From: Eudorina sp. 2006-703-Eu-15
Lineage: Eukaryota > Chlorophyta > Chlorophyceae > Chlamydomonadales > Volvocaceae
Length of the DNA stretch: 64,000 nt
Assembly (NCBI GenBank): GCA_003117195.1
Contig: BDSI01000034.1
Coordinates: 1,007,956 to 1,071,955 of the forward strand
Reading direction: 5' to 3'
Shown: in pieces, positions 1 through 64,000 of the stretch
Layout of the letters: every line of letters begins with the position of its first letter
Position numbering within the stretch: position 1 is the first letter of the stretch
Notes under the pieces: model-generated
Told to the model about the DNA's origin: nothing
Databases searched by the model: none
The model's input: only the letters and a program-made list of their open reading frames with translations
Translations under genes and position numbers: made by a program

Positions 1-1
1 T

Positions 2-406
2 TCGACAACCGCCGCGCTGATGGAGGTCAACGTTACCACTGTGGATGCGGTGATGGCGAGCCGGGGCCTGTCGCACGTCGACGTGCTGAAGATCGACACA
101 GAGGGCTTCGACCCAGCTGTACTGGCGGGCGCCTACCACTCGCTCCACGCCCACCTTATCGGCGCGTTATCTTTTGAGTATCATTTCCTCTGGAAACGGT
201 CCGGCAGCAGTCTTCGGCAGTGCCTGACATACCTGGAGGACCTGGGGTACGACTGCTTCTACGACGCCGATATCCTGGCGCGCATCTCGGGGCGGTGTTG
301 GGTCAGCAAGTACGAGATGCGGCGCTGGTCGAACATAGTGTGTGCAGTGCGCGGCAGCCCGCTGGAGGCGGCGCTGACGAGCGGGAGCTATTTGGCAAGC
401 CTGTAG
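2..406 (+). CDS. FkbM-family SAM-dependent methyltransferase, C-terminal part
   Basis: The frame is open from base 2 and ends at TAG (404-406), giving about 134 residues. The start of the gene lies outside the window. The segment VDVLKIDTEGFDPAVLAGA (about residues 27-45) is the signature of FkbM methyltransferases (V-D-LKIDTEG----VL-GA). It is followed by the family's usual hydrophobic strand (ALSFEYHFLW) and a short helix plus LGYDCFYD. FkbM proteins transfer a methyl group from SAM, usually to a sugar or small-molecule hydroxyl; the substrate here cannot be told. In algae many FkbM proteins are Golgi or secreted, but the N-terminus that would show this is missing. The upstream part may be in another exon. 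The family call is firm and the function is inferred from family only. Confidence 0.8.
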   Translation, partial: STTAALMEVNVTTVDAVMASRGLSHVDVLKIDTEGFDPAVLAGAYHSLHAHLIGALSFEYHFLWKRSGSSLRQCLTYLEDLGYDCFYDADILARISGRCWVSKYEMRRWSNIVCAVRGSPLEAALTSGSYLASL

Positions 407-2022
407 GCACAGGTGGGTGGGAGTAGTGGGTGATTGAGCTGAAGTTGCATCTGCTGCTATGGTGACCTTGCGACATCGACGCCATTTTATGGGCAGGAGG
501 GTGATCAAATCCGGACACATGGCGTGATCAGCCCAAAGCCGCAACTCACGGAACAAAGAGCACAAGAAAGCCCCTCATCTGGACCTCTGCACACGGGTCT
601 GGTCGGGGTGTGCAGCGGTATATGTACCTGAACTGTGCCTGAAGTGCGTTCGGCAAGATGATTGGCAATGGATTTGTTTCTGAAAACCCATACATTACAG
701 GCGAAAGCTGGGAGCTGGATCGCTCCCGCCATGTGAGGGCGCGGCCACGCACATCACCAAGAAGAGCCAGGGGACGAAGCGCAAGCAAGTCGTGTCTCTC
801 TCAGATGTTGTTGCCCTGGCGCTAGCTGGGTCGGCTAAGACAGGGTGATGAACGAGTATGGCCCCAACGGCGAAGGCCCGAATGCACAACGCTGACGGTA
901 TCCTGGGCGGGAGAGGGAAGTGCCCAACATGGGGAAGCAGACTGGTGTTTGGGAGGGCTCGGAATACATACCCAGCAAGGCGTCGGTGACTCAGGCTAAA
1001 TCAAGTAATTGGTAGTTGTGCAAAGTTGGCGGCAAAGCTGCACGTGCGTTCTGCCTCGAGACGCGGTGTGTGGATTGGGCTACGTTCGAGCGATATGACA
1101 TGGGGGTTGGGTGGGTGTACTATGCGCTAACGGGCGCGTAACCAGACAATTTTAGCCTGGATATGGCGGTAGCAGTTGAAGTACAGCGTGGGGGCACGGT
1201 GCGGGCGACAGAGCATGGATGTAAGAGCCTGGTCCCGGAGCGGGATTCGGTGTTGCCCAAATGGCCAAGCGTGAGATGGAATGCAGGAGGAGAATGTGCG
1301 CATACATGATCAGTACTAACGATAAGACAAATACCATACCGAACCATACCTGGATTGAGAAGACAGAGCAATCAATTTTGTGTGCCGTATAAGCGACAAA
1401 CTCTTGGCAACGAGGATACCGATTCATCAGGTTACGGCTTTGTGAGCGGTATATACAAACATCGCTTCCCAACCTAGTATCTGATTTGACAAGCTCTTTC
1501 AACCCTCAATGCCGTTTATCGCCGAAGACCTCCACTTTCATCCTTAATATTTTTTTGCATGAAGTCCTTGTAACATGATTCAACATGTATTATCGTTGAA
1601 TAGTAAGCTGTCATACTTCGGTTCGAAGGAACGGGACGGTAATTGTCCGTGCGGAATGTAATGAGCGCAAAGGTCAGACGCGACTTTTGTGAAGACCTAC
1701 GTTATCATGCGCTCTGCTAACAAGAATGCCATATGTAGGTGGCACCCTTGCCGGCCGACACAGTGCCCGATGAGAATGGAACGTCCCCGGGGAACAACGT
1801 TACGGGCGAGCGCCGTTCGTGCGTGTACAGGGCATGACTTGACGTCTACGAATACAATGGCTGGTGGGTCGCGGTACCTTGGCCTGCCTTAAATCGAATC
1901 AGGTTATTCTGCCTCATTATCTGGTTACGGTTTCACGTGGTCACTACGCGCATTGTCCACACCGTCCCCCTTCCCCCGGGGGTTCCCACCCGCGCCCCAT
2001 CTGCTCACGGTGGCGACCTGCA
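407..2022. other. Intergenic / unresolved 1.6 kb
   Basis: I see no convincing coding exon, RNA gene or repeat here; the open frames are short and of low complexity. A TGTAA (about 1569-1573, + strand) could be a poly(A) signal, though it is 1.2 kb from the stop of the methyltransferase. The 5' exon or exons and promoter of the downstream channel gene may lie in the second half, because the first recognisable channel exon has no in-frame ATG. Confidence 0.5.
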
Positions 2023-5000
2023 GGACACGACTTTGGTTGGCGGTGCTCTGGTTTCTGGCGTCTGTCGTGTCGGTGAGTGCGCCGGGTCTTCCCCGCCCCT
2101 GCCAGCGCGGCTTCAAGTTTGCCTGGTCCGGCGGCAATGTGACACCTTTTAAAAGTGGAACGATATCACGGTCTCAGTGACATGACCAGAAGCATGCTGT
2201 CACAAGGAAACTAGAAGGCGTCCCGAAAGGTACCCGCAGGCTCATAAGAAGTGTTCTCCGCAGATACAACATTGAGCCGCCGATGTACGACATACACACG
2301 GCAATTTCAAATCAGATAGTCACTCGGTCGCGGGCCCCATGACGTCACACCAGTCCGCCTCGAGCCCGAGCAGCGCAGGCAATGGGTGACTGCGCTAGCG
2401 CGGGCGCTTTCCCTGGACCCTGTACTTCGCCCTTACCCTCACCCCCTGACCCACCACTTCTCATTTACTCATGTGCCTTCAGGTTAGGTACCGCTACCCC
2501 TCCACGGCGGGCACTTTTCACAGTATGGTCAAGTCACAGATGACGGCCTATCAACTGCCCGACGGCAGCACCGCCGATGTGCGCTCCTTCACCACGTTTG
2601 CTGACGGGCTCACCCATGCCTTGGGCTCTCTCACAGTCTTCTCCAACCACGCGGACAACGGCGCAGAACCCGAGGGAATAATGCCGGTGCGAAGCGTGTA
2701 GCTTGGTATTGAATAGATAGGAGACCACCCAGCCCACAGCATGTGGGACTCGGAGGGGAAACCACTGGCCGCCAACGCGGAAATTTCAATTGCCGCCGCC
2801 GGTGACAAACAAAACACATCCTGCTGGGATGCGTACCATCCGCGGGAGCCGCAGTGTGAGGGGATCGTTTCGGCACTGCACTTGGTGTGGCATCTGTCAT
2901 TCTTTGGGGGCTCAGGTTGGAACAAGCTGTGGGCACGCTACGCTGTGGAGTTCTGCGTCATGACTCGGGATGGTGGTGAAATTACAATACACGAGGGCAA
3001 ATTCATGTAGTGCGCGATGTTGCAACCGCGTGCGACGTGGTTGCGATGGCAGCAGGGTCCTCGTCGCCTTTTAAATATACAGCCCTGGGCCCGCCCAGGA
3101 GCCAAAGCCAAGCAATCTTACATGTCCTACGCATACGTAGCCGGAGAAACATTGGGGAAGGGATGGATGTTGTTGTCACGTCAGATTTCCCAAATGCGCC
3201 CGTACCTCCCGCCGCACTCCTTACCTTCCCGTCATCAGGTCACTGAGTACGACAAAATCATTTTTGCGCGCCTGGACATGGACTTCAAATCCAACTGCCT
3301 CAAGAAGTACGCTCTGTATGGGTTGAACTGTTACACCAAAGGGGTGGACCCCGTCACAGGCTCGGCGATGGACCCGGACGTGCTGGCCAAGTACTCGGGC
3401 AGTCACGGCCACCGCGAGGTGTGTGGGCGTCGGGGTGGGGTTGGAGACGTGCGCAGGTACGTAGGGTCTCTGGGTTATGTCCGGGTGCATGTCTGAGATT
3501 TTTGACACAGCTGGCCAACGTGTCGGCCGCTGATATTCCCCCGCTGATATTCCTTCGCGATCTAGATGCCAATGGGGCGGCTGAGCGGGCACCGTCGTCG
3601 GGAGGGTTGTGTATGTGCGCGCGACTGTATTTGATCAGCCGATGCAGACTGAAATTTGTGTGGAACCCCTTCAGTAACCCCTTCTCCGCTTTCACGCCCA
3701 CTCCGGCCCCGCAGGTGGAGCTGCTGGACCGCAACGTGACACGGGACGAGATGCGGACGCGGATCCAGGAGGTAGGTGGTGGTGTGGCTACCATGCCCAG
3801 CTGGTGGCGTCCGCGGAACCCGCACACGCACGCACAGAGATCGAGTTGCGGTGCACGAACCACCATCCATTGGTTCCGTGCTCCGCCCCCGGCCTGTGCC
3901 TATGGTGTGGACGAGCAGCATGGCCAACCCTGGTCCACCGCAAGGCACCCCCATTGCACCCTTTGGGCGGACCCTCCTTCACAAGGGATGCATCCGAATG
4001 CTCAGCGGCTCCACGCTCACCGTGGCTGGTCCCCATGTTTCCACCATACGTATCTCCGCGCGTTTTGCACATGGGTAATCATGGCGCGCGGCGAGACAGC
4101 TCCAGATTCTTGCAGATCCAACGCCGCGTAAATTACCGTGTCATAGTTAGTCCTTTCGTGTAATGTCCATATATCCACATCATCACTCCCTTCGTCCTCC
4201 ACGCGCAGATGCTGGACCCCGATCACCTGCTGTTCGTGTCCACCTACGCCTTTAAGACCTCCATACTGATTGGGGTAATAAACGAGCAGGCGGGCAGCTA
4301 CGTGACCGCCTACTACTACACTGTCACACGCCAAAACCTCGACGCGATCGGGTCACAGGTGGGTGCGTGGAGGGACAGGGGCCGTGGACAAGACACGGCA
4401 GTATGGTTATGAAGGCGCTAAGGTTTCGATTCAGTGGACGGATGCTATTGCCCAAATCAGATGAACCGCAAGCAGAGAAAGCGGAAGGGTGCGGAGCAAA
4501 GCAGCAACTTACGACTCTGTCGCTTGCTCTATACCGAGTTGATGTAGGGGCATTGAAATGAAATGAGCCATTGGCAATTCTCCTTGCGCCTTGATTCAGT
4601 CTACTCTGTCTATCCCCCCTGCTACCACCCAACCTATGCCTTCCCGATTCCCCAGTCCATGCGCAGTGTGGTGGTTAAGATCGACAACCTTGACCTGAGG
4701 GACGCCCCGCTGTACATCAAGGGTGACGACTTCGTCAGGGCGCCCCTAGAGGTAGGCTTGCGGGCGGCTCGGGAGCAGAGCGGCGCGCCAGAGCTGGATA
4801 GGTGTGTGTGTGGGGGGGTGATGCAATGGGCCTTGGGGAGGCCAGTCAAGCAGCGATGGAAGCTATCTAAGCGAACGTCGGGACGCACGCGCACTATGCG
4901 GGCATTGGTATGTACGACTGTGGGAGGGTTCTCGTAAGGCGTGCGGATGCGGGGCCTGCACATTTGAGACTGATACTGACGGGATGTCCTGCCTTTGACC

Positions 5001-8000
5001 CCAGGCATTCTCAGCGCACTGCCACCTGCATCGGCCGCCGCACCGCAGTCGAGGGGGCGGGCCTAAGCGCTGCCTACCGTAACTACCGTAACCACGATCC
5101 CCCTATCCCACACCCCACCAGATCATCTCGGTGTTATTCCTGCTGGCCGCTATTTGGAATGAGGTGGTGCAGTTCAACATGTGCCGGGCCTGGCGCAATC
5201 TGCACCTCCGTGACGAGCAGCGCCAGTCGCAGTACTCCAGATGGCGGAGGGCCTTGCACCTGACCTGGTTTTTCTTTTCACAGGTGTGACTGATGGATAC
5301 CTGTAGTGGGGGGCGCCGCGAAGTGGGTCAAGAACACTGGGGACGTTGGTATGTTCCTTTGAGTATCACATGGGGCCTCGCCCTTCGCCACAAGGCGCGA
5401 GATGGGGATGGCGATGGGACGGGTCGGGTGGCCAGTGTGAATTCGGGATGTGGTCTGCCGCAACAGCCGGTTGACCGGCTGTTCGTTCTGCACCCGAATG
5501 GTGTCCAACCGCCGGTGCTCCACTTTTTGTGGCAATGACGCAGCCATGGAACATCCTGGACCTGCTGGCCATCCTCAACTACGTGGCCTACTGGATATTG
5601 TTCCTGGTGCTGATGACCAGGAGCTACAGACTTCAGGTGCGGCGAGCTGAGGTCAAGGTCGTTTCGGAGTTACCCTGGCGGCACGGGCTGATGGGCGTTC
5701 GCCGAGCAGGCGTCGGTCGCGTGGCTGAGGCAGGTGTGCGCCCTCACATGGCCAATAGCCGGTTGTCATGACTGGCACTTTCCGCGTTTGTTGTCCAGCC
5801 AAGGATGTACGGAATTGTACGCCTGGCGGGCGGCCCCTGGCTGACGCGCTCCTTTGCTCCCCGCGCCCGTTACTTTTCCGCTCACGGCCGTAGTGCTGGG
5901 ATTCTCTTGCGGACTGGCGCGCAATTCCCTTCCTACCCTCCCCTCCACTCCCTCCTGTCTTTATGCCGGTCCCCTCAATCCGGTTCTTCGTTCTCAATCG
6001 CTGCACGTACTCCGATCCGCTGAGCCCTGCCCTGCCTCGCCCGGCTGCCAACCTCCAGGTGCGGACAGTCAGGACCCTGGCGGACTACGAAGAGGTCGAG
6101 GAGTTCGCCCAGCTGCATGTGGAGCACCTGGTGTGGGGCGTCTTCACGTCCATCCTGGTGGGGCTGCGGGTGCTGCCATGGTTGAAGACGCAGCCAGGTC
6201 TCTCCATTTACTCGCTCACCCTCCAGACCTCGTACAACAGGCTCAAGGACCTTCTGGGTACGCACGGGCGGGGTGGCGGGCAGGCACGGAGAAATCGCAA
6301 CGTCGGGGGCACGCACTGGGCAGAGGGTCTCCAATGGTTGAAGGTGGAGCGACAGCGCATGAGACGTTGGAGCGATGGGAGGGGTACGGTTGTGGCTGCT
6401 GGTGCGGTGGAGGGGCATCCACGGACGGGCAAGAGCGAGTTGCAAGTGGGCCTCAAATGGGGTCGTTGGCGTTGTAGCGCGGCTCCCGCCGCTCGTGCCG
6501 CTGGTGCCTGGCCGCGGTGCATGCATTGCGTGTGTCACCCATGATAGCAAGCAGACAATGAGTCGACCATCTCCCCTCTCGACTATTCGCCCCTAGCATC
6601 GCACTGAAATAGCCACGCCCTCCCGCCCGGCTGCCCGTTCCCGCTCCCTCAGCTTTCTTCGGCTACGTATTCTTCCTGATGGCGGTGCTCATCAGCCCGT
6701 TATTCGAGATCGCTGGGGCTAACAGCCTGTTTAGGGACACTGGCACGTCCATCGTGGCACTGGCGCTTATCACCTTCCAATACGTGGGCTTTTTTGACTT
6801 CAACTACAACGCGCCCACGTTTGGAAGCTACTGGTGGGTGGTTGGAACAATGGATGACGGATATCAGACTGGGTGTGCGTGGCGGATCTGGAACTCACTT
6901 CTCTTGTAACCCTGCTCTTCGTTTTCCAAATAAAGCGATTCAAAATTGAGATGATCGCACGCTCTGTCGGGGCCACGGCTGGGGTTTTCGGAGTCACGGG
7001 GTGCGGGTCGCAGGTAGGGGAACTCGACGGAACCCTCCGTGACGTCTTGGAAGTCCGAAGATGCTTGATATTAAGTACGATCCATCGAGTGGCTTGGGTA
7101 GGACCACCCATAACCCAGGCACGGTCATCTACAAAGTCTGTTTTTGATTGCTACTTGCTGCCTGATGAGCCCCCAACCCCCGACTCCCCTCTGTGCGGTC
7201 ACCTTCAGGATCATCTTCATGTTCTTTTTCGCGGTGTGCGTCCTTATTCGTGAGTGAACCTACCTGGGTTGGGTGGCTGAGTGAGGGAAAGGCAAAAGGG
7301 TGAAACAGAACAGCAAGGCCGTACGTTGGCACTACGTGTACGTCAGTCCGCAGTGGGGGATGGAGCTTAACTTTATCAGTCCCATCCATGTCATGCGTCG
7401 CACCACCATGCGCCTGGACTGAGCGCTGGGCAGGGCCGCTGATCCTCTCATGCCCTACTGGCCCGGCGCCGAATCCGATGTCACCCCTATCGTCCGTTTG
7501 AAAACTACCACTCCGAACCTGCAGTCGTGGTCATTTCCCAGAACGTGCTTCTGGCGCTCGTCGCGAGCGCGTACGACGAGGCGCGCGAGATTGTGGGCGC
7601 TGTGGAGCTCACCCAGTTTAGCTTCTCCTTGTACCGCATTTGGTGGATGGGGTACAGCAGGTGCGAACAAAGCGAGCTGGGTGGCGGGGTTCTCGTTCAG
7701 GATGGTACATATAAAAATTCAAATCGCGCCGAATCCCTGAGCAAGGAATTGGTCAACACTGGAGCTGACATATAATAACACATAATAAGAGACAAGTGAG
7801 GTGGAGGGGCAGGGCAAGCAACGGCTGGCAGCACCTCGACCCGTAGGTCCAGGTCACTGCGCTGCGGGGAACCCAGGAAATGGTTCATCAAGGCTGGGCC
7901 TTCAGCATGGAGCGGTGAAAAATTGAAGGCAAGGAAGGAGGGAAATCCCTATTCGTAAACCCTAATGCTGTTCATCGACTTGGTCAGGTCCGCCATGCCC

Positions 8001-8059
8001 ACATGCCGGCTCCTTGAGTGTGGCCTCCTTCTCAGGCGATCCCGCTCCCCGCCTGTGTC

Positions 8060-8129
<70 letters not shown>

Positions 8130-10367
8130 GTCTGCTTATTCGCGGCTCAGCTTTTCTCTTTGATAACACACACACACAGGATGCATCGGTGGCTGCTGCG
8201 CAAGTCCCCCTACCACCTGGCCGAGTCACTGATGGCCGACACTTCCCGTCCCGACATCGGGTTCTATCGGCGCCTCTTCGCAAGGTGGGCGCTGGCCGAC
8301 CTGCCGGAAGCCAGGGTGCTGGCGCAGCTCTTCACCGAGCCGGCATCGGGTGGGTGGAGGACGTGGCGAATTGGGGCGGTGGGGATGACGATGCGGAACC
8401 GGTTAAGGTAGAAGGAAAGGCAAGCCCAGGCGGGGTGTACCTGGAGTGTCTGCTGCGTGTGGGCGCTTGTGCCGAAAACGGAGACCGCTTGTGAGCTCCA
8501 GGAGGCCGTGACGCATTGGCCCTCAATGCGGCAGGCGGCGGAGAGGCGCGGCCTGCAGAGGGGAATGGTTGGGGGTTAACCGGGAATGTTATGCGGGTGG
8601 ATTCACGGAACGTTTATCCTGGATTTGCTATGTAATGTCAGCAGGGTTTGCGGCGTGGAGCGGAAGGGGCAGCGAGAGCAGGTAGCAGTGCTGCCGGGTG
8701 GGTGGCTGCAGGTGCGAAGCTCGTTTGCTTTCCGCTGACCTGCGTCGACGCCACCTCCCTTGACTTCCATGGCACAGAAATCATGTACATGTACAGCCCC
8801 TGGGCCTGGCTGCGTTCCTCACCCTGGGATGACGAGCAACAAGCTCCTTGGGACGAGCAACTGGACTACCCGATGTACAGCTGGGACGACGTGCCATGCA
8901 ACGAGTGAGTCCGTAAGGACGGGATGATGTGTTGTGTTGGTGTACGACATGGTGTACGGGCGTTGAATGTAGGGGTTTGTGCGGAGCGGTCGCCTGTGAT
9001 GCCCACCCAGGGGCATCGAAGCCCCTGGGTCGGGTGAGACACGGCCGTAAAACCGTGGCAAGACCGCACCTTCACTGCCGACATCTCGCTCTCCACTCCA
9101 CATGAATTGGCTTGGATGGTCTTGGATGTTATGCGACCGTATGCCGCTGTTGCCCCGCGCCGCCCCCGGTTCTTCCACAGGCCTGGTTTGCGTCCTAGGC
9201 TGCGCCGCCTGCCGAATCTCTTCTCTCGGGCCCCTGCTGATGGGCACCCCACTTCCCGGGGCAAGCTGCCCGTGGCGTATAGCGAAGCGGATGAGCTGTT
9301 CGCCATGTCTGAGCAGGAGGTGCGTGAGGGTTAAGAGGCCGTATGTCAGGGGTGGGTAGGGTGATGGAGCCGCACGGTCCCTCTTTCCAGCATGTGTGCC
9401 GACTGTCTTTCTTCCGGCCGCTTTGCCTTTCACGGCGTCTCAGCCCTGCCGTGTACCGCCCATCATGCGAGAGACCGCCGGGGGCCCGTCTTGCAGGTGG
9501 ATGACCTTTTGGATTGTGTGGATTGGTGTTGGGGCCGCATGAGGCGCTATGCCATCGTCCGCTTGTCGGGGCTTGGCTGGAGCGAGAGGGGGCGCGCGGT
9601 GCTACGGGAGGGGCTGCTGGCCGTGTACCGAAGGTATGGGAGCAAAAGGCTTGGAATGGAGGGACACTTGCCGCTGTGGGGCGGCGTGCAAGGGGTGGGG
9701 CGACGGGGTAAGCAGACGACTGAGACCGGCGATAGAGTGAAGCAGCATTATGCAACCACATGCAATATGGCAAATCAGTCGAGGGTGGCACGATCGATGG
9801 GAACATGTTTATGGACGGGGTTCATCACAGTGCACGAATGTGGCGAGGACATAAACAACATTATGTTCGGGATATGGAGATGGTGGCGGATGCGCAGAGG
9901 CGTGTAGTTGGCTTGTTAGCCCGATGGGGTTCTGTCCCCGTTAGAGGCACTTTCTAAGTAGAGGCACTTTCGATCACTGCGGGGGCTCCGTGTCTGTGGG
10001 TCATCGAGAGGAAAAGGTGAGACCCTCGGCCCACCGCCTGTGAACTCCCTGCCGTTACACACTGCTCCCCGGCTCCTGCTGCACCACCGACCGCTGCAGG
10101 CACGCCATCTCGGAGTGCACATTCACTGCGGTGTGTGGCGACGCGGGCAGTCGCAGCAGGAGCGGGTCGCTGGTGGCGGTGGAGGAGCCCGCGATCCCCG
10201 GGGGTGCGTTCAAGAGCGTAGGCAGCTCAACACGGCTGCTGTCGACGTCGGCCACCACAGGTGGGGTCCGCTTGCCGGACGGCGCCCTGGCTGGAGCTAA
10301 CGCCAACATCGCCCCTGAGGCTGGAGCCGACCCGGCAGCGGCCTGCGCTGGCATGCCGCCAAACTAA
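2023..10367 (+). CDS. Polycystin-2-like (PKD2/TRPP) cation channel gene, multi-exon, 5' end unresolved
   Basis: Exons that join in phase: about 2023-2072 (TM1, TRLWLAVLWFLASVVS), 2483-about 2686, about 2740-3008, 3239-3418, 3511-about 3600, 3715-3771, 4209-4358, 4656-4751, 5122-5283, 5544-5636, 6059-6257, 6653-6833, 7209-7249, 7525-7660, 8180-8349, 9497-9633 and 10100-10367. The exons from 4209 to 8349 chain without a phase break. The large loop after TM1 fits the polycystin extracellular domain. 5122-5636 encodes S2-S3 (IISVLFLLAAIWNEVVQ, WNILDLLAILNYVAYWILFLVL). 6059-6257 encodes S4 and its linker, 6653-6833 S5 and the pore loop, and 7209-7660 S6 with NVLLALVASAYDEAREIVG, which matches the NMFLAIINDTYSEVK stretch of PKD2. 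In algae such channels are often ciliary or plasma-membrane. The joins at about 2686/2740 and 3600, and exons between 8650 and 9330, are uncertain. The true start is not found. Confidence 0.78.
8062..8127. repeat. (CA)33 microsatellite in an intron, next to a 3' splice site
   Basis: About 66 bp of uninterrupted CA, with a second short CA run (about 8167-8178) that runs directly into the CAG acceptor of the exon starting at 8180. The acceptor therefore has a CA-repeat in place of a normal pyrimidine tract. Confidence 0.95.
8645..9334 (+). other. Probable cytoplasmic-tail exons of the channel gene, boundaries uncertain
   Basis: Two stretches look coding. The first, about 8740-8906, is rich in W, D, E and M and ends at a good donor (GTGAGT at about 8907). 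The second, about 9180-9321, is basic then acidic, has a cag acceptor near 9178 and a GTGCGTGAG donor. They lie between the last phased exon (8180-8349) and the exon at 9497, so they belong most simply to the C-terminal tail. I could not make all phases agree. An RNA read-through is what would fix them. Confidence 0.4.
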
Positions 10368-10391
10368 CCTGAACCTGAACTGTTGTCATGA

Positions 10392-10396
10392 TGTAA
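10392..10396 (+). terminator. TGTAA poly(A) signal of the channel gene
   Basis: TGTAA lies 25 bp after the TAA stop (10365-10367). TGTAA is the canonical green-algal polyadenylation signal, and the same pentamer precedes every LINE tail in this window. Confidence 0.6.
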
Positions 10397-10399
10397 TGG

Positions 10400-10985
10400 T
10401 TTAGTTCCTGCACTTGTGTGAACTGTCCAGCAGGTGTTGGGCCTAACTGAGACGGATCCGTGTTGAAGCTGTACGTGCCAACGGTACGTTGAACGCAATC
10501 ACCTCGTGACTTGGTTTATAGTGGGAAAATGGTCGGCAGTCTTGCGCGCATATGAAGTTCATTTGAGCATGATTGTTGCCATTGAGTTGACACAGTGAAA
10601 GGAAGGAACCGAGCAGCCAGGGCATGATGCATGGTCGCCGTACACGGACATATTGAACACTAACTATTGTTCCGCTTTGGAAAGTGGACGACCTGTGGTA
10701 AGATGACGACCCATCAGGAACTTAGCATGCTCCGTACCTGCAACATAGTGGAGGGTGCTTGGTGTATTGCCCATAGCCCGGACATCACGCCGTACATCCA
10801 TGGCCCCATTACACACACGACACTTGTCTACGACTGGGCAGATATTTATTATCGCCATTATTCCGATTATTGTAATAATGCTGTGACCAAGTGAACCGTT
10901 TATTGCTTGTATTCATTACGTCACCATATGAACTGGGCAGCAGAGATGCCCGCTATGTGCTCCGCGCTGCTTCTCGATGATTTGC
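10400..10985. other. Non-coding gap between gene and satellite
   Basis: Moderate GC, no convincing exon and no repeat recognised. This is the transition from genic to repeat DNA. Confidence 0.5.
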
Positions 10986-10994
10986 CTCTGGGGA

Positions 10995-11105
10995 CCTTGG
11001 TCGGGTTGGTCGACCAACCCGACCGACCCGACTGACCCGACCGACCCGACCGTCATGACCGACCACTCGGGGACCCGACTGACACGACCGACACGACCAA
11101 CCTCC
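10995..11105. repeat. Short tandem repeat of a GACCCGAC-type motif
   Basis: Imperfect head-to-tail copies of GACCCGAC / GACCGAC, also as GACACGACC, lead into the first satellite unit. Confidence 0.8.
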
Positions 11106-13292
11106 CCCCCCTCCGCCACACCCCCAAAAACCCGAAACCCCATCCAGACCCCCGACCCGACCCGACTCTGCGGCACGAATATCGAAAAAAAAGAAACTAG
11201 CTCATTTTGTGCCTATGAATGTATTTTCATAAAATATCGTAATAATCATCATAAAATATATTTTGACATATAGATCAAAAATACACAAAAACACATCGCT
11301 CGGCATGCCCCGGCATGGCGCCCTCGTTGACCCAGCGTCCCCCCGGGCCCCACGAGCCCCCTCTCGTCTCCCCTGACCTCCTAGATCCCCCCAGACGCCA
11401 ACAACAAAAAGCCCGAAACCCCATCCGGATCCCCGACACGACACGACTGTACGGCAGGAATATCGAAAAAATAGCTCAATTTGTGCCAAATGAATCGCAT
11501 TTCATACAAAATCAATATTAATTAAAGTTAAAGAAACTGAACATCGCACGCCCCCGGCACGACTCCGAAACCCGCCATTACCCCTCGTCATCCCCGCGGC
11601 CCCCCGGGCCCCCCTTCACCCCCCCTCGCCCCCTCCTTCCTGGACCCTCCTAGACCCCAAAAATCCATCAACCCCGAAACCCCATCGGGACCCTCGACCC
11701 AACCCGACTGTACGAAATCGAATAAATAGCCCATTTTATGTCAAACGAATTGTTCTAATAAATCCAATATACACCAAAACACACACCGTCACTCCCCGGC
11801 ACGGCTCTAATATCTGCCATTACCCTCTATCCGACCGGACTGTACGGCTCGAAATCTAAAACAATAGCCCAATTCATAAAAAAACAAATAGTGTTTCATA
11901 ATCAATCCAATATACACCAAAACACACACTGTCACACCCGCCCCGTCCCCCCGACCTCCTGGACCCTCCCAGACCCCCAAACTTCATAATGCTCGAAACC
12001 CCATCCTGATTTCCGACCCGACCCGACCGTGCGGCACGAAGATCGCGAATGGCCCCCCCCTCGCCCCCCCCCTCGCCCCTCCACTCGTCCCCCCTCTCCC
12101 CCCCCTCGCCCCATCCTCGCCCCCCCCCTCGGCCCCCCTCGCCCCCCTCGCCCCCCTTTCGGCCACCCCTCAGCCCCCCCTCGCCCCAGCCTCGTCCCCC
12201 CTCGTTCCCCCTCGCCCCCCGCCCCCCCGACCTCCTGGTCCCTCCCAGTCATCCAAACTCCATAAAACCCGAAACCACATCTGGACCCTCTATCCGACCG
12301 GACTGTACGTCACGAAATCGAAAAAATAGCCCAATTCATGAGAAGAAACAAGTAGTATTTCATAATAAATCCAATATACACCAAAACACACACTGTCAAG
12401 CCCATGGCACGGCTCAGAAACCCGCCATTACCCCTCGTCATCCCCGCGTGCCCCGGGCCCATCCCTTGCCCCCCCGCCCGGGCCCCCCTCGCCCCCCCCT
12501 CGCCCCCCCTCGCCCCCCTTCGGCCCCACCTCACTCCCCCCGCGCCCCAGCCTCGATTAAACCCGAAACCTCTATCCGACCGGACTGTACGGCACGAAAT
12601 CGAAATTATAGCCCAATTCATGAACAATCAAATAGTGTTTCATAATCAATCCAATATACACCAAAAGACACACTGTCACACCCCCGTCACGGCTCCGAAA
12701 ACCGTCATTACCCCTCGTCATCCCCGCGCGACCCCGGGCCCATCGCGAGCCCCCCTTCGGCCCCCCCTCCCGACCTCCTGGACCCTCCCAGACCCCCAAA
12801 CTTCATAATGCTCGAAACCCCATCCTGATTTCCGACCCGACCCGACCGTGCGGCACGAAGATCGCGATTAAAAAAAATCATTTGTGCCAAACAAATCGTA
12901 TATTTAACAATCAATCCATTATACACCAAAACATGCACTGTCACGCCCCCGGCACGCCTCCGAAACCCGCCACTACCCCTCGTTATCCCCGCGTGCCCCC
13001 GGGCCAATCCCGAGACCCCCCTCCCCGTCCCCCCCCCTCGCCCCCCTCCCCCCCCCCTCGCCCCCCCCCTTGGGCCCCCTCCCCCCCCCTCGCCCCAACC
13101 TCGCCCCCCCCTCGCCCCCCTGCCCCCCTGACCTCCTGGTCCCTCCAGTCCCCAAAACTACATCAAACCCGAAACCCCATCTGGACCCTCTATCCGACCG
13201 GACTGTACGGGTCGAAATCTAAAACAATATCCCATTGCATGAAAAGAAACAAATAGTGTTTCATAATCAATCACGGTACGTCACGGCTCCGA

Positions 13293-14310
13293 CAAGTAGG
13301 GGTCGGCTTCCTCGAAGCCGGAAAAGGGCGGGGCCCCCTATAATCCGTACAGGCCGCTTGCTTTAGAACGAAAACTCTATTACCGCGCAACAGTGTGAGA
13401 GAGTGAAAGGTTACCATTGGGGGTGTCGTTGATGTTGAAGGTGGATTGGCGTGCATAGATTCACCAAGCCCAAACACGTCGGCAGCCCCGAAACCATCCT
13501 GCAGTACGCGCCGCCGGCGACGGCGGTCACCGTATCGGCACTACCTCTGCACTACCACATCCGTCTGTCAAGCAGATGATCACAAAGCAAGCTTGAAGCA
13601 TCCTTGTTTTGCCGTGAAACTGTAGTTGTTTGGTCCGTCGGCAGGCATGCAACCCTTCAGTTGCACGCCCGCAGCAGACGTGCACCTCTAAAGTTTGCTA
13701 TCAATAGTTACATAGCAAATGTAAGACAAAAACAGGGTGCGAAAAAGCCGCGGTGAGACCCGGACTTTGGGCCATCGGAACTGGAGAACTCGTTGGCACT
13801 CGGTACGCTATCCCTTTGCATCTTGAAACTTTGGTTCAATACATATTGTTGAATTGTATTCATCTGGCAAGACAGAAAGGCAAATCTTGGTGTTGGTGGT
13901 ATCTTGATGTTCAAACATCAGAACACTATCGAAGTTCAATTTAGCACGCGCCGCCCATTCCTAATTCAAGTATTCATCACGCGGCACCTGTTGCAACAAA
14001 CATGAGCGCGAGAGGCGTTGGGTGAATGTTGACTCGGGTCCATGGAGACCGCGGAGCTTTACTTTGACCGTTTGTGCGCAAAGAATTTTTTTCAGCCAAA
14101 CCAAAGTTACCTTGCAATAGAGGACAATTAATATGACAAACACAGCGAATTAGTTTAGCGGATAATGAACGTTTTGCCGTTACCGGACGGACCACGGACA
14201 CACGGACCACGGACACACGGACCACGGACACACGGACACACGGACACACGGACATGGGCAATCCTAGGGGGCGGGGCCCCCCGAACGCGCTTCGCGCTGG
14301 GGCCCCGCCC
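13293..14310. mobile_element. 1.02 kb element with GC-rich palindromic ends, copy 1
   Basis: This block recurs at 17058-18047 with about 97% identity by eye and unrelated flanks. It starts CAAGTAGGGGTCGGCTTC with a hairpin (GGCTTC..GAAGCC) and GGGCGGGGCCCC, and ends in a strong hairpin whose arms are GGGCGGGGCCCC and GGGGCCCCGCCC around a GCGCTTCGCGC core. The interior is AT-richer and has no credible ORF. A satellite unit at 12693-12716 shows the empty site (CTCCGAAAACCG), so this copy sits after the first A of an A-run. It could be a non-autonomous DNA element or an organelle-derived palindromic repeat that has spread. Confidence 0.6.
14188..14255. repeat. Tandem GGACCACGGACACAC-type minisatellite inside the palindromic element
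   Basis: Several copies of a GGACCACGGACACAC / GGACACAC unit. Copy 2 of the element has fewer (about 17950-17990), which explains most of its shorter length. Confidence 0.8.
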
Positions 14311-14563
14311 AAAAACCGTCATTACCCCTCGTCATCCCCGCGCGCCCCCGGGCCCATCGCGAGCCCCCCTCGGCCCCCGCCCGCCCCCTCGACCTCCTGG
14401 ACCCTCCCAGGGCCCCAAACTTCATAATGCTCGAAACCCCATCCTGATTTCCGACCCGACCCGACCGTGCGGCATGAACATCGCGAATGGAAAAAAGCTC
14501 ATTTGTGCCAAACAAATCGTATATTTAACAATCAATCCGTTATACACCAAAACACACAACACA

Positions 14564-14735
14564 CCGTCCTGTCTGTGAGGTTGGCGTTGCTTGGCTTCCT
14601 TTCCTTCTGGTTGGCGCCTCTGGGGCTCGGTTGCGGTGTGGTGGTCTTCGCTTGCCGTCTGGCCTTCTTCCCGGCTTGCTGCTTGGTCTGCTTCCGTCCC
14701 TTTGTCCTTGTAACGTCCCTCTCAGAAAAATAAAA
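14564..14735 (+). mobile_element. LINE 3'-end fragment (5'-truncated)
   Basis: About 160 bp of the LINE 3'UTR ending CTCAG, followed by a decayed tail AAAAATAAAA, inserted in a satellite unit. It is the leftmost LINE piece and marks the edge of the island. Confidence 0.85.
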
Positions 14736-14782
14736 CCCTGACAACCTGCCAGTGGCTGGGGTCGATCCTGGGACCTCCCGGA
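14736..14782 (-). mobile_element. SINE internal fragment
   Basis: 47 bp matching the middle of the SINE at 14826-15230 (CTGACAACYTGCCAGTGGCTGGGGTCGATCC). It abuts the tail of the preceding LINE fragment. Confidence 0.6.
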
Positions 14783-14825
14783 GAAATCTAAAACAATATC
14801 CCATTGCATGAAAATAAACAAATAA

Positions 14826-15230
14826 TTTTTTTTTATTTCTGAAGGAACCAGGACTCGGGACGGGGTGCCTTTCTTTATGTTGTCTGGCGGACCTCTGATG
14901 CAGCCACTACTCCCCGAGCGGCTAGCGGGCCGGGCTTCTGGGCGTCTCCACAGGCCAGCTGGATGACTTAAGATGGGTGAGAATCTTGTAAACCTCCAGA
15001 CGGGACAGGGACGGGTGGGCACCCTCCTTCTCGTCACACCCCTGACAACTTGCCAGTGGCTGGGGTCGATCCCGGGATCTCCCAGGGGAATTGCGAAGTT
15101 TCCCTGTTGACAGCCAAAGCGCCTCATTGTCACCTTCTGGGGGTGCTGGATAGTTCGTATTGTCCCCGGTAAGACTTCAACCCGGGTCACCAGGGCCATT
15201 TGTGCCTTAACATTTGGTGTCGGAACTTAC
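14826..15230 (-). mobile_element. tRNA-headed SINE, near full length
   Basis: About 405 bp, nearly identical to 20213-19-style copy at 20213-20619. Read on the - strand it opens with GTAAGTTC, which pairs with GAACTTAC about 80 nt later like an acceptor stem. It contains a hairpin (CCAAATGTT..AACATTTGG) and a Pol III B-box-like GGGTTCAAGTCC (here with a substitution). It ends CTGGTTCCTTCAG followed by a poly(A) tract, seen as T's at 14826-14838. The 3' end resembles the LINE end (CCTCTCAG-A), suggesting that the LINE enzyme mobilises it. Confidence 0.7.
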
Positions 15231-15549
15231 CAGGATTTTATATTCAATCCAATATACAACAAAACACACACTGTCACAACCCCTTCACGGCTCCGAAAAC
15301 CGTCATTACCCCTCGTCATCCCTGCGCGCCCCCGGGCCCATCCTCAGCCCCCCCTCGGCCCCCGCCCCCCCCCCCGACCTCCCAGACCCCCAAACTTCAT
15401 AATGCTCGAAACCCCATCCTGATTTCCGATGCGATCTGATCGTGCGGCATGAAGATCGCGAATGGAGAAAAGCTCATTTGTGCCAAACAAATCGTATTTA
15501 ACAATCAATCCAATATACACCAAAACACACAACACAGGTCAGGTGACAC

Positions 15550-15584
15550 TTTTTTTGTTTTTTTCTGAGAGGGACGGTACAAGG
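15550..15584 (-). mobile_element. Ultra-short LINE 3' terminus
   Basis: A poly(T) run followed by only 20 nt of the LINE 3' end (CTGAGAGGGACGGTACAAGG on the + strand). Confidence 0.8.
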
Positions 15585-17057
15585 TTGTTTTTTTTTTTGG
15601 GGTTTTGTTGTTTGTTGGTGGGTGGGTTTTCTTTGGCCTTCCGTCTCGCCTGGTGGCCTGGAGTAGGAGGTGCGACCTTGTTGTGCCGTTTTGCCGCTTT
15701 GGGAGCTTTTCTCTCCCTCTGCCGCCCTGTCCCTGTCCCCGTCCTGTCTGTGAGGTTGGCGTTGCTTGGTTCCCTTTCCTTCTGGTTGGTGCCTCTTTTT
15801 TTTTCTGAGAGGGACGTTACAAGGACAAAGGGACGGAAGCAGACCAAGCAGCAAGCCGGGAAGAAGGCCAGACGGCAAGCGAAGACCACCACACCGCAAC
15901 CGAGCCCCAGAGGCACCAACCCGAAGGAAAGGGAACCAAGCAACGCCAACCTCACAGACAGGACGGGGACAGGGACAGGGCGGCAGAGGGAGAGAAAAGC
16001 TCCCAAAGCGGCAAAACGGCACAACAAGGCCGCACCTCCTACTCCAGGCCACCAGGCGAGACGGAAGGCCAAAGACGACCCACCCACCAACAAACAACAA
16101 AAAGCAAAAAAAAGAAAAGAAAAAACAGCTACAAAACCAGAACACAGCAACGAGGCAAACACCACCCAAAGAAGCAGGGCAACACCCAACTGCAGCAGCC
16201 ACAGAAGACACAAAGCAAACAACGGAAGCAACAACCTGCAGCAGCCCCAGAGAACACCGGAACTCTCAACAGAAGGAGACACACCAGACCGCCCAACAGA
16301 AGGAACCGAAACCCCCCAACCCCCAAAAACAGACCCCCCAGGCTCGCACGAACCCAAAAGCACCGAGGTGCCGCCCAAGGCACAGGAGGCCAGGGCACGA
16401 GCACACCAAGGCGCCAAGCACGTCACGGCTGAACCCGGGTGCCGCTCGGTAGGGTCTCGAGCACGAGCACACCGCAGGGCCGCACAACAGGGCGCCGCTC
16501 CACCAGCCACGCCAACAGACGCCGGCCCGGCAGAGCACGAGCACGCCACGAGCAAGGGAAACGTCCAGGGCTGGTACCCTGCGGGGCGCAGCAAGCAGGC
16601 ACACCCCTCCCTCTCCAACCCAACCCTGGAGGCCCTCACCCCTACAACACTGGGCCCCCTAGACCCCAGCACTCTCGAGGCCCCCCCACAAAGCCCCTCT
16701 GAAACCCCCTTTCACTACTGCCCTACACAAACCGGAAGCGGCTCACACAACAAAACCCCCCTGAGCTGGGCTGAGCTGATGCTGATGCTGTAGCTGCGAG
16801 CTGAAACTAATCTGACATTACTGCGGCGGCAGCCTGTGGGGCTGGCACAGGGTGGGCCAGGGACAGATGGACCCGCAGCCTGGGTGCCTGCCCTTCGGCA
16901 CGCTCGACAGAGCACAGGACACCTTCATGCGCCCATGAGGCTTCGAAGGCGTGGGGCTCGGTTGCGGTGTGGTGGTCTTCGCTTGCCGTCTGGCCTTCTT
17001 CCCGGCTTGCTGCTTGGTCTGCTTCCGTCCCTTTGTCCTTGTAACGTCCCTCTCAGA
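15585..17057 (+). mobile_element. LINE 3'UTR fragment, split by a - strand LINE
   Basis: LINE 3'UTR runs from 15585 to GGTGCCTC (15795) and resumes in register as TGGGGCTCGG at 16952, ending CTCAGA at 17057. Its poly(A) continues at 18048-18056 after the palindromic element. The exact resumption shows that the piece between is a later insertion with no target duplication beyond the T-run. Confidence 0.85.
15796..16951 (-). mobile_element. 5'-truncated LINE nested in a + strand LINE
   Basis: T9 (15796-15804), the complete 3'UTR (to about 16820), and about 130 bp of the ORF2 C-terminus ending in the codons around TTCGAAGGCG. Left and right host sequence join with at most 1 bp overlap, so this is a blunt insertion. 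Confidence 0.85.
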
Positions 17058-18047
17058 CAAGTAGGGGTCGGCTTCCTCGAAGCCGGAAAAGGGCGGGGCC
17101 CCCAATAATCCGTACAGGCCGCTTGCTTTAGAAAGAAAACTCTATTACCGCGCAACAGTGTGAGAGAGTGAAAGGTTACCATTGGGGGTGTCGTTGATGT
17201 TGAAGGTGGATTGGCGTGCATAGATTCACCAAGCCCAAACACGTCGGCAGCCCCGAAACCATCCTGCAGTACGCGCCGCCGGCGACGGCGGTCACCGTAT
17301 CGGCACTACCTCTGCACTACCACATCCGTCTGTCAAGCAGATGATCACAAAGCAAGCTTGAAGCATCCTTGTTTTGCCGTGAAACTGTAGTTGTTTGGTC
17401 CGTCGGCAGGCATGCAACCCTTCAGTTGCACGCCCGCAGCAGACGTGAACCTCTAAAGTTTGCTATCAATAGTTACATAGCAAATGTAAGACAAAAACAG
17501 GGTGCGAAAAAGCCGCGGTGAGACCCGGACTTTGGGCCATCGGAACTGGAGAACTCGTTGGCACTCGGTACGCTATCCCTTTGCATCTTGAAACTTTGGT
17601 TCAATACATATTGTTGAGTTGTATTTATCTGGCAAGACAGAAAGACAAATCTTGATGTTGGTGGTATCTTGATGTTCAAACATCAGAACACTATCGAAGT
17701 TCAATTTAGCACGCGCCGCCCATTCCTAATCCAAGTATTCATCACGCGGCACCTGTTGCAACAAACATGAGCGCGAGAGGCGTTGGGTGGATGTTGACTC
17801 GGGTCCATGGAGACCGCGGAGCTTTACTTTGACCGTTTGTGCGCAAATAATTTTTTTCAGCCAAACCAAGAATACCTTGCAATAGAGGACAATTAATATG
17901 ACAAACATTGCGAATTAGTTTAGCGGATAATGAACGTTTTGCCGTTACCGGACACACGGACACAGGGACACACGGACGGACACACGGACATGGGCAATCC
18001 TAGGGGGCGGGGCCCCCCGAACGCGCTTCGCGCTGGGGCCCCGCCCC
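17058..18047. mobile_element. 0.99 kb element with GC-rich palindromic ends, copy 2
   Basis: Same termini and interior as 13293-14310. It lies inside a LINE poly(A) tract: CTCAGA on the left, then nine A's (18048-18056) on the right. As in copy 1, exactly one A precedes the element. Hence this element moved after the LINE inserted, and A-runs may be its target. Confidence 0.65.
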
Positions 18048-18066
18048 AAAAAAAAAGACCTACGAC

Positions 18067-18457
18067 CATGTACAGCAGTGACAGCCCCACGGGCCTGTTC
18101 CGAGTTGGGGAGGTGGACCCCGCTGCCCAGGACCTGCTACTCAGCCACCTTCAGAGGACCGCCAGACAACATAAAGAAAGGCACCCCGTCCCGAGTCCTG
18201 GTTCCTTCAGAAAAAAAAAAAAAACCTTCGCCGGCGACTGCCAGACGACCTGCGGGACAGCTCTGATGGCGCAGGGGCCCAGGGGGAACTCCAGTTGGCG
18301 GAACTCATGGTGGCCCTGGCTTCATGCCAGAATGGCAAGGCCCCGGGTTCGGATGGTGTCCCGTTGCTCCCGTACGAGGTCTATCGTGTCCTGTGGGAAT
18401 AGCTGGGCCATCTACCTTCATCAATCACCCCCCCGCAGGGCCGCTGCAAGGGAGCCC
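18067..18457 (+). pseudogene. LINE ORF2 fragment with a large internal deletion
   Basis: Encodes MYSSDSPTGLFRVGEV through the start of the reverse transcriptase (KAPGSDGV region, with a small insertion at about 18362). At about 18400 it then jumps to the ORF2 C-terminal part (CTGGGCCATCTACCTTCATCAA). Both parents carry CAGCTGGG at the join, so a microhomology deletion of about 2.4 kb is likely. A SINE (18152-18224) interrupts it. Confidence 0.75.
18152..18224 (+). mobile_element. 5'-truncated SINE inside LINE ORF2
   Basis: About 59 bp of the SINE 3' end plus A14, flanked by CCTT (ACCTT if one tail A is counted). Comparison with intact ORF2 (near 43595) gives the empty site. Confidence 0.8.
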
Positions 18458-18536
18458 GGCTTCTTCCCGGCTTGCTGCTTGGTCTGCTTCCGTCCCTTTG
18501 TCCTTGTAACGTCCCTCTCAGAAAAAAAAAAAAAAA
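18458..18536 (+). mobile_element. LINE micro-insertion (64 bp of 3' end plus A15)
   Basis: The target duplication GGGAGCCC is seen at 18450-18457 and 18537-18544. The host is the ORF2 C-terminal region. Confidence 0.9.
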
Positions 18537-18544
18537 GGGAGCCC

Positions 18545-19230
18545 GCCGGACCTACCAGATCAGCTGGCACCCGTGGACCCACCCGTCCCCCCGGACCCAC
18601 CTGACCTGCCGGACCCACCTGACCCGCCTGAACCGCCAGACCCGCTCGTGCTCGAGACCCTACCGCGCGGCACCCGGGTTCGGCCGTGACGTGCTTGGCG
18701 CCTTGGTGTGCTCGTGCCCTGGCCTCCTGTGCCTTGGGCGGCACCTCGGTGCTTTTGGGTTCGTGCGAGCCTGGGGGGTCTGTTTTTGGGGGGTGGGGGG
18801 TTTGGGTTCCTTCTGTTGGGCGGTCTGGTGTGTCTCCTTCTGTTGAGAGTTCCGGTGTTCTCTGGGGCTGCTGCAGGTTGTTGCTTCCGTTGTTTGCTTT
18901 GTGTCTTCTGTGGCTGCTGCAGTTGGGTGTTGCCCTGCTTCTTTGGGTAGTGTTTGCCTCGTTGCTGTGTTCTTTTTTTTTTTCTGAGAGGGACGTGTTC
19001 TGGTTTTGTAGCTGTTTTTTCTTTTCTTTTTTTTGTTTTTTGTTGTTTGTTGGTGGGTGGGTCGTCTTTGGCCTTCCGTCTCGCCTGGTGGCCTGGAGTA
19101 GGAGGTGCGGCCTTGTTGTGCCGTTTTGCCGCTTTGGGAGCTTTTCTCTCCCTCTGCCGCCCTGTCCCTGTCCCCGTCCTGTCTGTGAGGTTGGCGTTGC
19201 TTGGTTCCCTTTCCTTCTGGTTGGTGCCTC
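18545..19230 (+). mobile_element. LINE remnant: ORF2 C-terminal piece joined to 3'UTR
   Basis: A proline-rich ORF2 segment (to about 18646) is fused by deletion to the 3'UTR at TCGTGCTCGAGACC. The 3'UTR then runs to GGTGCCTC at 19230, where a - strand LINE begins. This is the same site as 15795. The copy also carries the micro-insertion at 18973-18995. Confidence 0.8.
18973..18995 (-). mobile_element. 23 bp LINE micro-insertion (T11 plus 12 nt)
   Basis: Only CTGAGAGGGACG of the LINE is present. TGTTC occurs on both sides (ends at 18972; 18996-19000) and once in uninterrupted copies. Confidence 0.9.
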
Positions 19231-19821
19231 TTTTTTTTTTCTGAGAGGGACGTTACAAGGACAAAGGGACGGAAGCAGACCAAGCAGCAAGCCGGGAAGA
19301 AGGCCAGACGGCAAGCGAAGACCACCACACCGCAACCGAGCCCCAGAGGCACCAACCCGAAGGAAAGGGAACCAAGCAACGCCAACCTCACAGACAGGAC
19401 GGGGACAGGGACAGGGCGGCAGAGGGAGAGAAAAGCTCCCAAAGCGGCAAAACGGCACAACAAGGCCGCACCTCCTACTCCAGGCCACCAGGTGAGACGG
19501 AAGGCCAAAGACGACCCACCCACCAACAAACAACAAAAACAAAAAAAGAAAAGAAAAACGGCTACAAAACCAGAACACAGCAACGAGGCAAACACTACCC
19601 AAAGAAGCAGGGCAACACCCAACTGCAGCAGCCACAGAAGACACAAAACAAACAACGGAAGCAACAAACCTACAGCAGCTCAAGGGAACACCGGAACTCC
19701 CAAACAGAAGGGGACACACCAGACCGCCCAACAGAAGGAACCCAACCCCCCACCCCCCAAATACACACCCCCCAGGCTCGCACGAACCCAAAAGCACCGA
19801 GGTGCCGCCCAAGGCCCAGGA
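19231..19821 (-). mobile_element. LINE 3'UTR fragment
   Basis: T10 followed by the inverted 3'UTR as far as the CACCGAGGTGCCGCCC region. It shares rare variants (AACCCGAAGG) with 15796-16951, so the two may be duplicates of one insertion. Confidence 0.8.
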
Positions 19822-20212
19822 TGCCCTGCGTGCAGCCCCAGCCCTGGCCCAGCGTGACCCCCAACTGCAGGCTGTGCTGGCCGCCGTGCCTCCAGACTGG
19901 CACCAGCTCCTGCCAGGTGGCCTCCTCACCGCAGAACTTCCTGAAGCGGCAAATTGGCAAGTGTCACTGGACAGCAACTGGGTCCGCAGCCCGTCCGGAG
20001 CTCTACTGGCTGCCCTGCCCAGCGGCCGCCTCGTCACCCCTGAACCAACAGCGGCCGGGCCAGCGGCCCCTGACGCGTGGCTGGCGGCCTGTGTCCTGCC
20101 AGGCAAAAAGCCGCGCCGCTTCTGGTCCCTGGCGGAGCGGTTGGCGTACCAGGCTGCCCCGCCGGCTGAGCGGCCGGCCTTGTGGCCAACCGAGAACCAG
20201 CTCCTGGGCCCC

Positions 20213-20619
20213 TTTTTTTTTTTCTGAAGGAACCAGGACTCGGGACGGGGTGCCTTTCTTTATGTTGTCTGGCGGTCCTCTGATGCTGCCACTACTCCAC
20301 GAGCGGCTAGCAGGCCGGGCTTCTGGGCGTCTCCACAGGCCAGCTGGATGACTTAGGATGGGTGAGAGTCTTGTAAACCTCCAGACGGGACAGGGACGGG
20401 TGGGCACCCTCCTTCTCGTCACACCCCTGACAACTTGCCAGTGGCTGGGGTCGATCCCAGGACCTCCCGGGGGGAATTGCGAGGTTTCCCTGTTGCCAGC
20501 CAAAGCGCCTCATTGTCACCTTCTGGGGGTGCTGGTAAGTTCGTATCGTCCCCGGTAGGACTTGAACCCGGGTCACCCGGGCCAAATGTTGTGCCTTAAC
20601 ATTTGGTGTCGGAACTTAC
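20213..20619 (-). mobile_element. tRNA-headed SINE, full copy
   Basis: 407 bp including T11. B-box GGTTCAAGTCC is the complement of 20559-20569. The acceptor-like ends GGTAAGTTC / GAACTTACC pair. It interrupts ORF2 at GGGCCC/CTGGAGC; the uninterrupted form is at about 30085. The target duplication is 2 bp at most. Confidence 0.75.
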
Positions 20620-20996
20620 CTGGAGCGAGGTGCAGTGCCACCCCCTCAGTCATGGCCATGGCACCCTGCCACTGGTACACTACACAGTCTGCGAAACCCG
20701 CCGCCGTCTCACAGCTGCACGCCTGGCTTTGGGAGACCACGGCCCAGGACCCCTGACGCCCGCTGCGTGGCCTACACTCCCGGGTAATCGCAGTGCACTC
20801 ACGGTCCTGGAGGAGGAATGGAGACGGCAGCATGCAGCCAATCGGGCCCCCAGCCATAGCAGCTGGTTCAGGATGCACCCAGTCCAGCCTGCAGCCTGGA
20901 TGCGGCCACGTTGCAACCCACTCTCCCCGTTCACAGCCAGTGTCACTCAGCTGCCGGCAACTCAGCGGCGTCCTCACAGCCGGGGGGACCCAGGGT

Positions 20997-21020
20997 AAAA
21001 AAAAAAAAAAAAAAAAAAAA
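20997..21020 (+). repeat. Pure A24 tract inserted in ORF2
   Basis: Uninterrupted copies read GGACCCAGGGGCAGGCCCC. Here GGACCCAGGGT is followed by A24 and then GGCCCC. No LINE sequence accompanies the tract. Confidence 0.85.
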
Positions 21021-22521
21021 GGCCCCTCGACAGCTGGGCCATCTACCTTCATCAACCACCACCCCGCAGGGCCGCTGCAAGGGAGCCCGCCGGACCTACC
21101 AGATCAGCTGGCCCCCGTGGACCCACCCGCCCCGCCGGACCTACCTGACCTGCCAGACCCACCTGACCCGCCTGAACCGCCCGACCCGCCGGGCTTGGGT
21201 GCACCCACGGCGGCCCAGAAGCACAAGACCTGGCAGCGGCTGTGGGACAGCCCGGCCAGCAACCGGGCCAAGGCCCTGGTGTGGCGTCTGCAGCATGCAC
21301 GGCTCCCGTGCGGCCTGTACCTCGCAACCAAAGGCCGGCCGGACCGCGCCGCCTGCAGCCACCCACCCTGCCAACAGCCACAGCAGCAGCCACAGCAGCA
21401 GCAGCCGCGGCGATGGTGGCCAGAACTGTGCATGGACGGCTTGACCCACATCTTTGTGGCCTGCCCGGCGTACCAGGGTGCTCGTGAGTGGCTGGTGGCT
21501 CTCTGGAGGGCCATCACCGGGGGGCCCGGCCCCCCAATGATGAGCGTTGAACTGCTGCCCGCCATTCGGGCCACCTGGCTGTGGGCCGTCTGGTGCCACC
21601 ACCAAGCCGCTGACACCGCGCCCTGCCCCTCCGAAGCGGTCGTCACCCAGGTGGTCAGCGAGCTCCAACGGCTCATGTGGGCGCATTTCCGGATGGCAGC
21701 GTTGCCCGACGACACCATGGCTGGGTTGCCACTCTCTCACATCACCGCCCAGCTGAAGACAGCTCCGCTGGACGCCTTCGAAGCCTCATGGGCGCATGAA
21801 GGTGTCCTGTGCTCTGTCGAGCGTGCCGAAGGGCAGGCGCCCAGGCTGCGGGTCCATCTGTCCCTGGCCCACCCTATGCCAGCCCCACAGGCCGACGCCG
21901 CAGTAATGTCAGATAAGTTTCAGCTCGCAGCTACAGCTACAGTGTCAGCTCAGCCCAGCTCAGGGGGATTTGTTGTGTGAGCAGTTTCCGGTTTGTGTAG
22001 GGCAGTAGTGGAAGGGGGGTTCTTTTCGGCTTTGTGGGGGGGCCTCGAAGGTGCTGGGGTCTAGGGGGGCCAGTGTTGTAGGGGTGAGGGCCTCCAGTGT
22101 TGGGTTGGCGAGGGAGGGGTGTGCCTGCTTGCTGCGCCCCGCAGGGTACCAGCCCTGGACGTTTCCCTTGCTCGTGGCGTGCTCGTGCTCTGCCGGGCCG
22201 GCGTCTGTTGGCGTGGCTGGCAGAGCGGCGCCCTGTTGTGCGGCCCTGCGGTGTGCTCGTGCTCGAGACCCTACCGCGCGGCACCCGGGTTCGGCCGTGA
22301 CGTGCTTGGCGCCTTGGTGTGCTCGTGCCCTGGCCTCCTATGCCTTGGGCGGCACCTCGTTGCTTTTGGGTTCGTGCGAGCCTGGGGGGTCTGTTTTTCG
22401 GGGGTGGGGGGTTTGGGTTCCTTCTGTTGGGCGGTCTGGTGTGTCTCCTTCTGTTGGGAGTTCCGGTGTTCTCTGGGGCTGCTGCAGGTTGTTGCTTCCG
22501 TTGCTTGCTTTGTGTCTTCTG

Positions 22522-25500
22522 TTTTTTTTTTTTTTTTTTTTTTTTCTGAGAGGGACGTTACAAGGACAAAGGGACGGAAGCAGACCAAGCAGCAAGCCGG
22601 GAAGAAGGCCAGACGGCAAGCAAAGACCACCACACCGCAACCGAGCCCCAGAGGCACCAACCAGAAGGAAAGGGAACCAAGCAACGCCAACCTCACAGAC
22701 AGGACGGGGACAGGGACAGGGCGGCAGAGGGAGAGAAAAGCTCCCAAAGCGGCAAAACGGCACAACAAGGCCGCACCTCCTACTCCAGGCCAACAGGCGA
22801 GACGGAAGGCCAAAGACGACCCACCCACCAACAAACAACAAAAGACAAAAAAAAAGAAAAGAAAAACAGCTACAAAACCAGAACACAGCAACGAGGCAAA
22901 CACTACCCAAAGAAGCAGGGCAACACCCAACTGCAGCAGCCACAGAAGACACAAAGCAAACAAACGGAAGCAACAACCTGCAGCAGCCCCAGGGAACACC
23001 GGAACTCCCAACAGAAGGAGACACACCAGACCGCCCAACCGAAGGAACCCAAACCCCCACCCCCCAAAAACAGACCCCCCAGGCTCGCACGAACCCAAAA
23101 GCAACGAGGTGCCGCCCAAGGCACAGGAGGCCAGGGCACGAGCACACCAAGGCGCCAAGCACGTCACGGCTGAACCCGGGTGCCGCTCGGTAGGGTCTCG
23201 AGCACGAGCACACCGCAGGGCCGCACAACAGGGCGCCGCTCCACCAGCCACGCCAACAGACGCCGGCCCGGCAGAGCACGAGCACGCCACGAGCAAGGGA
23301 AACGTCTAGGGCTGGTACCCTGCGGGGCGCAGCAAGCAGGCACACCCCTCCCTCGCCAACCCAACCCTGGAGGCCCTCACCCCTACAACACTGGCCCCCT
23401 AGACCCCAGCACCCTCGAGGCCCCCACACAAAGCCGAACTGAAACCCCCTTTCACTACTGCCCTACACAAACCGGAAACGGCTCACACAACAAACCCCCC
23501 TGAGCTGGGCTGAGCTGATGCTGTAGCTGTAGCTGCGAGCTGAAACTAATCTGACATTACTTTTTTTTTTTTTTTTTTTTTTTCTGAGAGGGACGTTACA
23601 AGGACAAAGGGACGGAAGCAGACCAAGCAGCAAGCCGGGAAGAAGGCCAGACGGCAAGCAAAGACCACCACACCGCAACCGAGCCCCAGAGGCACCAACC
23701 AGAAGGAAAGGGAACCAAGCAACGCCAACCTCACAGACAGGACGGGGACAGGGACAGGGCGGCAGAGGGAGAGAAAAGCTCCCAAAGCGGCAAAACGGCA
23801 CAACAAGGCCGCACCTCCTACTCCAGGCCAACAGGCGAGACGGAAGGCCAAAGACGACCCACCCACCAACAAACAACAAAAGACAAAAAAAAGAAAAGAA
23901 AAACAGCTACAAAACCAGAACACAGCAACGAGGCAAACACTACCCAAAGAAGCAGGGCAACACCCAACTGCAGCAGCCACAGAAGACACAAAGCAAACAA
24001 ACGGAAGCAACAACCTGCAGCAGCCCCAGGGAACACCGGAACTCCCAACAGAAGGAGACACACCAGACCGCCCAACCGAAGGAACCCAAACCCCCCACCC
24101 CCCAAAAACAGACCCCCCAGGCTCGCACGAACCCAAAAGCAACGAGGTGCCGCCCAAGGCACAGGAGGCCAGGGCACGAGCACACCAAGGCGCCAAGCAC
24201 GTCACGGCTGAACCCGGGTGCCGCTCGGTAGGGTCTCGAGCACGAGCACACCGCAGGGCCGCACAACAGGGCGCCGCTCCACCAGCCACGCCAACAGACG
24301 CCGGCCCGGCAGAGCACGAGCACGCCACGAGCAAGGGAAACGTCTAGGGCTGGTACCCTGCGGGGCGCAGCAAGCAGGCACACCCCTCCCTCGCCAACCC
24401 AACCCTGGAGGCCCTCACCCCTACAACACTGGCCCCCCTAGACCCCAGCACCCTCGAGGCCCCCACACAAAGCCGAACTGAAACCCCCTGTGGCGGCAGC
24501 CTGTGGGGCTGGCACAGGGTGGGCCAGGGACAGCTGGACCCGCAGCCTGGGTGCCTGCCCTTCGGCACGCTCGACAGAGCACAGGACACCGTCATGCGCC
24601 CACGAGGCTGCGAAGGCGTCCAGCGGAGCTGTCTTCAGCTGGGCGGTGATGTGTGAGAGTGGCAAGCCAGCCATGGTGTCGTCGGGCAACGCTGCCATCC
24701 GGAAATGCGCCCACATGAGCCGTTGGAGCTCGCTGACCACCTGGGTGACGACCGCTTCAGAGGGGCAGGGCTCGGTGTCAGCGGCTTGGTGGTGGCACCA
24801 GACGGCCCACAGCCAGGTGGCCCGAAGGGCGGTCCAGAGGGTTTGCAGGCCCGGGCTGGTTGGGTACTGGCCCCAGGCGGCGGCCCAGTCTCCCAGCAGC
24901 AGTTCAACGCTCATCATTGGGGGGCCGGGCCCCCCGGTGATGGCCCCCCAGAGAGCCACCAGCCACTCACGAGCACCCTGGTACGCCGGGCAGGCCACAA
25001 AGATGTGGGTCAAGCTGTCCAGGCACGGTTCTGGCCGCCATCGCCGTGGCTGCTGCTGCTGTGGCTGCTGCTGTGGCTGCTGCTGTGGCTGTTGGCAGGG
25101 TGGGTGGCTGCAGGCGGCGCGGTCTGGCCGGCCTTTGGTTGCTAGGTACAGGCCGCACGGGAGCCGTGCATGGTGCAGCCGCCACACCAGGGCCTTGGCC
25201 CGGTTGCTGGCCGGGCTGTCCCACAGCCGCTGCCAGGTCTTGTGCTTCTGGGCCGCCGTGGGTGCACCCAAGCCCGGCGGGTCTGGCGGTTCAGGCGGGT
25301 CAGGTGGGTCTGGCAGGTCAGGTGGGTCCGGCGGGGCGGGTGGGTCCACAGGGGCCAGCTGATCTGGTAGGTCCGGCGGGCTCCCTTGCAGCGGCCCTGC
25401 GGGGTGGTGGTTGATGAAGGTAGATGGCCCAGCTGTCGAGGGGCCTGCCCCTGGGTCCCCCGGCTGTGAGGACGCCGCTGAGTTGCCGGCAGCTGAGTGA

Positions 25501-26784
25501 CACTGGCTGTGAACGGGGAGAGTGGGTTGCAACGTGGCCGCATCCAGGCTGCAGGCTGGACTGGGTGCATCCTGAACCAGCTGCTATGGCTGGGGGCCCG
25601 GTTGGCTGCATGCTGCCGTCTCCATTCCTCCTCCAGGACTGTGAGTGCACTGCGATTACCCGGGAGTGTAGGCCACGCAGCGGGCGTCAGGGGTCCTGGG
25701 CCATGGTCTCCCAAAGCCAGGCGTGCAGCTGTGAGACGGCGGCGGGTTTCGCAGACTGTGTAGTGTACCAGTGGCAGGGCGCCGTGGCCATGACTGAGGG
25801 GGTGGCACTGCACCTCGCTCCAGGGGCCCAGGAGCTGGTTCTCGGTTGGCCACAAGGCCGGCCGCTCAGCCGGTGGGGCAGCCTGGTACGCCAGCCGCTC
25901 CGCCAGGGACCAGAAGCGGCGCGGCTTTTTGCCGGGTAGGACACAGGCCGCCAGCCACGCTTCAGGGGCCGCTGCCCCGGCCGCTGTTGGTTCAGGGGTG
26001 ACGAGGCGGCCGCTGGGCAGGGCAGCCAGTAGAGCTCCGGACGGGCTGCGGACCCAGTTGCTGTCCAGTGACACTTGCCAATTTGCTGCTTCAGGAAGTT
26101 CTGCGGTCAGGAGGCCACCTGGCAGGAGCTGGTGCCAGTCTGGAGGCACGGCAGCCAGCACAGCCTGCAGTTGGGGGTCATGCTGGGCCAGGGCTGGGGC
26201 TGCACGCAGGGCTGCCACGGTGCACGGTGCGTCGATGGGTCCGCCCTCAGGCATACCGGGGGGCTGGAATGGCTGTCCTGTCACTGGGTCCCGAAGGGCT
26301 GCATTGTAGTACAGCGGCTCATGCAGCAGCGCCCGCGCGTCAGTGCCCTCAGGGTAAGGCAGCCGGCAGGGCTGTGAGGCCCGGAAGGATGTCACCAGGC
26401 TGGCCAGGTACGGGGGCAGGTTTGCCGGTGGGTCCACCGTCCCATACACCCAACCCCAGCCGGTGGTCCCCCGGGGGGCCCAGTTAGCGAAGAGGGAGCG
26501 CATGATCAGCTTCCAGGGCTGCCGGCCTGGTTGGGCTAACTGCGCCAGGGTCTTGCCATGCAGCGCTGCAAGGAAGGAGTCAAGGTCAATGTGACCAACC
26601 CCGCCACACTCGTGGTCTTGGTATGCCACCACTGGATCCGGCTTCAGCAGTGCACGACCATTGCACACCAGGGTAGCATCTTCAGGCAGCAACGACCAGG
26701 CTGTGAAGCCGTCGATGCACTTCCGCAGCGCTGCCAGCTGTGGTGGGGAGGGCTGGACAAAGGAGAAGTGGAAGGCAAGGGCAT
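22522..26784 (-). mobile_element. 5'-truncated LINE (3'UTR plus ORF2 C-terminal half), interrupted
   Basis: T24 (22522-22545), 3'UTR to ACATTAC (23560), then, after the nested insertion, TGTGGCGG (24489) and ORF2 up to about residue 850. The host site CTTCTG/TGGCTGC is the same as that used by the full-length copy at 37702. The ORF2 part (24489-26784) is largely open but frameshifted at the G-run near 25458, where five G's replace the six seen in the open copy at 34560. Confidence 0.85.
23561..24488 (-). mobile_element. LINE 3'UTR insertion nested in the stop-codon region
   Basis: T23 plus about 905 bp of 3'UTR placed between ACATTAC and TGTGGCGG of the older - strand LINE, without target duplication. 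Confidence 0.85.
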
Positions 26785-26841
26785 TTCTCCTTTGTCCAGC
26801 CCTCCCCACCACAGCTGGCAGCGCTGCGGAAGTGCATCGAC
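26711..26841. repeat. Perfect 57 bp inverted repeat (fold-back) in LINE ORF2
   Basis: Arms 26711-26767 and 26785-26841 are exact reverse complements around a 17 bp spacer. The - strand ORF2 turns back on itself here and then continues as + strand LINE. Confidence 0.95.
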
Positions 26842-27262
26842 AGCATCTGTGGCTGCTGCAGTTGGGTGTTGCCCTGCTTCTTTGGGTAGTGTTTGCCTCG
26901 TTGCTGTGTTCTGGTTTTGTAGCTGTTTTTCTTTTCTTTTTTTTGTTTTTTGTTGTTTGTTGGTGGGTGGGTCGTCTTTGGCCTTCCGTCTCGCCTGGTG
27001 GCCTGGAGTAGGAGGTGCGGCCTTGTTGTGCCGTTTTGCCGCATTGGGAGCTTTTTCTCTCCCTCTGCCGCCCTGTCCCTGTCCCCGTCCTGTCTGTGAG
27101 GTTGGCGTTGCTTGGTTCCCTTTCCTTCTGGTTGGTGCCTCTGGGGCTCGGTTGCGGTGTGGTGGTCTTTGCTTGCCGTCTGGCCTTCTTCCCGGCTTGC
27201 TGCTTGGTCTGCTTCCGTCCCTTTGTCCTTGTAACGTCCCTCTCAGAAAAAAAAAAAAAAAA
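26785..27262 (+). mobile_element. LINE fragment: 57 bp of ORF2 joined to 3'UTR, with A16
   Basis: After the fold-back arm the sequence jumps to TGTGGCTGCTGCAG of the 3'UTR and runs to CTCAG plus A16 (27247-27262). Confidence 0.8.
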
Positions 27263-28300
27263 GCTACAGCATCAGCTCAGCCCAGCTCAGGGGGGTTTTG
27301 TTGTGTGAGCCGCTTCCGGTTTGTGTTTTTTTTTTTGACAAAGGCAGTGTCGGGCAGTGAAAGGGGGTTTCAGTTCGGCTTTGTGGGGGGGCCTCGAGGG
27401 TGCTTTTTTTTTTTTTGGTGCTGGGGTCTAGGGGGGCCAGGGTTGTAGGGGTGAGGGCCTCCAGGGTTGGGTTGGCAAGGGAGGGGTGTGCCTGTTTGCT
27501 GCGCCCCGCAGGGTACCAGCCCTGGACGTTTCCCTTGCTCGTGGCGTGCTCGTGCTCTGCCGGGCCGGCGTCTGTTGGCGTGGCTGGTGGAGCGGCGCCC
27601 TGTTGTGCGGCCCTGCGGTGTGCTCGTGCTCGAGACCCTACCGAGCGGCACCCGGGTTCGGCCGTGACGTGCTTGGTACCTTGGTGTGCTCGTGCCCTGG
27701 CCTCCTGTGCCTTGGGCGGCACCTCGGTGCTTTTGGGTTCGTGCGAGCCTGGGGGGTGTGTTTTTGGGGGGTGGGGGGTTGGGTTCCTTCTGTTGGGCGG
27801 TCTGGTGTGTCCCCTTCTGTTTGGGAGTTCCGGTGTTCCCTTGGGCTGCTGCGGGTTTGTTGCTTCCGTTGTTTGTTTTGTGTCTTCTGTGGCTGCTGCA
27901 GTTCGGTGTTGCCCTGCTTCTTTGGGTAGTGTTTGCCTCGTTGCTGTGTTCTGGTTTTGTAGCCGTTTTTCTTTTCTTTTTTTGTTTTTGTTGTTTGTTG
28001 GTGGGTGGGTCGTCTTTGGCCTTCCGTCTCGCCTGTTGGCCTGGAGTAGGAGGTGCGGCCTTGTTGTGCCGTTTTGCCGCTTTGGGAGCTTTTCTCTCCC
28101 TCTGCCGCCCTGTCCCTGTCCCCGTCCTGTCTGTGAGGTTGGCGTTGCTTGGTTCCCTTTCCTTCTGGTTGGTGCCTCTGGGGCTCGGTTGCGGTGTGGT
28201 GGTCTTTGCTTGCCGTCTGGCCTTCTTCCCGGCTTGCTGCTTGGTCTGCTTCCGTCCCTTTGTCCTTGTAACGTCCCTCTCAGAAAAAAAAAAAAAAAAA
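27263..28300 (+). mobile_element. LINE 3'UTR with two poly(T) micro-insertions and A17 tail
   Basis: A nearly whole 3'UTR of the subtype with TTTGGGAGTTCC. Inside it, 27326-27346 (T11 plus GACAAAGGCA, duplication GTGT) and 27404-27416 (T13 alone, duplication GGTGC) are inserted. The tail is 28284-28300. Confidence 0.85.
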
Positions 28301-28946
28301 GGCCAGACGGCAAGCAAAGACCACCACACCGCAACCGAGCCCCAGAGGCACCAACCAGAAGGAAAGGGAACCAAGCAACGCCAACCTCACAGACAGGACG
28401 GGGACAGGGACAGGGCGGCAGAGGGAGAGAAAAGCTCCCAAAGCGGCAAAACGGCACAACAAGGCCGCACCTCCTACTCCAGGCCAACAGGCGAGACGGA
28501 AGGCCAAAGACGACCCACCCACCAACAAACAACAAAAGACAAAAAAAGAAAAGAAAAACAGCTACAAAACCAGAACACAGCAACGAGGCAAACACTACCC
28601 AAAGAAGCAGGGCAACACCCAACTGCAGCAGCCACAGAAGACACAAAGCAAACAAACGGAAGCAACAACCTGCCCACCGAAGGGCCCAACCGCCCAACCG
28701 AAGGAACCCAACCCCCCACCCCCCATAAACAAACCCCCCAGGCTCGCACGAACCCAAAAGCAACGAGGTGCCGCCCAAGGCACAGGAGGCCAGGGCACGA
28801 GCACACCAAGGCGCCAAGCACGTCACGGCCGAACCCGGGTGCCGCTCGGTAGGGTCTCGAGCACGAGCACACCGCAGGGCCGCACAACAGGGCGCCGCTC
28901 CACCAGCCACGCCAACAGACGCCGGCCCGGCAGAGCACGAGCACGC
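28301..28946 (-). mobile_element. Inverted LINE 3'UTR fragment without tail
   Basis: Begins GGCCAGACGG, about 70 nt in from the LINE end, directly after the A17 of the preceding + copy, and ends GAGCACGAGCACGC. Confidence 0.8.
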
Positions 28947-31432
28947 CTCCCTGGGGAGGAGCCGCCCCGCCACCTTGGGGTACCGCTCACCACTGACACC
29001 ACCCTGGCGGCCAACCTCTGCTACGCCAGCCGTATCCAACGGCTGAACAACATCGGGCAGGTGTGGCGGCGGCATGGCCTCAGTTTCGTCGGCAGGGTCC
29101 ACGTGGCCAAGCAGGTATTGGGCAATGCCCTTGCCTTCCACTTCTCCTTTGTCCAGCCCTCCCCACCCCAGCTGGCAGCGCTGCGGAAGTGCATCGACGG
29201 CTTCACAGCCTGGTCGTTGCTGCCTGAAGATGCTACCCTGGTGTGCAATGGTCGTGCACTGCTGAAGCCGGATCCAGTGGTGGCATGCCAAGACCACGAG
29301 TGTGGCGGGGTTGGCCACATTGACTTTTTGACTCCTTCCTTGCAGCGCTGCATGGCAAGACCCTAGCGCAGTTAGCCCAACCAGGCCGGCAGCCCTGGAA
29401 GCTGATCATGCGCTCCCTCTTCGCTAACTGGGCCCCCGGAGGACCGCCGGCTGGGGTTGGGTGTATGGGACGGTGGACCCACCGGCAAACCTGCCCCCGC
29501 ACCTGGCCAGCCTGGTGACATCCTTCCGGGCCTCACAGCCCTGCCGGCTGCCTTACCCTGAGGGCACTGACGCGCGGGCGCTGCTGCATGAGCCGCTGTA
29601 CTACAATGCAGCCCTTCGGGACCCAGTGACAGGACAGCCATTCCAGCCCCCCGGTATGCCTGAGGGCGGACCCATCGACGCACCGTGCACCGTGGCAGCC
29701 CTGCGTGCAGCCCCAGCCCTGGCCCAGCGTGACCCCCAACTGCAGGCTGTGCTGGCTGTCGTGCCTCCAGACTGGCACCAGCTCCTGCCAGGTGGCCTCC
29801 TGACCGCAGAACTTCCTGAAGCAGCAAATTGGCAAGTGTCACTGGACAGCAACTGGGTCCGCAGCCCGTCCGGCGCTCTACTGGCTGCCCTGCCCAGCGG
29901 CCGCCTCGTCACCCCTGAACCAACAGCGGCCGGGGCAGCGGCCCCTGAAGCGTGGCTGGCGGCCTGTGTCCTACCAGGCAAAAAGCCGCGCCGCTTCTGG
30001 TCCCTGGCGGAGCGGCTGGCGTACCAGGCTGCCCCACCGGCTGAGCGGCCGGCCTTGTGGCCAACCGAGAACCAGCTCCTGGGCCCCTGGAGCGAGGTGC
30101 AGTGCCACCCCCTCAGTCATGGCCACGGCGCCCTGCCACTGGTACACTACACAGTCTGTGAAACCCGCCGCCGTCTCACAGCTGCACGCCTGGCTTTGGG
30201 AGACCATGGCCCAGGACCCCTGACGCCCGCTGCGTGGCCTACGCTCCCGGGTAATCGCAGTGCACTCACAGTCCTGGAGGAATGGAGACGGCAGCATGCA
30301 GCCAACCGGGCCCCCAGCCATAGCAGCTGGTTCAGGATGCACCCAGTCCAGCCTGCAGCCTGGATGCGGCCACGTTGCAACCCACTCTCCCCGTTCACAG
30401 CCAGTGTCACTCAGCTGCCGGCAACTCAGCGGCGTCCTCACAGCCGGGGGACCCAGGGGCAGGCCCCTCGACAGCTGGGCCATCTACCTTCATCAACCAC
30501 CACCCCGCAGGGCCGCTGCAAGGGAGCCCGCCGGACCTACCAGATCAGCTGGCCCCCGTGGACCCACCCGCCCCGCCGGACCCACCTGACCTGCCAGACC
30601 CACCTGACCCGCCTGAACCGCCAGACCCGCCGGGCTTGGGTGCACCCACGGCGGCCCAGAAGCACAAGACCTGGCAGCGGCTGTGGGACAGCCCGGCCAG
30701 CAACCGGGCCAAGGCCCTGGTGTGGCGTCTGCAGCATGCACGGCTCCCGTGCGGCCTGTACCTCGCAACCAAAGGCCGGCCGGACCGCGCCGCCTGCAGC
30801 CACCCACCCTGCCAACAGCCACAGCAGCAGCCACAGCAGCAGCCACAGCAGCAGCAGCCACGGCGATGGCGGCCAGAACCGTGCCTGGACAGCTTGACCC
30901 ACATCTTTGTGGCCTGCCCGGCGTACCAGGGTGCTCGTGAGTGGCTGGTGGCTCTCTGGGGGGCCATCACCGGGGGCCCGGCCCCCCAATGATGAGCGTT
31001 GAACTGCTGCTGGGAGACTGGGCCGCCGCCTGGGGCCAGTACCCAACCAGCCCGGGCCTGCAAACCCTCTGGACCGCCCTTCGGGCCACCTGGCTGTGGG
31101 CCGTCTGGTGCCACCACCAAGCCGCTGACACCGAGCCCTGCCCCTCTGAAGCGGTCGTCACCCAGGTGGTCAGCGAGCTCCAACGGCTCATGTGGGCGCA
31201 TTTCCGGATGGCAGCGTTGCCCGACGACACCATGGCTGGCTTGCCACTCTCACACATCACCGCCCAGCTGAAGACAGCTCCGCTGGACGCCTTCGAAGCC
31301 TCGTGGGCGCATGAAGGTGTCCTGTGCTCTGTCGAGCGTGCCGAAGGGCAGGCGCCCAGGCTGCGGGTCCAGCTGTCCCTGGCCCACCCTGTGCCAGCCC
31401 CACAGGCTGCCGCCACAGTAATGTCAGATTAG
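28947..31432 (+). pseudogene. LINE ORF2, C-terminal half
   Basis: From the LGVPLTT motif after the reverse transcriptase to the normal stop TAG (31430-31432). The longest intact stretch is 29461-30894. It is broken by a frameshift in GACTTTTTGACTCC (about 29325), one near 29433, a G5/G6 change near 30450, and another in GGGGGCCCGGCC (about 30975) that cuts the frame just after the zinc-knuckle. The CSHPPC-(Q-rich)-HIFVAC segment lies at about 30795-30918. Confidence 0.8.
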
Positions 31433-32413
31433 TTTCAGCTCGCAGCTACAGCTACAGCATCAGCTCAGCCCAGCTCAGGGGGGTTTGTTGTGTGAGCCGT
31501 TTCCGGTTTGTGTAGGGCAGTAGTGAAAGGGGGTTTCAGTTCGGCTTTGTGTGGGGGCCTCGAGGGTGCTGGGGTCTAGGGGGCCAGTGTTGTAGGGGTG
31601 AGGGCCTCCAGGGTTGGGTTGGCGAGGGAGGGGTGTGCCTGCTTGCTGCGCCCCGCAGGGTACCAGCCCTCGACGTTTCCCTTGCTCGTGGCGTGCTCGT
31701 GCTCTGCCGGGCCGGCGTCTGTTGGCGTGGCTGGTGGAGCGGCGCCCTGTTGTGCGGCCCTGCGGTGTGCTCGTGCTCGAGACCCTACCGAGCGGCACCC
31801 GGGTTCGGCCGTGACGTGCTTGGCGCCTTGGTGTGCTCGTGCCCTGGCCTCCTGTGCCTTGGGCGGCACCTCGTTGCTTTTGGGTTCGTGCGAGCCTGGG
31901 GGTCTGTTTTTGGGGGGTGGGGGTTGGGTTCCTTCGGTTGGGCGGTTGGGCCCTTCGGTGGGCAGGTTGTTGCTTCCGTTTGTTTGCTTTGTGTCTTCTG
32001 TGGCTGCTGCAGTTCGGTGTTGCCCTGCTTCTTTGGGTAGTGTTTGCCTCGTTGCTGTGTTCTGGTTTTGTAGCCGTTTTTCTTTTCTTTTTTTGTTTTT
32101 GTTGTTTGTTGGTGGGTGGGTCGTCTTTGGCCTTCCGTCTCGCCTGTTGGCCTGGAGTAGGAGGTGCGGCCTTGTTGTGCCGTTTTGCCGCTTTGGGAGC
32201 TTTTCTCTCCCTCTGCCGCCCTGTCCCTGTCCCCGTCCTGTCTGTGAGGTTGGCGTTGCTTGGTTCCCTTTCCTTCTGGTTGGTGCCTCTGGGGCTCGGT
32301 TGCGGTGTGGTGGTCTTTGCTTGCCGTCTGGCCTTCTTCCCGGCTTGCTGCTTGGTCTGCTTCCGTCCCTTTGTCCTTGTAACGTCCCTCTCAGAAAAAA
32401 AGAAAAAAAAAAA
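31433..32413 (+). mobile_element. LINE 3'UTR with A-tail
   Basis: 3'UTR of the short subtype (GGGCCCTTCGGTGGGCAGG) up to CTCAG, with a tail interrupted by one G (32395-32413). Confidence 0.85.
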
Positions 32414-33060
32414 GGCCAGACGGCAAGCAAAGACCACCACACCGCAACCGAGCCCCAGAGGCACCAACCAGAAGGAAAGGGAACCAAGCAACGCCAACCT
32501 CACAGACAGGACGGGGACAGGGACAGGGCGGCAGAGGGAGAGAAAAGCTCCCAAAGCGGCAAAACGGCACAACAAGGCCGCACCTCCTACTCCAGGCCAA
32601 CAGGCGAGACGGAAGGCCAAAGACGACCCACCCACCAACAAACAACAAAAGACAAAAAAAAGAAAAGAAAAACAGCTACAAAACCAGAACACAGCAACGA
32701 GGCAAACACTACCCAAAGAAGCAGGGCAACACCCAACTGCAGCAGCCACAGAAGACACAAAGCAAACAAACGGAAGCAACAACCTGCCCACCGAAGGGCC
32801 CAACCGCCCAACCGAAGGAACCCAACCCCCCACCCCCCAAAAACAGACCCCCCAGGCTCGCACGAACCCAAAAGCAACGAGGTGCCGCCCAAGGCACAGG
32901 AGGCCAGGGCACGAGCACACCAAGGCGCCAAGCACGTCACGGCCGAACCCGGGTGCCGCTCGGTAGGGTCTCGAGCACGAGCACACCGCAGGGCCGCACA
33001 ACAGGGCGCCGCTCCACCAGCCACGCCAACAGACGCCGGCCCGGCAGAGCACGAGCACGC
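32414..33060 (-). mobile_element. Inverted LINE 3'UTR fragment, duplicate of 28301-28946
   Basis: Same ends as the unit-1 piece; part of the second 4.1 kb unit. Confidence 0.8.
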
Positions 33061-35482
33061 CTCCCTGGGGAGGAGCCGCCCCGCCACCTTGGGGTACCGC
33101 TCACCACTGACACCACCCTGGCGGCCAACCTCTGCTACGCCAGCCGTATCCAACGGCTGAACAACATCGGGCAGGTGTGGCGGCGGCATGGCCTCAGTTT
33201 CGTCGGCAGGGTCCACGTGGCCAAGCAGGTATTGGGCAATGCCCTTGCCTTCCACTTCTCCTTTGTCCAGCCCTCCCCACCCCAGCTGGCAGCGCTGCGG
33301 AAGTGCATCGACGGCTTCACAGCCTGGTCGTTGCTGCCTGAAGATGCTACCCTGGTGTGCAATGGTCGTGCACTGCTGAAGCCGGATCCAGTGGTGGCAT
33401 GCCAAGACCACGAGTGTGGCGGGGTTGGCCACATTGACTTTTTGACTCCTTCCTTGCAGCGCTGCATGGCAAGACCCTAGCGCAGTTAGCCCAACCAGGC
33501 CGGCAGCCCTGGAAGCTGATCATGCGCTCCCTCTTCGCTAACTGGGCCCCCCGGGGGACCGCCGGCTGGGGTTGGGTGTATGGGACGGTGGACCCACCGG
33601 CAAACCTGCCCCCGCACCTGGCCAGCCTGGTGACATCCTTCCGGGCCTCACAGCCCTGCCGGCTGCCTTACCCTGAGGGCACTGACGCGCGGGCGCTGCT
33701 GCATGAGCCGCTGTACTACAATGCAGCCCTTCGGGACCCAGTGACAGGACAGCCATTCCAGCCCCCCGGTATGCCTGAGGGCGGACCCATCGACGCACCG
33801 TGCACCGTGGCAGCCCTGCGTGCAGCCCCAGCCCTGGCCCAGCGTGACCCCCAACTGCAGGCTGTGCTGGCTGTCGTGCCTCCAGACTGGCACCAGCTCC
33901 TGCCAGGTGGCCTCCTGACCGCAGAACTTCCTGAAGCAGCAAATTGGCAAGTGTCACTGGACAGCAACTGGGTCCGCAGCCCGTCCGGCGCTCTACTGGC
34001 TGCCCTGCCCAGCGGCCGCCTCGTCACCCCTGAACCAACAGCGGCCGGGGCAGCGGCCCCTGAAGCGTGGCTGGCGGCCTGTGTCCTACCCGGCAAAAAG
34101 CCGCGCCGCTTCTGGTCCCTGGCGGAGCGGCTGGCGTACCAGGCTGCCCCACCGGCTGAGCGGCCGGCCTTGTGGCCAACCGAGAACCAGCTCCTGGGCC
34201 CCTGGAGCGAGGTGCAGTGCCACCCCCTCAGTCATGGCCACGGCGCCCTGCCACTGGTACACTACACAGTCTGTGAAACCCGCCGCCGTCTCACAGCTGC
34301 ACGCCTGGCTTTGGGAGACCATGGCCCAGGACCCCTGACGCCCGCTGCGTGGCCTACGCTCCCGGGTAATCGCAGTGCACTCACAGTCCTGGAGGAATGG
34401 AGACGGCAGCATGCAGCCAACCGGGCCCCCAGCCATAGCAGCTGGTTCAGGATGCACCCAGTCCAGCCTGCAGCCTGGATGCGGCCACGTTGCAACCCAC
34501 TCTCCCCGTTCACAGCCAGTGTCACTCAGCTGCCGGCAACTCAGCGGCGTCCTCACAGCCGGGGGGACCCAGGGGCAGGCCCCTCGACAGCTGGGCCATC
34601 TACCTTCATCAACCACCACCCACCTGACCCGCCTGAACCGCCAGACCCGCCGGGCTTGGGTGCACCCACGGCGGCCCAGAAGCACAAGACCTGGCAGCGG
34701 CTGTGGGACAGCCCGGCCAGCAACCGGGCCAAGGCCCTGGTGTGGCGTCTGCAGCATGCACGGCTCCCGTGCGGCCTGTACCTCGCAACCAAAGGCCGGC
34801 CGGACCGCGCCGCCTGCAGCCACCCACCCTGCAGCCCCCCAAAAAAAAAAACCCACCCTGCCAACAGCCACAGCAGCAGCCACAGCAGCAGCCACAGCAG
34901 CAGCAGCCACGGCGATGGCGGCCAGAACCGTGCCTGGACAGCTTGACCCACATCTTTGTGGCCTGCCCGGCGTACCAGGGTGCTCGTGAGTGGCTGGTGG
35001 CTCTCTGGGGGGCCATCACCGGGGGGCCCGGCCCCCCAATGATGAGCGTTGAACTGCTGCTGGGAGACTGGGCCGCCGCCTGGGGCCAGTACCCAACCAG
35101 CCCGGGCCTGCAAACCCTCTGGACCGCCCTTCGGGCCACCTGGCTGTGGGCCGTCTGGTGCCACCACCAAGCCGCTGACACCGAGCCCTGCCCCTCTGAA
35201 GCGGTCGTCACCCAGGTGGTCAGCGAGCTCCAACGGCTCATGTGGGCGCATTTCCGGATGGCAGCGTTGCCCGACGACACCATGGCTGGCTTGCCACTCT
35301 CACACATCACCGCCCAGCTGAAGACAGCTCCGCTGGACGCCTTCGAAGCCTCGTGGGCGCATGAAGGTGTCCTGTGCTCTGTCGAGCGTGCCGAAGGGCA
35401 GGCGCCCAGGCTGCGGGTCCAGCTGTCCCTGGCCCACCCTGTGCCAGCCCCACAGGCTGCCGCCACAGTAATGTCAGATTAG
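33061..35482 (+). pseudogene. LINE ORF2, C-terminal half, second unit
   Basis: Open over 33522-34946 because this copy keeps G6 at about 34560, so it shows the natural frame across the proline-rich segment into AACSHPPC. It has a private deletion near 34618 and an insertion at 34833-34851 within the zinc-knuckle. It ends at TAG 35480-35482. Confidence 0.8.
34833..34851 (+). mobile_element. 19 bp insertion (AGCCCCCC plus A11) with 10 bp target duplication
   Basis: CCCACCCTGC occurs at 34823-34832 and again at 34852-34861, but only once in the sister copy at about 30806. The source RNA is not the LINE 3' end. Confidence 0.9.
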
Positions 35483-36467
35483 TTTCAGCTCGCAGCTACA
35501 GCTACAGCATCAGCTCAGCCCAGCTCAGGGGGGTTTGTTGTGTGAGCCGTTTCCGGTTTGTGTAGGGCAGTAGTGAAAGGGGGTTTCAGTTCGGCTTTGT
35601 GTGGGGGCCTCGAGGGTGCTGGGGTCTAGGGGGGCCAGTGTTGTAGGGGTGAGGGCCTCCAGGGTTGGGTTGGCGAGGGAGGGGTGTGCCTGCTTGCTGC
35701 GCCCCGCAGGGTACCAGCCCTCGACGTTTCCCTTGCTCGTGGCGTGCTCGTGCTCTGCCGGGCCGGCGTCTGTTGGCGTGGCTGGTGGAGCGGCGCCCTG
35801 TTGTGCGGCCCTGCGGTGTGCTCGTGCTCGAGACCCTACCGAGCGGCACCCGGGTTCGGCCGTGACGTGCTTGGCGCCTTGGTGTGCTCGTGCCCTGGCC
35901 TCCTGTGCCTTGGGCGGCACCTCGTTGCTTTTGGGTTCGTGCGAGCCTGGGGGGTCTGTTTTTGGGGGGTGGGGGGTTGGGTTCCTTCGGTTGGGCGGTT
36001 AGGCCCTTCGGTGGGCAGGTTGTTGCTTCCGTTTGTTTGCTTTGTGTCTTCTGTGGCTGCTGCCGTTGGGTGTTGCCCTGCTTCTTTGGGTAGTGTTTGC
36101 CTCGTTGCTATCTTCTGGTTTTGTAGCTGTTTTTCTTTTCTTTTTTTTGTTTTTTGTTGTTTGTTGGTGGGTGGGTCGTCTTTGGCCTTCCGTCTCGCCT
36201 GGTGGCCTGGAGTAGGAGGTGCGGCCTTGTTGTGCCGTTTTGCCGCATTGGGAGCTTTTTCTCTCCCTCTGCCGCCCTGTCCCTGTCCCCGTCCTGTCTG
36301 TGCGGTTGGCGTTGCTTGGTTCCCTTTCCTTCTGGTTGGTGCCTCTGGGGCTCGGTTGCGGTGTGGTGGTCTTTGCTTGCCGTCTGGCCTTCTTTCCGGC
36401 TTGCTGCTTGGTCTGCTTCCGTCCCTTTGTCCTTGTAACGTCCCTCTCAGAAAAACAAAAAAAAAAA
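35483..36467 (+). mobile_element. LINE 3'UTR with A-tail
   Basis: Complete 3'UTR to CTCAG (36450). The tail contains one C (36451-36467). Confidence 0.85.
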
Positions 36468-37701
36468 CCGCGCCGCCTGCAGCCACCCACCCTGCCAACA
36501 GCCACAGCAGCAGCCACAGCAGCAGCCACAGCAGCAGCAGCCACGGCGATGGCGGCCAGAACCGTGCCTGGACAGCTTGACCCACATCTTTGTGGCCTGC
36601 CCGGCGTACCAGGGTGCTCGTGAGTGGCTGGTGGCTCTCTGGGGGGCCATCACCGGGGGGCCCGGCCCCCCAATGATGAGCGTTGAACTGCTGCTGGGAG
36701 ACTGGGCCGCCGCCTGGGGCCAGTACCCAACCAGCCCGGGCCTGCAAACCCTCTGGACCGCCCTTCGGGCCACCTGGCTGTGGGCCGTCTGGTGCCACCA
36801 CCAAGCCGCTGACACCGAGCCCTGCCCCTCTGAAGCGGTCGTCACCCAGGTGGTCAGCGAGCTCCAACGGCTCATGTGGGCGCATTTCCGGATGGCAGCG
36901 TTGCCCGACGACACCATGGCTGGCTTGCCACTCTCACACATCACCGCCCAGCTGAAGACAGCTCCGCTGGACGCCTTCGAAGCCTCATGGGCGCATGAAG
37001 GTGTCCTGTGCTCTGTCGAGCGTGCCGAAGGGCAGGCGCCCAGGCTGCGGGTCCAGCTGTCCCTGGCCCACCCTGTGCCAGCCCCACAGGCTGCCGCCAC
37101 AGTAATGTCAGATTAGTTTCAGCTCGCAGCTACAGCTACAGCATCAGCTCAGCCCAGCTCAGGGGGGTTTGTTGTGTGAGCCGTTTCCGGTTTGTGTTTT
37201 TTTTTTGTGTGTAGGGCAGTAGTGAAAGGGGGTTTCAGTTCGGCTTTGTGTGGGGGCCTCGAGGGTGCTGGGGTCTAGGGGGGCCAGTGTTGTAGGGGTG
37301 AGGGCCTCCAGGGTTGGGTTGGCGAGGGAGGGGTGTGCCTGCTTGCTGCGCCCCGCAGGGTGCCAGCCCTAGACTTTTCCCTTGCTCGTGGCGTGCTCGT
37401 GCTCTGCCGGGCCGGCGTCTGTTGGCGTGGCTGGTGGAGCGGCGCCCTGTTGTGCGGCCCTGCGGTGTGCTCGTGCTCGAGACCCTACGAGCGGCACCCG
37501 GGTTCGGCCGTGACGTGCTTGGCGCCTTGGTGTGCTCGTGCCCTGGCCTCCTGTGCCTTGGGCGGCACCTCGTTGCTTTTGGGTTCGTGCGAGCCTGGGG
37601 GGTCTGTTTTTGGGGGGTGGGGGGTTGGGTTCCTTCGGTTGGGCGGTTGGGCCCTTCGGTGGGCAGGTTGTTGCTTCCGTTTGTTTGCTTTGTGTCTTCT
37701 G
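36468..37701 (+). mobile_element. LINE ORF2 end and 3'UTR, host of the full-length insertion
   Basis: ORF2 from RAACSHPPC to TAG (37114-37116), then 3'UTR with a T10 micro-insertion at 37197-37206. It stops at TTCTG (37701), exactly where the full-length - strand LINE begins, and resumes at 48099. Confidence 0.85.
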
Positions 37702-39971
37702 TTTTTTTTTTTTTTTTTTTTCTGAGAGGGACGTTACAAGGACAAAGGGACGGAAGCAGACCAAGCAGCAAGCCGGGAAGAAGGCCAGACGGCAAGCAAA
37801 GACCACCACACCGCAACCGAGCCCCAGAGGCACCAACCAGAAGGAAAGGGAACCAAGCAACGCCAACCTCACAGACAGGACGGGGACAGGGACAGGGCGG
37901 CAGAGGGAGAGAAAAGCTCCCAAAGCGGCAAAACGGCACAACAAGGCCGCACCTCCTACTCCAGGCCAACAGGCGAGACGGAAGGCCAAAGACGACCCAC
38001 CCACCAACAAACAACAAAAGACAAAAAAAAAGAAAAGAAAAACAGCTACAAAACCAGAACACAGCAACGAGGCAAACACTACCCAAAGAAGCAGGGCAAC
38101 ACCCAACTGCAGCAGCCACAGAAGACACAAAGCAAACAAACGGAAGCAACAACCTGCAGCACCCCCAGGGAACACCGGAACTCCCAACAGAAGGAGACAC
38201 ACCAGACCGCCCAACCGAAGGAACCCAAACCCCCACCCCCCAAAAACAGACCCCCCAGGCTCGCACGAACCCAAAAGCAACGAGGTGCCGCCCAAGGCAC
38301 AGGAGGCCAGGGCACGAGCACACCAAGGCGCCAAGCACGTCACGGCTGAACCCGGGTGCCGCTCGGTAGGGTCTCGAGCACGAGCACACCGCAGGGCCGC
38401 ACAACAGGGCGCCGCTCCACCAGCCACGCCAACAGACGCCGGCCCGGCAGAGCACGAGCACGCCACGAGCAAGGGAAACGTCTAGGGCTGGTACCCTGCG
38501 GGGCGCAGCAAGCAGGCACACCCCTCCCTCGCCAACCCAACCCTGGAGGCCCTCACCCCTACAACACTGGCCCCCCTAGACCCCAGCACCCTCGAGGCCC
38601 CCACACAAAGCCGAACTGAAACCCCCTTTCACTACTGCCCTACACAAACCGGAAACGGCTCACACAACAAACCCCCCTGAGCTGGGCTGAGCTGATGCTG
38701 TAGCTGTAGCTGCGAGCTGAAACTAATCTGACATTACTGTGGCGGCAGCCTGTGGGGCTGGCACAGGGTGGGCCAGGGACAGCTGGACCCGCAGCCTGGG
38801 TGCCTGCCCTTCGGCACGCTCGACAGAGCACAGGACACCGTCATGCGCCCACGAGGCTTCGAAGGCGTCCAGCGGAGCTGTCTTCAGCTGGGCGGTGATG
38901 TGTGAGAGTGGCAAGCCAGCCATGGTGTCGTCGGGCAACGCTGCCATCCGGAAATGCGCCCACATGAGCCGTTGGAGCTCGCTGACCACCTGGGTGACGA
39001 CCGCTTCAGAGGGGCAGGGCTCGGTGTCAGCGGCTTGGTGGTGGCACCAGACGGCCCACAGCCAGGTGGCCCGAAGGGCGGTCCAGAGGGTTTGCAGGCC
39101 CGGGCTGGTTGGGTACTGGCCCCAGGCGGCGGCCCAGTCTCCCAGCAGCAGTTCAACGCTCATCATTGGGGGGCCGGGCCCCCGGTGATGGCCCCCCAGA
39201 GAGCCACCAGCCACTCACGAGCACCCTGGTACGCCGGGCAGGCCACAAAGATGTGGGTCAAGCTGTCCAGGCACGGTTCTGGCCGCCATCGCCGTGGCTG
39301 CTGCTGCTGTGGCTGCTGCTGTGGCTGCTGCTGTGGCTGTTGGCAGGGTGGGTGGCTGCAGGCGGCGCGGTCTGGCCGGCCTTTGGTTGCTAGGTATAGG
39401 CCGCACGGGAGCCGTGCATGGTGCAGCCGCCACACCAGGGCCTTGGCCCGGTTGCTGGCCGGGCTGTCCCACAGCCGCTGCCAGGTCTTGTGCTTCTGGG
39501 CCGCCGTGGGTGCACCCAAGCCCGGCGGGTCTGGCGGTTCAGGCGGGTCAGGTGGGTCTGGCAGGTCAGGTGGGTCCGGCGGGGCGGGTGGGTCCACAGG
39601 GGCCAGCTGATCTGGTAGGTCCGGCGGGCTCCCTTGCAGCGGCCCTGCGGGGTGGTGGTTGATGAAGGTAGATGGCCCAGCTGTCGAGGGGCCTGCCCCT
39701 GGGTCCCCCGGCTGTGAGGACGCCGCTGAGTTGCCGGCAGCTGAGTGACACTGGCTGTGAACGGGGAGAGTGGGTTGCAACGTGGCCGCATCCAGGCTGC
39801 AGGCTGGACTGGGTGCATCCTGAACCAGCTGCTATGGCTGGGGGCCCGGTTGGCTGCATGCTGCCGTCTCCATTCCTCCTCCAGGACTGTGAGTGCACTG
39901 CGATTACCCGGGAGTGTAGGCCACGCAGCGGGCGTCAGGGGTCCTGGGCCATGGTCTCCCAAAGCCAGGCG

Positions 39972-41310
39972 TTTTTTTTTTTTTTTTTTTTTTTTCTGAG
40001 AGGGACGTTACAAGGACAAAGGGACGGAAGCAGACCAAGCAGCAAGCCGGGAAGAAGGCCAGACGGCAAGCAAAGACCACCACACCGCAACCGAGCCCCA
40101 GAGGCACCAACCAGAAGGAAAGGGAACCAAGCAACGCCAACCTCACAGACAGGACGGGGACAGGGACAGGGCGGCAGAGGGAGAGAAAAGCTCCCAAAGC
40201 GGCAAAACGGCACAACAAGGCCGCACCTCCTACTCCAGGCCAACAGGCGAGACGGAAGGCCAAAGACGACCCACCCACCAACAAACAACAAAAGACAAAA
40301 AAAAAGAAAAGAAAAACAGCTACAAAACCAGAACACAGCAACGAGGCAAACACTACCCAAAGAAGCAGGGCAACACCCAACTGCAGCAGCCACAGAAGAC
40401 ACAAAGCAAACAAACGGAAGCAACAACCTGCAGCAGCCCCAGGGAACACCGGAACTCCCAACAGAAGGAGACACACCAGACCGCCCAACCGAAGGAACCC
40501 AAACCCCCACCCCCCAAAAACAGACCCCCCAGGCTCGCACGAACCCAAAAGCAACGAGGTGCCGCCCAAGGCACAGGAGGCCAGGGCACGAGCACACCAA
40601 GGCGCCAAGCACGTCACGGCTGAACCCGGGTGCCGCTCGGTAGGGTCTCGAGCACGAGCACACCGCAGGGCCGCACAACAGGGCGCCGCTCCACCAGCCA
40701 CGCCAACAGACGCCGGCCCGGCAGAGCACGAGCACGCCACGAGCAAGGGAAACGTCTAGGGCTGGTACCCTGCGGGGCGCAGCAAGCAGGCACACCCCTC
40801 CCTCGCCAACCCAACCCTGGAGGCCCTCACCCCTACAACACTGGCCCCCCTAGACCCCAGCACCCTCGAGGCCCCCACACAAAGCCGAACTGAAACCCCC
40901 TTTCACTACTGCCCTACACAAACCGGAAACGGCTCACACAACAAACCCCCCTGAGCTGGGCTGAGCTGATGCTGTAGCTGTAGCTGCGAGCTGAAACTAA
41001 TCTGACATTACTGTGGCGGCAGCCTGTGGGGCTGGCACAGGGTGGGCCAGGGACAGCTGGACCCGCAGCCTGGGTGCCTGCCCTTCGGCACGCTCGACAG
41101 AGCACAGGACACCGTCATGCGCCCACGAGGCTTCGAAGGCGTCCAGCGGAGCTGTCTTCAGCTGGGCGGTGATGTGTGAGAGTGGCAAGCCAGCCATGGT
41201 GTCGTCGGGCAACGCTGCCATCCGGAAATGCGCCCACATGAGCCGTTGGAGCTCGCTGACCACCTGGGTGACGACCGCTTCAGAGGGGCAGGGCTCGGTG
41301 TCAGCGGCTT
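39972..41310 (-). mobile_element. 1.34 kb truncated LINE nested in the full-length LINE
   Basis: T24 (39972-39995), 3'UTR, and the last 100 or so codons of ORF2. GGCG flanks it (39968-39971 and 41311-41314) and is single in the uninterrupted CCAGGCGTGCAG. By chance the frame is kept, so 44980-40997 reads as one 1,327-residue ORF, a chimera of two copies that lacks the zinc-knuckle. Confidence 0.9.
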
Positions 41311-44300
41311 GGCGTGCAGCTGTGAGACGGCGGCGGGTTTCGCAGACTGTGTAGTGTACCAGTGGCAGGGCGCCGTGGCCATGACTGAGGGGGTGGCACT
41401 GCACCTCGCTCCAGGGGCCCAGGAGCTGGTTCTCGGTTGGCCACAAGGCCGGCCGCTCAGCCGGTGGGGCAGCCTGGTACGCCAGCCGCTCCGCCAGGGA
41501 CCAGAAGCGGCGCGGCTTTTTGCCGGGTAGGACACAGGCCGCCAGCCACGCTTCAGGGGCCGCTGCCCCGGCCGCTGTTGGTTCAGGGGTGACGAGGCGG
41601 CCGCTGGGCAGGGCAGCCAGTAGAGCTCCGGACGGGCTGCGGACCCAGTTGCTGTCCAGTGACACTTGCCAATTTGCTGCTTCAGGAAGTTCTGCGGTCA
41701 GGAGGCCACCTGGCAGGAGCTGGTGCCAGTCTGGAGGCACGGCAGCCAGCACAGCCTGCAGTTGGGGGTCATGCTGGGCCAGGGCTGGGGCTGCACGCAG
41801 GGCTGCCACGGTGCACGGTGCGTCGATGGGTCCGCCCTCAGGCATACCGGGGGGCTGGAATGGCTGTCCTGTCACTGGGTCCCGAAGGGCTGCATTGTAG
41901 TACAGCGGCTCATGCAGCAGCGCCCGCGCGTCAGTGCCCTCAGGGTAAGGCAGCCGGCAGGGCTGTGAGGCCCGGAAGGATGTCACCAGGCTGGCCAGGT
42001 ACGGGGGCAGGTTTGCCGGTGGGTCCACCGTCCCATACACCCAACCCCAGCCGGTGGTCCCCCGGGGGGCCCAGTTAGCGAAGAGGGAGCGCATGATCAG
42101 CTTCCAGGGCTGCCGGCCTGGTTGGGCTAACTGCGCCAGGGTCTTGCCATGCAGCGCTGCAAGGAAGGAGTCAAGGTCAATGTGACCAACCCCGCCACAC
42201 TCGTGGTCTTGGTATGCCACCACTGGATCCGGCTTCAGCAGTGCACGACCATTGCACACCAGGGTAGCATCTTCAGGCAGCAACGACCAGGCTGTGAAGC
42301 CGTCGATGCACTTCCGCAGCGCTGCCAGCTGTGGTGGGGAGGGCTGGACAAAGGAGAAGTGGAAGGCAAGGGCATTGCCCAATACCTGCTTGGCCACGTG
42401 GACCCTGCCAACGAAGCTGAGGCCATGCCGCCGCCACACCTGCCCGATGTTGTTCAGCCGTTGGATACGGCTGGCGTAGCACAGGTTGGCCGCCAGGGTG
42501 GTGTCAGTGGTGAGCGGGACCCCAAGGTGGCGGGGCGGCTCCTCCCCAGGGAGAGGGAATTTGGCGCCCGTTGCCTCATTCACACCCCAGACCACACGGT
42601 GGGTGCCGAGCACCAGCCCCTTGCTTTTGCTGGCATTCTCCTTGGCGTTACTGGCCCGGCAGAGGAGCTGGACCGCTGCTTTGGCGACGGGGCCGTCCTC
42701 GTCAACGTCCCGGACCGTGAGGACAGTATCGTCAGCATGGTGCGACACGGGCGGTGCAGGCTGTCCACTGGGGAGGGTGGGCGTGCGTAGCTGGCCTGAG
42801 GCGCATAGATGGTGCAGGTACGCTGTGAGTGGCTCAAGCTGCAGGACCCAGAGGACGGGCGACAGGGTGCTGCCCTGCTCGAGGCCGTTCCGGACCGGGA
42901 ACGGGGCGGACAGCTGGCCGTTGACCACAACACGGGAAGACCCATCCGACGTGAGGAGGCGGATCCACCGCTGCATGTTGGGCCCAAATCCCTTGGACTC
43001 CACCACTCGGTACAGCCACGGGCGGTGGACCCGGTCGTAGGCTTTCTCAATGTCCAGGAAGAGGAGGGCCGCGGATTGCTGGGACTGTTGCACATGCTCA
43101 GCCAGGGCCAGGTGGTACAGGATGTTGTCCCGGATATCTCGCCCCGCAATAAAGGCTTTTTGGAGCGGGTCCACCAGGTAATCCAGGGCCGGCTGGAGGC
43201 GATTGCTGACCACCTTGCAGACGATTTTGTAGTCACACTGCAGGAGGGTGATGGGCCGGTAGCTGCTGAGGTCCGGCCGAGGCAGGCGCTTCCCCTTATA
43301 GATGAGAGAGATGATCCCTTCACGCCAGCTGCGGGGCAGGGATGCAGCAGCGGCCGCCCCGGAGGCGACGGAGCCCTGGTGGAAGGCTTCATTGGCGGCT
43401 GCAAGGAGCGGCGGCCCCAGCTGCTCCCACAGGACACGATAGACCTCGTACGGGACACCATCCGAACCCGGGGCCTTGCCATTCTGGCATGAAGCCAGGG
43501 CCACCATGAGTTCCTCCAACTGGAGTTCCCCCTGGGCCCCTGCGCCATCAGAGCTGTCCCGCAGGTCGTCTGGCAGTCGCCGGCGAAGGTGGCTGAGTAG
43601 CAGGTCCTGGGCAGCGGGGTCCACCTCCCCAACTCGGAACAGGCCCGTGGGGCTGTCACTGCTGTACATGGCGTGGGCGGCCGTGGTGATGGTCTCACCG
43701 GCATTCGCGCTGGTCAGGGGGACTGGCTCGGGCTGCCCTGGGGCGAGCAGGTGGGTGATGGGTTCCCTGACCTTAGCCTCCCGGCCGAGCTGGTGGAACC
43801 AGCCGGTGCCTTTGTCTCCATGCCGGGTGTAGGCGGCATCCAGGGCGGCATTGCGGCGGGTTGAGGCCTGGGCCACACTGTCAGCCAGCTGCTTGCAGGC
43901 ACGAGCGGCATCCAGGCTAACAGGAGAGCCAGGGGCACTGCCACGCTGGGCCGCCAGAGCTGCGGCTGCGGCCTGCTGTGCAGCACGAAGATCGGCCACT
44001 TGCTCGCGGAGATGCTGGCGGTGGAGCTGGTCAGCCACCAGCCGCAGCCGGCCTTTGACCCACTCCCAAGTTTCCCTGGCATCCACGGGGGGAACACGTT
44101 GCTGGGCCGCCTGGAGCTCGGACTGGACCGCAGCCTTAAGGCGCGGCAGCAGGCTGGGATGGTAGAGGAGATAGGTGGGAAACATCCAGCCGCTGCGGCC
44201 GAGTGGGGGCAGGCCAGGCAGCGCCAGCTCGAGCAGGACACCATGATGGTCACCGGGCGCCCCCGGGGCAAGCTGTATGTGGGCCACGTATGCAGCCAGT

Positions 44301-44976
44301 GGCCGGCTGATCAGCCAGCGATCCAGGCGGGCGGTGGCCGCCCGGTTGGCGGCGGCTGGATAAGTGTAGCCACGGTCGGGCCGACCCGCGGGCCAGGGGT
44401 CCACCAGGTCTGCAGCGGAGATAAGGTGCTGGAGCTGCTGCCGGCCGGCCGCCCTGTTACGAGACAGTTCGGCTTCCTCCGATGGGCCCAGAGTGCAGTT
44501 GAGGTCGCCCCCAAGTATGACGTGGCGGTCGGTGTCCAAGTATGGCTGCAGTCCTGTGAAGAAGTCTGGCTTTGCGGCTGCTGCTGGCGGGGCATACACA
44601 CTGAGGAGCCGCAGCCGAAGGTGCAGGACGTCCCAGTCCCAGCAGACGACACGGCCAGCGTCGTCCTGTTTGGAGCCTTGTTGCACGAGGCCAGGTAAGG
44701 CCAGCCCGGGGCGAACCAGGATGGCTGTGCCCCGGCTGTGAGCACTGCCCGGGCTGTACGCCCACCGGCCTTTCCACAGCGCGCCCGGGCCCTCCCCCCG
44801 CTGCAGGGCTGCCTGCAGATCCTCCTTGCTGCCCAGTTTGGCTTCCTGGACAAACGTGACATCCGGGTTGCGGGCTACCTGCTTCAAATAGCAGAGCAGC
44901 CGGGGTGTGCGCTCCCCCTTCAAGCCGTTGACGTTGACTGTCAGCAGCCGGAGGGTGGGCGCACGAGGCTGGCGGC

Positions 44977-44980
44977 TCAT
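44977..44980 (-). promoter_or_regulatory. ATGA overlap of ORF1 stop and ORF2 start
   Basis: On the - strand the ORF2 ATG and the ORF1 TGA share two bases (ATGA). This layout is known to allow termination-reinitiation in some LINEs. Confidence 0.8.
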
Positions 44981-46310
44981 TGTGGCCCGCCGCGGCCCGC
45001 CCTGCGTGTCGGGCGGCCACCGCGGCTATCAGAGGTGCCCAGGCGGGCCTGCAGCTGGTCCATGACAGCTTTGCTGAAGCGGAATGCATGGTCAGGGCTG
45101 GCTTCCACGGCTGTGAGGTATTTGGCCAGGAAAGACAGGTGCTGCCGGTACAGCTGCAGCAGTGCCGCCGCTGTGGACGGGGCCTGGCTGACATGGTGGG
45201 TATGGGCGGCCATCCCTCTCTCCAGCGCCGCCAGCAAGATGGTGTCCGCGGGGGCTGGTCGCTGTTTGCATGCTAGGTCCCGCCGGCTCGCGGCCAGCAG
45301 CAGGCGGGAAGCTTGCGGTTCACTTAGCGGCCCAGTGGAGGTGCAGTCGAGCTGGTGCAGGGCCCGACGGCAGAAGGTGGCGACCACGGGGCGGGGGTCG
45401 GCGGCCTCCGGGGATGGCAGGGCAGGGTGGTGCTGGAGGAAGAAGCGGCCCAGGAGGGTGCGCGCCACGGGGTTGGCAGCTGCTGGGTGCGGGCAGGCCG
45501 CAAAATAATCGACCAGGGCATCGTGATACCCAGCCAGTAACGCGGGCCCGGGGGGCTGCCAGTCACCAAAGGTGGGGCCGGCCAGGAGGCTGGCTTGAAT
45601 TAGGGCTACCTCATGGGTGGTCAGCGGCCCACTCACTGACAGGGGGGTCGCCCCCTTGGGCTGCACTGCGGCACCTGGTGGCGGGAGATCCTGGCGAGCA
45701 CAAGGTGGAGCTGGTGTGGGCCTGGTGGTGGCGGGGTACACTGGGCTGTGGGGACCCTCGGGCGCCTGGGGACCAGTGGCAGCTGCCGGCGGGCCGCCCC
45801 TGTGTGCAGCCGGCGCTTGGGGGGTTGGCAGGGGGGCGGGGGCGGGGCTGGTAGCAGCTGGGGCTGGGAGGCGGGCGGGGCTGACAGAGCTGCTGGGGGT
45901 GGCAGCCAGCTGGGGGGCCAGGGGGCGCCCCGGGTGCTGGCTGGGTGTGACAGGACCCCAGGCGTCAGCCGCCGGCCCCGGGCGGGCCACAGTGGGGGCA
46001 GGCTGCCCGGCGGGGCTGCTGGGGGCCGCCGCCAGTGGGGTGCCCCCACCGGCGAGCATACGGGCACCGGGAGGCTCCCGGGCCGGGGTCTGGGCACCGT
46101 CGGGGCGGGCACCGTCGGGGCCCCGGGCCGGGGTATCACCCCTTGAAAGGCCAACCCCCGCCCGGGGATACACTGACCGCTGGCGGTCATGTGCGGCCTG
46201 CACACTGGTGAGGACTGCCTGCAGGGGGCTGGCCAAGGCGGCTGGGGCAGCTGGGATGTCGGGCTCCCCCGGGTAGGGCCCTGGCGACGCCACCAGCGGG
46301 CCTGATCAGC
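44977..46310 (-). CDS. LINE ORF1, second reading frame (C-terminal part)
   Basis: Open from just after a TGA at about 46313 to the TGA at 44979-44977, with no ATG at its head. It is in the -1 frame relative to the first ORF1 frame, so it is read either after a frameshift (mutation or programmed) or not at all. The last 180 residues (THEVALIQASLLAGPTFGDW, then YHDALVDYFAACP and VVATFCRRALHQLDC) have a balanced composition typical of a folded domain. The stop overlaps the ORF2 start. Confidence 0.6.
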
Positions 46311-47384
46311 CAGACTGGGGGGCCGAGGGGGCCCGGGCCTGTCACCGAGGGCCGCGGGAGCGGACGGCGCTGCTGGCTGCGGCGCTGCCGGAGCTGGATC
46401 GCCGGCCACCGGTACGTCAGGCATGTCAGCGTCTGCCAGGGCGGGGCCCGCAGCTGTGGGGCCAGCGGGGTGAGCCCCATCACGGGGGCCGGCCGCGGTG
46501 GGGCCCCCTGACACACTTCTCAGGTCGATGATGCTGATGCGCACCGTCTGCTCTCCAATGTGAAACGCCCGGGGCAGGCGGCCCAGGTCGGGGTCTGATG
46601 CGGGGGCCTGAATGAAAGCCACCAGGTGGGAGGCGTCAGGGAGGCTGCCGGCAGGCGTGCCGCCCCGAGCCAGGGGGTCCCCAAGGAGCTCGCCGGCCAC
46701 AAGGTCGGCGCCAGCAGCCGTGGAGTCCACCAGGCCCGCACAGTGGAGCAGGACCCCTGAGACGCCCTCCAGAGCAAAGGCGCCTGGTAGCCCGGTGATG
46801 ACTAGCTTGTGGGTGTGCGGGCGCAGGGGCACATACAACGGCTGGACCAGCACCTGAAGTTGCAGCCCTCCAGCAACAACAGGGAGGTGGTGCTGGCGCA
46901 GCAGAGCTGCCACAGCATTTTCACCACTAAGCCCAGGGCAGGAGCCCAGCACGACACTGGTGGAGCGGCCTTGGCCATGGACGGCCTGGTTGACAAAGTC
47001 GCCGGGTTTGCTGGCAGCCAGCGCCGCGCTGACGGCCGCAGCACATGCCTGCTGAAGGCACGAGTCTGGGAGTACACCATGTGTGGCGGGAAACGAGGCC
47101 CCCACCAGGAGGCGGGGCTGAATGAGAAGGTCCACCGCCTTGAGTTCAGTGGTCAGCGACGCTCCTGGCAGGGCCCGGCCAGGCTGTGCACGCCACACAG
47201 GGAGGACAGCAGCCGGGGCAGTGGCCCAGCCAGCAGGCGCCCCCGGCAGTGGCAGGCGGTGCCGGCGCATGGAGGCGGGTACTGCGGCAGAGGCCGGTGC
47301 AAAGGCCCGTGGAGCCCTGGTCAGGGGCCCATCCCTGGGCCAGCGGGCAGGGTCGGAAGGCAGGGGTCCCGCACGGCAATTCAT
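45633..47384 (-). CDS. LINE ORF1, first reading frame
   Basis: From ATG (47384, after a CAG/CAA-rich tract that reads Ala-Thr in this frame) the frame stays open to 45633, 583 residues. The part before about 46290 looks coding. It contains PLYVPLRPHTHKLVITGLPGA, which has the look of an RRM-type strand-loop (VITGLPGAF), and HLVAFIQAPASDPDLGRLP. After about 46290 the proline-rich reading is probably out of frame, the natural continuation being one frame over (46310-44977). ORF1 proteins of this class bind element RNA; that role is inferred. The TTG at 47582 extends the frame but is an unlikely start. Confidence 0.6.
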   Translation of the reverse strand: MNCRAGPLPSDPARWPRDGPLTRAPRAFAPASAAVPASMRRHRLPLPGAPAGWATAPAAVLPVWRAQPGRALPGASLTTELKAVDLLIQPRLLVGASFPATHGVLPDSCLQQACAAAVSAALAASKPGDFVNQAVHGQGRSTSVVLGSCPGLSGENAVAALLRQHHLPVVAGGLQLQVLVQPLYVPLRPHTHKLVITGLPGAFALEGVSGVLLHCAGLVDSTAAGADLVAGELLGDPLARGGTPAGSLPDASHLVAFIQAPASDPDLGRLPRAFHIGEQTVRISIIDLRSVSGGPTAAGPRDGAHPAGPTAAGPALADADMPDVPVAGDPAPAAPQPAAPSAPAALGDRPGPPRPPSLADQARWWRRQGPTRGSPTSQLPQPPWPAPCRQSSPVCRPHMTASGQCIPGRGLAFQGVIPRPGAPTVPAPTVPRPRPGSLPVPVCSPVGAPHWRRPPAAPPGSLPPLWPARGRRLTPGVLSHPASTRGAPWPPSWLPPPAALSAPPASQPQLLPAPPPPPCQPPKRRLHTGAARRQLPLVPRRPRVPTAQCTPPPPGPHQLHLVLARISRHQVPQCSPRGRPPCQ

Positions 47385-48098
47385 TGCTGCTGTTGCTGTC
47401 ACTGCTGCTGCTGTTGCTACCGCTGCTGCTGCGGCTGTTGCTGCTGCTGTTGCTGCTGCTGCGGCGGCTGCTGTTGCTGCTGTTGCTGTCGTGGCTGTCG
47501 CTGCGGCTGTGCACCCGCCACACTGCGCGGCGGTTGCTGGGCCCCCAACTCTGCTGTGAGGGACCCGTGGCAGGCAGCTCAAAGGGGGACTTGCGCTCCA
47601 CCCGTGAGAGCCCTGGTGCTGCTAAAGCTGCCGGCTGAGAGCACTGGCAGGCAAGGTAAAAACACAACAACAGCAGGACAACACCCCGCAAGCACCCCAA
47701 ACACAGACCAAAGCCCCAAAACAGCCACCAAACCCCGACCCCTAGCAAACCACAAAACAAACCCCGCCCTGGGAAACCCGCCCCAGGCCCTCCTGACAGA
47801 GCTAGACCAGGCAAGCGGGGGCCCCTACAGGGCGCAGCACACCAGAGTCGACGAGGGCTCCAGAGCAGCTCCGTCCACAGCAGTTGCCACAAAGGGCAAC
47901 ACCGAAGAGCTAAGATTCGCCAGCAGTAGGCCGGTCAGGTTGCGCCCAGCAGCTCCAAGTTTGCCGGCGCCATGAGAGCCGCACCGCAGGAAATACTGGA
48001 CGACAGTGAGCAGCCCAGATCTTGACCCAAATGGAAGAGCGGGTAATACTGTTGTAAACTGGATAGGAACGGAGCCTGGAAACTGGTGCTATGATATA
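47385..48098 (-). promoter_or_regulatory. 5'UTR / internal promoter region of the full-length LINE
   Basis: About 0.7 kb before the first ORF1 ATG, found only once in the window because all other copies are 5'-truncated. Inferred to hold the internal promoter; no motif is recognised. Confidence 0.5.
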
Positions 48099-48480
48099 GG
48101 CTGCTGCAGTTGGGTGTTGCCCTGCTTCTTTGGGTAGTGTTTGCCTCGTTGCTGTGTTCTGGTTTTGTAGCTGTTTTTCTTTTCTTTTATTTGTCTTTTG
48201 TTGTTTGTTGGTGGGTGGGTCGTCTTTGGCCTTCCGTCTCGCCTGTTGGCCTGGAGTAGGAGGTGGTTCCCTTTCCTTCTGGTTGGTGCCTCTGGGGCTC
48301 GGTTGTGGTGTGGTGGTCTTTGCTTGCCGTCTGGCCTTCTTCCCGGCTTGCTGTTTGGTCTGCTTCCGTCCCTTTGTCCTTGTAACGTCCCTCTCAGAAA
48401 AAAAAAAAAAAAAAGGTGCGGCCTTGTTGTGCCGTTTTGCCGCTTTGGGAGCTTTTCTCTCCCTCTTTTTTTGCTGTAGC
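48099..48480 (+). mobile_element. Continuation of the LINE 3'UTR that hosts the full-length copy
   Basis: Resumes at GGCTGCTGCAG and runs to CTCCCTC (about 48465), followed by a T-run and GCTGTAGC of mixed origin. It is split by the + strand micro-insertion 48265-48414. Confidence 0.8.
48265..48414 (+). mobile_element. LINE 3'-end insertion (150 bp with A17)
   Basis: Inserted after GGAGTAGGAGGT; GGT (AGGT with a tail A) repeats at 48415. Same orientation as its host. Confidence 0.85.
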
Positions 48481-49720
48481 TTTTTTTTTTTTTTCTGAGA
48501 GGGACGTTACAAGGACAAAGGGACGGAAGCAGACCAAGCAGCAAGCCGGAAAGAAGGCCAGACGGCAAGCAAAGACCACCACACCGCAACCGAGCCCCAG
48601 AGGCACCAACCAGAAGGAAAGGGAACCAAGCAACGCCAACCTCACAGACAGGACGGGGACAGGGACAGGGCGGCAGAGGGAGAGAAAAAGCTCCCAATGC
48701 GGCAAAACGGCACAACAAGGCCGCACCTCCTACTCCAGGCCACCAGGCGAGACGGAAGGCCAAAGACGACCCACCCACCAACAAACAACAAAAAACAAAA
48801 AAAAGAAAAGAAAAACAGCTACAAAACCAGAAGATAGCAACGAGGCAAACACTACCCAAAGAAGCAGGGCAACACCCAACTGCAGCAGCCACAGAAGACA
48901 CAAAGCAAACAAACGGAAGCAACAACCTGCCCACCGAAGGGCCCAACCGCCCAACCGAAGGAACCCAACCCCCCACCCCCCAAAAAACAGACCCCCCAGG
49001 CTCGCACGAACCCAAAAGCAACGAGGTGCCGCCCAAGGCACAGGAGGCCAGGGCACGAGCACACCAAGGCGCCAAGCACGTCACGGCCGAACCCGGGTGC
49101 CGCTCGGTAGGGTCTCGAGCACGAGCACACCGCAGGGCCGCACAACAGGGCGCCGCTCCACCAGCCACGCCAACAGACGCCGGCCCGGCAGAGCACGAGC
49201 ACGCCACGAGCAAGGGAAACGTCTAGGGCTGGTACCCTGCGGGGCGCAGCAAGCAGGCACACCCCTCCCTCGCCAACCCAACCCTGGAGGCCCTCACCCC
49301 TACAACACTGGCCCCCCTAGACCCCAGCACCCTCGAGGCCCCCACACAAAGCCGAACTGAAACCCCCTTTCACTACTGCCCTACACAAACCGGAAACGGC
49401 TCACACAACAAACCCCCCTGAGCTGGGCTGAGCTGATGCTGTAGCTTTTTTTTTTTTTTGCTGTAGCTGTAGCTGCGAGCTGAAACTAATCTGACATTAC
49501 TGTGGCGGCAGCCTGTGGGGCTGGCACAGGGTGGGCCAGGGACAGCTGGACCCGCAGCCTGGGCGCCTGCCCTTCGGCACGCTCGACAGAGCACAGGACA
49601 CCTTCATGCGCCCACGAGGCTTCGAAGGCGTCCAGCGGAGCTGTCTTCAGCTGGGCGGTGATGTGTGAGAGTGGCAAGCCAGCCATGGTGTCGTCGGGCA
49701 ACGCTGCCATCCGGAAATGC
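48481..49720 (-). mobile_element. 5'-truncated LINE (3'UTR and ORF2 C-terminus)
   Basis: T14, full 3'UTR with a pure T14 insertion at 49446-49459 (duplication GCTGTAGC), then ORF2 codons to CATCCGGAAATGC (49720). Confidence 0.85.
49446..49459 (-). repeat. Pure poly(T) insertion with 8 bp duplication
   Basis: GATGCTGTAGC, T14, GCTGTAGCTGTAGC; uninterrupted copies have GATGCTGTAGCTGTAGC. Only the tail was integrated. Confidence 0.85.
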
Positions 49721-49860
49721 TTGGTCTGCTTCCGTCCCTTTGTCCTTGTAACGTCCCTCTCAGAAAAAAAAAAAAAAGGACAAAGGGACGGAAGCAGACC
49801 AAGCAGCAAGCCGGGAAGAAGGCCGTCCCTCTCAGAACAAAAAAAAAAAAAAAAAAAAAA
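49721..49860. mobile_element. Cluster of three LINE 3'-end scraps
   Basis: 49721-49777: + strand, 43 nt plus A14. 49778-49824: - strand 3'UTR lacking its first 20 nt. 49825-49860: + strand GTCCCTCTCAGAAC plus A22, inserted in the last piece with GGCC (AAGGCC) duplicated at 49861. Confidence 0.8.
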
Positions 49861-51430
49861 GGCCAGACGGCAAGCAAAGACCACCACACCGCAACCGAGC
49901 CCCAGAGGCACCAACCAGAAGGAAAGGGAACCAAGCAACGCCAACCTCACAGACAGGACGGGGACAGGGACAGGGCGGCAGAGGGAGAGAAAAGCTCCCA
50001 AAGCGGCAAAACGGCACAACAAGGCCGCACCTCCTACTCCAGGCCAACAGGCGAGACGGAAGGCCAAAGACGACCCACCCACCAACAAACAACAAAAGAC
50101 AAAAAAAAAAGAAAAGAAAAACAGCTACAAAACCAGAACACAGCAACGAGGCAAACACTACCCAAAGAAGCAGGGCAACACCCAACTGCAGCAGCCACAG
50201 AAGACACAAAGCAAACAAACGGAAGCAACAACCTGCAGCAGCCCCAGGGAACACCGGAACTCCCAACAGAAGGAGACACACCAGACCGCCCAACCGAAGG
50301 AACCCAAACCCCCCACCCCCCAAAAACAGACCCCCCAGGCTCGCACGAACCCAAAAGCACCGAGGTGCCGCCCAAGGCACAGGAGGCCAGGGCACGAGCA
50401 CACCAAGGCGCCAAGCACGTCACGGCTGAACCCGGGTGCCGCTCGGTAGGGTCTCGAGCACGAGCACACCGCAGGGCCGCACAACAGGGCGCCGCTCCAC
50501 CAGCCACGCCAACAGACGCCGGCCCGGCAGAGCACGAGCACGCCACGAGCAAGGGAAACGTCTAGGGCTGGTACCCTGCGGGGCGCAGCAAGCAGGCACA
50601 CCCCTCCCTCGCCAACCCAAACCTGGAGGCCCTCACCCCTACAACACTGGCCCCCCTAGACCCCAGCACCCTCGAGGCCCCCACACAAAGCCGAACTGAT
50701 ACCCCCTTGCACTAATGCCCTACACAAACCGGAAACGGCTCACACAACAAAACCCCCTGGAGCTGGGCTGAGCTGATGCTGTAGCTGTAGCTGCGAGCTG
50801 AAACTAATCTGACATTACCGCGGCGGCAGCCTGTGGGGCTGGCACAGGGTGGGCCAGGGACAGATGGACCCGCAGCCTGGGTGCCTGCCCTTCGGCACGC
50901 TCGACAGAGCACAGGACACCTTCATGCGCCCATGAGGCTTCGAAGGCGTCCAGCGGAGCTGTCTTCAGCTGGGCGGTGATGTGTGAGAGTGGCAACCCAG
51001 CCATGGTGTCGTCGGGCAACGCTGCCATCCGGAAATGCGCCCACATGAGCCGTTGGAGCTCGCTGACCACCTGGGTGACGACCGCTTCAGAGGGGCAGGG
51101 CTCGGTGTCAGCGGCTTGGTGGTGGCACCAGACGGCCCACAGCCAGGTGGCCCGAAGGGCGGTCCAGAGGGTTTGCAGGCCCGGGATGGTGGGGTACTGG
51201 CCCCAGGCGGCGGCCCAGTCTCCCAGCAGCAGTTCAACGCTCATCATTGGGGGGCCGGGCCCCCCGGTGATGGCCCCCCAGAGAGCCACCAGCCACTCAC
51301 GAGCACCCTGGTACGCCGGGCAGGCCACAAAGATGTGGGTCAAGCTGTCCAGGCACGGTTCTGGCCCCCATCGCCGTGGCTGCTGCTGCTGTGGCTGCTG
51401 CTGTGGCTGCTGCTGTGGCTGTTGGCAGGG

Positions 51431-51465
51431 TCGTCCCTCTCAGAAAAAAAAAAAAAAAAAAAAAA
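51431..51465 (+). mobile_element. 35 bp LINE micro-insertion (13 nt plus A22)
   Basis: TCGTCCCTCTCAG plus A22 in the zinc-knuckle coding region; GGG on both sides (51428-51430, 51466-51468). Confidence 0.9.
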
Positions 51466-51676
51466 GGGTGGGTGGCTGCAGGCGGCGCGGTCTGGCCGGC
51501 CTTTGGTTGCTAGGTACAGGCCGCACGGGAGCCGTGCATGGTGCAGCCGCCACACCAGGGCCTTGGCCCGGTTGCTGGCCGGGCTGTCCCACAGCCGCTG
51601 CCAGGTCTTGTGCTTCTGGGCCGCCGTGGGTGCACCCAAGCCCGGCGGGTCTGGCGGTTCAGGCGGGTCAGGTGGG

Positions 51677-51714
51677 TTTTTTTTTTTTTTTTTTTTCTGA
51701 GAGGGACGTTACAA
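51677..51714 (-). mobile_element. 38 bp LINE micro-insertion (T20 plus 18 nt)
   Basis: T20 then CTGAGAGGGACGTTACAA; GGG on both sides (GGGT if one T is shared). Confidence 0.9.
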
Positions 51715-53051
51715 GGGTCTGGCAGGTCAGGTGGGTCCGGCGGGGCGGGTGGGTCCACGGGGGCCAGCTGATCTGGTAGGTCCGGCGGGCTCCCTTGCAG
51801 CGGCCCTGCGGGGTGGTGGTTGATGAAGGTAGATGGCCCAGCTGTCGAGGGACCTGCCCCTGGGTCCCCCCGGCTGTGAGGACGCCGCTGAGTTGCCGGC
51901 AGCTGAGTGACACTGGCTGTGAACGGGGAGAGTGGGTTGCAACGTGGCTGCATCCAGGCTGCAGGCTGGACTGGGTGCATCCTGAACCAGCTGCTATGGC
52001 TGGGGGCCCGGTTGGCTGCATGCTGCCGTCTCCATTCCTCCTCCAGGACTGTGAGTGCACTGCGATTACCCGGGAGTGTAGGCCACGCAGCGGGCGTCAG
52101 GGGTCCTGGGCCGTGGTCTCCCAAAGCCAGGCGTGCAGCTGTGAGACGGCGGCGAGTTTCGCAGACTGTGTAGTGTACCAGTGGCAGGGCGCCGTGGCCA
52201 TGACTGAGGGGGTGGCACTGCACCTCGCTCCAGGGGCCCAGGAGCTGGTTCTCGGTTGGCCACAAGGCCGGCCGCTCAGCCGGTGGGGCAGCCTGGTACG
52301 CCAGCCGCTCCGCCAGGGACCAGAAGCGGCGCGGCTTTTTGCCTGGTAGGACACAGGCCGCCAGCCACGCTTCAGGGGCCGCTGCCCCGGCCGCTGTTGG
52401 TTCAGGGGTGACGAGGCGGCCGCTGGGCAGGGTCCGCCCTCAGGCATACCGGGGGGCTGGAATGGCTGTCCTGTCACTGGGTCCCGAAGGGCTGCATTGT
52501 AGTACAGCGGCTCATGCAGCAGCGCCCGCGCGTCAGTGCCCTCAGGGTAAGGCAGCCGGCAGGGCTGTGAGGCCCGGAAGGATGTCACCAGGCTGGCCAG
52601 GTACGGGGGCAGGTTTGCCGGTGGGTCCACCGTCCCATACACCCAACCCCAGCCGGCGGTCCCCCGGGGGGCCCAGTTAGCGAAGAGGGAGCGCATGATC
52701 AGCTTCCAGGGCTGCCGGCCTGGTTGGGCTAACTGCGCCAGGGTCTTGCCATGCAGTGCTGCAAGGAAGGAGTCAAGGTCAATGTGACCAACCCCGCCAC
52801 ACTCGTGGTCTTGGCATGCCACCACTGGATCCGGCTTCAGCAGTGCACGACCATTGCACACCAGGGTAGCATCTTCAGGCAGCAACGACCAGGCTGTGAA
52901 GCCGTCGATGCACTTCCGCAGCGCTGCCAGCTGGGGTGGGGAGGGCTGGACAAAGGAGAAGTGGAAGGCAAGGGCATTGCCCAATACCTGCTTGGCCACG
53001 TGGACCCTGCCAACGAAGCTGAGGCCATGCCGCCGCCACACCTGCCCGATG

Positions 53052-53503
53052 TCCTTGTAACGTCCCTCTCAGAAAAAAAAAACCCCTGCCACTTCTGAGA
53101 GGGACGTTACAAAGACAAAGGGACGGAAGCAGACCAAGCAGCAAGCCGGGAAGAAGGCCAGACGGCAAGCGAAGACCACCACACCGCAACCGAGCCCCAG
53201 AGGCACCAACCAGAAGGAAAGGGAACCAAGCAACGCCAACCTCACAGACAGGACGGGGACAGGGACAGGGCGGCAGAGGGAGAGAAAAGCTCCCAAAGCG
53301 GCAAAACGGCACAACAAGGCCGCACCTCCTACTCCAGGCCACCAGGCGAGACGGAAGGCCAAAGACGACCCACCCACCAACAAACAACAAAAACAAAAAA
53401 AGAAAAGAAAAACGGCTACAAAACCAGAACACAGCAACGAGGCAAACACTACCCAAAGAAGCAGGGCAACACCCAACAGCAGCAGCCACAGAAGACACAA
53501 AAC
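53052..53503. mobile_element. Back-to-back LINE 3' ends
   Basis: 53052-53082 is a + strand 3' terminus (21 nt plus A10). After CCCCTGCCAC, a - strand 3'UTR (53093-53503) starts at TTCTGAGAGG almost without tail. Confidence 0.75.
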
Positions 53504-54640
53504 AGGTGTCCTGTGCTCTGTCGAGCGTGCCGAAGGGCAGGCGCCCAGGCTGCGGGTCCATCTGTCCCTGGCCCACCCTGTGCCAGCCCCACAGGCAGAC
53601 GCCGCAGTAATGTCAGATTAGTTTCAGCTCGCAGCTACAGCTACAGCGTCAGCTCAGCCCAGCTCAGGGGGGTTTGTTGTGTGAGCAGTTTCCGGTTTGT
53701 GTAGGGCAGTAGTGTAAGGGGGTTTCAGTTCGGCTTTGTGGGGGGCCTCGAGGGTGCTGGGGTCTAGGGGGGCCAGTGTTGTAGGGGTGAGGGCCTCCAG
53801 GGTTGGGTTGGAGAGGGAGGGGTGTGCCTGCTTGCTGCGCCCCGCAGGGTACCAGCCCTGGACGTTTCCCTTGCTCGTGGCGTGCTCGTGCTCTGCCGGG
53901 CCGGCGTCTGTTGGCGTGGCTGGTGGAGCGGCGCCCTGTTGTGCGGCCCTGCGGTGTGCTCGTGCTCGAGACCCTACCGAGCGGCACCCGGGTTCGGCCG
54001 TGACGTGCTTGGCGCCTTGGTGTGCTCGTGCCCTGGCCTACTATGCCTTGGGCGGCACCTCGGTGCTTTTGGGTTCGTGCGAGCCTGGGGGGTCTGTTTT
54101 TTGGGGGTGGGGGTTTGGGTTCCTTCTGTTGGGCGGTCTGGTGTGTCTCCTTCTGTTGGGAGTTCCGGTGTTCTCTGGGGCTGCTGCAGGTTGTTGCTTC
54201 CGTTGTTTGCTTTGTGTCTTCTGTGGCTGCTGCAGTTGGGTGTTGCCCTGCTTCTTTGGGTAGTGATTGCCTCGTTGCTGTCTTCTGGTTTTGTAGCTGT
54301 TTTTCTTTTCTTTTTTTTGTTTTTTGTTGTTTGTTGGTGGGTGGGTCGTCTTTGGCCTTCCGTCTCACCTGGTGGCCTGGAGTAGGAGGTGCGGCCTTGT
54401 TGTGCCGTTTTGCCGCATTGGGAGCTTTTTCTCTCCCTCTGCCGCCCTGTCCCTGTCCCCGTCCTGTCTGTGAGGTTGGCGTTGCTTGGTTCCCTTTCCT
54501 TCTGGTTGGTGCCTCTGGGGCTCGGTTGCGGTGTGGTGGTCTTCGCTTGCCGTCTGGCCTTCTTCCCGGCTTGCGGCTTGGTCTGCTTCCGTCCCTTTGT
54601 CCTTGTAACGTCCCTCTCAGAAAAAAAAAAAAAAAAAAAA
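53504..54640 (+). mobile_element. 5'-truncated LINE with A20
   Basis: About 115 bp of the ORF2 end (stop TAG near 53620), complete 3'UTR to CTCAG, A20 (54621-54640). Confidence 0.85.
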
Positions 54641-55816
54641 GGGCCGCACAACAGGGCGCCGCTCCACCAGCCACGCCAACAGACGCCGGCCCGGCAGAGC
54701 ACGAGCACGCCACGAGCAAGGGGAACGTCCAGGGCTGGTACCTTGCGGGGCGCAGCAAGCAGGCACACCCCTCCCTCGCCAAACCCAACCCTGGAGGCCC
54801 TCACCCCTACAACACTGGCCCCCCTAGACCCCAGCACCCTCGAGGCCCCCACACAAAGCCGAACTGAAACCCCCTTTCACTTCTGCCCTACACAAACCGG
54901 AAACGGCTCACACACCAAACCCCCCTGAGCTGGACTGAGCTGATGCTGATGCTGTAGCTGTAGCTGCGAGCTGGAACTAATCTGACAGTACTGCGGCGGC
55001 AGCCTGTGGGGCTGGCACAGGGTGGGCCAGGGACAGATGGACCCGCAGCCTGGGCGCCTGCCCTTCGGCACGCTCGACAGAGCACAGGACACCTTCATGC
55101 GCCCATGAGGCTTCGAAGGCGTCCAGCGGAGCTGTCTTCAGCTGGGCGGTGATGTGTGAGAGTGGCAACCCAGCCATGGTGTCGTCGGGCAACGCTGCCA
55201 TCCGGAAATGCGCCCACATGAGCCGTTGGAGCTCGCTGACCACCTGGGTGACGACCGCTTCGGAGGGGCAGGGCTCGGTGTCAGCGGCTTGGTGGTGGCA
55301 CCAGACGGCCCACAGCCAGGTGGCCCGAAGGGCGGTCCAGAGGGTTTGCAGGCCCGGGATGGTGGGGTACTGGCCCCAGGCGGCGGCCCAGTCTCCCAGC
55401 AGCAGTTCAACGCTCATCATTGGGGGCCGGGCCCCCGGTGATGGCCCCCCAGAGAGCCACCAGCCACTCACGAGCACCCTTGTACGCCGGGCAGGCCACA
55501 AAGATGTGGGTCAAGCTGTCCATGCACGGTTCTGGCCGCCATCGCCGCGGCTGCTGCTGCTGTGGCTGCTGCTGTGGCTGTTGGCAGGGTGGGTGGCTGC
55601 AGGCGGCGCGGTCCGGCCGGCCTTTGGTTGCCGCTGGGCAGGGCAGCCAGTAGAGCTCCGGACGGGCTGCGGACCCAGTTGCTGTCCAGTGACACTTGCC
55701 AATTTGCTGCTTCAGGAAGTTCTGCGGTGAGGAGGCCACCTGGCAGGTGCCAGTCTGGAGGCACGGCGGCCAGCACAGCCTGCAGTTGGGGGTCACGCTG
55801 GGCCAGGGCTGGGGCT
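54641..55816 (-). pseudogene. LINE 3'UTR part and ORF2 C-terminal piece
   Basis: Starts within the 3'UTR (GGGCCGCACAACAGGG). It covers the stop region (about 54985) and ORF2 through the zinc-knuckle (CAG-rich 55540-55590). A deletion at about 55632 (TTTGGTTG/CCGCTGGGC) follows, and it ends in GGGCTGGGGCTG. Confidence 0.8.
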
Positions 55817-56857
55817 GTTGGGCGTTCCGGTGTTCCCTTGGGCTGCTGCAGGTTTGTTGCTTCCGTTGTTTGTTTTGTGTCTTCTGTGGCTGCTGCAGTT
55901 GGGTGTTGCCCTGTTTCTTTGGGTAGTGTTTGCCTCGTTGCTGTGTTCTGGTTTTGTAGCCGTTTTTCTTTTCTTTTTTTGTTTTTGTTGTTTGTTGGTG
56001 GGTGGGTCGTCTTTGGCCTTCCGTCTCGCCTGGTGGCCTGGAGTAGGAGGTGCGGCCTTGTTGTGTCGTTTTGCCGCTTTGGGAGCTTTTCTCTCCCTCT
56101 GCCGCCCTGTCCCTGTCCCCGTCCTGTCTGTGAGGTTGGCGTTGCTTGGTTTTCCTTTCCTCCTGGTTGGTGCCTCTGGGGCTTGGTCGCAGTGTGGAGG
56201 TCTTCGCTTTTTTTTTTTTTCTGAGAGGGAAGTTACAAGGACAAAGGGACGGAAGCAGACCAAGCAGCAAGCCGGGAAGAAGGCCAGACGGCAAGCGCCG
56301 TTGCCCTGCTTCTTTGGGTAGTGTTTGCCTCGTTGCTGTGTTCTGGTTTTGTAGCTGTTTTTCTTTTCTTTTTTTTTTTGTCTTTTGTTGTTTGTTGGTG
56401 GGTGGGTCGTCTTTGGCCTTCCGTCTCGCCTGTTGGCCTGGAGTAGGAGGTGCGGCCTTGTTGTGCCGTTTTGCCGCTTTGGGAGCTTTTCTCTCCCTCT
56501 GCCGCCCTGTCCCTGTCCCCGTCCTGTCTGTGAGGTTGGCGTTGCTTGGTTCCCTTTCCTTCTGGTTGGTGCCTCTGGGGCTCGGTTGCGGTGTGGTGGT
56601 CTTTGCTTGCCGTCTGGCCTTCTTCCCGGCTTGCTGCTTGGTCTGCTTCCGTCCCTTTGTCCTTGTAACGTCCCTCTCAGAAAAAAAAAAAAAAAAAAAA
56701 AAGCGAAGACCACCACACCGCAACCGAGCCCCAGAGGCACCAACCAGAAGGAAAGGGAACCAAGCAACGCCAACCTCACAGACAGGACGGGGACAGGGAC
56801 AGGGCGGCAGAGGGAGAGAAAAACTCCCAAAGCGGCAAAACGGCACAACAAGGCCGC
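55817..56857. mobile_element. Three-layer nest of LINE 3'UTRs
   Basis: A + strand 3'UTR (55817-56207) is followed by a - strand 3' end (T13 56208-56220, then 56221-56297). That piece is split by a + strand copy (56298-56702, A22 at 56681-56702) with GCG (AGCG) duplicated, so the - copy resumes at 56703 and ends at about 56857. Confidence 0.8.
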
Positions 56858-58563
56858 TTGTTGTGTGAGCCGCTTCCGGTTTGTGTAGGGCAGTAGTGAA
56901 AGGGGGTTTCAGTTCGGCGTTGTGGGGGGGCCTCGAGGGTGCTGGGGTCTAGGGGGCCAGGGTTGTAGGGGTGAGGGCCTCCAGGGTTGGGTTGGCGAGG
57001 GAGGGGTGTGCCTGTTTGCTGCGCCCCGCAGGGTACCAGCCCTGGACGTTTCCCTTGCTCATGGCGTGCTCGTGCTCTGCCGGGCCGGCGTCTGTTTGCG
57101 TGGCTGGTGGAGCGGCGCCCTGTTGTGCGGCCCTGCGGTGTGCTCGTGCTCGAGACCCTTTTTTTTTTTTCTGAGAGGGACGTTACAAGGACAAAGGGAC
57201 GGAAGCAGACAAAGCAGCAAGCCGGGAAGAAGGCCAGACGGCAAGCAAAGACCACCACACCGCAACCGAGCCCCAGAGGCACCAACCAGAAGGAAAGGGA
57301 ACCAAACAACGCCAACCTCACAGACAGGACGGGGACAGGGACAGGGCGGGTCGTCTGGGTGGGTCGTCTTTGGCCTTCCGTCTCGCCTGGTGGCCTGGAG
57401 TAGGAGGTGCGGCCTTGTTGTGCCGTTTTGCCGCTTTGGGAGCTTTTCTCTCCCTCTGCCGCCCTGTCCCTGTCCCCGTCCTGTCTGTGAGGTTGGCGTT
57501 GTTTGGTTCCCTTTCCTTCTGGTTGGTGCCTCTGGGGCTCGGTTGCGGTGTGGTGGTCTTTGCTTGCCGTCTGGCCTTCTTCCCGGCTTGCTGCTTTGTC
57601 TGCTTCCGTCCCTTTGTCCTTGTAACGTCCCTCTCAGAAAAAAAAAAAAAAAAAGGGCGGCAGAGGGAGAGAAAAACTCCCAAAGCGGCAAAACGGCACA
57701 ACAAGGCCGCTTGTTGTGTGAGCCGCTTCCGGTTTGTGTAGGGCAGTAGTGAAAGGGGGTTTCAGTTCGGCGTTGTGGGGGGGCCTCGAGGGTGCTGGGG
57801 TCTAGGGGGGCCAGGGTTGTAGGGGTGAGGGCCTCCAGGGTTGGGTTGGCGAGGGAGGGGTGTGCCTGTTTGCTGCGCCCCGCAGGGTACCAGCCCTGGA
57901 CGTTTCCCTTGCTCATGGCGTGCTCGTGCTCTGCCGGGCCGGCGTCTGTTTGTGTGGCTGGTGGAGCGGCGCCCTGTTGTGCGGCCCTGCGGTGTGCTCG
58001 TGCTCGAGACCCTTTTTTTTTTTCTGAGAGGGACGTTACAAGGACAAAGGGACGGAAGCAGACAAAGCAGCAAGCCGGGAAGAAGGCCAGACGGCAAGCA
58101 AAGACCACCACACCGCAACCGAGCCCCAGAGGCACCAACCAGAAGGAAAGGGAACCAAACAACGCCAACCTCACAGACAGGACGGGGACAGGGACAGGGC
58201 GGGTCGTCTGGGTGGGTCGTCTTTGGCCTTCCGTCTCGCCTGGTGGCCTGGAGTAGGAGGTGCGGCCTTGTTGTGCCGTTTTGCCGCTTTGGGAGCTTTT
58301 CTCTCCCTCTGCCGCCCTGTCCCTGTCCCCGTCCTGTCTGTGAGGTTGGCGTTGTTTGGTTCCCTTTCCTTCTGGTTGGTGCCTCTGGGGCTCGGTTGCG
58401 GTGTGGTGGTCTTTGCTTGCCGTCTGGCCTTCTTCCCGGCTTGCTGCTTTGTCTGCTTCCGTCCCTTTGTCCTTGTAACGTCCCTCTCAGAAAAAAAAAA
58501 AAAAAAAGGGCGGCAGAGGGAGAGAAAAAGCTCCCAATGCGGCAAAACGGCACAACAAGGCCG
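56858..58563. repeat. Tandem duplication, two units of about 854 bp, each a LINE nest
   Basis: Units start at TTGTTGTGTGAGCC (56858 and 57711). Each holds a + strand 3'UTR start (to CGAGACCC), a - strand 3' end (T from 57159 / 58013), and inside it a + strand 3' end with A17 (57638-57654 / 58491-58507) flanked by GGGCGG. Only a few bases differ, so the whole nest was copied after it formed. Confidence 0.85.
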
Positions 58564-59391
58564 CACCTCCTACTCCAGGCCACCAGGTGAGACGGAAGGC
58601 CAAAGACGACCCACCCACCACACCAACAAACAACAAAAAACAAAAAAAAGAAAAGAAAAACAGCTACAAAACCAGAACACAGCAACGAGGCAATCACTAC
58701 CCAAAGAAGCAGGGCAACACCCAACTGCAGCAGCCACAGAAGACACAAAGCAAACAACGGAAGCAACAACCTGCAGCAGCCCCAGAGAACACCGGAAACT
58801 CCCAACAGAAGGAGACACACCAGACCGCCCAACAGAAGGAACCCAAACCCCCCACCCCCAAAAAACAGACCCCCCAGGCTCGCACGAACCCAAAAGCACC
58901 GAGGTGCCGCCCAAGGCATAGGAGGCCAGGGCACGAGCACACCAAGGCGCCAAGCACGCGCCTCCTACTCCAGGCCAACAGGCGAGACGGAAGGCCAAAG
59001 ACGACCCACCCACCCACCCACCCACCCACCAACAAACAACCAAAAACAAAAAAAAAAGAAAAACAGCTACAAAACCAGAACACAGCAACGAGGCAAACAC
59101 TACCCAAAGAAGCAGGGCAACACCCAACTGCAGCAGCCACAGAAGACCCAAAGCAAACAACGGAAGCAACAACCTGCAGCAGCCCCAGGGAACACCGGAA
59201 CTCCCAACAGAAGGGGACACACCAGACCGCCCAACAGAATGAAACCCAAACCCCCCACCCCCCAAAAACAGACCCCCCAGGCTCGCACGAACCCAAAAGC
59301 ACCGAGGTGCCGCCCAAGGCACAGGAGGCCAGGGCACGAGCACACCAAGGCGCCAAGCACGTCACGGCCGAACCCGGGTGCCGCTCGGCAC
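58564..59391 (-). mobile_element. Two joined LINE 3'UTR fragments
   Basis: The first runs to CCAAGCACG (about 58958), where a second - strand 3'UTR begins again at CGCCTCCTACTCC. The second has an expanded CCCACCCACC run near 59010 and ends at CGCTCGGC (about 59391). Confidence 0.8.
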
Positions 59392-59396
59392 GGCAA

Positions 59397-59580
59397 AAAT
59401 AACCCACGGCGGCCCACAAACACAGGACCTGGCAGCGCCTATGGGACAGCCCGGCCAGCAACCGGGCCAAGGCCCTGGTGTGGCGGTTGCAGCATGCCCG
59501 GCTCCCGTGCGGACTGTATCTCGCAAGCAAAGGCCAGCCGGACCGAGCCGACTGCAGCCACCCACCGTGCCACCAACGGC

Positions 59581-59614
<34 letters not shown>

Positions 59615-59891
59615 CCTTGCGTGGACAGCTTGACCCACATCTTTGTGGCCTGCCCGGCGTACCAGGGTGCTCGTGAGTGGCTGGTGGCTCTCTGGGGGGC
59701 CATCACCGGGGGGCCCGGCCCCCCAATGATGAGCGTTGAACTGCTGCTGGGAGACTGGGCCGCCGCCTGGGGCCAGTACCCTCCCAGCCCGGACCTGCAA
59801 ACCCTCTGGACCGCCCTTCGGGCCACCTGGCTGTGGGCCGTCTGGTGCCACCACCAAGCCGCTGACACCGCGCCCTGCCCCTCCGAAGCGG
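59397..59891 (+). pseudogene. Divergent LINE ORF2 zinc-knuckle fragment
   Basis: Covers the segment from the KTWQRLWDS-like region to CPSEAV. It is clearly more diverged than other copies; the Gln linker here is a pure CAG run (59583-59612). Perhaps an older subfamily. Confidence 0.75.
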
Positions 59892-62310
59892 TTTTTTTTT
59901 TTCTGAGAGGGACGTTACAAGGACAAAGGGACGGAAGCAGACCAAGCAGCAAGCCGGGAAGAAGGCCAGACGGCAAGCAAAGACCACCACACCGCAACCG
60001 AGCCCCAGAGGCACCAACCAGAAGGAAAGGGAACCAAGCAACGCCAACCTCACAGACAGGACGGGGACAGGGACAGGGCGGCAGAGGGAGAGAAAAGCTC
60101 CCAAAGCGGCAAAACGGCACAACAAGGCCGCACCTCCTACTCCAGGCCGCCAGGCGAGACGGAAGGCCAAAGACGACCCACCCACCAACAAACAACAAAA
60201 AGCAAAAAAAAAGAAAAGAAAAAACAGCTACAAAACCAGAACACAGCAACGAGGCAAACACCACCCAAAGAAGCAGGGCAACACCCAACTGCAGCAGCCA
60301 CAGAAGACACAAAGCAAACAACGGAAGCAACAACCTGCAGCAGCCCCAGAGAACACCGGAACTCTCAACAGAAGGAGACACACCAGACCGCCCAACAGAA
60401 GGAACCGAAACCCCCCACCCCCCAAAAACAGACCCCCCAGGCTCGCACGAACCCAAAAGCACCGAGGTGCCGCCCAAGGCACAGGAGGCCAGGACACGAG
60501 CACACCAAGGCGCCAAGCACGTCACGGCTGAACCCGGGTGCCGCTCGGTAGGGTCTCGAGCACGAGCACACCGCAGGGCCGCACAACAGGGCGCCGCTCC
60601 ACCAGCCACGCCAACAGACGCCGGCCCGGCAGAGCACGGCAGGCTGCGGGTCCATCTGTCCCTGGCCCACCCTGTGCCAGCCCCACAGGCCGACGCCGCA
60701 GTAATGTCAGATTAGTTTAAGCTCGCAGCTACAGCTACAGCGTCAGCTCAGCCCAGCTCAGGGGATTTGTTGTGTGAGCAGTTTCCGGTTTGTGTAGGGC
60801 AGTAGTGAAAGGGGGGTTCTTTTCGGCTTTGTGGGGGGGCCTCGAGGGTGCTGGGGTCTAGGGGGGCCAGTGTTGTAGGGGTGAGGGCCTCCAGTGTTGG
60901 GTTGGCGAGGGAGGGGTGTGCCTGCTTGCTGCGCCCGCAGGGTGCCAGCCCTGGACGTTTCCCTTGCTCGTGGCGTGCTCGTGCTCTGCCGGGCCGGCGT
61001 CTGTTGGCGTGGCTGGCAGAGCGGCGCCCTGTTGTGCGGCCCTGCGGTGTGCTCGTGCTCGAGACCCTACCGCGCGGCACCCAGGTTCGGCCGTGACGTG
61101 CTTGGCGCCTTGGTGTGCTCGTGCCCTGGCCTCCTATGCCTTGGCGGCACCTCGGTGCTTTTGGGTTCGTGCGAGCCTGGGGGTCTGTTTTTCGGGGGTG
61201 GGGGGTTTGGGTTCCTTCTGTTGGGCGGTCTGGTGTGTCTCCTTCTGTTGGGAGTTCCGGTGTTCTCTGGGGCTGCTGCAGGTTGTTGCTTCCGTTGCTT
61301 GCTTTGTGTCTTCTGTGGCTGCTGCAGTTGGGTGTTGCCCTGCTTCTTTGGGTAGTGTTTGCCTCGTTGCTGTGTTCTGGTTTTGTAGCTGTTTTTCTTT
61401 TCTTTTTTTTGTTTTTTGTTGTTTGTTGTGGGTGGGTCGTCTTTGGCCTTCCGTCTCGCCTGGTGGCCTGGAGTAGGAGGTGCGGCCTTGTTGTGCCGTT
61501 TTGCCGCATTGGGAGCTTTTTCTCTCCCTCTGCCGCCCTGTCCCTGTCCCCGTCCTGTCTGTGAGGTTGGCGTTGCTTGTTCCCTTTCCTTCTGGTTGGT
61601 GCCTCTGGGGCTCGGTTGCGGTGTGGTGGTCTTTGCTTGCCGTCTGGCCTTCTTCCCGGCTTGCTGCTTGGTCTGCTTCCGTCCCTTTGTCTTGTAACGT
61701 CCCTCTCAGAAAAAAAAAAAAAAAAAAGAGCACGAGCACGCCACGAGCAAGGGAAACGTCCAGGGCTGGTACCCTGCGGGGCGCAGCAAGCAGGCACACC
61801 CCTCCCTCTCCAACCCAACCCTGGAGGCCCTCACCCCTACAACACTGGGCCCCTAGACCCCAGCACTCTCGAGGCCCCCCACAAAGCCCCTCTGAAACCC
61901 CCTTTCACTACTGCCCTACACAAACCGGAAGCGGCTCACACAACAAAACCCCCTGAGCTGGCTGAGCTGATGCTGATGCTGTAGCTGCGAGCTGAAACTA
62001 ATCTGACATTACTGCGGCGGCAGCTGTGGGGCTGGCACAGGGTGGGCCAGGGACAGATGGACCCGCAGCCTGGGTGCCTGCCCTTCGGCACGCTCGACAG
62101 AGCACAGGACACCTTCATGCGCCCATGAGGCTTCGAAGGCGTCAGCGGAGCTGTCTTCAGCTGGGCGGTGATGTGAGAGAGTGGCAACCCAGCCATGGTG
62201 TCGTCGGGCAACGCTGCCATCCGGAAATGCGCCCACATGAGCCGTTGGAGCTCGCTGACCACCTGGGTGATGACCGCTTCAGAGGGGCAGGGCTCGGTGT
62301 CAGCAGCTTG
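59892..62310 (-). mobile_element. 5'-truncated LINE split by a + strand LINE
   Basis: T11 (59892-59902) and 3'UTR to CAGAGCACG (60638). After the insert it resumes at AGCACGCC (61735) and reaches the ORF2 C-terminus at about 62310. There the sequence flips to + strand ORF2 (GCTTGG/AGACCATGG). Confidence 0.85.
60639..61727 (+). mobile_element. 5'-truncated LINE nested in a - strand LINE, 7 bp duplication
   Basis: 76 bp of the ORF2 end, the 3'UTR and A18 (61710-61727). GAGCACG is repeated at 60632-60638 and 61728-61734, and single in uninterrupted copies. Confidence 0.9.
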
Positions 62311-63909
62311 GAGACCATGGCCCAGGACCCCTGACGCCCGCTGCGTGGCCTACACTCCCGGGTAATCGCAGTGCACTCACGGTCCTGGAGGAGGAATGGA
62401 GACGGCAGCATGCAGCCAATCGGGCCCCCAGCCGTAGCAGCTGGTTCAGGATGCACCCAGTCCAGCCTGCAGCCTGGATGCGGCCACGTTGCAACCCACT
62501 CTCCTCGTTCACAGCCAGTGTCACTCAGCTGCCGGCAACTCAGCGGCGTCCTCACAGCCGGGGGACCCAGGGGCAGGCCCCTCGACAGCTGGGCCATCTA
62601 CCTTCATCAACCACCCCCCGCAGGGCCGCTGCAAGGGAGCCCGCCGGACCTACCAGATCAGCTGGCCCCGTGGACCACCCGCCCTGCCGGACCCACCTGA
62701 CCTGCCGGACCCACCTGACCCGCCTGAACCGCCAGACCCGCCGGGCTTGGGTGCACCCACGGCGGCCCAGAAGCACAAGACCTGGCAGCGGCTGTGGGAC
62801 AGCCCGGCCAGCAACCGGCCAAGGCCCTGGTGTGGCGTCTGCAGCATGCACGGCTCCCGTGCGGCCTTTTTTTTTTTTGCCCGACGACACCATGGCTGGG
62901 TTGCCACTCTCTCACATCACCGCCCAGCTGAAGACAGCTCCGCTGGACGCTTTCGAAGCCTCATGGGCGCATGAAGGTGTCCTGTGCTCTGTCGAGCGTG
63001 CCGAAGGGCAGGCACCCAGGCTGCGGGTCCATCTGTCCCTGGCCCACCTGTGCCAGCCCCACAGGCTGCCGCCGCCGTAATGTCAGATTAGTTTCAGCTC
63101 GCAGCTACAGCATCAGCATCAGCTCAGCCCAGCTCAGGGGGGTTTGGTGTGTGAGCCGCTTCCGGTTTGTGTCGGGCAGTAGTGAAAGGGGGTTTCAGTT
63201 CGGCTTGTGGGGGGCCTCGAGGGTGCTGGGTCTAGGGGGGCCAGGGTTGTAGGGGTGAGGGCCTCCAGGGTTGGGTTGGCGAGGGAGGGGTGTGCCTGTT
63301 TGCTGCGCCCCGCAGGGTACCAGCCCTGGACGTTTCCCTTGCTCGTGGCGTGCTCGTGCTCTGCCGGGCCGGCGTCTGTTGGCGTGGCTGGTGGAGCGGC
63401 GCCCTGTTGTGCGGCCCTGCGGTGTGCTCGTGCTCGAGACCCTACCGAGCGGCACCCGGGTTTGGCCGTGACGTGCTTGGTACCTTGGTGTGCTCGTGCC
63501 CTGGCCTCCTGTGCCTTGGGCGGCACCTCGGTGCTTTTGGGTTCGTGCGAGCCTGGGGGGTGTGTATTTGGGGGGGGGGGGTTGGGTTCCTTCTGTTGGG
63601 CGGTCTGGTGTGTCCCCTTCTGTTTGGGAGTTCCGGTGTTCCCTTGGCTGCTGCAGGTTTGTTGCTTCCGTTGTTTGTTTTGTGTCTTCTGTGGCTGCTG
63701 CAGTTGGGTGTTGCCCTGCTTCTTTGGTAGTGTTTGCCTCGTTGCTGTGTTCTGGTTTGTAGCCGTTTTTCTTTTCTTTTTTGTTTTTGTTGTTTGTTGG
63801 TGGGTGGGTCGTCTTTGGCCTTCCGTCTCGCCTGGTGGCCTGGAGTAGGAGGTGCGGCCTTGTTGTGCCGTTTTGCCGCTTTGGGAGCTTTTCTCTCCTT
63901 CTGCCGCCC
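62311..63909 (+). pseudogene. LINE ORF2 C-terminal part and 3'UTR
   Basis: ORF2 from GDHGPGPL; T12 (62867-62878) replaces the segment between GCGGCC and GCCCGACGAC. Stop TAG is near 63090, and the 3'UTR runs to GCCC (63909). Many single-base deletions lie in homopolymers. Confidence 0.8.
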
Positions 63910-63988
63910 TTTTTTTTTTTTTTCTGAGAGGGACGTTACAAGGACAAGGGACGGAAGCAGACCAAGCAGCAAGCCGGGAAGAAGGCCA
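63910..63988 (-). mobile_element. 79 bp LINE 3'-end insertion
   Basis: T14 plus about 65 nt. GCCC at 63906-63909 repeats at 63989-63992, after which the host 3'UTR continues to the window end. Confidence 0.85.
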
Positions 63989-64000
63989 GCCCTGTCCCTG

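Follow-up and report, generated by a model that had tools for sequence, protein, structure and literature searches.

A self-nested ZeppL-type LINE island with an associated SINE at a putative centromere of the green alga Eudorina

We analysed a 64,000-nucleotide stretch of contig BDSI01000034.1 of Eudorina sp. 2006-703-Eu-15 (the window), and found that it is occupied from position 14564 to its end at 64000 by a self-nested LINE island (no strand assigned). Scored against the window's full-length copy, 95.2% of this span derives from one L1-type LINE family, a share that rises to 98.8% for 18066-64000. The reference copy, F, is 9054 bp long and consists of minus-strand positions 48098-41311 joined to 39967-37702, the nested copy between them being excluded. 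The initial annotation, which had assigned nearly every base from 14.6 kb onward to one LINE family, its SINE and debris, is thus borne out. The larger non-LINE gaps are a 1-kb repeat at 17061-18065 and SINE DNA at 20213-20618 and 14826-15229; around 14736-15549 the gap also holds other sequence that belongs to neither the LINE family nor the SINE. The 1-kb repeat, found at island edges, was considered as a pericentromeric marker and rejected, as it is dispersed in the genome. To the left of the island, the stretch 1-14.5 kb has 41 listed open frames; a Pfam scan of 10 of them gave no match. On the right, the island fills the window, as had been described, but does not end with it: it runs on through the remaining 2,227 bp of the contig, and its right edge, traced through overlapping small contigs, lies near window-equivalent 68.1 kb (some 4.1 kb past the window end), where the DNA becomes free of LINE and SINE. 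Small contigs C619, C1350 and C2014 were also tried as a higher-order repeat and rejected: aligned to the end of C34 over 2.5-2.8 kb, they show 6, 2 and 1 mismatches and 55, 37 and 52 gap bases, and look like indel-noisy redundant contigs.

The LINE measures about 9.05 kb at full length and is of L1 type, with an ORF1, an ORF2 that encodes an APE endonuclease and a reverse transcriptase (RT), and a 3' poly(A). The full-length copy in the window (37702-48098, minus strand; 5' end at 48098, poly(A) end at 37702) sits in a plus-strand copy at F8638/8639. The first 1223 codons of its ORF2 (41311-44980, minus strand) contain an APE-type endonuclease at residues 13-245 (PF03372, E=1.6e-14) and an RT at residues 568-815 (PF00078, E=5.7e-28); a zf-RVT match is weak and falls under the cut-off. 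The best solved relatives of ORF2 are L1 ORF2 proteins (E=5.9e-38), with R2 reaching only 2.1e-11. The ORF1 region (44977-47384, minus strand) has a broken frame in this copy and is a single 811-aa frame in the copy on C198, a frame that gave no Pfam match; the ORF1 stop and ORF2 start overlap in ATGA. L1-clade LINEs generally have an APE endonuclease, an RT and poly(A), and undergo 5' truncation and 5' inversion; the LINE here is no different, its family showing poly(A) 3' ends, target-site duplications and 5' truncation. Among 106 of 538 candidates scored, the family RT shares only 36-37% identity with the nearest other L1s in its own genome, and relatives at 57-90% identity sit on contigs that bear the family. 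The RT table covers 109 of 115 matches, the others being five at 36-37% (C10, C111, C115, C8, C60) and one overlapping piece on C152.

Within the island, 27 LINE 3' termini (14 plus, 13 minus) were recognized by motif and poly(A), and alignment to F added a few short or tail-less ends, for a total near 30, in agreement with the approximately thirty termini in both orientations counted initially. Similarly, the description of hosts as mostly older copies of the same element fits the 24 of 27 termini that directly adjoin another family piece (17 antisense, 7 sense; the other 3 do not), and its nests of up to three layers are represented by two that we mapped. In the first, a plus-strand host (21559-22522) received a minus-strand copy, F5723-9054 (22522-26785), at F8638, and this copy is itself interrupted at F8018/8019 by a third-layer minus-strand copy, F8129-9054 (23561-24489). 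At the 5' junction of the middle copy lies an inverted 66-bp piece, F5738-5803 (26782-26847, plus strand), which we take to resemble L1 5' inversion (twin priming). In the second nest, a host (36467-37702 and 48099-48265) contains the full-length copy 37702-48098, whose ORF2 is broken by a 5'-truncated minus-strand copy, F7718-9054 (about 39968-41310), with flanks in register and a duplication of about 4 bp. A reading of 39972-48098 as a single element with a deletion was rejected, as the 930-bp 'missing' part reveals this nested insert. A simpler case is the minus-strand copy F7888-9043 (15796-16952), at F8930 of a plus-strand host (15588-15796 and 16952-17060). Coverage of F climbs toward the 3' end: the clusters are made mostly of 3' ends. 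Insertion is not the only means by which the array grows, because already nested blocks are also duplicated in tandem: alignment to F identified a pair of about 4.1 kb each (28296-32408 and 32409-36467) and a pair of about 0.85 kb each (56858-57710 and 57711-58507; no strand assigned to either). Tandem duplication of nested blocks thus accounts for part of the LINE density in the island.

The 24-base 3' terminus of the LINE has 596 exact copies in the 181-Mb genome, a count that includes redundant small contigs; its reversed control has 0, which excludes chance occurrence. Of these places 100 were listed, completely so for contigs C1-C33, where 78 ends are confined to C6, C19, C22 and C29. All but one of the 78 lie on three contigs, and all but one of these 77 in compact islands; a gap of 41 kb separates C6:1796254 from its neighbours, and C29 carries one solitary copy (C29:654496) and a second stray piece (C29:730888). 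An even spread over the genome, which the initial annotation had named as evidence against its reading, was therefore not seen. With neighbours restricted to 3' ends, 98 of the 100 in the list have another listed one no more than 20 kb away. Two classes of poly(A) length, listed in full (47 and 34 places, 16 of the 81 also among the 100), behaved similarly: 70 of 81 ends have another 3' end within 20 kb and 77 within 40 kb, and 79 have a neighbour when RT matches are also counted, a figure that lets an element's own RT serve as neighbour. Single LINE features occur on C178, C217, C322, C1246 and C1260. Each of the ten island contigs longer than 500 kb has one cluster (the solitary copy on C29 not counted); these are contigs rather than chromosomes, and shorter contigs are little informative. 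Island spans are roughly 25-125 kb. Together, these results demonstrate that the LINE family is found almost exclusively in compact islands, one place per contig. In contrast, the genome's other LINEs are scattered: the 150 RVT_1 matches with the highest scores, a mixture of LINE families taken irrespective of copy number or age, fall on 104 contigs.

Such confinement could have a meaning other than a centromeric one. Zepp was originally recognized at the ends of chromosomes in strain C-169 (PMC3446292), and the islands might likewise be subtelomeric accumulations, an alternative that the initial annotation had allowed. This reading is disfavoured because eight islands (on C6, C19, C22, C41, C46, C53, C71 and C79) are internal to their contigs, with at least 59 kb found past the outermost family feature on both sides. 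Moreover, among 100 of 263 places listed for four TTTAGGG repeats (complete to about C1443), the arrays are on other contigs than those with islands; single matches at C19:157864 and C34:877762 lie about 207 and 145 kb from islands, and four repeats of TTTTAGGG had no match in the genome. We consider it the least probable of the alternatives. More credible, and still unlikely, is that the islands have no kinetochore function and are safe havens or LINE-rich heterochromatin, in which case insertion may have been wider and outside copies removed by selection. The tandem duplications, by which the array enlarges through other routes, would accord with this, and the centromere role is itself putative. 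Selection of this kind is at odds with the wide persistence of other LINEs in the genome and with the extreme confinement of this one. In addition, island inserts have a median identity to F of 98.9%, and so recent insertions also fall inside islands.

What directs insertion to these places? On four contigs, 64 of 74 3' ends examined adjoin the same LINE family downstream, and 35 of these 64 nested ends have both host flanks in register, with a median duplication of 4 bp; under tighter limits the number is 34, whereas 300 shuffles of the junctions gave 4.1 on average and never more than 12. The host base preceding the junction is A at 47 of 51 LINE sites, usually followed by G or C. Nested inserts are antisense in 42 cases and sense in 22; an antisense preference was rejected, as base composition alone predicts 65% antisense (P=1.0). 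If the endonuclease recognized a site inside the element, only the family's own copies would be struck, and sites do coincide slightly more often than expected (5 pairs versus 1.7, P=0.02), with F8637 and F8929 each carrying two inserts whose truncation points differ. Some insertion-site preference is thus possible. However, the sites are scattered along F, tracking host coverage, with only the A|G/C step in common; on the two strands of F together there is a candidate site about every 4 bp, and so short a step should be common everywhere. Because the A|G sites are loose and scattered over the host copy, a cut motif would not account for homing, and sequence recognition of this kind is very unlikely. 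The earlier statement that the family 'homes to itself' therefore holds as to place, in clustered islands, but not as to any single fixed site in the element.

A SINE of about 420 bp shares this distribution. It is almost limited to LINE islands: 82 of 93 exact matches lie beside or within them, with two clear outliers among the matches listed (the same genome-wide listing, 100 of 144, underlies the island flanks). The window has a minus-strand SINE of about 405 bp with poly(A) (20213-20618), inserted at F6685, a 5'-truncated plus-strand copy of 74 bp (18151-18224) at F4510, and an older, 94% identical minus-strand copy (14826-15229) on the left edge of the island. At all 7 distinct sites mapped for the SINE, the junction is preceded by A in the host; it is followed by C in 6 of the 7, compared with about 13 of 51 LINE sites (P=0.004). 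The SINE head folds into a cloverleaf-like shape (z -4 against mononucleotide shuffles) and contains GGTTCAAGTCC, spotted by eye, which resembles a B-box. A firm tRNA call was rejected: Rfam listed no tRNA match for the SINE, ARAGORN found no tRNA in the window, and an extended SINE copy gave only a doubtful intron-containing match. With the LINE the SINE shares only TCAGA and poly(A) at its 3' end; having almost no sequence in common, it may be targeted in trans.

These data suggest how the array may be built. The LINE has inserted repeatedly, mostly as 5'-truncated copies, into its own older copies, and this poly(A)-primed insertion looks like target-primed reverse transcription at loose sites, with duplications of a few bp. 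As suitable sites exist everywhere, homing would be set by something at the locus rather than by the cut motif, presumably the chromatin of the centromere or some factor bound to it, and fresh copies would replenish the array and preserve its centromeric character. The SINE may, with less certainty, have been brought to the islands by the same or related LINE machinery. We tentatively propose, at somewhat less than even odds, that the insertions of both members of this LINE-SINE pair are confined to putative centromeres, aimed in trans via an RT complex that recognizes centromeric chromatin, not element sequence.

The core of this finding is already known: in Eudorina, a single ZeppL LINE family with highly localized clusters was described by Craig et al. 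(2021; PMC8226300). These clusters, and the clustering seen here, support the annotation of a Zepp/ZeppL-type nested island. ZeppL clusters mark the mapped centromeres of C. reinhardtii (PMC8226300; CC-5816 assembly, PMC10030371), the only ones mapped functionally. The published Eudorina ZeppL and ZeppL-1_cRei are likewise L1-type, nested, 5'-truncated, highly localized and rare elsewhere, and ZeppL, like the window family, is separated by a deep gap from other L1s of its genome. ZeppL-1_cRei clusters are larger (252-480 kb) than the islands here, and the main text of Craig et al. makes no mention of a SINE, which these islands carry. Coccomyxa subellipsoidea Zepp, from another algal class, is also a GC-rich LINE in nested clusters (1.5-42.3 kb), mostly chromosome-internal and apparently one per chromosome (Blanc et al. 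2012, PMC3446292), counted there per chromosome and here per contig. The nested clusters made mostly of 3' ends and the near absence of the family outside them are Zepp/ZeppL-like traits. From these comparisons, we conclude that 14564-64000 is probably one of Eudorina's ZeppL-type LINE islands, most likely a centromere (probability roughly 0.7 for this reading as a whole); the centromere function of the islands is putative, and consistent with what was tested.

What we add to published work is the poly(A)-primed, loose A|G insertion, the largely island-bound SINE and the island's right edge. Our literature searches listed no multicellular volvocine alga with functionally mapped centromeres, and the present analysis provides a base-level anatomy of a putative centromere in such an alga. 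The insertion-site readout argues against a cut motif as what sets homing, and the small SINE could serve as a simple reporter of how a retrotransposon finds the centromere.

We found that the LINE of the window's island is nested in older copies of itself, as the initial annotation had concluded from the sequence. When tiled with the window's own full-length copy (F; minus strand, 48098-41311 and 39967-37702), 95.2% of 14564-64000 was covered by the family. LINE 3' ends were sampled from position 14001 of the window onward, from the 2.2 kb that continue it and from 80 kb of contigs C6, C19 and C22, some of these stretches being only partly island. The same family followed directly after 64 of 74 ends (42 antisense, 22 sense); at the other 10, no family match began within 14 bp. 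Beyond the insert, the host was in register again at 35 of the 64 junctions, with a median duplication of 4 bp (range -6 to 22). Under stricter duplication limits (-2 to 20 bp), 34 of 64 junctions were in register, versus 4.1 on average and 12 at most when the junctions were shuffled 300 times; this control supports nesting, and its values imply that a few in-register pairings may be due to chance. The second flank was unmatched at 29 of 64 junctions, through rearrangement, the ends of the stretches or the pairing rule.

At 51 distinct mapped LINE sites, the host base preceding the junction was A in 92%, and the base following it was G in 69% and C in 25% (A being impossible there by construction). 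The sites track host coverage (2 close pairs versus 2.03 expected), and insert orientation matches the prediction from base composition. Coincident sites formed 5 pairs versus 1.7 expected (P=0.02), same-site inserts being taken as separate except within duplicated blocks, which speaks weakly against purely scattered sites. LINE insertion is TPRT-like and occurs at loose sites, and the copies are nested and confined.

Copy F measures 9,054 bp, with ~67% GC. ORF1 is a single 811-aa frame in the C198 copy; the window copy and both C71 copies examined have this frame broken. The ORF1 stop overlaps the ATG of ORF2 as ATGA. ORF2 carries APE endonuclease and reverse transcriptase (RT) domains and, toward its C-terminal part, a weak zf-RVT match below cut-off; its closest solved relatives are L1 ORF2 proteins. 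Among the 106 of 538 candidates scored, many genome copies were 90-100% identical to the LINE's 391-aa RT stretch, and some older relatives were 57-90% identical, every one on family-carrying contigs; the next L1s (on C10, C111, C115, C8 and C60) reached only 36-37%.

The genome searched comprises 181,203,499 bases in 3,033 contigs, the smallest being C3033 (10,003 bp); shorter contigs are apparently absent from the searched set. The exact 24-base LINE 3' end matched 596 places, and its reversed control none. We listed 100 of these ends in contig order, so that the listing is complete for C1-C33; beyond C34, lists of LINE 3' ends are samples. The initial annotation had set an even spread of copies against its reading; instead, 77 of the 78 ends on C1-C33 fell on C6 (30), C19 (25) and C22 (22), with one on C29 and none on the remaining 29 contigs. 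Another listed end lay within 20 kb of 98 of the 100, the exceptions being C6:1796254 (41 kb) and C29:654496. C29 has no island; it bears a solitary 4.1-kb copy, 95.8% identical (L015:2494-6633; C29:654-659 kb), and a 147-bp stray at 730888 outside the family table.

Two poly(A)-length classes were given in full (47 and 34 places, 16 of the 81 overlapping the 100 listed ends). The nearest other listed end was within 20 kb for 70 of 81 and within 40 kb for 77; the remaining four (C144, C754, C1260, C1687) had no second listed end on their own contig. With RT matches counted too, 79 of 81 had a family feature no more than 20 kb away, possibly one of the same copy; by the stricter count of 3' ends only, confinement is still clear. 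At least 30 contigs carry the family in the table of 3' ends and RT matches. By contrast, the best 150 RVT_1 matches, of mixed families and without the window's own RT, spread over 104 contigs. Several other RT matches were also grouped on single contigs (C36:970-1018 kb, C49:57-162 kb, C42:234-249 kb, C93:45-62 kb).

Joining features across gaps below 60 kb, a rule informative on long contigs only, gave a single cluster on each of the ten island contigs above 500 kb (C6, C19, C22, C34, C41, C46, C53, C56, C71, C79). On C6, C19, C22, C41 (one far SINE set aside), C46, C53, C71 and C79, at least 59 kb extends on both sides past the outermost family feature found, and C144 may be a ninth such contig. 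On nine contigs (C34, C56, C101, C152, C190, C198, C209, C223, C242) the island lies within 10 kb of one contig end. These counts suggest roughly 13-18 islands genome-wide, provided that contig-end pieces pair up; we found no literature report of the Eudorina chromosome number. The 10 kb left of the C19 island had no LINE match, and each C22 edge stretch showed a single short LINE end. Small contig C1350 overlaps the end of C34, the window's contig, and extends it by ~1.9 kb more LINE and SINE, then a (GTGCG)n array, then ~7 kb without either element; the window's island is therefore ~53-54 kb. The pentanucleotide array (L063:19-569), immediately right of the island, may account for the contig break. 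C619, C1350 and C2014 (stretches L064, L063, L066) repeat the end of the C34 island, from which they differ by many indels and few substitutions; they look like redundancy of the assembly, and copy counts are inflated.

Four TTTAGGG units in tandem matched 263 places; the 100 listed (contig order, to about C1443) were mostly on small contigs, and the only listed matches on island contigs were single ones at C19:157864 (~207 kb from the island) and C34:877762 (~145 kb). A 1-kb repeat at window 17061-18065 and 13296-14315 is also dispersed: scoring 40 of 1031 candidates gave 44 matches, which lie on more than 30 contigs. It is tandem on C50 (819-850 kb) and C172. An (AC)33 microsatellite lies left of the island at 8062-8127.

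The SINE, ~405-430 bp with poly(A), is located within LINE copies. Its exact 30-base 3' end occurs at 93 places (full list): 73 with a LINE feature no more than 20 kb away, nine on C619, C1350 and C2014 (LINE-island DNA redundant with C34), three with such a feature 28-46 kb away (C46, C71, C322), six on small contigs C969, C1357 and C1916, and two clear outliers (C41:175925, C191:167148). Because a pattern allowing up to 3 mismatches yields 144 places (the 100 listed all exact, 89 of them on LINE-table contigs), there is no large SINE population within 10% of this 3' end, although older copies could escape. As for the LINE, A precedes the junction at 7/7 distinct mapped SINE sites; unlike the LINE, C follows at 6/7 (P=0.004). 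Across all distinct ends, C came next in 9/16 SINE versus 20/74 LINE cases (P=0.04). The helper of the SINE could therefore be a LINE other than the island LINE. The tails of the two elements have only TCAGA and poly(A) in common. Craig et al. (PMC8226300) do not use the word 'SINE' in their main text. In the Eudorina/Chlamydomonas centromere and centromere-specific SINE literature, no SINE confined to islands was reported among the titles and abstract openings of the matches listed.

Craig et al. 2021 (PMC8226300) describe a single ZeppL family in Eudorina, whose clusters are highly localized; judged by genome, class and distribution, the window LINE probably belongs to it. They describe ZeppL-1_cRei at the 15 mapped Chlamydomonas centromeres and propose a similar role in Eudorina. 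ZeppL clusters are given as 252-480 kb in CC-5816 (PMC10030371), Coccomyxa Zepp apparently forms one cluster per chromosome (PMC3446292), and CENH3 work describes Chlorella centromeres as largely transposable elements (PMC11005252). The Eudorina islands are putative centromeres of unproven kinetochore function, and the homing of the LINE would be set by the locus, most simply by centromeric chromatin.
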